Shown here: piece after piece, positions 1 through 64,000 of the stretch | How positions within the stretch are numbered: position 1 is the stretch's first letter | Layout: each line of letters begins with the position of its first letter | Assembly: GCA_032622095.1 (NCBI GenBank) | Contig: CP136062.1 | Span: 203,015,959-203,079,958, forward strand | Origin: Siphonodentalium dalli | Taxonomy: Eukaryota > Mollusca > Scaphopoda > Gadilida > Siphonodentaliidae | DNA: 64,000 nucleotides | Reading direction: 5' to 3' | The notes under the pieces: model-generated | Told to the model about the DNA's origin: nothing | Databases searched by the model: none | Seen by the model: only the letters and a program-made list of their open reading frames with translations | Translations under genes and position numbers: made by a program

Positions 1-766
1 GTGTACACTGTTTGAACCGCCATAGACATCGGAATTGATGCGTTGTGCTGAGTTGTTTTGAGAAGAATATATGAAATTAATACGTGATTACATTACATTC
101 GTGTATATACTGACATATACCACGTATATAGTCCATAAAAAACGACATAGAATACGTGTGAAAACTCAACAGTTTGACTATGCAGTAAAGAGCTTTTATA
201 CGTGATTTACTAGTGGCAATTGCACGTGTCTCAACGCACGTATATGTACTGGATTTGCTTTAAGAAACAGGGACATATACATAAACCTGACGCGCATTTA
301 TATACTTGTATAGACCTTTCGCGACACGATACTGTCACATGGGCGATGTATCCTCTGTATAACAGACTATATTTAAAGGAGTAACAATACATATAATTGA
401 TGAAAATAAATCACTAAGTACTTATATACTAGTCTACATCAGATGGGCTCTTTATTTTCTACATGTAATGGAGATTTTAGAGCAATAATATGAAATGAAC
501 TATGACTATGACTGGAATACCAAGTTGTTGAACGGCTGTTATCATTCCGTTTGTCCTCGTATAGCTAAATTCAGCAACGGATTTTGATTGGTTATAAATA
601 TTATAATAAGAACTAAATACATTACCGTTAGCTATTATAGATCAAAAGCTCACTAGGTATGGGTACGAACAACCGATTGTGTTAATTATATGAGAAACTC
701 ATGCCCAATGACATGTGAGTTAGCGGATTTACTCGAATAAACAGATGGTTTTGTAAATTAGGAATT
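1..766. other. AT-rich leader sequence with no gene seen
   Basis: I see no open frame, repeat or RNA gene of note. In the frame of the ORF that follows, an in-frame TGA lies at 716-718 and the frame is open from 719. A possible splice acceptor (AAACAG) ends at 744, so an upstream intron cannot be excluded. Confidence 0.5.
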
Positions 767-1345
767 ATGGAGGAAATATTACCCACAGAAATGCTTGAGA
801 AAATTTACAAGGAGTTAGTTAACGCGTCAACGATACATGGAGACATCAAAACAGAATTACAACATACATGGTTCTTAAGGGAGAGTAAAATAATAATTAC
901 GGAACTTCTAGAAGGAAATTTTGATGATGGTAGAAAGAGATTGAATGCTTTGATGGAGAGATCAGAATTTGAAACAGATACCTTACTGGATACTTTGGAT
1001 CAACTGTTTTCTGAGTGTTGGATATTTAGTGGTATTACTAAAAAAGACATATATGAGATTCGTGTACTTATCGGTGATAACTTTGCCCGCTTCGCTGAAT
1101 ACCGTAGCACGGTTTTTAATGACTATAGTTTGGAATTCGAAGAAGTTACATCAATTTATGGTTACATTATTATGAGGGAACCTTGTCCTATTTTCACTAT
1201 TGAAAAGATGTTAAATGAACAACTAGTTTTGGATTACATTGTAAGCACAACTAAACCTATTTCAGAATTAAATAGTGAATTAGTTTGGACATTCGGAACG
1301 ATTTGGAGCTATGGAGACTATTCGCTTACGACTAAAAAAAGGTGA
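767..1345 (+). CDS. Hypothetical protein, 192 aa, unrecognised
   Basis: This is the longest non-repetitive open frame in the window. The ATG at 767 sits in an acceptable context (AATTATGG) and the frame runs 192 codons to TGA. The predicted protein is acidic, mixes charged and hydrophobic residues like a soluble helical protein, and shows no signal peptide, membrane segment or low-complexity tract. It starts MEEILPTEMLEKIYKEL and ends SLTTKKR. A polyadenylation signal AATAAA lies at 1503-1508, about 160 bp after the stop, which is what a terminal exon or single-exon gene would show. I do not recognise a family. A faint likeness to SIX-type helical plus homeodomain layout was considered and not accepted. 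It could be a single-exon host gene, a last exon, or a captured transposon gene. That it is coding is inferred from length, composition and the downstream signal. Confidence 0.5.
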   Translation: MEEILPTEMLEKIYKELVNASTIHGDIKTELQHTWFLRESKIIITELLEGNFDDGRKRLNALMERSEFETDTLLDTLDQLFSECWIFSGITKKDIYEIRVLIGDNFARFAEYRSTVFNDYSLEFEEVTSIYGYIIMREPCPIFTIEKMLNEQLVLDYIVSTTKPISELNSELVWTFGTIWSYGDYSLTTKKR

Positions 1346-1502
1346 ACACGGGACCCAATCGTAATAACATAAATATCCAGACAGAGGTGTCAATTGCCGG
1401 TGTTTGATGAACATAACTAAACTCCAAATATGCTACACGTAATAAGTTGATAAAACCCATGGTTCGTGTGTTTAAGCTTGTATAGCGTTATTCCTTTTAA
1501 AT

Positions 1503-1508
1503 AATAAA
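1503..1508 (+). terminator. Polyadenylation signal AATAAA after the 192-aa ORF
   Basis: An exact AATAAA lies about 160 bp downstream of the stop codon at 1345, in AT-rich sequence. The spacing suits a short 3' UTR. Such hexamers are common in AT-rich DNA, so the site supports the ORF only weakly. Confidence 0.35.
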
Positions 1509-2600
1509 GTGCAATTTACCTCATTTCCTATAACCGATTTAGTCATAAATGTATCCCATATGCTAAAAATAACTTACCATCGGGAATATTGGCCTTCGGT
1601 GATTTAACCACCCACTATTTGTTTTATATGAAACACAGTGGTGCATATGACCATGCCCAACAAAAATATATTCAATAATTGGTTGCCGATTAAAATTCCT
1701 TGAAATATACCTTTGATACATCAGGGTGCTTCTTTACCTCAATGTGTCTAGTCAATTACGCAAACAGTGTGTATCGTTCCCACTAGCTTTCTCTGTGCAG
1801 ATGGTTATGATTGGCATTCCGATAAATTACATCCGAATGGTTTGGATTCGTACCCATATGCCAATTCAAAACTCATTAAGAGCGCGCTGATGAAGGTGTA
1901 TAACTTTAATACTTCATGTCTATAGGTTAGTAACGGGAACCCATTGCGGCCAGTGCATGTATATCGTATATATATATATTGATGTAGGCAGTGGGTCTAC
2001 CTATCTCTCGGCCTGCCTACCTAGCTCTCTCTACCATTACCATAGCTATCATATACACAAGCGTTCGAGTATGAACGATGGTCGGTTGGAACCTATGACC
2101 TAAAAAGGGCCTGGGGACCGATCATATTCAAGTTACATATAATTTACATTTGAAGCATAGTTTTAATGGGGTTATAACTTGAACGGTAAGTGGCCATATA
2201 TAGCTAATACGACTGACTTAGACCATATTTTGCCATTCTAAATGATACAACTGCTTACATATTAGTATATGTGAAGAGTGAGCACGCATTTTGTCTGTGA
2301 CATAAACTGGCATATTGATATAAAATAACAACCATTTGTAAGCTAAATAACACTGTATATAATATACAAAAATACCCAACTCCATTCGAAATGCAGAGAA
2401 TTGAGTTACCTGCTCATGTAATTCACATGAAACGTGATGTGCATCAATGTGGTACAATATTATGCTATAGGTACCATTTCTAAAGTATACAACCATAACT
2501 CATCACTAGAAGACCTTAATCCCGAGTTATTGTGTTGTGTGTAACAGCGGGACTCAGTAATGGGGTTCTTTGCTTTTGGATTAGGTTGCTTCGGCGACCA
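1509..2600. other. Unique AT-rich spacer, no gene seen
   Basis: There is no convincing open frame. A 92-codon minus-strand frame (2218-2496) lacks any recognisable motif. The stretch has a short (TA)n at about 1969-1980 and leads into a tandem repeat block. Confidence 0.4.
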
Positions 2601-2990
2601 TGTTGAACCCTATGCGTAATGTATTGTCTGATTATAGACACAAATGACGTGTACCTTTAAGGTATGTGACCCCGCGGGTATAATACTATGCTATTGGAAC
2701 CATTTCTGAAGTAAATAAGTTTACTACGGTGGACATGTTTAACCCTACGTGTAATGTATTGTCTGATTATAGACAAAAGTGACGTGTACCTTTAAGGTAT
2801 GTGATACCACCGGTACAATACTATGTTATTGGAACCATTTCTGAAGTAAATAAGCTTACTACGGTGGACATGTTGAACCCTATATGTGTAATGTTTTGTG
2901 TGATTATAGACAAAAGTGACGTGTACCTTTAAGGTGTGTGATCAAAATACGGTCAATTGTATGAACAATTTCTGAAGTAATGACACATCA
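2600..2990. repeat. Tandem repeat, about 135 bp x 3
   Basis: The marker GACGTGTACCTTTAAGGT recurs at about 2646, 2781 and 2918, giving a period of 135-137 bp. Each unit also carries GGAACCATTTCTGAAGTA and GATTATAGACA. The units differ by scattered substitutions, so the array is moderately old. The same marker returns in the blocks that follow, so 2.6-4.1 kb grew by repeated local duplication. Confidence 0.8.
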
Positions 2991-3139
2991 ATGCCTTCAT
3001 TTCCTACAATGTTGTCTCGTGCATCGAATGCACATGCATATGTAACTTGAAAGCCAATATGTTATAATGTTGTTGTCTAACACACACTGGGTAATTTTAT
3101 ATGAATGAAAGCATGTAGATTGCAAAAATCTTTATTAAA

Positions 3140-3400
3140 ACTATGGACGTTTTTGAAAATAAAGAGCGTTTTTTATTTATGGATACGATGAATTATGTTT
3201 AAATGCTTAATTTTAAATATAAATTTAGTAAACGATGGACATTAAGACAAATTTTGAAAATAAAGAGCGTTTTTTATTTATGGATGGACGGAATTAGGTT
3301 TAAATGCTTGATTTTAAATGTAAATTTAGTACAATTCAGACAAATTTGAAAATAAAGAGCGTTTTATTGATAGATACACTGAGCTAGGTTTAAATGCTTA
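3140..3400. repeat. Tandem repeat, about 95-100 bp x 3, with AATAAAGAGCGTT
   Basis: Three units each contain AATAAAGAGCGTT (3158, 3259, 3351) followed by a GGTTTAAATGCTT-type motif. The 13-mer is the reverse complement of AACGCTCTTTATT, which recurs in unrelated contexts elsewhere in the window. Confidence 0.75.
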
Positions 3401-3470
3401 AGTGACGTGTTCGTTTAATGTATGTGACCATGGGTACAATAGTATGCTATATGAACCATTTCTGAAGTAA

Positions 3471-4128
3471 TGCCACCTTATTATTATCAGTAACACTGTG
3501 CCAATGCATTATATTATGTATGTCTGTCTCTCATAAATGTACAGGCTAATATGACCTATAAATTGAAGGTAAGTGGATAGTCTGTTACAATGTTGTTGTC
3601 GTAAATTTTATTTGAATGAAAGCATGTAGATTGCATAAATCTTTGTTAAAACTAGGTACATTCAAACTATTTGAGAAATAAAGAGCGTTTTTATTGATGT
3701 ATACGCGGAATTAGGTTTAAATGCATAAATGACGTGTACCTTTAAGGTATGTGACCAAAATGCGGTGATTTGTATGTTATTTGAACCATATCTGAAGTAG
3801 TGACACCTTATTATTATCAGTAACACTGTGCCAATGCATTATATTATGTATGTCTGTCTCCCATAAATGTACAGGCTAATATGACCTATAAATTGAAGGT
3901 AAGTGGATAGTCTGTTACAATGTTGTTGTCGTAAATTTTATTTGAATGAAAGCATGTAGATTGCATAAATCTTTGTTAAAACTAGGTACATTCAAACTAT
4001 TTGGGAAATAAAGAGATGATTGATGTATACGCGGAATTAGGTTTAAGTGCATAAATGACGTGTACCTTTAAGGTATGTGACCAAAATGCGGTGATTTGTA
4101 TGCTATTTGAACCATATCTGAAGTAGTG
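3471..4128. repeat. Recent 330-bp tandem duplication
   Basis: The block starting at 3471 (CACCTTATTATTATCAGTAA) is repeated almost letter for letter from 3801. Few differences are visible, one being a short deletion around the AATAAAGAGCGTT motif of the second copy near 4015. The near identity marks this as the youngest duplication of the left flank. Confidence 0.85.
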
Positions 4129-4810
4129 ACACACTAGAAAACCTTAATTTCTACAGAAACATTAATTTTGTTTATCTCTCAGTCTCCACAGATGCAGAAG
4201 CCATTAGGAGCATGCATTTGAATGACAGACCTATCGTGGCATTAAATGACTTAAACATGTGTTTAATTACGAAGCTTCGAGAAATTGTGTGTAGGATTTA
4301 CTTTATTTGAAATGTTCAAATATCTATTGACAAGGCGTTGATTGATTCCTAATAGTTCGATTACAGATATTAAAGGGGTATTTAGAGAAAAAGCTTAACT
4401 ACTGTTAGTGATGATTTAATCAATTGTACCATAACAGTTGACCATTAGGAGGGATACATACTAGGGAGTCAGTATGTATTCAGGGTTCATGCCGCTCGCG
4501 GTATAACTTTTGTGATAATTAAATTGCATGGGTTATGCTCTGTAAGCATATGTTGGCTGCTTGGAGTTAGATGTGTATTTAATACCTAGATGGTCTCCCA
4601 CGTGCTGAGAACTTTGTAGATTATTTTAATTTTATTAATTGTTTCAGAGGCAGCTAGAAAGGCATTTTATTTTTCCTAACCAATATGTGCAAATGATACC
4701 GGCCCCTGAATGTTTTTTATTCAAATTAGTGCAGGCTTAAATGTTTTATCACCTAGTGGTATGCATAATCTCATTAATCTGTTTCACCGCTTTATCCCCG
4801 TCGGTATGGA

Positions 4811-4823
4811 GAATGTTCCAGAA
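4811..4823. promoter_or_regulatory. Three-unit heat shock element-like site
   Basis: The sequence GAATGTTCCAGAA matches the HSF1 pattern of three alternating pentamers, GAAnnTTCnnGAA, exactly. No obvious heat-shock gene is adjacent in this window, so function is unproven. Confidence 0.4.
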
Positions 4824-4904
4824 TGGTTACATGTTGTGTTATTAGCTTGAGAGCTCTGTGCCCTGCAGCCACACTAATTTGATGTTATGCTGGAACATTT
4901 TTAT

Positions 4905-4917
4905 TTCTGGAAAATTC
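4905..4917. promoter_or_regulatory. Three-unit heat shock element-like site
   Basis: TTCTGGAAAATTC fits TTCnnGAAnnTTC exactly, the opposite phase of the site at 4811. It lies 94 bp from that site. Confidence 0.4.
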
Positions 4918-5488
4918 TAGATTGTTTTAATTTGTCGGCTTTTTCATAACCTTTTAGAAAGACAATTTCTTACCCAATATGTGCAAATGATATGTGGCCC
5001 CCGGAATAATAAGATTGAATGAATTACACATTAGATCGGTTATTATCTACGGTTACGCTGAATGTGTTTGAACGCTTAAATTACCAGATAAATTCATGGT
5101 GAAAACGCACTTAGTGCATAGCGTGCTTAGTGCACATCTGGCATCGAGTAAACCATTATATTCCATGATGCTCTGTTATTGTTAGAAAGCGTGCCTCGTG
5201 GAATGTGTTTTCTACCAGGTACATAACAGTTAATAAATCTGTGAGATCAATAATGTTTTTATTAAAGGTAAAAAAAGTTAAAGGGGCCGAAGTGTTTTAA
5301 GGAGATTTGATAAATGATTTTAAATGCCTAAATTCTATGCGTGGTAAATAAATAGATGCTATGATACCCAATGTGTGTACCGTGTGAAATTAACATTGGG
5401 ACTTTACAGTTATATAATTTTAAAGAGGCCGTAGACAAATATGGATTTTATTACACGAATACATTATGGATTTTACTAGAAAAAAATG

Positions 5489-5571
5489 TTCCAGAAACAA
5501 ATATTTTACTAGATTGTTCCAGAAACAAAAATTTTTCCAGATTGTTCCAGAACAATAAATATGTTCCAGAA
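5489..5571. repeat. Cluster of four TTCCAGAA half-palindromes
   Basis: TTCCAGAA occurs at 5489, 5517, 5545 and 5564, with a decayed copy near 5535. Each is a two-unit HSF-type inverted pair. They sit in a degenerate short repeat (TGTTCCAGAAACAA-like). The 78-codon frame covering them (5371-5607) is explained by the repeat and is not taken as a gene. Confidence 0.6.
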
Positions 5572-5606
5572 ATTACGTGGGAAGGAGGAGCGATATATAA
5601 TAATTA

Positions 5607-5696
5607 AAGGGGGCGTTACCATACTATGGGACCATATACACACAGCATAGGAAAGGGGGCGTTGCCATACTATGGGGCCATAGACCTATAGGAAAA
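5607..5696. repeat. Direct duplication, about 45 bp
   Basis: AAAGGGGGCGTT followed by CCATACTATGGG occurs twice, at about 5607 and 5653. It abuts the start of the inverted satellite block. Confidence 0.6.
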
Positions 5697-5741
5697 AGGG
5701 GTCCCACACATACATGGGCTATAGTCACAATCATGCTGCTT

Positions 5742-6263
5742 GCCGTATCCTGAGTCATGGTGGCCACCCGGGAATTCTTGTATTTTCGTGCGGTGCCACC
5801 CCGGGGGCAACTATATCAAAGTCACGCGACCTTGCACCCCCTTCCAAATTTTCAAAAATTGGGCTGAAGTCGTGCATGGGGTGTCAAAATAGCACTTTTC
5901 GTTACTAAATCGGCTGCCGTATCCTGAGTCATGGTGGCCACCCGGGAATTCTTGTATTTTCGTGCGGTGCCACCCCGGGGGCAACTATATCAAAGTCACG
6001 CGACCTTGCACCCCCTTCCAAATTTTCTAAAATTGGGCTGAAGTCGTGCATGGGGTGTCAAAATAGCACTTTTCGTTACTAAATCGGCTGCCGTATCCTG
6101 AGTCATGGTGGCCACCCGGGAATTCTTGTATTTTCGCGCGGTGCCACCCCGCAGGCAACTATAGCAGAGTCACGCGACCTTGCACCCCCTTCCAAATTTT
6201 CTAAAATTGGGCTGAAGTCGTGCATGGGGTGTCAAAATAATGAAAAAAATGTCATTTTTCGTT
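5742..6263 (-). repeat. 174-bp satellite, three clean monomers in reverse orientation
   Basis: GCCGTATCCTGAGTCATGG recurs at 5742, 5916 and 6090, spaced exactly 174 bp. These are reverse complements of the monomers of the 15-kb array at 15287-30260 and are nearly identical to them. They lead inward into decayed monomers, mirroring the right-hand side. The pair of arms in opposite orientation, 8 kb apart, is the basis for the foldback interpretation given in the findings. Confidence 0.95.
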
Positions 6264-6745
6264 GCTAAATCGCCTGCGTAGGCATAACCTTGGCAGCCAC
6301 GAGGCTATCCTTGTGGAATCTTCTTGTGCCACCAATAGTGAATCGAAACATCACAAACTAGGTCACATAAACAGCTGTTGAAAAATTTGACGTAAGTCGT
6401 GCGTTGGGTAAAATAGGAACATTGTCGTTGCTAAATTCCTTATGTATTCATAACCACAATATCCAGGGGCTATCCTTATGGAGTCTTCTTGTGCCATCTT
6501 TAGTCCATCAGAAATTAGTTCACATACGCCTGTCCAGCTGTTCAAAAAATGTGAGTAAGTCGTGCGTGGTGTCAATATAATGAAAAAAGGTCATTTTTCG
6601 TTGCTAAATCTCCTGCGTAGGCATAACCATAGCAGCCATGGGGCCATCCTTGTGGATTCGCCTTGTGCCACCACTAGTCCATCTAGAAATCACAAATCAA
6701 GTCACATACGCCCGTTCAGCTGTTCAAAAATTGAGCGAAAGTCGG
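6264..6745 (-). repeat. Decayed 174-bp satellite monomers, reverse orientation
   Basis: About three monomers share the plan of the satellite (TTTTTCGTTGCTAAATC, a GCATAACC block, CTTGTGCCACC, AAGTCGTGCGT) but differ at many positions. The same decayed version, in opposite orientation, occurs at about 14440-14990. For example CACTAGTCCATCTAGAAAT is shared. Decayed monomers at the inner edge and clean ones outside is the usual pattern of an array that is homogenised away from its junction. Confidence 0.85.
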
Positions 6746-7410
6746 AGAGCATCCCTGGTCTTTGCGGCGGCCTCCAGACGGGAGGCCCGTTCATCTTCAA
6801 GGTTGTGCAATCGCTCTGCGATGCGGCGCCGGTATTCCCATCGAGAGCCCCACTGTCTGCCTCATCCAGTTTCCGCTTCTCCACTGCGATGTGCTAATCC
6901 AATGCGGATAGTTTGGCCAGGTTGTTGGTGAACTCGCCTCGAATGGTCTGCATTGTCTTGTCCAGCCCCTGATCTCGCGGATGTTTAGTTGGGGGTCATG
7001 CATAGCTCCGATGATCTCTTCAATGTCGGCATATGTGAAGTTGGTCTCCATTCGCCCTACCACATCCGATGCCTCTTTTGCAGTTTGCCCCAGGTCATGC
7101 AGCTCTACACTATCTACAGCATAAGCTACACCGCCGAGTTCATTCCTGCTGACTGGTTGGCTGTGAACGCCTTTGATCGCGCCCGACCCTTCATTCTGTG
7201 CGCCAGTCAGCAAATCCCAAGTCTTCTCGGATTGCCGCACTTCCGCCCCGCCGGCCGGCTATCGTCGATATCGCTACGGGCTCACTGGTACGAGTGTTTG
7301 TGAGAATGATATCGGGATATGCCTTTAATCGGATCTGTCCGCGTGTGTCGAGCTCAAATTTTGAGGGGCGCGGCCAAGAGCTGGTGTTCGTCCCCTTCTG
7401 GCCAGGGCGC
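6746..7410 (-). pseudogene. Decayed coding remnant of unknown family (inner part)
   Basis: The minus strand holds coding-like segments of better GC content than the flanks. One runs through LHDLGQTAKEASDVVGRME (within 6797-7240) and another through YPDIILTNTRTSEPVAIS (7240-7430 region). A charged, coiled-coil-like stretch follows toward 6760. The segments lie in more than one frame, so the copy is broken. I do not recognise the protein. It lies directly inside the left satellite arm and continues at 8277-8473 beyond a nested insertion, so it is probably the internal gene of whatever element the satellite arms bound. Confidence 0.4.
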
Positions 7411-8277
7411 CATAATATAGTGGTATGCGGTTGATACGGACCCTGGCTCTTACGGACCCTGGCTCCTACGGATCCTGGCTCATACGGACCACGGGCTGAT
7501 ACGGACCATGGCTCATACGGACTCCGGCTCATACGGACCTCAATTAAATTATATATATATATATATATTGATTGAGAATTTCAGTGATGTTTTGGCTTGA
7601 GAAAATTTTTATTGAATCGTGTTCATGCCTGATTGGTAATCCCTTTACCGTTGTATAAACACGCGTGTGTGGTATACCTTCATATCGTTGTATAAACATA
7701 CACACGGTGATGAATGGTCAATGAATGGTGATCAGGATGAATCCACTGAGTTTGATTTGTTTTGAAAACATGTTAAAAACACAACTGGTACATTCTTGCC
7801 TCCCCTGCTCAACGAAGGGGCAGCTGCTACGCCAACCAACGCTAGAATGGTTTCTGAAGGGAAGGTGCACATACGACATGAGTTGAAAACGAGGGAGACG
7901 ACCGGAAAGTTGATGTTCTTGTGGACAGACCACTCGTCGATGAGGATTACTGCCAACAGACTGTTGAAGGAAGCCGCCAAGCTATACGCTCCAGTGTAAA
8001 TAATTTGTCTAGTGGAACGGTGTCACATTTTTGTTGTGTCTCATTTTATCATCATATTTTTGTTAGTTCAGTATATATGTTGTATTTTAATATATTTAAA
8101 TAAATATGAGAAAATAAAATTATATATTTTAATTGAGGTCCGTATGAGCCAGGGTCCGTACAAGCCGTGGTCCGTATAAGCCAGGGTCCGTACCAGCCGG
8201 TGGTCCGCACGAGCCAGGGTCCGTATGAGCCAGGTTCGGTAAGAGCCAGGGTCCGTATCAGCCAGCAGTCATAATAG
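7411..8277. mobile_element. Nested TIR element with tandem subterminal repeats, hAT-like
   Basis: Both ends carry inverted arrays of a 15-16 bp unit (CGGACCCTGGCTCATA and variants), six or seven copies each, at about 7434-7541 and 8134-8263. Outside them, CATAATAT (7411-7418) and CATAATAG (8270-8277) look like an 8-bp target duplication with one mismatch. An 8-bp duplication and a left end starting TAGTG would suit hAT, but the terminal bases do not match well at the right end, so the superfamily is uncertain. The interior includes an open plus-strand segment (listed separately). The element sits inside the minus-strand coding remnant. Confidence 0.7.
7770..7999 (+). pseudogene. Open segment inside the nested TIR element, unrecognised
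   Basis: A frame open to TAA at 7997-7999 encodes about 75 residues including NEGAAATPTNARMVSEGK and ending KEAAKLYAPV. It has no good ATG at its left end, so it would have to be an exon or fragment. It matches no transposase motif that I know. It could be a captured host exon or simply chance in a GC-richer segment. Confidence 0.2.
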
Positions 8278-8473
8278 GCATCTGCAGGATTGCATGAGTT
8301 CTTGATGTACCAGTCTGGTTGTTGCCGTCATCCATGACAGTCGGGTCATGGGTACCCATGCCCGTCGGGTCGATAGGTTCAATGAGTGGCAATGTTTCAT
8401 CTTGAGAATCAAGAGGATCCGCATCGGCTCTGATATCATGATCAAATGTGAGGTTAACAAAGTCTGCCATTGT
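8278..8473 (-). pseudogene. Start of the decayed coding remnant, minus strand
   Basis: A minus-strand open frame begins with ATG at 8468-8470 in a good context (ACAATGG once the Helitrons are set aside) and reads MADFVNLTFDHDIRADADP before entering the nested element. It is rich in D, P and T. No family recognised. The ATG lies 4-6 bp from the first Helitron, so the Helitron run appears to have landed in the 5' leader of this gene. Confidence 0.35.
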
Positions 8474-8850
8474 TCTGTTATATATATATTGAGAACTCCG
8501 TATATGTGTGTGTATATATATATGTGGTTACTTCAAAGAATCGAAAACGGCTACGCGGATTGAGCTCAAATTTCATATATAAGGGTAAAAACCCACAGGG
8601 ATCGTCGACGTCGCATTTTGGACAAGCTCTGAGCACTCGTTCTCCACTCTCGGTTACAAAAATCGGCACCGTGGGGGTTAAAACAATAAAAAAAAAAATT
8701 TAAATTAAATTAAATTAAAAACAAAATTAAATAAATTTAATTTTTAATTTTTAAATTAAATATTAAAATAAAAAATAAAATAAAAACAAAATAATTTTTT
8801 TAAAAGTCATGTTTCTGACCAACCACGCCAGTGGCGGGCTAACCTGCTAG
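8474..8850 (+). mobile_element. Helitron unit 1 (non-autonomous, 377 bp)
   Basis: It starts TCTGTTATATATATATTGAG and ends with a GC hairpin (8823-8838, CGCCAGTGGCG core), then 12 nt ending in CTAG at 8847-8850. Helitrons begin with TC and end with a hairpin about 10 nt before CTRR. No Rep/helicase is encoded. The next unit starts at the following base. Confidence 0.85.
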
Positions 8851-8876
8851 TCTATATATATATATTGAGACTTCCG

Positions 8877-8908
<32 letters not shown>

Positions 8909-9762
8909 TACTTCATAGAATCGAAAACGGCTGGTCAGATCTAGCTCAAATTTCGTATATAAGTGTCAAAACACACGGGGATCGTCGATTCGCTCGCGAT
9001 CCAAGAGGCGTAACTCTACATTTTTTATATCTGTATATGTATATTTTTATATCCATATTCACTTCAAACTGCTAAACCCGTTGAGCAAAAACTTGCTAAT
9101 ACCTCGCAAAATATAGAATTAACATTTTCTGATATATACATTTTTGTTACGGCTGAAAATCTTAGCCTATTTCCGAAACATTCAGATTTTAAAGTATAAA
9201 CTCGCACCCCTCAATTCGTGCTAACTCACGCAGCATATATGCTGAAATTTAAGTGAATCCGAGGCACTGTGATACGTCCCGAATCTGACGGGACTTCCAC
9301 TGCCCCAAAACGACATTGTTGGCGAGAAAATAGCACCAAGCCGTAAATGCCAACAACAACGACATTGTTGGCGAGAAAATAATTAGTTAAAATTAATAAA
9401 TACACGCAATCCTATTTCTCTTTACGGCAATGTGAGAATTTTCGGGTAGCCCCCGAGCCGTGAATGCCAACAACAACGACCCGAAGCCGTGAATGCCAAC
9501 AACAACGACATCGTTGGCATACCTCTTGATTAAAAAGACAGAATTAACTCATAAAAATGCGTGTTGGGTCATTCTTATGTCTGTCGTTCCTAGGAACGGG
9601 GGAAACATCAGGTCAGTTTTTTTTCCGCCCGATGTACCTTAAATTATACCTCTTTTAGGGACGGGTACCATGATTTCTCTTAAAAAGTCATAATTAACTC
9701 ATTGAAAGCGAAAACATGTCATGTTTCGGACCAACGCCGCCAGTGGCGGGCTAACCTGCTTG
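8851..9762 (+). mobile_element. Helitron unit 2 (912 bp)
   Basis: It starts TCTATATATATATATTGAG immediately after the CTAG of unit 1. It ends with a hairpin at 9735-9750 (CCGCCAGTGGCGG) and CTTG, a one-base change from CTAG. The interior has a long (TA)n, small hairpins built from GCCAACAACAACG and TTGTTGGC (about 9350-9520), and a block with TGTCGTTCCTAGGAACGGGG shared with unit 3. Confidence 0.85.
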
Positions 9763-10561
9763 TCTACTATATATTTTGAGAACTCCGTATATAAATGTGT
9801 GTATATGTGTACTTCATAGAATCGAAAACGGCTGCGCGGATCGAGCTCAAATTCCGTATATAAGGGTAAAAACCCAACTTCCTATCTAAGGGTAAAAACT
9901 TACGGGTATCGCCGACGTCGCATTTTGGACAAGCTCTGAGCGCTCATTCTCCACTCCCAATTATCAAAATCACCGCAAACGCCAATTCGGATGTTAATCC
10001 ATCAACGATCTTTATATTAACCATATTCGGAGTTGTTAACCGTCTAACGCTCTTTATTGCCATCGACGTTGATAAACGCTTACCCCATGCGTAGGAAACT
10101 ACTGATGCAAAACGCGAAATGCATTTATATTGATTAAAGAGGCAGAATTGATCTAAGAGGCGTAAATCTACATTTTTTATATCGGACAATGGGTTGTTGT
10201 GTCATTTTTATGTCTGTCGTTCCTAGGAACAGGGGAATTTTTCATCGGGTCAGTCTTTTCCGCCCGATGTACCTTAAATCATACCTCTTTTAGGTATGGT
10301 AAAACAAAAATGCGTGTTGTGTGATTCTTGTGGCTGTCTTTCCTAGGAAGGGGGGGATTTCATCGGGTCAGTTTTTCCGCCCGAAAAAGGCCGAATTAAC
10401 TCATTGAAGAAAAAAAATTAAAAAACAAAAATTCAATTCAATTAAATTTAAAAAAAATGAAATAAATATTAAAAAATAAAAACAAAATTAAATAAAAACA
10501 AAATAATTTTAAAAATGTCAAGTTTCTGACCAACCACGCCAGTGGCGGGCTAACCTGCTAG
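9763..10561 (+). mobile_element. Helitron unit 3 (799 bp)
   Basis: It starts TCTACTATATATTTTGAG and ends with hairpin and CTAG at 10558-10561. The 5' 120 bp (GAATCGAAAACGGCTGCGCG, GAGCTCAAATT) match units 1, 2 and 5. The interior carries two copies of a block with TCGTTCCTAGGAACAGGGG / TTTCCTAGGAAG, and one AACGCTCTTTATT at 10046. Confidence 0.85.
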
Positions 10562-11371
10562 TCTTCTCTTCTATATATTTTGAGAACTCCTTGTATTCGA
10601 GAGATAGCCCACACCCTCCGGACCTCAATGATATGATCGTGAATGAGTATTGATATACCCCACTAAACTTTGACAAACACCAGTAATGGTGTGTAGATCA
10701 TTTACATATCTCTCCTATATATTTTGATACAATCTATCTAATTTACATATCTCTCTTATATATTTATGTTTGTGTGTGTTGTACTTCATACAAATCTACG
10801 ATTCTCGACCGATCGGGACGAAACTTGGTACGTGTGTGTAGTTTGACCAGGCGGTGGTCGTTGTCGTATTGGCGAGCCCGTGCGACGCCAGTGCAGCGCA
10901 TGCGCAGACGAGATCTCGGAAACGGGTGGAGCTATCGACTTGAAATTTGCTATGTGAATGTATCTTGCGCCGGGTACAAATTTTATCGGGTCGCCGAGCC
11001 CGTGCGACGCCCGTGCAGCGCATGCGCAGACAAGATCTAGGAAACGGGTGGAGCTATCGACTTGAAATTTGCTATGTGAATGTATCTTGCGCCGGGTACA
11101 AATTTTATCGGGTCGCCGAGCCCGTGCGACGCCCGTGCAGCGCATGCGCAGACGAGATCTCGGAAACGGGTGGAGCTATCGACTTGAAATTTGGCATGTG
11201 AATGTATCTTGCGCCGGGTACAAATTTTCATGTGCAGACCAGATCTCGGAAACTGGTGGAGCTACCGGGTACAAATTTTTCTTATTGAAACGCGTGGAGC
11301 TAAAAATTAAAAAAATATATCTAAAAATGTCATGTTTCGGACAAGCCGCCGGTGGCGGGCTAACCTGCTAG
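10562..11371 (+). mobile_element. Helitron unit 4 (810 bp) with 122-bp tandem repeats
   Basis: It starts TCTTCTCTTCTATATATTTTG directly after unit 3 and ends with a perfect CCGCCGGTGGCGG hairpin and CTAG at 11368-11371. The inner part from about 10785 resembles unit 7 rather than units 1-3 (TACGATTCTCGACCGATCGG), so this unit may be a fusion of two subfamilies. Confidence 0.8.
10880..11270 (+). repeat. 122-bp tandem repeat inside Helitron unit 4
   Basis: GGAAACGGGTGGAGCTATCG recurs at 10918, 11040 and 11162 (period 122 bp), with a broken fourth copy near 11250. Each unit also contains CGGGTCGCCGAGCCCGTGCG. The related block in unit 7 has the same motifs with other substitutions. Confidence 0.9.
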
Positions 11372-11408
11372 TCTACTATATATTTTGAGAACTCCGTATA
11401 TATATGTG

Positions 11409-11472
<64 letters not shown>

Positions 11473-12486
11473 GGTACTTCATAGAATCGCAAACGGCTGC
11501 GCGGATCGAGCTCAAATTTCTTATTTAAGGGCAAAAAACCACGGGGATGTGCGATGTGACATTGACCTTGCTATCGGATCGTTTCAAGGTCAAAGGCCAG
11601 AGTATCACGGGATTTTGAAGAAGATTAGTGTATAGGGATACTTTCAATTCAAGGTCAAATCGCGAATTTTCATGGGATTTCGACGAAATTTGATACGTAG
11701 GGTTACTTTTGTCCACTGAGTGTTTCAGACGGGTCAAATCGTGACCCCGATCTGACCTTGACCTTCAAATGTATCAATTTAAGGTCAAATGGGGTAAAAT
11801 TGGATGGATTTCGATGGATACTTTTGTCGGGTACTTTTGTCCAGGCATTGTTTTGGACGGGTCAAATCATGACCCATCTGACCTTCACCTTCAAAATGGA
11901 CAATTCAAGGTCAAATCACGCAACTCAGAGTGGCATATGCCTATTAATTTGCCCGTGTGACGTGACATTGACCTTGAAATCGGGTCATTTCAAGGTCAAA
12001 CGCCAGAGTATCACGGGATTTCGATGAAAATTAGTGTCTAGGGATAATTTCTTATGGGGAGTGTCATAAGCTTATTCATTTGCCCGTGCAACGTGATCTT
12101 GACCTTGAAATCGGGTCAATTCAAGGTCAAATCGCGAATTTTGATGAAATTTCGACGAAATTTGATACCTAGGCTTACTTTTGTCCACTGAGTGTTTTGG
12201 GCGGGTCAAATCGTGACCACGACCTGACCTTGACCTTCAAAATGATCAATTCAAGGTCAAATCGGGTAAAACCGGATGGTTTTCGACGGATACTTTTGTC
12301 CGGGCAGTGTTTTGGACGGGTCAAATCGTGACCCCACCTGACCTTGACCTTCGAAATGGACAATTCAAGGTCAAATCGCGCAATTCGCCGAAAAGCAGAG
12401 GGGAAACAGCCCGAACGAAGTTAATTAACAAATTAAAAATTGCCATGTTTCTGACGAACGCTGCCAATGGCGGGCTAACCTGCTAG
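11372..12486 (+). mobile_element. Helitron unit 5 (1,115 bp) rich in TCAAGGTCA
   Basis: It starts TCTACTATATATTTTGAG directly after unit 4 and ends with hairpin and CTAG at 12483-12486. A pure (TA)n lies at about 11410-11470. The body is a degenerate repeat of about 120-130 bp alternating GACCTTGACCTT and TTCAAGGTCAAATCG motifs. Confidence 0.85.
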
Positions 12487-13560
12487 TCTATTATATATTT
12501 TGGAAGATCTGTGTGTGTGTCTGTCTGTCTGTTCGCGATGGACTCGAAAACGGCAGAGCCGATTTCGATGAAACTTTGTACGTGAGGATACTTTCGGCCG
12601 TGGAGTGGCATGGGCCTATTAATTTGCCCGTGCGTCGTGACCATGACCTTGACATCGGGTCATTTCAAGGTCAAATTCCCGAATATCACGGAATTTCGGT
12701 GAAACTTTGTATCCGGGGGTACTTTCGGACGGGGAGTGGCATAGGCCTATTAATTTGCCTATTAATAAACGGCCGAGTATCACGGGATTTCGATGAAAAT
12801 TGGTGTATAGGAATACTTTCGTATGGTGGGTGTCATAAGCCTATTCGTTTGCCCGTGCGGCCTGACATTGACCTTGAAATCGTGTCAATTCAAGGTCAAA
12901 TCGCGAATTTTCATGGGAATTCGACGAAATTTGATACGTAGGGTTACTTTTGTCCATTGAGTGTTTTGGTCGGGTCAAATCGTGACCCCCGATCTGACCT
13001 TGACCTTCAAATGTATCAATTTAAGGTCAAATCGGGTAAATTGGATGGATTTTGATGGGTACTTTTGTCGGGTACTTTTGTCCGGGCATTGTTTTGGACG
13101 GGTCAAATCGTGACCCATCTGACCTTCACCTTCAAAATGGACAATTCAAGGTCAAATCACGCAATTCGGAGTGGCATAGGCCTATTAATTTGCCCATGCG
13201 ACGTGACCTTGACCTTGATATCGGTCAAATTCAAGGTCAAACGCCCGAGTATCACGGGATTTCGATGAACATTAGTGTCTAGGGATACTTTCGTATGGGG
13301 AGTGTCATAAGCATACTCATTTGCCCGTGCGACGTGATCTTGACCTTGAAATCGGTTCAATTCAAGGTCAAATCGCGACTTTTGATGGGATTTCGACGAA
13401 ATTTGATACCTAGGGTTACTTTTGTCCACTTTTTTTTTGGGCGGGTCAAATCGTGACCCCGACCTGAACTTGACCATCAAAATGATCAATTCAAGGTCAA
13501 ATCGGGTAAAACCGGATGGATTTCGACGGATACTTTTGTCCGGGCAGTGTTTTGGACGGG
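11580..13560. promoter_or_regulatory. Dense cluster of TCAAGGTCA nuclear-receptor half-sites
   Basis: About two dozen exact copies of TCAAGGTCA or its complement TGACCTTGA lie across Helitron units 5 and 6, for example near 11584, 11648, 12120, 12250, 12663, 13147, 13233 and 13362, and a double one near 13204. This is the extended half-site bound by ERR, NR5A and FTZ-F1 class receptors as monomers. The repeat nature of the Helitron explains the number. Whether any receptor binds is unknown. Confidence 0.6.
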
Positions 13561-13588
13561 TCAAATCGTGACCCCAACTGACATTGAC
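12487..13588 (+). mobile_element. Helitron unit 6 (about 1,100 bp), 3' end lost
   Basis: It starts TCTATTATATATTTTGGAAG directly after the CTAG of unit 5, followed by (GT)n and TCTGTCTGTCTGTTCGCGATGG, a 5' end typical of invertebrate Helitrons. The interior is related to unit 5. It has no hairpin or CTAG before unit 7 begins, so its 3' end was lost or replaced. Confidence 0.75.
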
Positions 13589-14245
13589 TCATATATATTT
13601 TTAAGACCTCTGTTTGTCTGTCTGTATGTATGTTTGTTTATCTGTCATTTATACAAATCTACGATTCTCGACCGATCGGGACGAAACTTCGTACGTGTGA
13701 ATAGTTTGACCAGGCGGTGGACGTTGTCGTATTGGCGAGCCCGTGCGGCGCCCACTTCGCGCATGCGCACACGAGATCTCGGAAACGGGTGGAGCTATCG
13801 GCTTGAAATTTGCTATGTGAATGTATCTTGCCCCGGATACGAATTTTATCGGGTCGCCGAGCCCGTGCGACGCCAGCTTCGCGCAGGCGCAGACCAGATC
13901 TAGGAAACCGGTGGAGCTATCGACTTGAAATTTGTTATGTGAAGTATCTTTCTATCGACTTGAAATTTGGTATGTGAATGTATCTTGCCCCGGGTACGAA
14001 TTTTATCGGGTCGCCGAGCCCGTGCGACACCAACTTCGCGCATGCGCAGACGAGATCTCGGAAACGGGTGGAGCTATCGACTTGAAATTTGCTATGTGAA
14101 TGTATCCTGCCCCGGATACGAATTTTATCGGTTCACCGAGCCCGTGCGACGCCACATTCGCAGACCATATCTCGGAAACGGGTAGACCTATCGACTTGAA
14201 ATTTTATTTTTGAATAGCCCGGACAACGTCGGGCTCATTGGCTAG
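13589..14245 (+). mobile_element. Helitron unit 7 (657 bp), different 3' family
   Basis: It starts TCATATATATTTTTAAG then TCTGTTTGTCTGTCTG, and ends with a different hairpin (AGCCCG and CGGGCT arms, 14216-14235) followed by CATTGG and CTAG at 14242-14245. The base after the end is T. The interior shares TACGATTCTCGACCGATCGG and about 120-bp repeats with unit 4. Confidence 0.85.
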
Positions 14246-14445
14246 TTACAATATATAATTGAAGGTACGTACGGCAGCCTCGATTCAATAGTCTGAATTG
14301 CGCAGCAACATATATATTATTACAAAGTAATATAATTATTTATAATGGCTTTGAGTCAGTACTGCTGCAAATTCAATCCATGCCGCATCATGTGGGACCC
14401 CCTCGGGGTCATAGGCATCAGACAGTCTGTTGTTATTACAAACTA
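14246..14445 (-). other. Leader or coding remnant between Helitrons and right satellite arm
   Basis: The minus strand has an open segment containing DAYDPEGVPHDAAWIEFAAV, ending in a stop near 14336, then AT-rich sequence. I do not recognise it. If the Helitrons are set aside, this segment lies directly upstream of the ATG at 8470. Confidence 0.3.
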
Positions 14446-15286
14446 TCCCAGCTGGACATGCGTATGTGAACCAATTTGTGATTTCTAGATGGACTAGTGG
14501 TGGCACAAGAAGAATCCACAAGGATAGCCCCGTCGCTGCTATGGTTATGCCTACGTAGGCCATTTAGTAACGAAAAATGACATTTGTTTCATTATTTTGA
14601 CCACGCGCACGACTTACGCACAATTATTGAACAGCTGGACAGGCGTATGTAAACTAGTTTGTGATTTCAATATTGGCTAATGATGGCACAACAAGAATCC
14701 ATAAAGATAGCTCCCTGGCTGCTGTGGTTATGAATATATCAGGAATTTAAAAAAACGAAAAATGTCCTATTTTAACCCACGCACGACTTATATATACGCC
14801 CAATTATTGAACAGCTGGACAAGTTTGTGTGACCTAGTTTGTGATTTTAGATGGATTAGTGATGGCACAAGAAGAATCCAAAAGGATGGTCCCGTAGACG
14901 CTGTGCATATACATAAATAGGCGATTTAGTAACGATTATTATTATATTTTGAGAATTTAGTAACAAAAAGTGCAATTTGGTGCTCCACGCACGACTTCAG
15001 CCCAATTTTCGAAAAATTGGAAGGAGCTATATCGCCGGTCCCTATCCTAAAGATGCCCGCTGGGTGGCATCGCACGCAAAATGAAAGGATTCCCGGGTGG
15101 CCACCATCGTTCTGGCTACGCAGCCGATTTAGTAACAAAAAGTGCTATTTTGAGTTACATGCAGCCCAATTTTCGAAAACTTGGAAGGGGCTGCATGGTC
15201 GCATGACTTCCCTATAGATGCCCGCTGGGTGGCACCGCACGAAAATACAAGAATTCCCCGGTGGCCCCCATCACTCTGGCTACGCA
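14446..15286 (+). repeat. Decayed satellite monomers, forward orientation
   Basis: About five monomers with increasing similarity to the clean 174-bp unit from left to right. The leftmost (about 14450-14610) is the inverted counterpart of 6600-6740. Those at 15000-15286 already carry the clean landmarks CACGACTTCAGCCCAATTTT and GCAGCCGATTTAGTAACAAAA with substitutions. Confidence 0.85.
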
Positions 15287-18200
15287 GCCGATTTAGTAAC
15301 GAAAAGTGCTATTTTGACACCCCATGCACGACTTCAGCCCAATTTTTGAAAATTTGGAAGGGGGTGCAAGGTCGCGTGACTTTGATATAGTTGCCCCCGA
15401 GGTGGCACCGCACGAAAATACAAGAATTCCCGGGTGGCCACCATGACTCAGGATACGGCAGCCGATTTAGTAACGAAAAGTGCTATTTTGACACCCCATG
15501 CACGACTTCAGCCCAATTTTAGAAAATTTGGAAGGGGGTGCAAGGTCGCGTGACTTTGATATAGTTGCCCCCGGGGTGGCACCGCACGAAAATACAAGAA
15601 TTCCCGGGTGGCCACCATGACTCAGGATACGGCAGCCGATTTAGTAACGAAAAGTGCTATTTTGACACCCCATGCACGACTTCAGCCCAATTTTAGAAAA
15701 TTTGGAAGGGGGTGCAAGGTCGCGTGACTTTGATATAGTTGCCCCCGGGGTGGCACCGCACGAAAATACAAGAATTCCCGGGTGGCCACCATGACTCAGG
15801 ATACGGCAGCCGATTTAGTAACGAAAAGTGCTATTTTGACACCCCATGCACGACTTCAGCCCAATTTTAGAAAATTTGGAAGGGGGTGCAAGGTCGCGTG
15901 ACATTGATATAGTTGCCCCCGGGGTGGCACCGCACGAAAATACAAGAATTTCCGTGTGGCCACCATGACTCAGGATACGGCAGCCGATTTAGTAACGAAA
16001 AGTGCTATTTTGACTCCCCATGCACGACTTCAGCCCAATTTTAGAAAATTTGGAAGGGGGTGCAAGGTCGCGTGACTTTGATATAGTTGCCCCCGGGGTG
16101 GCACCGCACGAAAATACAAGAATTCCCGGGTGGCCACCATGACTCAGGATACGGCAGCCGATTTAGTAACGAAAAGTGCTATTTTGACACCCCATGCACG
16201 ACTTCAGCCCAATTTTAGAAAATTTGGAAGGGGGTGCAAGGTCGCGTGACTTTGATATAGTTGCCCCCGGGGTGGCACCGCACGAAAATACAAGAATTCC
16301 CGGGTGGCCACCATGACTCAGGATACGGCAGCCGATTTAGTAACGAAAAGTGCTATTTTGACACCCCATGCACGACTTCAGCCCAATTTTAGAAAATTTG
16401 GAAGGGCGTGCATGGTCGCGTGACTTTGATATAGTTGCCACCGGGGTGGCACCGCACGAAAATACAAGAATTCCCGAGTGGCCACCATGACTCAGGATAC
16501 GGCAGCCGATTTAGTAACGAAAAGTGCTATTTTGACACCCCATGCACGACTTCAGCCCAATTTTAGAAAATTTGGAAGAGGGTGCAAGGTCGCGTGACTT
16601 TGATATAGTTGCCCCCGGGGTGGCACCGCACGAAAATAAAAGAATTCCCGGGTGGCCACCATGACTCAGGATACGGCAGCCGATTTAGTAACGAAAAGTG
16701 CTATTTTGACACCCCATGCACGACATCAGCCCAATTTTAGAAAATTTGGAAGGGGGTGCAAGGTCGCGTGACTTTGATATAGTTGCCCCCGGGGTGGCAC
16801 CGCACGAAAATACAAGAATTTCCGTGTGGCCACCATGACTCAGGATACGGCAGCCGATTTAGTAACGAAAAGTGCTATTTTGACACCCCATGCACGACTT
16901 CAGCCCAATTTTAGAAACTTTGGAAGGGGGTGCAAGGTCGCGTGACTTTGATATAGTTGCCCCCGGGGTGGCACCGCACGAAAATACAAGAATTTCCGGG
17001 TGGCCACCATGACTCAGGATGCGGCAGCCGATTTAGTAACGAAAAGTGCTATTTTGACACCCCATGCACGACTTCAGCCCAATTTTAGAAAATTTGGAAG
17101 GGGGTGCAAGGTCGCGTGACTTTGATATAGTTGCCCCCGGGGTGGCACCGCACGAAAATACAAGAATTCCCGGGTGGCCACCATGACTCAGGATACGGCA
17201 GCCGATTTAGTAACGAAAAGTGCTATTTTGACACCCCATGCACGACTTCAGCCCAATTTTAGAAAATTTGGAAGGGGGTGCAAGGTCGCGTGACTTTGAT
17301 ATAGTTGCCCCCGGGGTGGCACCGCACGAAAATACAAGAATTTCCGAGTGGCCACCATGACTCAGGATACGGCAGCCGATTTAGTAACGAAAAGTGCTAT
17401 TTTGACACCCCATGCACGACTTCAGCCCAATTTTAGAAAATTTGGAAGGGGGTGCAAGGTCGCGTGACTTTGATATAGTTGCCCCCGGTGTGGCACCGCA
17501 CGAAAATACAAGAATTTCCGGGTGGCCACCATGACTCAGGATACGGCAGCCGATTTAGTAACGAAAAGTGCTATTTTGACACCCCATGCACGACTTCAGC
17601 CCAATTTTAGAAACTTTGGAAGGGGGTGCAAGGTCGCGTGACTTTGATATAGTTGCCCCCGGGGTGGCACCGCACGAAAATATAAGAATTCCCGGGTGGC
17701 CACCATGACTCAGGATACGGCAGCCGATTTAGTAACGAAAAGTGCTATTTTGACACCCCATGCACGACTTCAGCCCAATTTTAGAAAATTTGGAAGGGGG
17801 TGCAAGGTCGCGTGACTTTAATATAGTTGCCCCCGGGGTGGCACCGCACGAAAATACAATAATTCCCGGGTGGCCACCATGACTCAGGATACGGCAGCCG
17901 ATTTAGTAACGAAAAGTGCTATTTTGACACCCCATGCACGACTTCAGCCCAATTTTAGAAAATTTGGAAGGGGGTGCAAGGTCGCGTGACTTTGATATAG
18001 TTGCCCCCGGGGTGGCACCGCACGAAAATACAAGAATTTCCGCGTGGCCACCATGACTCAGGATACGGCAGCCGATTTAGTAACGAAAAGTGCTATTTTG
18101 ACTCCCCATGCACGACTTCAGCCCAATTTTAGAAAATTTGGAAGGGGGTGCAAGGTCGCGTGACTTTGATATAGTTGCCCCCGGGGTGGCACCGCACGAA

Positions 18201-21200
18201 AATACAAGAATTCCCGGGTGGCCACCATGACTCAGGATACGGCAGCCGATTTAGTAACGAAAAGTGCTATTTTGACACCCCATGCACGACTTCAGCCCAA
18301 TTTTAGAAAATTTGGAAGGGGGTGCAAGGTCGTGTGACTTTGATATAGTTGCCCCCGGGGTGGCACCGCACGAAAATACAAGAATTTCCGCGTGGCCACC
18401 ATGACTCAGGATACGGCAGCCGATTTAGTAACGAAAAGTGCTATTTTGACTCCCCATGCACGACTTCAGCCCAATTTTAGAAAATTTGGAAGGGGGTGCA
18501 AGGTCGCGTGACTTTGATATAGTTGCCCCCGGGGTGGCACCGCACGAAAATACAAGAATTCCCGGGTGGCCACCATGACTCAGGATACGGCAGCCGATTT
18601 AGTAACGAAAAGTGCTATTTTGACACCCCATGCACGACTTCAGCCCAATTTTAGAAAATTTGGAAGGGGGTGCAAGGTCGCGTGACTTTGATATAGTTGC
18701 CCCCGGGGTGGCACCGCACGAAAATACAAGAATCCCCGGGTGGCCACCATGACTCAGGATACGGCAGCCGATTTAGTAACGAAAAGTGCTATTTTTAAAC
18801 CCCATGCACGACTTCAGCCCAATTTTAGAAAATTTGGAAGAGGGTGCAAGGTCGCGTGACTTTGATATAGTTGCCCCCGGGGTGGCACCGCACGAAAATA
18901 AAAGAATTCCCGGGTGGCCACCATGACTCAGGATACGGCAGCCGATTTAGTAACGAAAAGTGCTATTTTGACACCCCATGCACGACATCAGCCCAATTTT
19001 AGAAAATTTGGAAGGGGGTGCAAGGTCGCGTGACTTTGATATAGTTGCCCCCGGGGTGGCACCGCACGAAAATACAAGAATTTCCGTGTGGCCACCATGA
19101 CTCAGGATACGGCAGCCGATTTAGTAACGAAAAGTGCTATTTTGACACCCCATGCACGACTTCAGCCCAATTTTAGAAACTTTGGAAGGGGTGCAAGGTC
19201 GCGTGACTTTGATATAGTTGCCCCCGGGGTGGCACCGCACGAAAATACAAGAATTTCCGGGTGGCCACCATGACTCAGGATGCGGCAGCCGATTTAGTAA
19301 CGAAAAGTGCTATTTTGACACCCCATGCACGACTTCAGCCCAATTTTAGAAAATTTGGAAGGGGGTGCAAGGTCGCGTGACTTTGATATAGTTGCCCCCG
19401 GGGTGGCACCGCACGAAAATACAAGAATTCCCGGGTGGCCATCATGACTCAGGATACGGCAGCCGATTTAGTAACGAAAAGTGCTATTTTGACACCCCAT
19501 GCACGACTTCAGCCCAATTTTAGAAAATTTGGAAGGGGGTGCAAGGTCGCGTGACTTTGATATAGTTGCCCCCGGTGCGGCACCGCACGAAAATACAAGA
19601 ATTTCCGGGTGGCCACCATGACTCAGGATACGGCAGCCGATTTAGTAACGAAAAGTGCTATTTTGACACCCCATGCACGACTTCAGCCCAATTTTAGAAA
19701 CTTTGGAAGGGGGTTCAAGGTCGCGTGACTTTGATATAGTTGCCCCCGGGGTGGCACCGCACGAAAATACAAGAATTCCCGGGTGGCCACCATGACTCAG
19801 GATGCGGCAGCCGATTTAGTAACGAAAAGTGCTATTTTGACACCCCATGCACGACTTCAGCCCAATTTTAGAAAATTTGGAAGGGGGTGCAAGGTCGCGT
19901 GACTTTGATATAGTTGCCCCCGGGGTGGCACCGCACGAAAATACAAGAATTCCCGGGTGGCCACCATGACTCAGGATACGGCAGCCGATTTAGTAACGAA
20001 AAGTGCTATTTTGACACCCCATGCACGACTTCAGCCCAATTTTAGAAAATTTGGAAGGGGGTGCAAGGTCGCGTGACTTTGATATAGTTGCCCCCGGGGT
20101 GGCACCGCACGAAAATACAAGAATTTCCGGGTGGCCACCATGATTCAGGATACGGCAGCCGATTTAGTAACGAAAAGTGCTATTTTGACACCCCATGCAC
20201 GACTTCAGCCCAATTTTAGAAAATTTGGAAGGGGGTGCAAGGTCGCGTGACTTTGATATAGTTGCCCCCGGGGTGGCACCGCACGAAAATACAAGAATTC
20301 CCGGGTGGCCACCATGACTCAGGATACGGCAGCCGATTTAGTAACGAAAAGTGCTATTTTGACACCCCATGCACGACTTCAGCCCAATTTTAGAAAATTT
20401 GGAAGGGGGTGCAAGGTCGCGTGACTTTAATATAGTTGCCCCCGGGGTGGCACCGCACGAAAATACAATAATTCCCGGGTGGCCACCATGACTCAGGATA
20501 CGGCAGCCGATTTAGTAACGAAAAGTGCTATTTTGACACCCCATGCACGACTTCAGCCCAATTTTAGAAAATTTGGAAGGGGGTGCAAGGTCGCGTGACT
20601 TTGATATAGTTGCCCCCGGGGTGGCACCGCACGAAAATACAAGAATTTCCGTGTGGCCACCATGACTCAGGATACGGCAGCCGATTTAGTAACGAAAAGT
20701 GCTATTTTGACACCCCATGCACGACTTCAGCCCAATTTTAGAAACTTTGGAAGGGGGTGCAAGGTCGCGTGACTTTGATATAGTTGCCCCCGGGGTGGCA
20801 CCGCACGAAAATACAAGAATTTCCGGGTGGCCACCATGACTCAGGATGCGGCAGCCGATTTAGTAACGAAAAGTGCTATTTTGACACCCCATGCACGACT
20901 TCAGCCCAATTTTAGAAAATTTGGAAGGGGGTGCAAGGTCGCGTGACTTTGATATAGTTGCCCCCGGGGTGGCACCGCACGAAAATACAAGAATTCCCGG
21001 GTGGCCATCATGACTCAGGATACGGCAGCCGATTTAGTAACGAAAAGTGCTATTTTGACACCCCATGCACGACTTCAGCCCAATTTTAGAAAATTTGGAA
21101 GGGGGTGCAAGGTCGCGTGACTTTGATATAGTTGCCCCCGGTGTGGCACCGCACGAAAATACAAGAATTTCCGGGTGGCCACCATGACTCAGGATACGGC

Positions 21201-24200
21201 AGCCGATTTAGTAACGAAAAGTGCTATTTTGACACCCCATGCACGACTTCAGCCCAATTTTAGAAACTTTGGAAGGGGGTTCAAGGTCGCGTGACTTTGA
21301 TATAGTTGCCCCCGGGGTGGCACCGCACGAAAATACAAGAATTCCCGGGTGGCCACCATGACTCAGGATGCGGCAGCCGATTTAGTAACGAAAAGTGCTA
21401 TTTTGACACCCCATGCACGACTTCAGCCCAATTTTAGAAAATTTGGAAGGGGGTGCAAGGTCGCGTGACTTTGATATAGTTGCCCCCGGGGTGGCACCGC
21501 ACGAAAATACAAGAATTCCCGGGTGGCCACCATGACTCAGGATACGGCAGCCGATTACGAAAAGTGCTATTTTGACACCCCATGCACGACTTCAGCCCAA
21601 TTTTAGAAAATTTGGAAGGGGGTGCAAGGTCGCGTGACTTTGATATAGTTGCCCCCGGGGTGGCACCGCACGAAAATACAAGAATTTCCGAGTGGCCACC
21701 ATGACTCAGGATACGGCAGCCGATTTAGTAACGAAAAGTGCTATTTTGACACCCCATGCACGACTTCAGCCCAATTTTAGAAAATTTGGAAGGGGGTGCA
21801 AGGTCGCGTGACTTTGATATAGTTGCCCCCGGTGTGGCACCGCACGAAAATACAAGAATTTCCGGGTGGCCACCATGACTCAGGATACGGCAGCCGATTT
21901 AGTAACGAAAAGTGCTATTTTGACACCCCATGCACGACTTCAGCCCAATTTTAGAAACTTTGGAAGGGGGTGCAAGGTCGCGTGACTTTGATATAGTTGC
22001 CCCCGGGGTGGCACCGCACGAAAATATAAGAATTCCCGGGTGGCCACCATGACTCAGGATACGGCAGCCGATTTAGTAACGAAAAGTGCTATTTTGACAC
22101 CCCATGCACGACTTCAGCCCAATTTTAGAAAATTTGGAAGGGGGTGCAAGGTCGCGTGACTTTAATATAGTTGCCCCCGGGGTGGCACCGCACGAAAATA
22201 CAATAATTCCCGGGTGGCCACCATGACTCAGGATACGGCAGCCGATTTAGTAACGAAAAGTGCTATTTTGACACCCCATGCACGACTTCAGCCCAATTTT
22301 AGAAAATTTGGAAGGGGGTGCAAGGTCGCGTGACTTTGATATAGTTGCCCCCGGGGTGGCACCGCACGAAAATACAAGAATTTCCGCGTGGCCACCATGA
22401 CTCAGGATACGGCAGCCGATTTAGTAACGAAAAGTGCTATTTTGACTCCCCATGCACGACTTCAGCCCAATTTTAGAAAATTTGGAAGGGGGTGCAAGGT
22501 CGCGTGACTTTGATATAGTTGCCCCCGGGGTGGCACCGCACGAAAATACAAGAATTCCCGGGTGGCCACCATGACTCAGGATACGGCAGCCGATTTAGTA
22601 ACGAAAAGTGCTATTTTGACACCCCATGCACGACTTCAGCCCAATTTTAGAAAATTTGGAAGGGGGTGCAAGGTCGTGTGACTTTGATATAGTTGCCCCC
22701 GGGGTGGCACCGCACGAAAATACAAGAATTTCCGCGTGGCCACCATGACTCAGGATACGGCAGCCGATTTAGTAACGAAAAGTGCTATTTTGACTCCCCA
22801 TGCACGACTTCAGCCCAATTTTAGAAAATTTGGAAGGGGGTGCAAGGTCGCGTGACTTTGATATAGTTGCCCCCGGGGTGGCACCGCACGAAAATACAAG
22901 AATTCCCGGGTGGCCACCATGACTCAGGATACGGCAGCCGATTTAGTAACGAAAAGTGCTATTTTGACACCCCATGCACGACTTCAGCCCAATTTTAGAA
23001 AATTTGGAAGGGGGTGCAAGGTCGCGTGACTTTGATATAGTTGCCCCCCGGGGTGGCACCGCACGAAAATACAAGAATTCCCGGGTGGCCACCATGACTC
23101 AGGATACGGCAGCCGATTTAGTAACGAAAAGTGCTATTTTTAAACCCCATGCACGACTTCAGCCCAATTTTAGAAAATTTGGAAGAGGGTGCAAGGTCGC
23201 GTGACTTTGATATAGTTGCCCCCGGGGTGGCACCGCACGAAAATAAAAGAATTCCCGGGTGGCCACCATGACTCAGGATACGGCAGCCGATTTAGTAACG
23301 AAAAGTGCTATTTTGACACCCCATGCACGACTTCAGCCCAATTTTAGAAACTTTGGAAGGGGGGTGCAAGGTCGCGTGACTTTGATATAGTTGCCCCCGG
23401 GGTGGCACCGCACGAAAATATAAGAATTCCCGGGTGGCCACCATGACTCAGGATACGGCAGCCGATTTAGTAACGAAAAGTGCTATTTTGACACCCCATG
23501 CACGACTTCAGCCCAATTTTAGAAAATTTGGAAGGGGGGTGCAAGGTCGCGTGACTTTAATATAGTTGCCCCCGGGGTGGCACCGCACGAAAATACAATA
23601 ATTCCCGGGTGGCCACCATGACTCAGGATACGGCAGCCGATTTAGTAACGAAAAGTGCTATTTTGACTCCCCATGCACGACTTCAGCCCAATTTTAGAAA
23701 ATTTGGAAGGGGGTGCAAGGTCGCGTGACTTTGATATAGTTGCCCCCGGGGTGGCACCGCACGAAAATACAAGAATTCCCGGGTGGCCACCATGACTCAG
23801 GATACGGCAGCCGATTTAGTAACGAAAAGTGCTATTTTGACACCCCATGCACGACTTCAGCCCAATTTTAGAAAATTTGGAAGGGGGTGCAAGGTCGTGT
23901 GACTTTGATATAGTTGCCCCCGGGGTGGCACCGCACGAAAATACAAGAATTTCCGCGTGGCCACCATGACTCAGGATACGGCAGCCGATTTAGTAACGAA
24001 AAGTGCTATTTTGACTCCCCATGCACGACTTCAGCCCAATTTTAGAAAATTTGGAAGGGGGTGCAAGGTCGCGTGACTTTGATATAGTTGCCCCCGGGGT
24101 GGCACCGCACGAAAATACAAGAATTCCCGGGTGGCCACCATGACTCAGGATACGGCAGCCGATTTAGTAACGAAAAGTGCTATTTTGACACCCCATGCAC

Positions 24201-27200
24201 GACTTCAGCCCAATTTTAGAAAATTTGGAAGGGGGTGCAAGGTCGCGTGACTTTGATATAGTTGCCCCCGGGGTGGCACCGCACGAAAATAAAAGAATTC
24301 CCGGGTGGCCACCATGACTCAGGATACGGCAGCCGATTTAGTAACGAAAAGTGCTATTTTGACACCCCATGCACGACATCAGCCCAATTTTAGAAAATTT
24401 GGAAGGGGGTGCAAGGTCGCGTGACTTTGATATAGTTGCCCCCGGGGGTGGCACCGCACGAAAATACAAGAATTTCCGTGTGGCCACCATGACTCAGGAT
24501 ACGGCAGCCGATTTAGTAACGAAAAGTGCTATTTTGACACCCCATGCACGACTTCAGCCCAATTTTAGAAACTTTGGAAGGGGGTGCAAGGTCGCGTGAC
24601 TTTGATATAGTTGCCCCCGGGGTGGCACCGCACGAAAATACAAGAATTTCCGGGTGGCCACCATGACTCAGGATGCGGCAGCCGATTTAGTAACGAAAAG
24701 TGCTATTTTGACACCCCATGCACGACTTCAGCCCAATTTTAGAAAATTTGGAAGGGGGTGCAAGGTCGCGTGACTTTGATATAGTTGCCCCCGGGGTGGC
24801 ACCGCACGAAAATACAAGAATTCCCGGGTGGCCATCATGACTCAGGATACGGCAGCCGATTTAGTAACGAAAAGTGCTATTTTGACACCCCATGCACAAC
24901 TTCAGCCCAATTTTAGAAAATTTGGAAGGGGGTGCAAGGTCGCGTGACTTTGATATAGTTGCCCCCCGGTGCGGCACCGCACGAAAATACAAGAATTTCC
25001 GGGTGGCCACCATGACTCAGGATACGGCAGGCCGATTTAGTAACGAAAAGTGCTATTTTGGACACCCCATGCACGACTTCAGCCCAATTTTAGAAACTTT
25101 GGAAGGGGGGTTCAAGGTCGCGTGACTTTGATATAGTTGCCCCCGGGGTGGCACCGCACGAAAATACAAGAATTCCCGGGTGGCCACCATGACTCAGGAT
25201 GCGGCAGCCGATTTAGTAACGAAAAGTGCTATTTTGACACCCCATGCACGACTTCAGCCCAATTTTAGAAAATTTGGAAGGGGGTGCAAGGTCGCGTGAC
25301 TTTGATATAGTTGCCCCCGGGGTGGCACCGCACGAAAATACAAGAATTCCCGGGTGGCCACCATGACTCAGGATACGGCAGCCGATTTAGTAACGAAAAG
25401 TGCTATTTTGACACCCCATGCACGACTTCAGCCCAATTTTAGAAAATTTGGAAGGGGGTGCAAGGTCGCGTGACTTTGATATAGTTGCCCCCGGGGTGGC
25501 ACCGCACGAAAATACAAGAATTTCCGGGTGGCCACCATGATTCAGGATACGGCAGCCGATTTAGTAACGAAAAGTGCTATTTTGACACCCCATGCACGAC
25601 TTCAGCCCAATTTTAGAAAATTTGGAAGGGGGTGCAAGGTCGCGTGACTTTGATATAGTTGCCCCCGGGGTGGCACCGCACGAAAATACAAGAATTCCCG
25701 GGTGGCCACCATGACTCAGGATACGGCAGCCGATTTAGTAACGAAAAGTGCTATTTTGACACCCCATGCACGACTTCAGCCCAATTTTAGAAAATTTGGA
25801 AGGGGGTGCAAGGTCGCGTGACTTTAATATAGTTGCCCCCGGGGTGGCACCGCACGAAAATACAATAATTCCCGGGTGGCCACCATGACTCAGGATACGG
25901 CAGCCGATTTAGTAACGAAAAGTGCTATTTTGACACCCCATGCACGACTTCAGCCCAATTTTAGAAAATTTGGAAGGGGGTGCAAGGTCGCGTGACTTTG
26001 ATATAGTTGCCCCCGGGGTGGCACCGCACGAAAATACAAGAATTTCCGTGTGGCCACCATGACTCAGGATACGGCAGCCGATTTAGTAACGAAAAGTGCT
26101 ATTTTGACACCCCATGCACGACTTCAGCCCAATTTTAGAAACTTTGGAAGGGGGTGCAAGGTCGCGTGACTTTGATATAGTTGCCCCCGGGGTGGCACCG
26201 CACGAAAATACAAGAATTTCCGGGTGGCCACCATGACTCAGGATGCGGCAGCCGATTTAGTAACGAAAAGTGCTATTTTGACACCCCATGCACGACTTCA
26301 GCCCAATTTTAGAAAATTTGGAAGGGGGTGCAAGGTCGCGTGACTTTGATATAGTTGCCCCCGGGGTGGCACCGCACGAAAATACAAGAATTCCCGGGTG
26401 GCCATCATGACTCAGGATACGGCAGCCGATTTAGTAACGAAAAGTGCTATTTTGACACCCCATGCACGACTTCAGCCCAATTTTAGAAAATTTGGAAGGG
26501 GGTGCAAGGTCGCGTGACTTTGATATAGTTGCCCCCGGTGTGGCACCGCACGAAAATACAAGAATTTCCGGGTGGCCACCATGACTCAGGATACGGCAGC
26601 CGATTTAGTAACGAAAAGTGCTATTTTGACACCCCATGCACGACTTCAGCCCAATTTTAGAAACTTTGGAAGGGGGTTCAAGGTCGCGTGACTTTGATAT
26701 AGTTGCCCCCGGGGTGGCACCGCACGAAAATACAAGAATTCCCGGGTGGCCACCATGACTCAGGATGCGGCAGCCGATTTAGTAACGAAAAGTGCTATTT
26801 TGACACCCCATGCACGACTTCAGCCCAATTTTAGAAAATTTGGAAGGGGGTGCAAGGTCGCGTGACTTTGATATAGTTGCCCCCGGGGTGGCACCGCACG
26901 AAAATACAAGAATTCCCGGGTGGCCACCATGACTCAGGATACGGCAGCCGATTTAGTAACGAAAAGTGCTATTTTGACACCCCATGCACGACTTCAGCCC
27001 AATTTTAGAAAATTTGGAAGGGGGTGCAAGGTCGCGTGACTTTGATATAGTTGCCCCCGGGGTGGCACCGCACGAAAATACAAGAATTTCCGGGTGGCCA
27101 CCATGATTCAGGATACGGCAGCCGATTTAGTAACGAAAAGTGCTATTTTGACACCCCATGCACGACTTCAGCCCAATTTTAGAAAATTTGGAAGGGGGTG

Positions 27201-30200
27201 CAAGGTCGCGTGACTTTGATATAGTTGCCCCCGGGGTGGCACCGCACGAAAATACAAGAATTCCCGGGTGGCCACCATGACTCAGGATACGGCAGCCGAT
27301 TTAGTAACGAAAAGTGCTATTTTGACACCCCATGCACGACTTCAGCCCAATTTTAGAAAATTTGGAAGGGGGTGCAAGGTCGCGTGACTTTAATATAGTT
27401 GCCCCCTGGGTGGCACCGCACGAAAATACAATAATTCCCGGGTGGCCACCATGACTCAGGATACGGCAGCCGATTTAGTAACGAAAAGTGCTATTTTGAC
27501 ACCCCATGCACGACTTCAGCCCAATTTTAGAAAATTTGGAAGGGGGTGCAAGGTCGCGTGATTTTGATATAGTTGCCCCCGGGGTGGCACCGCACGAAAA
27601 TACAAGAATTTCCGCGTGGCCACCATGACTCAGGATACGGCAGCCGATTTAGTAACGAAAAGTGCTATTTTGACTCCCCATGCACGACTTCAGCCCAATT
27701 TTAGAAAATTTGGAAGGGGGTGCAAGGTCGCGTGACTTTGATATAGTTGCCCCCGGGGTGGCACCGCACGAAAATACAAGAATTCCCGGGTGGCCACCAT
27801 GACTCAGGATACGGCAGCCGATTTAGTAACGAAAAGTGCTATTTTGACACCCCATGCACGACTTCAGCCCAATTTTAGAAAATTTGGAAGGGGGTGCAAG
27901 GTCGCGTGACTTTGATATAGTTGCCCCCGGGGTGGCACCGCACGAAAATACAAGAATTCCCGGGTGGCCACCATGACTCAGGATACGGCAGCCGATTTAG
28001 TAACGAAAAGTGCTATTTTGACACCCCATGCACGACTTCAGCCCAATTTAGAAAATTTGGAAGGGCGTGCATGGTCGCGTGACTTTGATATAGTTGCCAC
28101 CGGGGTGGCACCGCACGAAAATACAAGAATTCCCGGGTGGCCACCATGACTCAGGATACGGCAGCCGATTTAGTAACGAAAAGTGCTATTTTGACACCCC
28201 ATGCACGACTTCAGCCCAATTTTAGAAAATTTGGAAGAGGGTGCAAGGTCGCGTGACTTTGATATAGTTGCCCCCGGGGTGGCACCGCACGAAAATAAAA
28301 GAATTCCCGGGTGGCCACCATGACTCAGGATACGGCAGCCGATTTAGTAACGAAAAGTGCTATTTTGACACCCCATGCACGACATCAGCCCAATTTTAGA
28401 AAATTTGGAAGGGGGTGCAAGGTCGCGTGACTTTGATATAGTTGCCCCCGGGGTGGCACCGCACGAAAATACAAGAATTTCCGTGTGGCCACCATGACTC
28501 AGGATACGGCAGCCGATTTAGTAACGAAAAGTGCTATTTTGACACCCCATGCACGACTTCAGCCCAATTTTAGAAACTTTGGAAGGGGGTGCAAGGTCGC
28601 GTGACTTTGATATAGTTGCCCCCGGGGTGGCACCGCACGAAAATACAAGAATTTCCGGGTGGCCACCATGACTCAGGATGCGGCAGCCGATTTAGTAACG
28701 AAAAGTGCTATTTTGACACCCCATGCACGACTTCAGCCCAATTTTAGAAAATTTGGAAGGGGGTGCAAGGTCGCGTGACTTTGATATTGTTGCCCCCGGG
28801 GTGGCACCGCACGAAAATACAAGAATTCCCGGGTGGCCACCATGACTCAGGATACGGCAGCCGATTTAGTAACGAAAAGTGCTATTTTGACACCCCATGC
28901 ACGACTTCAGCCCAATTTTAGAAAATTTGGAAGGGGGTGCAAGGTCGCGTGACTTTGATATAGTTGCCCCCGGTGTGGCACCGCACGAAAATACAAGAAT
29001 TTCCGGGTGGCCACCATGACTCAGGATACGGCAGCCGATTTAGTAACGAAAAGTGCTATTTTGACACCCCATGCACGACTTCAGCCCAATTTTAGAAACT
29101 TTGGAAGGGGGTGCAAGGTCGCGTGACTTTGATATAGTTGCCCCCGGGGTGGCACCGCACGAAAATATAAGAATTTCCGGGTGGCCACCATGACTCAGGA
29201 TGCGGCAGCCGATTTAGTAACGAAAAGTGCTATTTTGACACCCCATGCACGACTTCAGCCCAATTTTAGAAACTTTGGAAGGGGGTGCAAGGTCGCGTGA
29301 CTTTGATATAGTTGCCCCCGGGGTGGCACCGCACGAAAATACAAGAATTCCCGGGTGGCCACCATGACTCAGGATACGGCAGCCGATTTAGTAACGAAAA
29401 GTGCTATTTTGACACCCCATGCACGACTTCAGCCCAATTTTAGAAAATTTGGAAGGGGGTGCAAGGTCGCGTGACTTTGATATAGTTGCCCCCGGGGTGG
29501 CACCGCACGAAAATACAAGAATTCCCGGGTGGCCACCATGACTCAGGATACGGCAGCCGATTTAGTAACGACAAGTGCTATTTTGACACCCCATGCACGA
29601 CTTCAGCCCAATTTTAGAAAATTTGGAAGGGGGTGCAAGGTCGCGTGACTTTGATATAGTTGCCCCCGGGGTGGCACCGCACGAAAATACAAGAATTCCC
29701 GGGTGGCCACCATGACTCAGGATACGGCAGCCGATTTAGTAACGAAAAGTGCTATTTTGACACCCCATGCACGACTTCAGCCCAATTTTAGAAAATTTGG
29801 AAGGGGGTGCAAGGTCGCGTGACTTTGATATAGTTGCCCCCGGGGTGGCACCGCACGAAAATACAAGAATTCCCGGGTGGCCACCATGACTCAGGATACG
29901 GCAGCCGATTAAGTAACGAAAAGTGCTATTTTGACACCCCATGCACGACTTCAGCCCAATTTTTGAAAATTTGGAAGGGGGTGCAAGGTCGCGTGACTTT
30001 GATATAGTTGCCCCCGGGGTGGCACCGCACGAAAATACAAGAATTCCCGGGTGGCCACCATGACTCAGGATACGGCAGCCGATTTAGTAACGAAAAGTGC
30101 TATTTTGACACCCCATGCACGACTTCAGCCCAATTTTAGAAAATTTGGAAGGGGGTGCAAGGTCGCGTGACTTTGATATAGTTGCCCCCGGGGTGGCACC

Positions 30201-30260
30201 GCACGAAAATACAAGAATTCCCGGGTGGCCGCCATGACTCAGGATACGGCAGCCGATTTA
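15287..30260 (+). repeat. 174-bp satellite array, 86 monomers
   Basis: GCCGATTTAG starts a monomer at 15287, 15461, 15635, 15809 and so on, up to 30252. 14,965 bp divided by 174 gives 86 with one net extra base. Landmarks per unit are GTGCTATTTTGACACCCCAT, GGAAGGGGGTGCAAGGTCGC, TTGCCCCCGGGGTGGCACCG and GAATTCCCGGGTGGCCACC. The last two contain the palindromes CCCCGGGG and GGTGGCCACC. Monomers differ by a handful of recurring variants (GATGCGGC, TTTCCGTGTGG, AAACTTTGG, TAATATAG with CAATAATTCC, GACTCCCC), which recur in blocks and show higher-order structure. Open frames within the array arise from the period being a multiple of three and are not genes. Confidence 0.98.
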
Positions 30261-30292
30261 GTAACGAAACGTGTAATTTTAGGAGAATAGGG

Positions 30293-30325
30293 AACTGGGA
30301 ACTGGGAACTGGGAACTGGGAACGG
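30293..30325 (+). repeat. GGGAACT heptamer microsatellite
   Basis: Between four and five tandem copies of GGGAACT sit exactly between the end of the satellite and the truncated LINE. The LINE frame opens immediately after it. Confidence 0.85.
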
Positions 30326-31501
30326 AATTCATGGAGCTCTGTTATATGCAGATGATACTGTTCTTTTTGCAGAAAGTCCAACTGAAATGCAAAATATATT
30401 AGATGCATATTCATCTTATTGCCATGAATGGAAACTGACTGTTAACAACAGCAAGAGTAATGTAGTCATCTTTGGGAAAGATAAAAAATTTAAACCGTTT
30501 TTTCGATTAGATGGACAACAGATAATTGTGGCGGACGAATATAAGTATTTGGGCGTAACATTTACGAATAATGGTTTGTTCAACATAGAAAAGAAGCGAC
30601 GATGTGAAATAGCAAAAAAGGCTATGTTCTCAATCATATGTAAGGCTAGGAAACTAAAACTGCCACTAACATGCATCATTGATCTTTATGAGAAAACTAT
30701 TATACCTATATTGACTTATGGTTGTGAGATTTGGGGTGTAAGCAATGATATAATTATTCAGCGCACAGAGCTCTGGTTCCTTAAATTCGTTTTTAAGTTA
30801 AATCCCACATCAATGATATATGGTGAACTAGGTTTGCTCCCAATAACTGAAAAAATAAAACACAGAGTGTTGAACTACTGGTCACGAATAATAAATGGCA
30901 ATAAGTTGAAATTATCATAGGTACTATATGCTACTATTCATAATACGCTCGATAGGCATAAATCAGGTTTTACTTGGATCCGGTATGTAAGAAACTTATT
31001 AAATGGACTAGGTATGTCAGACGTATGGCTATCCCACAACACAATTAGCGAGAATGGTTCAACAATGCAACACGACTTAAAATTCGAGATCAATATTTAC
31101 ATAATTGGCGGTCCTCGTTGCAATCATCTGATAAATATAATTTTTATAAAACTATTAAAGATGAGTTCCTGACAGAAGAATACCTATCGATATTATCAAC
31201 TAAAGAAGCACTGACACTTATGAAGTTCAGAACGCGAAACCATCACCTACCCATAGAAACTACGAGCTGGGCAAATATGTCTAACAACAAATCCTGCACC
31301 TTTTGTAGCAACGGAATCGGTGACGAGTATCATGTGATGTTGATCTGCGAGAAATTCGATGAAAATCGTGCTAAACTAATCCCCAAATACTACTATAAAT
31401 ACCCAAACAATTTAAAATTACGCCAATTGATGGAAACTACTAAAATACAGGTAATGCGCAATGTCTATCATTTGATCAAAGCAATAATGTCTTCTACCTG
31501 A
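30326..31501 (+). mobile_element. 5'-truncated LINE: RT C-terminal part and zinc-binding tail
   Basis: The frame opens at the repeat junction with the RT motif ALLYADDTVLFAES, holding the YADD catalytic pair at about 30345-30356, and continues through NSKSNVVIFGKD, YKYLGVTF, IIPILTYGCEIWG and YGELGLLPI. These are landmarks of the RT thumb/connection of I- and CR1-type LINEs. An in-frame TAG lies at 30918. The C-terminal part resumes after a shift near 31040 as the frame ending at 31501, with FRTRNHHLPIE and a CTFC...EYHVMLIC zinc-type motif. The N-terminal endonuclease and most of RT are missing, the usual 5' truncation. Exact clade not certain. Confidence 0.85.
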
Positions 31502-32640
31502 ACGCTCTTTATCATCATTTCACCCCCCCCCCCCCACATTGTCACAAGGAAGTACGCCCCACTAATCTCAGTGGGAGGACCATCATATACCTCCTACTGC
31601 GCCATGATGGTCTTTTTATTGTCTACTTAGACACCCGTAATGCACACGACATTGTGCAAATTGGCGAGTCGGACTATTTTCCATCGATGACCCCCCCCCC
31701 CCCCCGCCACACAGGGCGTTCGCGTCCCTGTGTGGACTCACCAAATGTCGTGGATATTATGCTCCATCACGCTTACGATATTTATCACGAATATTTTGAA
31801 GGATTAAAGCCTGGTGTATATAATAGTTACTGTAAAATGTACCGTTGATTTATTATAATGAACACCATACTCACGGTGGTGCAACTTGAAGCATTCCAGC
31901 GTTTTCACCCTAACCTCCCGACTTTCGTGAACACAGCCACAACATACCACTGACCCATGTTTCAGACGGTGATTCCCCGAACAACTCGAATGCAATCACG
32001 TGACATTGATATTTTATTGTGGGATCATCGAATGCGTGAAATAGTACCTGACGCGTGCCACTCAGTTGACCTGAGCACGATTTTGACAGGATTCGCTTGA
32101 TCCTCACTGAGCACGCAGGATTTACTTGAACTGGACATGCACTTGATGCGATGGGGTCAATTAGCAACGGTGTCTCTGTCTGTTTATTTGAAGCCCGGCT
32201 TTATTCTAAACATTATTATTCGAATACATCCACAACTTCGACCTCAAGTTATATGCTGATTAAAACATACAATGCAGATTTTGTCCATACGTTTTTTTTT
32301 TTTTTTTCAAAATTCAAAGTTATATCTGTGACTCATGTGCCCCATCGTCTCAAGTCAACATTTATGTATATGCATGTCGCTATGACAGTATTCCTGTGTA
32401 AATGACGCGAGTATCAAAGTATCAAATAAATAGATAGTCTTATATATAGTATCGGGCACATCCACCCTGTTTTTGGGTGGATGTGCCTTCAATGTATGCA
32501 TTAACATTAATATTACATATACTATAAAATATATTTATGTACCTGTTAAATGTGCTTTTGTCATATATTTGTATTTGAATCTTGTATATCTCATATATCA
32601 TGATTATTGATTTATTGAGATTAAAGAATTGAATTGAATA
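31502..32640 (+). mobile_element. Probable LINE 3' UTR and tail
   Basis: No open frame is present. The stretch has poly-C runs (31528-31540, 31690-31702), two 9-bp-stem hairpins (GACCATCAT...ATGATGGTC near 31579 and CACACAGGG...CCCTGTGTG near 31710), a 13-bp perfect hairpin at 32455-32487, and a tail GAATTGAATTGAAT at about 32626-32639. A 3' hairpin and a short-repeat tail are typical of CR1/I-type LINEs. Assigning the whole 1.1 kb to the same copy is inference. Confidence 0.5.
32455..32487. other. Perfect 13-bp hairpin near LINE 3' end
   Basis: GGCACATCCACCC at 32455 pairs with GGGTGGATGTGCC at 32475 across the loop TGTTTTT. Hairpins of this kind near the 3' end can be the recognition element of a LINE reverse transcriptase. 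Confidence 0.7.
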
Positions 32641-33845
32641 TACATCCGCGAATACATACATCCTACACAAAGTATAACCGGTACGCCTTGATCGGTATGT
32701 GCGTGCACACGTGTTAAAAAACACTACTGGAGTCACCCACCTAGTACAAACGCTATCGCATGCCAAATGGGGTGGGATGCTGAAAAATCGCAAGCCAATT
32801 TGCGCGCGATTTAGTTTGCCGTGTCCCGCGTGACTCAGCATCGCATGCGAATATGTTTCGATTGTAAAATTCAAAGAAATGTAACTCTAACATACCCGTT
32901 ATTTAGTAAAAAATCATACCAAAAGAATGACACCACAAAGAGACACGTTTCAAAAACACTATAGGAAAAATCACTTTTAGGGTGTCTAAGACCTGTTGGG
33001 AAACACAAAATTCAAACTGTTATTGAAGCGCCGCAGGCGCGTTAAGCAACGTCACCCTGATGGCTCATCAGCTGACGGCCTGATGGCTCATAAAAACAAC
33101 TCTATATATAAGCGCCCGCGGCTACCACTTTATAGCATCAAGGGTAGACTGAGCAAATCGAGACGGGATGCTGGTCCCGCCAAACTCTCCAGACGGCATC
33201 GACATATCAAAACGCATGCGATTCTCGCCTATCGTATCCGTATTTGGACGAGATTGTAAGACCATAGCCTGAGTCACCACAGGGTTATAAAGTTACTCGA
33301 CCGTGGTAGCTACCTGGACCTCCGCACAAGGCGTCGGCGTAATATGTATCCAGTAGATGATATGCAACGTCAGACATTTAATTGTTGATTAATCCATTCT
33401 TATCGAAGTTGTTTCCGTTGCCTGTTTACGGTCGTTCAGCTTTTTTGATTTGCGTAATATTTGGCGTAAAACAGTTTGTTGTATTTTTATCGAAATTAAA
33501 TTAAAGCTTCTGCAAGTGATACCGGATGTCTTCGTTATATAACTAATCTTAGAAAATATCTCCAGAAAAAAACATTGGATGTCACCTTTTGTGGGAATAA
33601 TAGGACATTACTCTACGTTCTACTACGATTTCCTATAAAACTCGCATCGTGCGAAACCAGAAATCTGTTGTTCTGTCATCCTATCATCCTATGACATCGC
33701 CAGAACAGACAGGCAGTATACCCCCAGAAGGCGTAATAAATAATGCAATCTCGAGCTGGGACCTTCACGTATGCTGTGAAATACACTATTAGGGAGCAGG
33801 CGTTAACTAAGAAATATAATACCTGCACTGATTTTTCAATGTTAT
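32641..33845. other. Spacer, no gene accepted
   Basis: An 87-codon frame (32996-33259, very arginine-rich, with LLKRRRRVKQRH) begins after a GTTGGG and carries no recognised domain. A TATATATAAG box lies at about 33102 within it, arguing against coding. The rest is unremarkable. Confidence 0.35.
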
Positions 33846-34303
33846 ATATGTGACCCGCCATATCAAATCCAGTCGGAAGTCGGGATTTTTTTTACCCTGT
33901 GCCAATGCATTCTCTTATATATGCGAGTCGACCATAGGCCGCCTCGCACATATAAGAGAATGCATTGGCCTAACAATTTTTAACAATTTTAATAATTTTT
34001 TCTTGTATTCTTTAACAATTTTACCCATACAGAGCCCCAGACAAACATGAGCAGATGACACTCTTCTATATGCTTCTATTTATGTGTGGGGTTCCCTTCA
34101 GGGTAATGGATGTTTTTTATTTTATGTCCTACAAAATGTAAGAAACATTTATTTAAAAAAAATGATAAAAAATTGTTAGGCCAATGCATTCTCTTATATA
34201 TGCGAGGCGACCTATGGTCGACTCGCATATATAAGAGAATGCATTGGCACAGGGTAAAAAAATCCCGACTTACGACTGGATTTGATATGGCGGGTCACAT
34301 ATA
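33846..34303. mobile_element. MITE with long TIRs and two hairpin cores
   Basis: Outer arms TATATGTGACCCGCCATATC (left) and its inverse ending at 34303 match over about 120 bp per side, apart from a few bases. They run inward through ACCCTGTGCCAATGCATTC. Each arm contains its own palindrome (33893-33967 and 34183-34249, centred on CGACCATAGG or CCTATGGTCG). The target duplication may be TA. The core is shared with elements at 37.2 and 40.7 kb whose outer ends differ. Confidence 0.85.
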
Positions 34304-35425
34304 ATCTTCCCTGTCAGAACGTCAACAACTTTCAGGGTTTCTGTACTGGTGGCTTATATCTTATCTCTAAACTGGCGGAGTATGATCTCTACAGGCGTAG
34401 CCAGAGTAGAGATTCATAACATGATCTCCAACAAATCAAACAGAGCCACTCGGTCGAGTTTGATACCAAGCGGGTAAACTCTTTGTTATCTGCACACATT
34501 TCGTCTTCAGATGAACTGTTGTGCAACATATATCCGAAATGTGTGTTAATGTGGAGCGGCATTTGGAAGTCAAGCTAGATGCGGGCGGAACATTTGGGTA
34601 AAATACATTTGGCACCTTCACAGCAAATCAGACAAGACGCGGACGCTCTCTAAGAAGGATATAAACTACAACAGGTGTCACCCCGCGCGATAATTACAAT
34701 TCGAATTGGTTCTATCTGAGCATTCATGACACAAAAAGAGTATCTGTTTGTTTTTTGGATTCCATCGAAGAAAAAATGTGATCGAATTGATAATCTCTTT
34801 TGATCAGGGTCTGGCCCCCGCGATCCAATTAACCAACGAAAAGTGGTTTATACTTTATAGAACGAAGGGAGGAAGAGATACGTTGTGGGCATATGTCGAG
34901 GTCGATAGTTTATATCTATATTGCCTATAATTATACGAACTATATGGTTTATAGAAAGTTCAACTGGTTTCTACTAGAAATATGTGTAATTCATATTCAC
35001 GAATTACTAGTGATTTTTCTCGTAATTGAGATGTCTACACTCTACAATATCAATACCTCATGAATCATGGAATTGGATATATACATGAGAATCATGGAAT
35101 TGGATATGCACAGACATTTAAATCAACGCGGTATGGATTTTTTCATTTCACAATGGCAGAATTTGTTTCGAGGTTCTTTTAAATTGGCTCTGCCCTTTTC
35201 AAAGTACATATCGATCAATAACAATACGTCAAGACATTATATATAGGGGCACAATGACTATCAACGCAAAATGTCCAGATAGACGATAGCATATATGCAT
35301 GCTGCATATTAATATGTGTTATCATTTAAGGTAATCTATTTCGATCAAAACAAGTATATATATGCTCCAAAAAATATAGTACCCATAACAATTCATAGGG
35401 TTAAAGGCACAACTAGCGTTCACGA
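34304..35425. other. AT-rich spacer, nothing supported
   Basis: No gene or clear repeat seen. A short direct repeat, GAATCATGGAATTGGATAT, occurs twice near 35063 and 35090. Confidence 0.4.
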
Positions 35426-35429
35426 CTAT

Positions 35430-35680
35430 ATGTGTAACTATTTATGTACTTAATAATCATTGAAGAGTAGTTATCCCTTAGGAAATATTCAGATAATAAG
35501 TTCAACAATAGGTCGTTTGATAAACTTATTATCTGAATATTTCCCTCCAATAAATAGGACTCCTTCAGTACTTATCTGTCGTCGGCACCATTTTCCTTAA
35601 CTCCCCTCCAATTGAGTAATAGACCATTCGAATGTATAATATTATAACTGACTGGAAAAGTCCATTTAGTATTAAAGGCA
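35430..35680. mobile_element. MITE of the GGAAATATTCAGATAATAAG family, copy 1
   Basis: GGAAATATTCAGATAATAAG at about 35481 pairs with CTTATTATCTGAATATTTCC at about 35526, a near-perfect hairpin. The left end (AATAATCATTGAAGAGTAGTT) and right end (AATAGACCATTCGAATGT) match the copy at 36306-36617. The left end also matches 56550-56640. Confidence 0.75.
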
Positions 35681-36030
35681 TGGATGACCTTCGCGGTGGT
35701 TATTGCTGTTAAAATAGTCACATCTGTTAAAACCGCCATAACAGAAAGATATAGATATATTTTTTTCTGATACCTATCATAAATATCGCGTAAATAGTAT
35801 GTTGTTGTCGAGTTTTCTACGATTTGTTACATAACCTGGCTTTTGATTACATAACACAGCGTACGAACTTGACAATGAAATACCATTTACGCGATATCTA
35901 TGATTGGTATAATAACAAAACGGGCCTCTATTATAATATTCTTTCTGTTTATGACAGTTTTAATGGGTGTGACAATTTTAACAGCATACCCAACACGAAG
36001 GCCATCCGTGCCTTTAAAAGTGTTAAAGAT
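35675..36030. mobile_element. Foldback MITE, arms about 120 bp
   Basis: Left-arm motifs (GGCATGGATGACCTTCGCGG, CTGTTAAAATAGTCACA, ATCGCGTAAATAGTAT) recur inverted on the right (AATTTTAACAGCATACC, TTTACGCGATATC, GAAGGCCATCCGTGCC). A related end occurs at about 51820-51850. The 95-codon frame across its right half (35824-36111) is a chance product. Confidence 0.7.
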
Positions 36031-36305
36031 ATGATTGTTTATATTTTAATGGAGAACATGTTAAAAAAAAAAAATAATATATATATACCTTTATTTTCCT
36101 CCATGTTATGAAGAGTGGTACATGGTTACAAAATTATCGGTTAACGTATATACACAATGTGACCAATGTGGCCATTGGTGGATAGTAGCGAATTTAGCGC
36201 TCTTATGCGAATGTTTGTATATAGTGAGCAATTATTTAATTGTTCTCTAATTCTTATACTTTAGATATAATCAGAGAGGAAAAGAATTTATCGCCAATAT
36301 TTTAA

Positions 36306-36617
36306 CCCTTTCTATATACTAAATACTCATTGACGAGTAGTTCCCTTATTAACCCCTTCTATACTAAATACTCATTGACGAGTAGTTTCCCTTTGGTAAC
36401 GTTCAGATAATACGATCAACAAACGACCAGAGTTGAACTAATTATGTGAACATTTCCCTCCAGTGAACATGTAGCGTATATATATATGTACTGTCGTTAT
36501 ATTTTCCCCTGTCTGACGTCTGCTTTTATTACCTCAAAATCCCTCCAAATGAATAATAGACCATTCCAATGTTGAGTTTTGTAACCGAATGGGAGAATCT
36601 AACCAGTATAAAAAGGG
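36306..36617. mobile_element. piggyBac-like MITE, copy 2 of the GATAATAAG family
   Basis: TTAA (36302-36305) precedes CCCTTTCTATATACTAAA, and the right end GTATAAAAAGGG is followed by TTAT (36618-36621). CCC/GGG ends beside TTAA are the piggyBac hallmark. The right duplication has one mismatch. The first 45 bp are duplicated in tandem (second copy from about 36348). Confidence 0.7.
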
Positions 36618-36769
36618 TTATTTAAAGAAACTTTTAGAAAGACGAAGGGGTGCAATTTCACTGACCATAAATCCTGGGACCTTTTTTCTTAATATTGTGA
36701 ACATTATCATTGTGTTATGTAGCTGCACGTAAAACATATTTTTAGACCAAGATTCGAATATTTTAAGCC

Positions 36770-36896
36770 ATTGTATTCTCTTATATATACGAGGCTCCCC
36801 ATGGGAGACTCGCATATACATGCATCAGATAATTTAATGCACTGACACATGATCTTTAGCGCTACATCAGTGCAGCTCCCGCAATCAAGGGGTTAA
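36770..36896. mobile_element. Partial piggyBac-like MITE with hairpin core
   Basis: A decayed palindrome (GTATTCTCTTATATATACGA, then GGAGACTCGCATATA) is followed by the end GCAGCTCCCGCAATCAAGGGG and TTAA at 36893-36896. The right end matches the element at 37169-37411. The left end was not found. Confidence 0.6.
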
Positions 36897-37168
36897 TTGG
36901 TATAGTAAAAGAGTAAGATGTCATAGTCATAGTTGGTATCATGGAGATGTGCAATATAACATATTTATTATTTACATATACGCGTGTCAGCTAAATGTTT
37001 CTTGACAGGAAACCACGCTAAAACGTCACAAACATGTAAACGCCCCAACTAATGTGTCCATTTACAGTAAAGATGGTCAACCACCAATCATTTCACGTCG
37101 TTACGCGGGTTTAATGATCATAAGTCACAACTAGAATGCTACTAATGGATGAAGACTTCAAATAATAA

Positions 37169-37411
37169 CCCTTTCATGACTGGAGCTAGCTTTCTTACAT
37201 TTTGCGAAAACCCTGTGCCAATGCATTCTCTTATAGGACGACTTGCATATGCAAGAGAATGCATTGGCCTATCAATATTTACCTTGATCTTGTAAGCCAG
37301 CGAATTCTGTATATATACGAGGCTCCCTATGTGAGATTCGTATATATAAGAGAATGCACTGGCATATAGGGTATTTAATGTTGCACAAGCGCAGCTCCCG
37401 TCACGAAAGGG
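37169..37411. mobile_element. piggyBac-like MITE, 243 bp, flanked by ATAA
   Basis: The left end is CCCTTTCATGACTGGAGCTA and the right end inverts to CCCTTTCGTGACGGGAGCTG. Both flanks read ATAA (37165-37168 and 37412-37415) instead of TTAA. Inside are two decayed hairpin cores with GTGCCAATGCATTCTCTTAT. Confidence 0.8.
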
Positions 37412-37415
37412 ATAA

Positions 37416-38600
37416 AGACAATTTACCTGTGATAAAAAGAACACTCAAGCATATGTACAAAAATCTGTCTGTGAATATTGAGTCCATGGTTGGTCCGATT
37501 ATTTTCCAAAGTAACCAAACATATACAATTTTATGTTAACATCCGCTATGTGCATATAAGACAAATCCGATAGGAATCTACACGCCGCTCCATCGCTCCG
37601 TTAACTGTGACTGATAGACGAGTCTCTGTTTCGGCGAGGAAAGAAGTGCACCCAAGCAGAATAGCGAACCAAGTCACGTGGTATAAAGTCACAATAGATG
37701 AGACAAACTGAAGATAAAATAGTCGTTTTGAGATTGAATAAAATTAATCTCCCGCATAGACTCATTGTGCTTGGTATCTTACAGACTAAAGACCGCCACA
37801 TAGAAAAGTAATTAACTATTGACGATGTTTAGTTATCACTACGTGGACTGACTGACTGACTGACTTGTGTGGGATGTCATGATCGATTCCCTGACAGATC
37901 GAAGCTGCCCAAATGACACAATGGATGCATAAAGTTGGTTAGTGAGGCAACCTAATGCATGGCATATAACTGAAACCATGATGTTCAATATTGACACGTT
38001 ATGCGCCAATGCATTTCCTGAATGATTTCCCGAAGACTTCCTGTTCCTGTCTCGTTTGATTGTGACATGTCCATCCAATCAATCTATCCCAAGAGAGACG
38101 ATCCAGGCGGGGCATATAACTAAATGAATGCGGGCAGAGACGTTCTATGTCTAGTTCTATATTTGCGATAGGGATTTGGGCTGGGGAAAATTATTAAAAT
38201 ACCAATATATGCTATACCAGTAACAAGGTTCAAATGATCGAATTTGGCTAAAACCACAAAACTATCAAAGCCCTAATACATTCTAGAAATCGATAATTGC
38301 AACAAAAATATCCTCAGATGTGTCTTATTGGCAATAAAATTCCCTTTCATTTGACTTGTAACTTGACCAAATTGAACGAAGCGAAGTCGAGATATCCTAT
38401 CGGAAACTAGCGAAATCTACCGAAGAAATCGGGTCGTCAATCTGCCTGTCCGCTCAGAGGCCTTTGACCTAGTTATATAATCAACATTTTTGAGCAATAA
38501 TTTGTCGCGAACGTGTACTTAAACGCGATGACATAATCTATAAATTCTCATATACGTTCCACAAGTCATTCCGAAGACACCGCCATACCTTTTTTTATTT
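37416..38600. other. Spacer, nothing supported
   Basis: No gene or repeat family is recognised. A tract of four ACTG units lies at about 37848-37865. Confidence 0.4.
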
Positions 38601-38606
38601 CATCAG

Positions 38607-38876
38607 ATGTGTTTGTGGCCAATTTTATTCATCAAACGAATTAAAAAAACAAGACGTGTCTGCGACTTGATTGATTCCCTTCTTGATCTCAGCCAACTAT
38701 ATATGTGTGGCAGGATGTATTACCGTAGATTTGGTTATCAAGGTCTATATAATTATACCAACATTAACACTTTTGAAGTGATTGAATTTGAATCGAAATA
38801 CTTTCGGAGTCAGACAGACGGGTGTATACATGTCGAGTATAAAATTCATTGCCAACAGTTAAAAGGGATGTGCTGA
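38607..38876 (+). CDS. Possible exon or chance ORF, 89 aa, unrecognised
   Basis: The frame follows a strong splice-acceptor-like sequence, a T-rich run ending TTTCATCAG at 38606. It starts MCLWPILFIKRIKKTRRV and ends at a TGA formed by the first unit of the 30-bp minisatellite. It is rich in aromatic residues and has no recognised domain. The acceptor is the only argument for coding, and the stop inside a repeat argues against an intact gene. Confidence 0.2.
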   Translation: MCLWPILFIKRIKKTRRVCDLIDSLLDLSQLYMCGRMYYRRFGYQGLYNYTNINTFEVIEFESKYFRSQTDGCIHVEYKIHCQQLKGMC

Positions 38877-39506
38877 TAGGCGGGCAGTGAAGTCTAAATG
38901 TCTTGATAGGCGGGCATGCAGTGAAGTCTAGATGTGCTGATAGGCGGGCAGTGAAGTCTAAATGTCTTGATAGGCGGGCAGTGAAGTCTAAATGTGCTGA
39001 TAGGCGGGCAGTGAAGTCTAAATGTGCTGATAGGCGGGCAGTGAAGTCTAAATGTCTTGATTGGCGGGCAGTGACGTCTAAATGTGCTGATAGGCGGGCA
39101 GTGAAGTCTAAATGTGCTGATAGACGGGCAGTGAAATCTAAATGTCTTGATAGGCGGGCAGTGAAGTCTAAATGTGCTGATAGGCGGGCAGTGAAATCTA
39201 AATGTCTTGATAGGCGGGCAGTGAAGTCTAAATGTGCTGATAGGCGGGCAGTGAAGTCTAAATGTGCTGATAGGCGGGCAGTAAAATCTAAATGTCTTGA
39301 TAGGCGGGCAGTGAAGTCTAAATGTGCTGATAGGCGGGCAGTGAAGTCTAAATGTCTTGATAGGCGGGCAGTGAAGTCTAAATGTGCTGATAGGCGGGCA
39401 ATGAAGTCTAAATGTGCCGATAGGCGGGCAGTGAAGTCTAAATGTGCTGATAGGCGGGCAGTGAAGTCTAAATGTGCTGATAGGCGGGCAGTGAAGTCTA
39501 AATGTC
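38875..39506 (+). repeat. 30-bp minisatellite, 21 copies
   Basis: The unit GATAGGCGGGCAGTGAAGTC plus TAAATGTGCT repeats with no length change except a 4-bp insertion (ATGC) in the second unit. There are two main unit types, ending TGTGCT and TGTCTT, interspersed in an irregular order. Because 30 is a multiple of three, one frame stays open and spells a DRRAVKSKCA/L decapeptide. Other frames carry stops in each unit. No coding context is seen. Confidence 0.95.
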
Positions 39507-39701
39507 GTGCGATGTTCAGTTTGATTGTGTTCTCATTCTAAATGTTTCTCTATATGCAGCTGGGTATGACACACGTGGCAACGGTGCAAATGTCCCCATT
39601 TTGTGATACTTGGCTTCGCTATTGGCATTTTAAAGTATGTGTTTGCTTATTACAGGGGAGGGGAAATCATAAGATATAAACTATCCTGATCAATAGCCTT
39701 T

Positions 39702-40017
39702 TATCGGCACCTTTTTATATAATATATGGACCAAGAAGATATGCTGTATCAGGATTTTTTGTGATGACAATACAGACACGATGTACTCAAAAAGTCTTCA
39801 CGTGCGTGCATGGACGATCCCATGGCGTGACTACACACTGTGTACATCAATCCATATCTGCACCGATACCTTTTGATATAGTATTTTGGATCAAGTCGAT
39901 CTGTTGTTGCAGAATGTTTTGTGAGGACAGTACAGGCAAGATGTACTCAAAAAGTCTTCTCGGGCGTTGCACGACCACATGGCGTGACTACAAATTGTGC
40001 ACATCAACTGGGGTTTT
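39702..40017 (+). repeat. Diverged tandem duplication, about 160 bp
   Basis: ATGTACTCAAAAAGTCTTC occurs at 39781 and 39941, with matching flanks TGGACCAAG/TGGATCAAG and CATGGCGTGACTACA. The two units are clearly diverged. The 110-codon frame over them is explained by the duplication. Confidence 0.75.
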
Positions 40018-40599
40018 GTCTTTGAGAGTTTCTCTCCACAAAAAGTCAAAAATGATGTTCTTGGCAGGCAACTGCACACATTACAACTTGTAGTAACAAC
40101 TATTATAGTGCTACTTCAGAAATTCATCACAAGATACAGTATACTTAAAACTATATATGTAAGTAGTGATTGATGTTCCTTCACCCAAGGCGTGTCCCTC
40201 TTTCTATGAAGTTGTCATACCAAGTGCGTTGTCCCAGGCTGAGTATGGTGGTATGTGTTTATAGTCTAAGACGTATTGTGTGTCACGATGTGACCTTAGC
40301 AGTTGAAAGTGATATTAAACCATAATTAGCTAACAAATTAAACAAGGTATGTCACATGTGTCTGAACTTAAGTCAGGTATAGGGTAGTAATGTTGTGCAT
40401 TTCTGGTTGTTCTGTCAAGGTGGTGTCGCTGAGATAATATGAAGTGAATGTTACATTAAATGTGGTAGATATTGTACAGTAGAATTATTTGACGTGTATT
40501 GGCACAAATGAATTTACGTGTTACCCCACAGATAAGATATTTAAAAGACGTTTTGTCCAATGCTGATGAAAAAACTCATAATCAACTTGTCACGGAAAC
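40018..40599. other. Spacer, nothing supported
   Basis: AT-rich sequence without an open frame or repeat that I can identify. Confidence 0.4.
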
Positions 40600-40603
40600 T
40601 TAA

Positions 40604-40992
40604 CCCTTTACCCAACAAACCGGCCAAAACCGGCCAAATAATGCTTCAACAGCCTAAAATATCTTCGGTCTGTCTCAATAGAACCATACAAATATGGATA
40701 TCATTGGAACCAGCTCCTTGGCCACATTGTGATAGTTACAGTTATACCCTGTGCCAATGCATTCTCTTATATATGCGAGTCGACCATAGGTCGCCTCGCA
40801 TATATAAGAGAATGCATTGGCCTAAAAAAAAAAAATTAACACTTTTTACCATTTTTTCTTACATTCTTTAACAATTTTATAATTTTTAATGTGTTAAGCC
40901 AATGCATTCTCTTATATATGCGAGGCGACCTATGGTCGACTCGCATATATAAGAGAATGCATTGGCACAGGGCCCTTCTGTTGGGTAAAGGG
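40604..40992. mobile_element. piggyBac-like MITE, 389 bp, perfect TTAA duplication
   Basis: TTAA (40600-40603) then CCCTTTACCCAACA, and TGTTGGGTAAAGGG then TTAA (40993-40996): perfect 14-bp terminal repeats with the classic piggyBac target site. The centre holds two near-perfect palindromes of about 70 bp (40750-40821 and 40902-40965) built from GCCAATGCATTCTCTTATAT and its inverse. No coding capacity. Confidence 0.9.
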
Positions 40993-41129
40993 TTAAAGCA
41001 TTTTATTTGGAATGTTCGCAAAAAGGAAATTCACTCACCAAATAGTGTTAGTTACTAATTAATGTCCATATAAAACGTTGTGTTTTGCTGGTGATACGAT
41101 CGCCAAATTATTTCATAAGTATACCCTAC

Positions 41130-41222
41130 CACGAAGATGCGAAGTGAAGATGGATAACTCTAAAATCAAGTGGTAATAATAGCCACTTGATTTAGAGTTA
41201 TCCATCTTCATTCGCATCTTCG
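41130..41222. repeat. Palindrome with 41-bp arms
   Basis: CGAAGATGCGAAGTGAAGAT... pairs with ...ATCTTCATTCGCATCTTCG across TAATAATAG, with one or two mismatches. Probably a very short foldback element or its remnant. Confidence 0.85.
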
Positions 41223-41568
41223 TCCCTTTTCACCACGTGCTTCTGCACAAGTTCTGATCCACAAACAATAGAAATTGCAAACTTCAAAAATCGATATCTA
41301 ATCACCCTGAGCTTTGATGGGTGGGTTACTCGAATGAAATATTTTTTACCCCCGAAGCCTAAGAAATAGTAATTTAGGAGCGTCTGATCGGATTGAGTAC
41401 CTTTAAGGGTAACCTGTGGTCCGTATATGCACATTACCATACATCTCTACTCTAGCTATCAGTCTCGCTATCCGTCTCGATATATGTGAGCGTATAGACA
41501 AGCCTTCGTCCGCTATATCGAGATTTGTCCGTCACGTCGAATATTATCAGAAGTCAAGATTGGTGCCT

Positions 41569-41733
41569 ACAGTAATGCTCTAATTAATCGACTTCTTAAC
41601 CACATCAGAATTATGGGTAACTTTTCAGGATTTAGTCGGAAATATGGCTTGTTGCCATATTTCCGACTAAATCCTGAAAAGTTACCCATAATTCTGCAGT
41701 GGTTAAGAAGTCGATTACTTAGAGCATTACTGT
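41569..41733. repeat. Near-perfect 165-bp palindrome
   Basis: Arms of about 80 bp run from ACAGTAATGCTCTAATTAAT to GAGCATTACTGT around the centre GGCTTGTTGCC near 41651, with only a few mismatches. The short spacer makes it a strong cruciform or hairpin candidate. Confidence 0.9.
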
Positions 41734-41755
41734 ATATCCTATATCTCTACCAGAC

Positions 41756-42430
41756 TTGTCTATAGACAGAAAGCCCAGAGGGTTTCAATTACACTATCAC
41801 GTATACAAAACGTTTGATGCCCTTGATTTGGTATTACCCTTGAACCATCGCAGAAACAACGAACTCGAACAATGGAACTTTCAGAGGCCTCCCGAGTCGC
41901 CATCTGCGTTATGGGAAAAAATCTTTTCATCGATCGATATGTCAACGGACGACAAAAACCTATCACACGTGGTGGTCACTGGAGAATTTAACTCCAATGT
42001 TTTAGAAAAAGAGACAACACAGGCAAGATATATTCGACAGAAATTTGGATTAACACAAATTATCAAAGACCCGACATATTTTACCGAGACCTCCTTCACT
42101 CTCCTTGACTTATTTATGACAAACACACATCTTGTCGAATCATGGGAAGTTTTAGATCCTTTTTGTTTTGCTGACTTGACTCGATTTCACTGTCCCATAC
42201 TATAGTAAAATTAAGTTAAATAAAGTGATATCGAGTCGTGTCATCGAACGAAGAGTCTGGAACTACGATGCACAGCATCGATACACTTACAGAGACATTA
42301 TCGAAATTAGCTTCAAAACATATAGCGAACAAAATTGCTACTATCGATACGATGAGTCCACCCGGATGACATGCCAAATTCGAAGACTTATTAGACAATT
42401 TAAAGACGTCGCCTTTATTCAAATTTAAAC
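41756..42430 (+). mobile_element. Jockey/CR1-like LINE fragment: endonuclease and linker
   Basis: The frame 41756-42205 has the APE-type endonuclease landmarks RPPESPSALWEKIFSS, VVVTGEFNSNVL, LTQIIKDPTYFTETSFTLLDLF. The canonical GDFN is GEFN here and the SDH-P end reads ADLTRFHCP, so the nuclease is dead. A second open piece (42225-42428) with ERRVWNYDAQHRY fits the linker between endonuclease and RT. The order matches the pieces at 43.6, 44.4 and 49.3 kb. Confidence 0.85.
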
Positions 42431-43570
42431 AGAAAGAAAACGCTGGATCAAACAATGCCAACGACCACACTCGGATAGTGTTATTTAAATTTCAATATTT
42501 ATATAATAGATTTCAAACTAAAACGTGGAAATAGTAGTCCCGATCGATGATGCGTTATGAATATTAATTGTGCCGCGAGTATGTGTTTTATGTGAAGTGT
42601 TTTTCGTTATAAATGTATACATTTGTTGCTGTTATAACACCGTGGTAATATGGAGTTCAAATGTCTGCTATTCACACTTACCTGTAGGATTTCCTGCGAA
42701 CGTTTACTGAATCCATTTGAGAATCTAAAGCTTCCTCCATATTAATGCGACAATGTACGTGTAAATGAGAATCAACAGATGTTTTCCAAGAGACTTACAC
42801 GAAATTTCAAACATGCACATGCTTCGCGGTGTATATACACGCAACCTTCACAGAACAAGTTCACTTTGTGCCATTGTTACCTCATGGCAACATGTAACTG
42901 ACCCCATGATAGTCGGCGTTTTCTTTAATGTACTTTATTGACGGCAAATAGGATGTGGAATTTTAAAAGGCCATTTATTTGATAATCCTTAGCATCCGGC
43001 CTGATGTCACCGGGGCACATTCAGGACGCTCGTGGTATTATGGTAAACTGATATCGTTATATTTATTTCGACAAAAGAGGGATTATAGATTAATTACCAC
43101 ATTACACATCCGTTTGGTTTATTTCATCAAAGTGTGAACCATTAGCATAGCTTCGATATTCAATTTGCTATTTGATATTGAAGTATCATAATGGCTTCAT
43201 TTACACAGTTTGATTCAACGTAAAAATTTATCTTTGTTGGTTCTCGGAAGTGACCTAACAATCACACCTGGTTTTTGTGTTTAAAAACTGGTTCTAATTT
43301 TGTTTATATCTAACGACAGTCACCTTTTACAAGATGCATGTATACACACAAAGGTATCTTGAAAATCGTGATATTCAGAAAGAAGCTATATATCGTGTTA
43401 CATGGCGTTTAACAACACAGTCCTTTCTTATCTGAAGCCATTTTAGCACTGAAGAGATAGCGAAATTGAGATGGCTTGTTGTGCGTAGTAACAGTAACCA
43501 TGCAGTCTACTGGCGGGCGGGACGTACGGATAGGTCCATTGACTTACACCCTTTGCTTATAAACAGACTC
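42431..43570. other. Gap between LINE pieces, no gene seen
   Basis: About 1.1 kb of AT-rich sequence with no open frame. An intact LINE would have only a few hundred bases here, so part of this is likely inserted. Confidence 0.4.
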
Positions 43571-43579
43571 GATTCATTT

Positions 43580-44000
43580 GTTTGTTACGCGTGAAGAAAT
43601 ATATAAGTCACTGACAAGTGTAGAATCAGCGAAAGCTAGTGGCCCCGATGAAATGAGCCCACGAATATTGAAACGCTGTGTATCCTCGCTGGCTGGCCCA
43701 CTGAAATTTGTTTCAATAAACTAATTGAAAAATCATTCTTCCCATCTGAATAGAAAATTGGCAAATGTCTGTCCCAGTTATAAGAAAGACGATCCTAGTA
43801 AACCCTTTAATTATCGCCTAGTTTCTTTACTCTGTTGCTTGTCAAAAAAAATCGAAAAGTGCATCTACTCTCATATGAATAAATACTTCAGGACCAACAA
43901 CCTCCTAACAAATCTTCAGTCAGCTTTCACCCCTAATGACAGCACAGTCTTTCAGTTAACTAAGTCTATCATTAGCGGCGCGCCGCGTGTATACTGTTCT
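43580..44000 (+). mobile_element. LINE fragment: RT N-terminal part
   Basis: It reads VTREEIYKSLTSVESAKASG and PDEMSPRILKRCVSSLAGPL from about 43585, then shifts frame twice between about 43690 and 43760, then LANVCPSYKKDDPSKPFNYR, LVSLLCCLSKKIEKC and NLLTNLQSAFTPNDSTVFQL. These are RT motifs 0-2 of Jockey/CR1 LINEs. Confidence 0.9.
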
Positions 44001-44440
44001 GCAAATTTTGATAGCCGTGGTCCCGTGGGCATTTTATTTATAGATAATTGTTTTTTCCGGTTTAAAACTCGAACTGCGCGACCAGGAAGCCGTGTCCGGT
44101 AAAGGTGTAGTTGGGAATTTCAATTTCGTTTATTGTCCTTTACATTATTATGCAAATAATGTTGATGTTTGGTTTGTGACAAGCTATGTCAATTACCAAT
44201 AAAAGAAATTTAAAAGATAATTTGTAAGTCTTATATTTCAACTTTTATAGACATTTTCGTTCTGCAGCCCACTGATGGTTGTGGTCGGAGACGGCCGTGT
44301 CGGCCACCGGTTCGTTAATTAGGTGCTGGTTGTTATTGTTATTTTAACTGAATTCTGAGTGGTCATTCGCGAAACCAATAGATTTTATTTCTATAATTGC
44401 AATCATGTAATTTAAACTTAAAAATATGGAATTATCGGCG
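44001..44440. other. Insert or decayed DNA between RT pieces
   Basis: About 440 bp where an intact RT would have about 180. It contains a CAATAAAAG-type signal near 44200. No gene. Confidence 0.4.
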
Positions 44441-44667
44441 CGACATACGATCTTCTGGAAAAGTATTTAGATAATTATAGACAGCAGCGAGTAATTGTTT
44501 CAAAATCCAATTCAAGATGGAAGTGTGTCTCAGCTGTTGTGCCCAAGGGATCCATACATGGCCCTCTTCTCTTTTTAGTCTACATTAACGGTATTGTAGA
44601 AAATGTTACGAGCAATATAAGGCTTTTTGCTGACGATACGTCTCTATATCTTAGTCGGATTCCTTAT
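44441..44667 (+). mobile_element. LINE fragment: RT catalytic part
   Basis: An open frame without ATG reads YDLLEKYLDNYRQQRVIVSK, VVPKGSIHGPLLFLVYINGI and RLFADDTSLYLS, then stops at 44665-44667. The FADD catalytic motif (about 44628-44639) is intact. PQGSILGPLLF is changed to PKGSIHGPLLF. Confidence 0.9.
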
Positions 44668-44699
44668 GTCATTTAGCATTTTTGGTTTGTTAAAAGCGA

Positions 44700-45256
44700 T
44701 CTGAAAATGGATTATGTATGCCTAGTAGGTGTGTTTTCGGGATTGACTTGTTTCCATTCTTTAATTTTGGCGGGTCGGCCTAAATCGGGGTCAACATCAT
44801 TTAGAGAGCGTTTCGTATTTACAGAAAACGGTATATGGTGCCATCTGGCGTATGGTGATCGGTGCGATTTGAAACTTCTCCAAACTACTAGATATGACAA
44901 TTACATGTATTTTTGAAAAAAATTGATGCGATCGGTTCATTCTTGTTGGCTACAGTTGTGATCAAAATTTAACACTGAGCCCTATGGAGATTCTAGTACT
45001 TTGGATAGATGGCGCCATTTCGCGTATGATGATATGCGCGTACTGATATTCCTAAAAAATACTAAGTATGAAACACAGACGTATTTTGAAAAGGAATGGA
45101 TGTGATCAGATAATTCTTGCTGGCTACAGTTACGATCAAAATGTAACACTTAACCCTATGGAGAATTTCGTGTTATGCTCAAACGTTGATTGTAATATCA
45201 GTCATCACTTATTGGCAATCGTGCGCAAATATATGAAGTTTAACACTCGTGTTTGA
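44700..45256 (+). repeat. Diverged tandem duplication, about 175 bp
   Basis: GGCTACAGTTGTGATCAAAAT (about 44950) and GGCTACAGTTACGATCAAAAT (about 45123) with matching CCCTATGGAGA on the right define a period of about 175 bp. An older copy of the GGTGCCATCTGGCGTATGGTG motif lies at about 44837. Short frames here are not accepted as genes. Confidence 0.65.
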
Positions 45257-45700
45257 CCCACTGTAACTATCCGTGATTTAATAGTTGCAACATATGATAT
45301 AGTTATGCCTCAAGATACAGTAATTGGCAAAAGTAAGTGTCGAATGGTTTTGTAGTTTCGATAATATGCAGCCTGTTCAATCAAATGAAAATATTCACAA
45401 CAAGACTGTTCACGATGTGATTACATATTATATCATTGTTTTATTTGATACTTGTCTGTATTGTTGTCCACTGACTAGTTTTAAAACCACATCGTTGATC
45501 ATAACGGGATGTATTGTCACAAATACACAGGTATAGGTGGTAGTTGTTCGCTGTCATTAACTCAATCGTTGTCACATGAGTCTATCCCACATGCACTGAG
45601 AGAATCTGTGTTTTCGCAGGATTTGTGAATAGCTGTGAAAATCAAGTAAATTCGAATTTCCACTAGAGTAGAGTTTAATGAGTAAAATAGCTATCAATCA
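45257..45700. other. Spacer, nothing supported
   Basis: No gene or repeat seen. Confidence 0.4.
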
Positions 45701-46200
45701 TAGATGCATTTTCCTGCATTCCGAGTAGGTGCTTAGTAACCGCTACTAATGAGCTATCGGGTCCGGTGGCAAAGTCTCCCGATCTTATAATTATCAGTGG
45801 CCTATGCAGAACATGGCTTCATATATAGTTTTAGACATGCATGTGCCCAACTTTGAACAAAGCCAGCACCATGTGATTAGACACTGACTAAATTAAGGCA
45901 ATACCAATAAACGATTAGTACACAATTGTGGTATTTGATTAGCAACCGTTGCTAACCTTAAATAAGACATCTGGTTCACTTTGACGACCAGGTATATCTC
46001 AAATTTCACATTTAGGAATTAACTGTGTCGAGAAACGCAAACGTTGAATTACGACCCTATAAGCTATAATTGCAATTTCCAGTGAATTCCTGGTAATTTC
46101 CTAGACTAAGTTTCTCGATCTTATAATGATCAATGGCCCATGGGGCACAAACATGTACAGTTTCATATCTGTGTCACCATTTTAACATAACCAATACCAT
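45701..46200 (+). repeat. Diverged duplication, period about 340 bp
   Basis: CGATCTTATAATTATCAGTGGCC at about 45780 and CGATCTTATAATGATCAATGGCC at about 46118 share flanking words (CCTGCATTCC/ATTCCTGGTA, CACCATGTGATTAGACAC/ACCATCTGATTATAGACAC). The copies are clearly old. Confidence 0.55.
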
Positions 46201-46925
46201 CTGATTATAGACACTATCTCATTTACGGGAAAATACCATGGCCGGTTCAAAGCCAAGTATATTATTGGGGGAGAACGATCCATTAAGCCTAAGTCGATGG
46301 TTTGTTTACAACAGATGGAGTCATGATACATTATGAAGGACGACGGAAGGGTCCCCTTAACTATGTTCTTCGACACAGTATTGTCCCCGCACTGTGTCAC
46401 TTGTATCTTACTGTGTTGTACTATATAATTTATAAGACCAAGCAAATAATGCACATATATATCTTCTTATAAATAAATTATCTCTTAGAAAGTGTCCAGA
46501 GATGTCTTGCCTATTTATACTGACAATTTATTTTTATTCTTGTGGCAAAGTATTTGAGGGAGAGATTTGTTATGTTGACTAAGATGTTAATTTAGTATGT
46601 GAAACATGTATCCCGGGGGAGGTATCGAGTGGACGGAGAAAGTGTTTTCTTTATACTCAGATGAACATAATTTAAACTCCCAATTTGGATAACCCGACCA
46701 GGAATTATAGAACAACCATCTATATAAGCCCAGCAATATTTAGCAATAAACATGGACATGATAACATTGTTTAACATTTTTTAAACAATACCACCCTATC
46801 CACATCTATTTGGCTAAACATATCATTGGCATATAGATGAGTTGTTGTAGTTGTTACGTTGATGCTGGTCGGGTTTCTCCAAATTTAATACTAAAACAGA
46901 ATGTTCCATAAGCTACGGTGCCTGG
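46201..46925. other. Spacer, nothing supported
   Basis: No gene or repeat seen. Two minus-strand frames of 60-90 codons carry no motif. Confidence 0.4.
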
Positions 46926-48124
46926 TTTAGGACATGAGAATTTGTTTTTTATTTCACGAAATACTATTCGTGGCCACGAAATAACTAATTTGGTGGCCAC
47001 AAAAATACTAATTCGTGGCCAAGAAATAACTAATTCGTGGTCACGAAATACTTAATTCGTGGCCACGAAATAACTGATTAACCTTTGCATATATCCAGAT
47101 GCCTTTACGGTATGATTACACTAACTTGACGATGTTTTAGAAACAATGCGTACGATCGCAGAGATCTACTATAAACCCCTTATGCGTGGGACCCGGGCTC
47201 TATGGGGGGTATGGACGTCATATATAAACTATCCTAGAGAGAACGGGAAACACGGGTCAGGTGGCTCCAAGAAAAACTGACTATTCATTAGTTTTTACCA
47301 CAAGGGATCGAATGGGAATGCCATTTCTCTCGGCATATTGGTAGATTTAAGTCAAATAAGGGTTTTGTAGGGTGGGCCCAAACAAGCTTATAAATATTCA
47401 CCCCTTTCAACCATGCCAGATCCAAAATGGTCGCCGCTCAGAAGGGGTCAAATGGGGTACACATTATTTCTCGGTCACTTGACCGATATAGATCAAATAA
47501 AGAGTGTTGTACCGTGGTTCACAAAGAAAGCTGAATTTTCACACATTCAGCCCACTCGACGAAAATGATAACTGATCAGAGGGGTCCATATATGGTACCA
47601 TGCACCCCCCCCCCATTTTAGGTCGAATACAGTGTGTTGTAGGGTGACCCCTGAGACAAACTAAATGTTCACCCGCTTTCACCATCCCGATCCAAAATGG
47701 CCACCCCAGATGGGTTCAAATATGACACCTATACAATTTCTCGACCCTTAACCGTTTGATGTGGTATAATTGGTGCTGTATAGTGGCCTCCAAGATATAC
47801 TGAATGTCGTGGGTGCCCATGTAACCCACCCCAGGACGGCGGCAATTTTGGATCGGTGAAAGGGGGTGATTTACTTAATTTGTTTTACGGGTCACCCTAC
47901 AACACGCTTTATCTCAATCGCCGTGGCTCATGCCAAGATGGTGGACAACTACAACCAGATCATCTCTATCCGCTTCCATTACAACAGTGACTGACGATCG
48001 ATATCACAATTAATTATTTAGTGGCCACGAATTATTTATTTTCGTGACCACGAATTAGTTATTTCGTGGCCACGAATTAGTATTTCATGGCCACGCAATT
48101 AAAAAATATTCCCATGTCCTAAAA
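46926..48124. mobile_element. TIR element, 1.2 kb, with GTGGCCACGAA subterminal repeats
   Basis: The left end TTTAGGACATGAGAATTTG and the inverted right end TTTTAGGACATGGGAATA begin arms of about 130 bp. The arms are made of repeated CACGAAATAACTAATTCGTGGC units, about five per side, themselves palindromic (GTGGCCAC). The interior has three or four diverged units of about 150-160 bp with AGATCCAAAATGG and TGTTGTAGGGTG motifs, the last one inverted. No transposase. Confidence 0.85.
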
Positions 48125-48199
48125 GTTTTGACTGACACTTACATAAATATGACTCCCAGATTTGTTAGCACACAACTCCGTATTATGCGGTACTTCGTC

Positions 48200-48670
48200 C
48201 TGGCAATAAACGCTCTTTAAAAAACACTTCTTCGAATATTTGCGTTATTTCGTCAAAAACTCTTTAGTGGACAATCCCAAGCTCGCGTGGTTGGATTGTC
48301 CATTTATTAATGACCATTTTAGGTAAGGATTGTCCGTTTATAAGTGGACAATCCTTGAAGAATTGCCTGGAAAAGGCTAATCGTGTTAGTTAATATCTGT
48401 AAAATCAGGAAACGCTCTTTATTTTTTTTAAACCGTCCAAACAATTTGTTTCCACTAAAATATCAGACTGGAACAAGTAACCTCTGAAAGTAGACCGCCA
48501 TATTTGATACTTTTGTTAATTTCAACTCGCACAGTCCACCAGAAGGTTAGTTATGAGGATTAATATTTGTATAACAAGCAAACGCTCTTAAATTCTTAAA
48601 ACAGTCCAAAAACTTTGTTTTCCAATAAAATTTCAACTGGACACAGGTAAACTCTGAAAGTAGACACGAT
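48200..48670. repeat. Diverged tandem repeat with AACGCTCTTTATT, about 185 bp
   Basis: AAACGCTCTTTA occurs at 48209, 48410 and (partial) 48590. Each is followed by CCGTCCAAA/CAGTCCAAA, TTTGTTTCCA, and CTCTGAAAGTAGAC in the last two. A short inverted pair GGACAATCC / GGATTGTCC lies at about 48260-48350. Confidence 0.7.
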
Positions 48671-49330
48671 ATTGATAAATAAACCGTTCGCATGTCGTCT
48701 TAGACAATCCGAAATGGCGCGACCCTTGTTTTCGACCAAAGGAATCTGACTTGTGAAATCAGCGAGGGTGGGGGTAGGGGTAGCTTTTCTGCGATATCTT
48801 TACCAAAATTCGATGTATCGAAGTTTTGTTTGTGGCATAGGATCAAGATATCCTTGTAGATTGTTCATGTTCGTCCATATGTGATATAGCTCAATTTAAG
48901 AATATACATACCTTAATATTTGGGAAAGAAAATTGAAAATGCAGTCATAAATGCAATTCGTCTGATTATTTTTGATAAAATTCCACATTAAGATATGTAA
49001 TTAAGTAATTTGTGGCAAGATCTCCCCATGTTTTTCTATTTCCAAGAACAAAGAAAGCCACTTACCGAACTTGCTATGCGTAATAGCATGTTTTTATTAC
49101 CAGGTGGGCGGGGGAAAATAGAGGGGTACACAAACAAAAGCCCCACACAAACCTGTTTCACTAAAATATCAAGCTGGAAACAGGTAGATTCTGAAAATAG
49201 ACACACTGGTGGTATAGAAACTGTTCTCATATCGCTTTTAACATTCCGAAAACGCGCGACCATTTTATGCGACATAAGGAATCCGACTATCTTTCGATTG
49301 AAAATCCCATATTGGCCGCAGAAGTTATAA
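48671..49330. other. Spacer; one more decayed copy of the preceding repeat
   Basis: Near 49145-49210 the words CTGTTTCACTAAAATATCAA and GATTCTGAAAATAGACAC echo the repeat at 48.2-48.7 kb. The 106-codon frame (49010-49330) is not supported by any motif. Confidence 0.45.
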
Positions 49331-49340
49331 CAACGACATC

Positions 49341-49866
49341 AGGGTGACATTCGAGTGGTCGCAAAAATGGCAAGTTAACTTCAATCCTATCAAAACAGAG
49401 TCACTTCTGATATCCTGGAAAACCAACGCTATCGATCACTCACCACTTCAGATGTCTGGGCAGGATATTGAAGAAATTGAAACACATTCTGTCTAACATT
49501 TAATGGGGAAATCGAGCTGCAAATACTTATGATACATCCGTCCAGTAATGGAATATGCTTCCTCAGTATGGGATAATTGTACAGATGAGGATTCAATCTA
49601 TCTCGATGACATCCAATACGAAGCCGCGCGATTAGTCACAGGGGCAACTAGAAGCTGTAGGTGAGGAATCTTTATTACGGGAAACCGACTGGCACACTCT
49701 TTCGAGCAGAAGAGAAAAAGCAAAACTTATTAAATGTTTCAAGACCAAGTCATATCTACCACTGTTGTCTGAGAACCTACTGCAGTAACTTGAAATATGA
49801 CCTGTTTTGCAATCACCTAAATAATAATCCCTTCTGTTATTGTAGGGAACTGGAGACCGCCGAACA
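49341..49866 (+). mobile_element. LINE fragment: C-terminal region
   Basis: The frames read WSQKWQVNFNPIKTESLLIS, RPVMEYASSVWDNC, IQYEAARLVTGATRSC, ETDWHTLSSRREKAKLIKCF and NPFCYCRELETAEH. These are the standard ordered motifs of the Jockey/CR1 tail, ending in the C-x-C...ETAEH zinc-type motif. At least two frame changes and one stop (after VTGATRSCR, at about 49665) are present. It is cut off by the (GA)n tract. The W-x-x-W motif normally lies about 20-30 residues after FADD, matching the break at 44667. Confidence 0.88.
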
Positions 49867-49870
49867 TGAA

Positions 49871-49903
<33 letters not shown>

Positions 49904-49908
49904 GAGAG

Positions 49909-49948
<40 letters not shown>

Positions 49949-49954
49949 AGGGAC

Positions 49955-49986
<32 letters not shown>

Positions 49987-49988
49987 GA

Positions 49989-50073
<85 letters not shown>

Positions 50074-50090
50074 TAGTTGTCTGAAAATAT
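49867..50090. repeat. (GA)n microsatellite, about 220 bp
   Basis: Nearly pure GA/GGA repeats. Frames on both strands through it (RERERE, SLSLSL) are artefacts. Confidence 0.97.
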
Positions 50091-50163
50091 TCATATTTGT
50101 TCCAATCACCCGTAAACAGAAAAACATTAAAACGCATACATTTTCGTTCATATATACCATGAC

Positions 50164-51457
50164 CACTGGGGGGAAACTGTTTCACAAGAATCGATTCTAT
50201 CGCCTATCGGGTTCCGTCTCTATCGAATTAAGTCCCGTCTCTTTCGCGACTTGAAACAAATGTTTTCAAAGTTTTGACCTCCATTTATACACTAAATGTT
50301 AAAACAGAACGTATTTTACAAAAACTATCGCTAGATTGTGTCTTTGTGCGTAATTATTGGTGATAATAATGCGAAGTCGGCTATTTTTTTGCACACTTAG
50401 AAGAGTAATGTGTTTGTGTGCATTTCCTTTGTAAATTAAGCAGCATTTTGATGCTCCTTTTATCGGCCTTTTTACCTTTTAATTAGACTGATAATATGTC
50501 TTCTTGTATGATCGAACACAAGGACACGATTACAGCACAGCTTTCGATGGCTCCTCACAGTAAAAGACCCTCAAATTAATCCATCAAAAGAAGCAACGCA
50601 ATGTTCCGATTCTAATGTGATTTTTATGTTCACCGATCGGTTCTTTCGCCCCCCCGTTTAATGCAATATTATATTCGACCAGAGAGTTCATTTGTGTTTC
50701 TAGTTGCCATATTACCATATATGGTTTAAACTATAGTCACAGCAACACCAATATGAGTTGTTCAGTAGTCCCAAAGCATCATAGGTTTGATATTAAAGAT
50801 TATCGGTCGATCAATATTTAATATCTGACCCTATGATCGTTTGGGACCACTAAAACTCATCTATTGATTTACTATGGCTACATTTAAACCATATATGACC
50901 ATGGATTGTCATTGGGCAACTATAGATGTACAATCAAATAATCTGATCGAATATGAATGTACTGTAAACAGGAACGAAAGAACCGATCGTGAACATAAAC
51001 ATCACAATTGAATCGGAACCTTTTGTTTCTTTTTGAGGCACTAATTTGAAGGAATTGTACGACGAGGAACCGTCGGGAGGTATTGTATTATAATTCTCTA
51101 ATGTTCAACCATAAAACTTGACAAGTTTCAGTTCAATTTAAAGTAGACAAGGCCGAAAATCTGAGCATCAAAGTGCTGCTTAATTTTCATGGGAAATGCA
51201 CACAAACGCACTACGTCTCTAACTGTGCATAACATGCAGTCGATTTTGCTTTACTGTCATCAATAAACAAGTATAAAGACATAATCTGTCGATTGTTATT
51301 GGAGAATACATTCTGTTTTGACATTCAGTCTATAAACAACGGTCAAAACTTTGAAAACATGTTTTAGAAATCGCGAAAGAGTCGGAACGTAATTCGATAG
51401 AGACGGAACCGGAAAGGGCGATAGAACCGATTCTGGTGAAACAGTTTCCCCCCAGTG
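50164..51457. mobile_element. Giant foldback element, 1,294 bp, CAC ends, 5-bp TSD
   Basis: The left end CACTGGGGGGAAACTGTTTC and the inverted right end are identical over the first 22 bp and remain alignable inward across nearly the whole half (GTTCCGTCTCTATCGAATTA; GTGTGCATTTCC; AATTAAGCAGCA; CCGATCGGTTCTTTCG) to a centre near 50.8 kb. ATGAC flanks both sides (50159-50163, 51458-51462). A 5-bp duplication with ends starting CAC is the Transib/RAG-superfamily pattern, though the heptamer is not canonical. Non-autonomous. Confidence 0.88.
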
Positions 51458-53922
51458 ATGACCATCGCGCAAACAGCATGCTATCATAAATACCCTACTA
51501 TATTGTACCTAAGCAAGAGCCTGATTGTGTTACAGAAGACAGCACAGTGTTACTGGCTAATCACACACAAATGATATAAACGCTCTTTATTAGTTCCATA
51601 TCAGGAATTCAGCTACAAAGAACGCTCTTTATGTTTACCATATAATATAAACAAACACCAGGAAAGTAACTTTTTATGCTTTTGTTTACATAACAATGGA
51701 CGATATTGACGAAACCTTACACCTTATGACTTAATTTCACCAAACATATGACAATATACCATTTTGTCGGGATGGCGGTTTTTGATCGGTGGAAATATTT
51801 TTTCACAGCATACCCACCGCCAAGGCCTCCCGTACCTTTAACGTATATTGAAAATGCACTGTGTTAATGCAGTCATTTACTTGTCCCTCCAAAAGTTCAT
51901 AAATAGAACCAACTGTACCAACCAGCACTAACTGATATATATATATATATCATCTAAAGAGTAGTGAAAATAAATAAGAGTACTCTCCCATTGACACAGC
52001 AAAAGTGTATAGTGCGGGGGGTGGGTGGGGTGTCGGACATGCAGTGATCGGCCATGGATATGCTCGCGGGGTGTTTATGGAGCGGACAATTCATCACTCG
52101 AGACAAATTATGAAGCAATTTTATATAGCGGAAATGGCCACGAATAAGCCTAGGCTTACTGCCAGATCCATTTAGCTCTTATGTCTTATTTGTGCATGTT
52201 ATAATTGTATTTATGTGCCCACTTGAGAAATTAAATATTATATTAATTGTTTACACTAACCATCGCAGAAAACCCATTTCTTAAGTTTCGCTATCCCTGG
52301 CGCTCAGGAGCAAGGGGCGCTCCAAAAAAAAACAAAAAAACAAAAACAAAAAACAACCCGAAACTAATTTTATCGAGTACATCCACAATTTTATGATTAA
52401 ATATCCACTAATGTTTATTGATCACAAAAACATATCCTTAAGAAACTGAAATTTTCTGGCGTTTATAGATAAGAAGTGGCGTTTTTGGTACCCACTCCTC
52501 CTGACCGATGTTTTACTTTTAGTTGTAGTTCAGACGTTATTGACGAAACCTTACACCATATGACTTAATTTCACCAAACCAGTTATCTCCCTTGTTATGT
52601 TTCCTAACTTTTTCGAATACCGACAATCACAAAAGATGGACGTCTAGACACCAGGCAAAATGGCGTCCAATGTGGCGGCTGTTTTGAATATGTATCATGT
52701 TGGTTTGATCTGCATGTTACACACCAGTCATATGGCTGATGGGATGAACACATGGAAGTCCTAATCCAAGATGGCAATCAAAATGGCGTCCAAAAATTGG
52801 AAACAATTACAAATTCCCAGATATTTCTGATAAATATATTGTTTCCTGTTTGGTAAAACAGGCGGTCAATTGTGGTATGCTTCTTTATCTCTCATCCCAG
52901 AGTACCACTCATACCATAAAATAGGCAAAAAAATATTAATACGAACAAGTAAATACCCCTAACAATTCAAATCTGGTAGAGATATAGGCACCAATCATGA
53001 ATGTATGAGAGAAAGTAAATAAAACAATTTTCATTGCATATTTAATTATTGTGGTGCCCATTTGCAGAACTATTTTTTGTTGTATGTGAAGGACCAAAAT
53101 AACATTATAAACAACATCAATATTATTCAACCACGTTTGCAATAATCTGACAGACATAAACACTCAATACTGAGATTGCGTTGTTTTATGGTGTCTTTTC
53201 CTAAAAAAAATAGTCCTGCAAATGGTCACCGAGAAACTAAAATATAAAATATGCAATGAAAAATGTTTTATTTCTTTTCTCGCAGACATTCGTAATTTCA
53301 GAAGGTAAAACTAAGCGCATACTCTGGACGAGTTTATAAGCCAGATAATGCAGTGCGTTTGTTGCAAATATTTCCTGCCAAACGCTCCAATGACAAGCCT
53401 TGAAAACTATTGTTTTTATTTTGTTAAATTAAACCACTTGTTAACATAATTATAATGTATCTGTCCTATTGTGGGGGTGAACAGGTGTTGTCATAGTACT
53501 ATATCATACATTGGTTATAGAGGATAATAATTTTCCCTTCAAATTGATAGTTTGAAATTGAGATTTTGTGAAAAATCACGAATGAGGCGCCCTCTTAACT
53601 CTGCATGTACGTTGATTTAAGCGTTTTAATGTATATAGCTGACATAATGTTTACATTATCTATATAATCTATAATATAATCGACAAACAGTAAAAGCAAT
53701 ATGCTATATGACACGCTCGGGCATAATTTGCCTACAATTATGTATCAGCGCATACATGGATGTGGCTGGTCACTCCGTGTTCGCCTACCTGACGGTTACA
53801 AGCAGTATCTAACTTTTATAGGACATATTTCTGGGAAAAACACCAGCCTTGTTCTGATTTATCGATAACGAATGGAGATATGCTGTTACCCACTCCCATC
53901 GAATATGACAGTTGAGATTTGT
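51458..53922. other. Spacer with scattered repeat fragments
   Basis: AACGCTCTTTAT at 51579 and 51621, a MITE end at about 51770-51850 (CAGCATACCCACCGCCAAGG, related to 36.0 kb), a short (TA)n at about 51935, and paired words AAATGGCGTCCAA near 52670 and 52785. No gene seen. Confidence 0.45.
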
Positions 53923-53927
53923 ATAAT

Positions 53928-56279
53928 CACACTGGAGATCCGTGAACTCGAACAACGGTTGAGAACTCGAACAACGGTTAACATCGACGGACGGAAAGTG
54001 TAATTTTTATGATATATACCCATGCAATGTGCCATAATTAAAATATTTTCCGAGTTCATTGTGTGTGTATATAATGGTTCTATTGCATGATCGCCCAAAC
54101 TCCAGTGTTTAATCAAATTTTTTTGTATATATGGGCTGATAAATGAAAAATATTTTTCCGACTCGAGCATATGTTCTTGTTCAATGGAACTCTACACAGT
54201 CGCCAGTTGACCCGGATAAAAACTTCCACCCATATTGTACAGCAAAAATATCCTACTCCGATATTCACATGCCCAGCGTTACGCGTGAAAGTGGGTCACC
54301 GACGAAAACCCGACATAATCAACTCGAGGGTTGAAGCTCGGAATGAACTTGTACAATGGTTACTCAAAAATGGTTTAAACCACGCACAACGGTTTTCGAT
54401 ACCACACGCATAGGTTAAGCTTCCAATGGAATGTTCTGCAAAGTAAATCCTGCTGACGAAATTTGATGGCTAAATGGTTCATGTTAGTTTAAACCCCATG
54501 CATATATAACATATTGCATGCATTATAGTATGCCATCAACCGACTATTGTTGTTATATAGCACATAGTTTTATTTCCCCACATGAACAACCAAATACAAC
54601 TTGTGATATTTTGAAGCAGTATTCTGCATCCTTCCTTTAGCATAAACATGTGTAGAATGAAACCCACGAATAGAATCGTATAAATTGTTAACAGCTCAAT
54701 GTGATTATACTAACACACTCAGACTTTAATCTGAAATAATATCATCTCTGTGAATTAAATACTATTATATATGGACAAAAACAAGTATATGCACACTTTA
54801 TATAGCTTAGCACTCGTATATCATATAGCGCGGAACGGATGCGCCTGTCTTATTTCTTAAGCTGCTTTCACGTACATGCGTTTAACACATGCGTTTAGGT
54901 TACGCACGGTGCGTACACCTTTCACATATAAGTGCGTTGAGCTTTCCACATAACGCAAGCGTTTCACACCCATTCAATGCATTTAGCTCCATTCGCTTGT
55001 TCAAAATGTATTCATCAAAAGATGTAACCTTGTATGTAGAGTCAATATCCCGAGCAGTTGTGGGCCGACAATACTTGGTCTAATTATATTGTAGAATAAT
55101 CTAGTCTAATATGACAAAAGACACTTTACAACGGCATCAACTGTAACATTGTAGTTTACCCTATAGTACGTACTTTCCATGGTACCATGGTACAGTGCAT
55201 GGTAGTACCAATTGTAACCAAAAGCATGGTAGAGTACTTTAGTACAGTGCCATGGTATAGTACATGGTATATATCAATGGTTGTACCATAGTAGTATACC
55301 GTTGTAGTAGTATACTGACATGGTAGTACCAAACTGCCATTGTAGTATCATCGTAAAGTAGGCCCCTACCCTAGTAGAGTTCCAATGTATCATGGTAGTA
55401 ACATGGTAAATACCACTTACCGTACCATGTTAGTACGACACTACCATGGTAGTATCACGGTAGTACCATGATAGTACCACGGTAGTACCATTTTAGTAAC
55501 ATGGTATTACAATTGTGCTCTTTTATATGGGAGTCTTGATCTCGTCACATACATTTGTGCATTTCTGGGCATCGCGCAATGCATTCACACACCAATTTAC
55601 TGATTGCTTAGTAAAGTTGTCCACTAAAATTAACGGACGTCTTTTTATGCAATTATGTAAAAGGCCCAGTGCTGATTCTATTGTTTAAACCAATGCGCCT
55701 TGTGTGCGCATAACGCTGAAACCCCTTAGGTATATACTATATGTCGACCATTTTATGGAGGTTTAATAATTTTTTCTAATATTGAAAAACCGGTGTGCGT
55801 GTTATTAAACATGTTTGCTTAACCTAAGTGCGTGGTGTTCGAAACCGTTGTACGAGTTCTTGCAGAAATAATACTGGATTTCAAAATGCATACCGTATAC
55901 ATGCCTTTCACCTTGTTGTAACAACTGGGTTCAACATATAAGTATGCTCAGTTGCTAGCCTATTTGGAGACAAATAACATATATTCAGAGAACAGCCGAC
56001 AGGGTCTCACCTAACGATTGAAATCGTAAACTTGGAAATTATTCAAGAAATAAGGTATATAAATCTCTTTTGTGACACGATTAAGACATTGGTTCGGCAA
56101 TGGATTACTTCTTCCCATAGATGGTTCATTCTCACACGTTTTTTAATTAATCTGATATGGATAATCTCATTGTTTAATACTCATCGATTTTGTGCAGTAG
56201 CTTCGACGTGAAAATTAAAAAAATGACCGTTGTGCGTAGTTCGCGTAACCGGTAATCGAGTTCACGGATCTCCAGTGTG
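53928..56279. mobile_element. TIR element, 2,352 bp, CACACTGG ends, 5-bp TSD
   Basis: Perfect 24-bp terminal inverted repeats start CACACTGGAGATCCGTGAAC. The flanks are ATAAT at 53923-53927 and 56280-56284, a perfect 5-bp duplication. Further inverted matches lie deeper: CGCACAACGGTTTTCGATACC (about 54384) against TGGTGTTCGAAACCGTTGTAC (about 55834). Short GCGTT/CGCAC-rich motifs cluster at 54870-54970. The ends are one base from the Transib-type CACAATGG. No recognisable transposase, so presumably non-autonomous. Confidence 0.88.
55150..55512. repeat. Degenerate ACCATGGTAGT repeat, self-complementary
   Basis: Variants of ACCATGGTAGTACCA and TAGTACCATGGT are strewn without a fixed period for about 360 bp inside the TIR element. 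The unit is its own near-inverse, so the tract can fold in many ways. Confidence 0.8.
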
Positions 56280-56549
56280 ATAATTATGGCATTGAAATGC
56301 GCCAGCCATGCATGCTATAGTCTAAATATCTTGTTTATTGTCCACATAATCACATAAAATGTGTAAACATTGGCGGTTTCGGTTTTACAAAATAATTTCA
56401 TTTGAATATGAGAAACACATTGTTGGATGTCTGGGCTATTTATTTTCCATTATGTTTGTCGTTTACCAAGAGAGTGTGAAAACACCCATATTGTGGCTCC
56501 TCTGCTATTACCCGTCCTCCGCTATCACTGGTTCCGGTAACCCGGGGGT

Positions 56550-56700
56550 GTTTAACACTTTCTATACTAAATAATCATTGATGAGTAGTTTCTTTATAGG
56601 AAATGTTCAGATAATAAGTTGAATTATTAAAATGTTTGTTGAACTTACTATATGAACGTTTCCAACCAAAGAATATGAATCCGTCTTAAAGCGATACAAA
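56550..56700. mobile_element. MITE fragment, GATAATAAG family, copy 3
   Basis: CTTTCTATACTAAATAATCATTGATGAGTAGTTT then GGAAATGTTCAGATAATAAG match 36306-36420 and 35430-35500. The right end is missing or too decayed to place. Confidence 0.65.
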
Positions 56701-59288
56701 TATTATTTCAATTTAGCATGTTGTTGTTAAAGATGCATTCAGAGTTCCAGAATTCCATTCACAACAATAACAACAACAATATGCAGAATCTAATTTAACA
56801 CTGCTTTCGTCTTGTTCCGCAGAAGAAAAAAAATTGATATCCAAAATGTGGCACATAATTATAACAACTAATGTCATTTTGCTAGTGAACAATCAACAAA
56901 AAGATTATTGATGTCCCTATAGGTATCAAAGCTATAAATTGATATAACAATTCAAACAGTTTCATGTGGCACATCTGTGTTATTTTATGTAGCCCATAAT
57001 TAGGAAAACATAGTTTTCATAAAAATTGGTCAAAAACCATGGATACACTTCAATATTTAACATTAAAACTAAGCTGGCGATTTCTCTCCCTAAATTAAAC
57101 GTGTGCGGTTACAGGAAAGCACGGTGCTTCAGCATATATATGCCCTTTGAGTATCACGTTTTTAGCAATTATTGTGCATAAGCTTTGATGTGAAACCATG
57201 GAATTCACGATTAAGTATTTACTTTTTGTCGCAGATTAATATGCGACGTGTATATATGTAATTCTAAACGTAATGTCACAGAGCACTCCCAGGCTGACTA
57301 TTATCGCTCGTGATCAAAGACTTTTTGTCATGCCCTGACATCAGTAATCTATATTTGACATATCCCATTCTTAAGATGTGTCTATCACCGACCCACCGGC
57401 GGCTTTCGGATGTTGTAGGAAGGTTATACTAGACCACCTATTGTCAGTAACATCAGCTTATGTACATCCCTGACATTTAATTTCTCCAAATAACAGTGTT
57501 CACGGACCAGAAATAATCTGAAAATGTTTTTCTCAGACAAGACTGAGAGACAGTGCACGACTAACACGTCAGGTGAAGCACAAAATTGTGATGATGCCAA
57601 GACTTATAGTGCCGAGTTTCAGTGGGGTTCATCCGCTACTCGAGTTTTTGCCGCTTTTTCCGATAAATGTTAAGTCGCATTTTAGAAAAAGAAGAAATCT
57701 TTACAAAATGGTTCGTTTTTAACTATCACAGAATATTCCCCAAAGAAGTAATTGGTACATGTGATCGGCCAGTTTTGGCGATGATGTACGAATCACGCTA
57801 ATTTAGACAGGTGTATGGAATGCGACGTAATAATCTGTGAATAAAGTATCTCTAAATACTGTGCAAACAAATATATATAAATAAATACACATTATTAAGT
57901 TCCCCTGGTTATTAGTTGTTCCCATATATTGCGTTGTAAGTGATGGAAAATGTGTTATTTAAACATCACAGCAAGGCTGCGTATCCGTTTCCCAGATGCT
58001 ACTTTTCTTACTTCACATAAAGTGATATATAGGCTATACAGTAAAATTGATGCAAAAATCGAGAAGAATCTCAGTGGTGTATCAACGTACATGTATGTTA
58101 TGATTCAAGATAGGTACATAGCGCCATACAATTGGAGACGAATATTTTTCTGATGATTTTGTTAGCTTTAGTTGGTTCGATTCAACTATAGCGACAGGGC
58201 TATTCAAACAGTCATTAGTCATTTATAGATACAAGCTGTCGATCGTGTTTTATAAAATTACTATTGTTTTAAAAATGTTAATTATTATCTTTATTGATGG
58301 CGGATTTCCATGGTTCATACACTCGTTAAATTGCAAATGGGCTTATTTTCGAGTGGTTTTATACTGTAGAGGTTACTGGAGGGGTACACCGGTTTGTAGT
58401 TCCCATGATATAGCTGTATTGGTAGCCCTACTGAAACCCTATTTATATTCTGCATATATCATGTCATGTGACATAGGCGGGTCCTTGCAGTGTTCATACC
58501 CATATAATTATATGCTAAAACAATAGACACCTTTCGCATAATGAACGACAACAGATAATTATTACGAATACGGTACTACGTCACTAGAATTTGTTTTTTT
58601 TTCTATTCGTTGTCGTTGTACCCTATGTGCTGTTACGATTACGGTTTCGGACTTTCACCAAAACTCACAAATACATGATATAGTAATAAGTTTTTCATTC
58701 CCCCATATGAGAGATGATTCTGAGTTATGTTCTTGAATTGTAATCGCCATATGGCCTTAATTTGTATCTATTAGTGGCAATCAAATCATTGATCGTCGTG
58801 AAACTCAAGAATCTTGCGAAACACAAAGCGCTAAGCTATGACCTGATATATATAGTGAACGTATATTAACAAAGTTCCATTTAATTGTTTCGAAATGAAC
58901 ATGTCACCATGACTGTTTCTTTATGAATTTGTCAATAAATGTGTACGGTATTCCTGGCAGATATACTCGTGGGTATTGTGGGTGGTCCTTCACAACCACC
59001 AGCCTTGAAATTAGTTCTTCACTATGATGATCCTTTCTCACGAAGACCTCATGTTTGCCAAATTATTTTATCATATTTAACACATAATAAGAAAACAATA
59101 TAAATATGATATAATGAAATGTAATAACATATTTTGATTCGATCATGTTGTGAGCCACAATAGGGTTGAGAGCGGTGGTATGCATTAAGGTTTATTGGAT
59201 GTGGTGACAATAGGTGACAAACTGAAAATTCTTAACTACCATAAATTATGCGGTTAGATTAGAATTGAATGCATCAAATTAAGGTATC

Positions 59289-59290
<2 letters not shown>
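56701..59290. other. Spacer, no gene supported
   Basis: AT-rich with short frames (57950-58153, 67 codons; 58245-58526, 93 codons) that show no motif. A stretch at 57380-57460 is less AT-rich but has no usable frame. Confidence 0.4.

Positions 59291-59364
<74 letters not shown>
59291..59364. repeat. (GA)n microsatellite
   Basis: A pure GA tract of about 36 repeats. It is followed at 59521 by a (CT)n tract, so the two could pair. Confidence 0.97.
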
Positions 59365-59367
<3 letters not shown>

Positions 59368-59517
59368 GGGAGAGACGTGCTGGTGTCGATGTCGTTAAAC
59401 GTGAATTTGATTTCGACCGGGTCTGAGGCACCCACTGCTGTATTTTGTAAATAAGTTGATGGTCTTTTTAGCAGAATTTGTACTTTCTGCCTTCATTTAC
59501 AGCAGCGTGGACCCACT

Positions 59518-59520
<3 letters not shown>

Positions 59521-59592
<72 letters not shown>

Positions 59593-59610
59593 CTGTATGT
59601 CTCTCTCTCT
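59521..59610. repeat. (CT)n microsatellite
   Basis: A CT tract of about 30 repeats with a TATCTATCTCTGTATG interruption at its right edge, directly bordering the GC-rich segment. Confidence 0.97.
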
Positions 59611-59880
59611 GTGGTGAAGCCACCGGTTCTCTAAACGTCTGTGTCTTCGGGACGGTGACGGATCCTGCTCCGTCTGTGGTGGAACTGAAGCCGGCGGCTG
59701 GGGTATATAGCCGGGGTAACGTCGGTGCCCCTATATCGTTTCCGCTGGTGGTGGTTGTCGCAGCGACGGCCAGCTGGTGGTCCTGCTCGGAGACCAAGTG
59801 GGGAAGCTGGGCGTCTCTCATCTTTCCCCGGTCTCATGCACTTGGCCCTCCTGGCGTCGTCCCTACGGCGGCGTGAAGAA
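59611..59880 (-). CDS. GC-rich segment, possible first exon, unrecognised
   Basis: This 270-bp island is far more GC- and CpG-rich than anything outside the satellite and Helitrons. The minus strand has an ATG at 59819-59821 opening MRDAQLPHLVSEQDHQLAVA and running as a Thr/Ser/Pro-rich sequence into the (GA)n tract as RERERE repeats. Two other frames (one on each strand) are also open, so coding and frame cannot be settled. It could be a host exon, a CpG island with a promoter, or a fragment carried by a repeat. Confidence 0.25.
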
Positions 59881-62800
59881 TGTTCATGTCCAGTTATTTT
59901 TTCTTATAGAGACATATACATAAATAATATGTTTGACCTAAATACCTGGTATATATTCAGCGTTCTTACAAGTATAGGATCACAATAGTCAGACAATTTC
60001 ATACTCACATCCCTTACAATAATTATGGTCAAGTATGAGATGATTTCGGTTATTTGAAACTGATATCATAGGGAGACGGACACAAAGACAGACCATGACC
60101 AATAAGCTTACACGACAGTTTGTTGCTTTTTTTGTTTATTGTTTTCACTTTAACCGGCACAAAACTGTCTATACAGACAGGTGTGGCGGCAAGGGAATTT
60201 TGTGCACCAAAAGTTGGAAATAATTTCATGAATGAATCAACTGCAGATAGAAATTTTAGACCGATATCGGGCAAAACATTTACACATTGTTTTAACCGAT
60301 ATATTATGTAATGCAAATTATGTCACTATTCATTTTCATATCTAGGATTAGACTGTTCTACTTTAAATTAAAACTTTGGCTAAAGTTCCAAATTTACAGC
60401 ATAGGACACGTGTGACAAAAATTGCGGTATCAGTTGGAAATTCCAATGGGAACAAACCGGAACAAATAGCTGCTAACCACGTCCCTGTCGGCGTTTGGTG
60501 AGCATTGCATGTAGTCTAATCAACACTTAATTAACATCCGATAACAAAAGCGATTTACACAGGAACCTATTTCACGGTAGAAAATGACCCTTTGACCGTA
60601 CCTATGGGCACACAAAAACAAATGTATGCAATCAACAGTAGAGGTGACAAAGAAATGTCTTTACCGAGCTGGGGCACATTTCACTCGATAGATGCAGAAG
60701 TTTATGGGTGGAATTAATATAGGAACACGGGTGGAGCTGACAATGCGTATATATAACTTCCATAGTGGTGTTTTGGCGAGCGGTATTCTCGTCTGTATTG
60801 TTCGATATATAGGTGAGATACATAGCCTTGTTTAAATGTTATTTGTAATCAAACCAGGTTGAGTGGTCCTGTTAATAATTATGCTACGAAGTTGGTGCAT
60901 GGGTCCTGCATATATATCGGTGATATTGGAGGGGTGAGTGGTGCTATTTATGATAACGTATCGTTATTTTTCATACATTGCAGTTTTTAGGTTTGTCAAC
61001 CTCATTATATTAGGTGTGTGCTAGATAATTGTGAGAAGCCATTACAATTAACTGTTACGTCAAGTAACTAGTCCAATGTTGGTACACAGGTCAGTGCACT
61101 CAAGCTGGGAGCATTAATCAACAGTGGGCCACAGTGTTAGAGATAGCTGGTAAGCTGGGAATCTGGCTGTGGACATATGACCTATAAAGTGAGGCTAAAA
61201 CTCGTCTCTGCTCAATGGTTTATATCAATTCTTGAACAATGGATGTTCACATGCAATTTTCCAGCATACAAAACACTAAACATAATGTTGCGGTTCTTGA
61301 AGCAGTATTAAACTCAATTAAATTACCATTCAAGTCTTTTACTATTCAGATCATGTACTTTTTATGGCAGTTATTTGTTTCCATTGAATTTGTATACTTG
61401 CTGAGAACCCTCTGTCCAACATTTCCCTTCTTAAACTTTGACTAAAGTCATCATTTTGACATTTTTAGTGTCATATAATATGCTTGACGTGGTCTTCAGA
61501 TAGTATATATTCCTTCATGTGGTGTACTATCATAACAGTTAAGTAGTTTTCTTCTGTGCAGGTCCATCTAAACTTTCCACTTCCTGACAGCTCAGGCCTG
61601 GAAATCCCCCAATGGAACCGTACTTCACTTCGTAGTATCAACCAACCGGAATAATAAACTCATTGGGCACACGCAAAGGGAACCACCCACTTACCAATTA
61701 CGTAGGTATATGGTCTTTGCAGTGATGTTCAATTTTCAATTTCCAAACGCACACCCCCCCCCCCTCCGGGAGACCAAAATTCTTAACTTCTGGGAATTTA
61801 ATTTTCTCCCCACCATGTTGAGTTAGAATTTTCAAATTATTGAGGTACGTCAAACATTCCAACTGTCGGAACGTTCCAATCAAAAACTCAATAATTATGT
61901 TTTTGCAATTTCCCATGTAATGGCCCTTTCAGTCTAAAAGTAGGAACTTAATTATATACTTTATGCACCCATCAGTAAGCCTGCTACAAAAACTTGGGAC
62001 AGGGGTTACATTCGAGGACCCCCACATGCTAAATCTTAGTTTGCATTCAGTGTACTAATCTAATGTTGTGTTTTATATGAATCATGACGTATATTATTTT
62101 ATTTTTGAAAATAATTTATTTTGTGTTTTATTATGTTTGATAATTATTAAAAATATGACACAAAGATCATCTTATATATAGTAATACCGAATTTTGTGAA
62201 ACACAGTGATCAGGTAGTATTAATGAGTTTGCAATGGAAATTAGCTGAAGTAATTATAATATATATCACTATTTGTGTGAGTCGATCGACAGATAGATTC
62301 GTGATTTTAATAATGAATATATTACTTATATAATCCATATGTAATATGATGCCAAAATGCTTATTGAAATATCTTATGTACATAGTGTATATATGTTCGT
62401 GTATGTTCCACCTTAAATGGTGGCTTTATGCATTAAACAATTCAACAATTCAATGCAATGAATTTTGCCATCTTCATTCAGAGTTAACGTGCCGTCAATA
62501 TTTACTCGCCCTCAAAGTTCTAAAAAAAAAAAAAGAGAGTGGGCTTATCTCTATACGAGGACCACCCCATGATTTTTTTTGGGAGCAAAACCATAGACTG
62601 TGCTTATCCTCGGGTATCGGCTTACCGTCGGGTGTATACAGTACTCGAAACTTGGTTCAAAAACTACATATATTTTTTGACTAAATGTTGGTTAGAAATA
62701 TGAAACTGTCAGAACAACTCATTATGGTTTGAAATTTCCAAGTACTCTTGTTTAAAATGATGAAAACGTTTACCAAAGTTGGAGGTTTACCCCTATCGCC

Positions 62801-63239
62801 ATGTCCCTGATTATACAAGAACATCGCTTTATCGTTTGCCGAGGGGTCAACGAACTCAAGCCATTATAATTCTTCACAAACAGTCCCGCACATTGATTGT
62901 GTAACTAAAGTAGTGGTGCAAACAAGACTAGTCATGGCTATTGGAAATTATTTGATCAAGGTTTGCAACCATGAACATTAGAGTGATAGTATAACCCAAC
63001 TCTTAGGCTGTGTTCACACGCGCGCAATGTTGCTGGCATTTTTAGCCTGGTTTTTATAAAATACGTCGGGGGGATTTCTGGCAAACACACATATATAACA
63101 TAGCCGTTTATTGATGGATTCTGACAAGTTTTGGTACATATGTGAATTAATTGTCATGTGCGACAGCTGTACACAGAACATATGGTCCACCCGACTATCT
63201 AACCAGAGTTATGCCACTTGTCTCTATTAAAAGAAAAAT
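59881..63239. other. Spacer, no gene supported
   Basis: No recognisable coding frame or repeat family was found. The longest frame (62346-62684, 112 codons) passes through an A-run and lacks motifs. A GGCTGTGTTCACAC-type word at about 63007 resembles ends of some MITEs but has no partner. Confidence 0.35.
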
Positions 63240-63720
63240 AATGACCGTTAGCGCGTTAGCTTGAACAGACGTCAACCAATTTCATTCATATCTGATATAT
63301 GGATCTTTCACAACAAGATCTTATGTCCGTTAGCGATAACTCGAACACACATCAACCAATTTTATCCATATTTGGTATATGATTCTTTTACAATAATATC
63401 TCGAAGGAGTTCGAAAACCAGATTTTTCCGATCCCCTTTACCAGAGTTATATACGGCCCTTAGGTTGTCTATGTTTAGCAATTTTAGGAAATGTTATTCC
63501 CGTTTGCGCGATAATACGAACAAACGTCAACCAATTCCATCCATATTTGGTAGTTGAATCGTTTACAACCACATCTTGAACGAGTATACATACGTTGGAC
63601 ACCAGATTTGTCCGATCCTTTTTACCTGAGCTATATATATAGAGGCCTTTAGTTTGTATATATTTTTAGAAATTTTAGGAAATGTTATGTCTGTTAGTGT
63701 GATAACACGAACAAATGTCA
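63240..63720 (+). repeat. Decayed tandem repeat, about 190 bp
   Basis: CGAACAAACGTCAACCAATT-like words at about 63267, 63344, 63519 and 63708, and paired CAGATTTTTCCGATCC (63419) and CAGATTTGTCCGATCC (63604), give a main period of about 185-190 bp, with an extra partial copy on the left. TTTTAGGAAATGTTAT follows each unit. Confidence 0.7.
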
Positions 63721-64000
63721 AACAAGATCAATCACATGCTTACGAACAACCCAGGAAATCATTTTCTACGACGACATCCACTTCGTCTCAACGTTCACTA
63801 ATCCCGAACCCCAATTAGTGATCTTATCTTAGTCAAACGTGTGCGCATTAGGTGCCTATTTAAAGAGCTTAATGCTTCAGTCTTCCAAAAAGAGTAGATA
63901 ATAAAGAGCCTTCTCAATTATAAAATTTATGGCCGTTTTCTATGGAAGATTCTGTGTTTTTTTGCGATACCTGGGCAAAACGAACAAGAAAACCAATGTC
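63721..64000. other. Window end, nothing supported
   Basis: No gene or repeat seen apart from a near match to the recurring AATAAAGAGCGTT (ATAAAGAGCC at about 63900). Confidence 0.4.

What the first reader, a model, noticed from the sequence alone, without database searches (positions are those of the whole stretch)
5742..30260. 15-kb satellite may be the overgrown arm of a foldback-type transposon
The same 174-bp monomer lies inverted on the left (about 6 units) and forward on the right (about 91 units). On both sides the decayed monomers are on the inside and the clean ones outside, and inverted equivalents such as 6600-6740 and 14450-14610 are matched. Between them are minus-strand coding remnants. 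This is the plan of foldback elements such as Drosophila FB or Galileo, whose inverted ends are tandem repeats that change in number. Here one arm would have expanded into a true satellite, giving a route from transposon to satellite.
Basis: inference. Interest (0 to 1): 0.85.

Follow-up and report, generated by a model that had tools for sequence, protein, structure and literature searches.

The report
Giant foldback transposon made of satellite
The 15-kb tandem array is one arm of a 51-kb jumping element whose two mirror-image arms are satellite DNA, and a sister element of 16 kb sits almost unchanged on two different chromosomes, so here a satellite array itself is the mobile element.

Summary
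The right array ends in a 21-bp terminus preceded by GGGAACT repeats (window 30275-30338). It has 558 places genome-wide, 0 for the reversed control. Ends pair outward: 34 minus-then-plus neighbours among the 100 listed. Of 21 two-ended copies, 12 have perfect 9-bp target duplications, 18 at most one mismatch. The window's own left end lies 21 kb outside it with the identical duplication CTGTTATAT: one 51,288-bp insertion inside a reverse-transcriptase gene.

Two details change. The left arm is not six units but about 11.7 kb (sampled, not fully read), split by a nested 16-kb element whose right part is window 1-5740. The coding remnant matches no transposase profile; it is a fragment of a dispersed gene, at the same arm junction in six other places.

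Decisive for mobility: elements on contigs 7 and 8 (15.8 and 16.2 kb), with dissimilar flanks and different perfect duplications, agree at 99.94% over one 7-kb arm and 99.82-100% over sampled parts of the other. The transposase was not found; the duplications fit Mutator/Foldback. Closest known: Tetris of Drosophila virilis.

The parts
1..5740 (.). Right part of a nested 16,000-bp long-inverted-repeat element (genome C2:203005699-203021698) inserted in the left satellite arm; 6-bp duplication TGCCGT, right copy 5741-5746
   Evidence: window 4194-4444 and 1194-1444 recur inverted at 100%, window 5489-5740 at 99.2%; both junctions read
5741..6271 (-). Three B-type units of the left arm; B units also stand left of the nested element; unit 6086-6271 begins as A type
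6272..6744 (-). A-type (old) units of the left arm, inner end
6745..7417 (-). Captured gene fragment, piece 1 (frame broken)
7418..8269 (.). Nested small foldback-like element with 16-bp tandem inverted ends; duplication CATAATA at 7411-7417 and 8270-8276
8270..8478 (-). Captured gene fragment, piece 2 (ATG of an open frame at 8470)
8479..14245 (+). Nested head-to-tail block of Helitron-like elements (3' hairpin + CTAG before T; one internal end reads CTTG); motif recalled
   Evidence: absent from the same spacer in L082
14246..14448 (-). Captured gene fragment, piece 3 (end of another open frame)
14449..14953 (+). A-type units of the right arm, inner end, including a 30-nt partial unit
14954..15289 (+). 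Two diverged B units (77% and 84% like a clean unit)
15290..30274 (+). Clean 174-bp B array of the right arm, with blocks of up to nine units repeated
30275..30317 (+). Subterminal stretch AATTTTAGGAGAATA plus GGGAACT repeats
30318..30338 (+). 21-bp terminus of the element
30339..30347 (.). Right copy of the 9-bp target duplication CTGTTATAT
30348..32640 (+). Target: 3' part of a LINE (3' end placed by eye); right flank matches RVT_1 positions 153-205, left flank 101-144

Best explanation
The satellite is the body of a foldback DNA transposon. SHOWN on the copies read: a short conserved terminus (21 bp plus GGGAACT repeats) at both ends facing outward; two inverted arms made of tandem units of about 174 bp; a centre that is empty (head-to-head arms), other DNA, or a captured gene fragment; and, at most copies, a 9-bp target duplication. 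The window's copy is a 51.3-kb insertion in a LINE; a 16-kb element, a small foldback element and a Helitron-like block sit inside it. A whole satellite-armed element of 16 kb is present on contigs 7 and 8 with different duplications. INFERRED: a Mutator-type transposase supplied in trans acts on the 21-bp ends; arms grow and shrink by unequal exchange within arms (block duplications), after which the enlarged element can still transpose, so array growth and spreading feed each other.
For: Shared terminus at the 13 outer ends of other elements first read plus the window's right end. 558 termini against 0 for the reversed pattern. Among the 100 listed termini, 34 neighbouring minus-then-plus pairs within 100 kb against 3 plus-then-minus and 2 same-strand. 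Target duplications: 12 of 20 perfect and 18 of 20 with at most one mismatch, against 6 of 380 cross pairs with at most one; three of the 20 share flanks, which accounts for those six. The window's own pair matches in all 9 bases. At its empty site one frame is open for 278 codons, and the two flanks match neighbouring parts of one Pfam domain, RVT_1 101-144 (E 0.022) and 153-205 (E 2.5e-8). C8/C7 sister elements: one arm 6,974 bp at 99.943%, 4 mismatches, no gap; other arm 1,414 of 1,414, 3,348 at 99.82%, 740 of 740, 12,476 bases and 10 mismatches in all; flanks without a BLAST match. C8 or C7 against other elements 98.1-98.5%. The captured fragment reaches satellite arms within 300 bp at 10 of 19 further places, 6 at the window's junction.
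Against: No transposase was found in any copy read; of 49 MULE matches in the range covered by the 100 listed termini the nearest lies 25 kb away. A 21st copy (C2:110.37 Mb) has no direct 9-bp repeat; its flanks are inverted repeats. Two of the 20 have 2 and 3 mismatches. Arms of one element are not mirror copies of each other (95.4-98.6% for C8 and C7; 97.8-98.5% for C1:53.99), and for only 4 of 7 left ends is the element's own right end the best match, so growth by copying one arm onto the other is not shown. Only 100 of 558 termini were listed, and most long arms were not read through.
Confidence: 0.93

Rival explanations
1. Ordinary satellite array whose edge was inverted or inverted-duplicated; the pairing is accidental.
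For: In the window alone no duplication or outer inverted domain could be seen, and the arms look like array edges that escape homogenisation.
Against: 558 conserved termini, outward pairing, 9-bp duplications and many paired copies.
Confidence: 0.02
2. The elements inserted small and the arms grew afterwards in place, so that long elements are dead end points, as proposed for Tetris.
For: Small copies exist; the array has repeated blocks; the centres of C3:113.7 and C2:123.0 differ from that of C7/C8.
Against: C7 and C8 share a 16-kb element in unit order at 99.9%, so at least one full-size element moved. In-place growth may still hold for others such as the window's copy.
Confidence: 0.25
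3. The spacer gene is the family's own transposase gene and the window holds a decayed autonomous copy.
For: The fragment lies between or beside arms at 12 of 21 places looked at (window, L082 and 10 of 19).
Against: No profile or solved-structure match beyond noise; no arm within 300 bp at 9 of 19 places, nor in 4.2 kb more read around one of them; seven copies whose centres were read lack it (C8, C7, C5, C3:101.1, C3:113.7, C2:123.0, the 3.6-kb copy).
Confidence: 0.05
4. C7 and C8 are copies made by gene conversion or extrachromosomal circles rather than by a transposase.
For: Inverted arms can recombine; not excluded for single stretches.
Against: Perfect, different 9-bp duplications at both sites and termini exact to the base.
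Confidence: 0.05

Closest known systems
Tetris foldback transposon, Drosophila virilis (PMC4079207)
   Same: Foldback structure, about 220-bp tandem repeats inside the arms, 8-10-bp duplications, no transposase found, repeats amplified to satellite-like arrays of up to 66 copies (passages and sections 17 and 20 read).
   Different: Tetris has an outer flanking domain of up to 866 bp and three structurally complete copies; its authors suggest that amplification may disrupt the element. Here about 64 bp lies outside the repeats, 558 termini exist, the window's right arm is 15.9 kb, and a 16-kb element is shared intact by two sites.
Drosophila FB and Galileo
   Same: Inverted ends made of tandem repeats of variable number around a variable middle (recalled; PMC3573991 seen in listing only).
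   Different: Longer units and arms here (recalled comparison). Galileo belongs to the P superfamily (listing), with 7-bp duplications (recalled); here 9 bp.
Rehavkus / Mutator superfamily
   Same: 9-bp duplication; Rehavkus carries a minisatellite before its 3' end (PMC6446971, passages read).
   Different: Rehavkus encodes a transposase with a PHD finger; none was found here, and the repeats here fill both arms.
Helentron-carried satellite repeats of oysters, e.g. Cg170 (PMC7492417 listing; PMC12628747 passages)
   Same: Satellite-like repeats dispersed inside a mobile element.
   Different: Helitron-type elements make no target duplication and have no inverted arms (recalled).
Pack-MULEs (PMC6431247, passages read)
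   Same: Gene fragments between inverted ends, moved in trans.
   Different: Pack-MULEs are reported there up to 7 kb; the shared element here is 16 kb and made of satellite units in all that was read.

Membership tests
Foldback (FB-like) elements, structural class | Long inverted arms made of tandem repeats | tested here: met
Foldback (FB-like) elements, structural class | Repeat number differs between copies and arms | tested here: met
   Two-ended sizes 595 bp to 51,288 bp (34 pairs); arms 0.9-15.9 kb in 9 elements
Foldback (FB-like) elements, structural class | Target duplication at both ends | tested here: met
   12 of 21 perfect, 18 of 21 with at most one mismatch
Mutator superfamily | 8-11-bp target duplication | tested here: met
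   9 bp; range from PMC6446971 passages
Mutator superfamily | MULE-type transposase in the element or shown to act on its ends | tested here: inconclusive
   150 MULE matches scored in the genome, a lower bound; of 49 in the listed range the nearest is 25 kb from a terminus; no match in the copies read
Tetris-like elements | Sequence relationship to Tetris termini | not tested
   Tetris sequence not fetched
Tetris-like elements | Long outer flanking domain outside the repeats | tested here: not met
   About 64 bp lies outside the repeats in the window
Rehavkus | Transposase with PHD finger | tested here: inconclusive
   No Pfam match in the spacer pieces beyond noise; an autonomous copy may exist unseen
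Galileo (P superfamily) | 7-bp duplication (recalled) | tested here: not met
   9 bp
Satellite DNA | Homogeneous head-to-tail arrays | tested here: met
   88 units at 97%; 5,981 unit starts genome-wide with up to 3 mismatches, reversed control 1
Satellite DNA | Existence as free arrays without transposon ends | tested here: inconclusive
   The first 100 unit starts listed lie in two two-ended elements; the C4 array has one terminus, then an assembly gap

The most novel reading that the evidence does not exclude
A satellite DNA family that exists only as a transposon: its arrays are the arms of a foldback element, and finished 16-kb palindromic arrays move from chromosome to chromosome as single units, so a satellite is spread and kept alike by transposition and not only by recombination in place.
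Probability: 0.6. Interest if true: 0.85.

Novelty: new variant of a known kind. Interest (0 to 1): 0.78.

Why it matters
How satellites reach new chromosomal sites is usually inferred. Here the vehicle is readable: conserved ends, target duplications, and a matched pair of 16-kb elements with the same order of units at two sites. It shows that arm expansion need not immobilise a foldback element, as was suggested for Tetris, and that a palindrome of satellite units far above the roughly 6-7 kb at which eukaryotic DNA transposition is said to fall off (PMC6431247, passage) can move. With 558 termini in one assembly, arm length, age and mobility can be compared directly.

Tried and rejected
Before the genome search answered, I looked for duplications at 5741/30280 (none); that negative was misleading because neither point is an end. 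A three-unit periodicity in the array vanished once the double unit was given two places (205 of 300 permutations as high) and is dropped. An RNA gene or ribozyme in the monomer: no Rfam match at gathering scores. Telomere-like origin of the GGGAACT repeats: one GGGAACT in five end stretches of three contigs. Relatives of the spacer proteins in viral contigs: none confirmed. Monomer patterns in viral contigs: 0; one 20-base match in a bacterial contig is within chance (my estimate, about 0.5 expected). A 12.8-bit NCBIfam match of the spacer to an acetyltransferase (cut-off 400) is noise. Structure prediction was busy and not repeated.
Full report
OBSERVATION. Tandem Repeats Finder and BLAST confirm a 174-bp monomer inverted at 5741-6239 and forward at 14955-30280, with no other match in the window. 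The monomers fall into two types. The outer B type is clean: in the right array, units from 15290 outward differ from their consensus by 0-7 positions, apart from one 343-bp double unit. The inner A type is only about 55-60% like B. The A blocks on both sides, 492 and 505 bases long, form one inverted repeat with 404 of 479 aligned positions identical. The innermost units pair by position (L0-R0 87.5%, L1-R1 87.3%), though bootstrap support is modest (0.69, 0.75) and the third pair does not. Blocks of up to nine units recur within the array.

GENOME-WIDE. The window lies in a 2.23-Gb assembly of 9 contigs at C2:203015959-203079958. Matches to the monomer cluster as diverging inverted arms at several loci (183 matches, list cut, 14 of 338 candidates scored). 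The 13 outer ends first read, and the window's right end, share one terminus: a last partial monomer, AATTTTAGGAGAATA, two to four GGGAACT units (one with a substitution), and GGGAACGGAATTCATGGAGCT, after which the flanks differ. With up to two mismatches this 21-mer has 558 places (260 plus, 298 minus) and none when read backwards. Among the 100 places listed, 34 neighbouring pairs within 100 kb run minus then plus, against 3 plus-then-minus and 2 same-strand; sizes run from 595 bp to 51,288 bp. Of the 30 listed ends that were fetched, one (L058) carries no satellite next to the terminus.

TARGET DUPLICATIONS. For the 20 elements with both ends in hand, 12 have identical 9-bp flanks and 18 differ at no more than one base; of 380 cross pairs 6 do. 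Three 3.5-3.7-kb copies share their flanks and are therefore one insertion carried inside a larger repeat; their cross pairs account for the six. A 21st copy, C2:110.37 Mb, has inverted flanks and no direct 9-bp repeat. Counting the three as one leaves 19 insertions.

THE WINDOW'S OWN ELEMENT. Its left terminus is at C2:202995009, 20,950 bases before the window. The flank there ends in CTGTTATAT, and the flank right of window 30338 begins with CTGTTATAT. When the flanks are joined at the empty site one frame stays open for 278 codons. The left flank matches Pfam RVT_1 positions 101-144 (E 0.022, below the cut-off) and the right flank 153-205 (E 2.5e-8, above it), so the target was a reverse-transcriptase gene of a LINE. 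Five samples between the left terminus and 203005698 show B units; the stretches between the samples were not read. Then follows a 16,000-bp nested element with 6-bp duplication TGCCGT. Its right part is window 1-5740; its two arms agree at 100% in two sampled stretches of 251 bases and at 99.2% over the outer 252. The left arm is therefore about 11.7 kb, if the unread stretches are also B units, and the right arm 15.9 kb. The impression of six against ninety-one units comes from the window's edge. Across nine elements the two arms scale together (Spearman 0.85; 0.81 without C7).

THE SPACER. Between the arms lie a small foldback-like element with 16-bp tandem inverted ends and duplication CATAATA, and a head-to-tail Helitron-like block. 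What remains, about 1.1 kb, recurs without these insertions in the 6,350-bp element at C2:110.37 Mb. The largest piece gives 41 matches at 40 places including the window (a lower bound). I read 300-758 bases beyond the arm-side end at 19 of the other places: 10 reach satellite arms, six of them at the window's junction, and 9 do not and continue into sequence that in L082 belongs to an open frame. Two of the 10 were chosen because a terminus was known nearby, and arms could lie beyond 300 bases in the 9; at one of these, 4.2 kb more showed no arm. In the range covered by the listed termini, C1, C2 and C3 up to 169 Mb, 6 spacer places occur: the window, one inside the C2:110.37-Mb element, two within 2.2 kb of a terminus, and two without a listed terminus, of which one has a B arm (L099) and the other an A arm (L085). 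The spacer is best read as a fragment of a dispersed gene, taken up once or a few times and multiplied with the foldback. It matches no profile in Pfam, PHROGs or NCBIfam beyond noise and no solved structure. Seven copies whose centres were read lack it.

MOBILITY OF WHOLE ARRAYS. The elements at C8:21998269-22014461 (16,193 bp) and C7:201482696-201498540 (15,845 bp) have head-to-head arms without spacer. They carry different perfect duplications (CATATATTT, GAAAGCATG), and 1.8-2.4 kb of their flanks show no BLAST match to each other. In opposite orientation they are the same element. The C8 right arm and C7 left arm agree over 6,974 bases with 4 mismatches and no gap, C8 having one more monomer at the centre. 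The other arm agrees over 1,414 of 1,414 bases at the centre, 99.82% of 3,348 within, and 740 of 740 at the outer end; its remaining stretches were not read, and it too differs by one monomer in length. Together that is 12,476 bases with 10 mismatches. In other registers of the same arms the match is 95.0-99.0%, and with other elements 98.1-98.5%. A first look at the inner 587 bases without the one-unit shift gave only 97.8%; explains it. The satellite palindrome as a whole, not just a seed, was therefore copied to a new site. This agreement in unit order also argues against faulty assembly of these arrays.

MECHANISM. Shown: ends, duplications, paired arms, and one full-size element at two sites. 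Inferred: a transposase acting in trans on the 21-bp ends, most likely of the Mutator type given the 9-bp duplication and the abundance of MULE genes (150 matches scored of 813 candidates); growth of arms by unequal exchange. The enzyme is not identified, and the nearest of 49 MULE matches to a listed terminus is 25 kb away. Within elements, arm ends are on average slightly more alike (98.0%, 7 elements) than between elements (96.3%), but only 4 of 7 left ends match their own right end best.

WHAT IS KNOWN. Tetris of D. virilis established in 2014 that repeats in foldback arms can become satellite arrays (PMC4079207: outline with abstract, passages, and sections 17 and 20). Its authors suggest that amplification may disrupt the element. 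I found no report of full-size satellite-armed foldback elements moving intact in the listings of seven full-text searches of the held open-access library; most subscription papers and all bioRxiv preprints are outside it. The organism was not identified.

LIMITS. Whether free arrays without ends exist is open: one C4 array has a terminus and more than 20 kb of units before an assembly gap.

Noticed in passing
window 1-5740 (genome C2:203005699-203021698): Nested 16,000-bp element with long inverted arms (100% in two sampled stretches, 99.2% in a third), 6-bp duplication TGCCGT and ends starting AG; the plan recalls Polinton/Maverick elements (recalled, genes not examined). A 192-aa open frame lies at 767-1345.
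   Followed up: partly
window 7418-8269: Small foldback-like element: 16-bp tandem repeats as inverted ends, 7-bp duplication CATAATA.
   Followed up: partly
window 8479-14245: Head-to-tail block of several Helitron-like elements, some with internal 122-157-bp tandem repeats.
   Followed up: partly
window 50164-51457: 1.3-kb palindrome (74%) with a 7-bp direct repeat ATGACCA at its edges: perhaps another foldback-like element.
   Followed up: no
window 46926-48123: Element with inverted ends TTTAGGACATG and 22-bp subterminal tandem repeats in inverted order.
   Followed up: no
C1:24060966, 79609288, 176298852 (L033, L044, L056): Three 3.5-3.7-kb copies share 0.8-1.5 kb of flank at 97-99.5% in the pairs compared: the foldback was carried along inside a larger dispersed repeat.
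   Followed up: partly
L082 (C2:110365300-110371760): Flanks of this two-ended copy are inverted repeats of each other, as if it sat in the centre of another palindrome.
   Followed up: no
window 38868-39505: 30-bp tandem repeat, 21 copies, within a 212-codon open frame.
   Followed up: no
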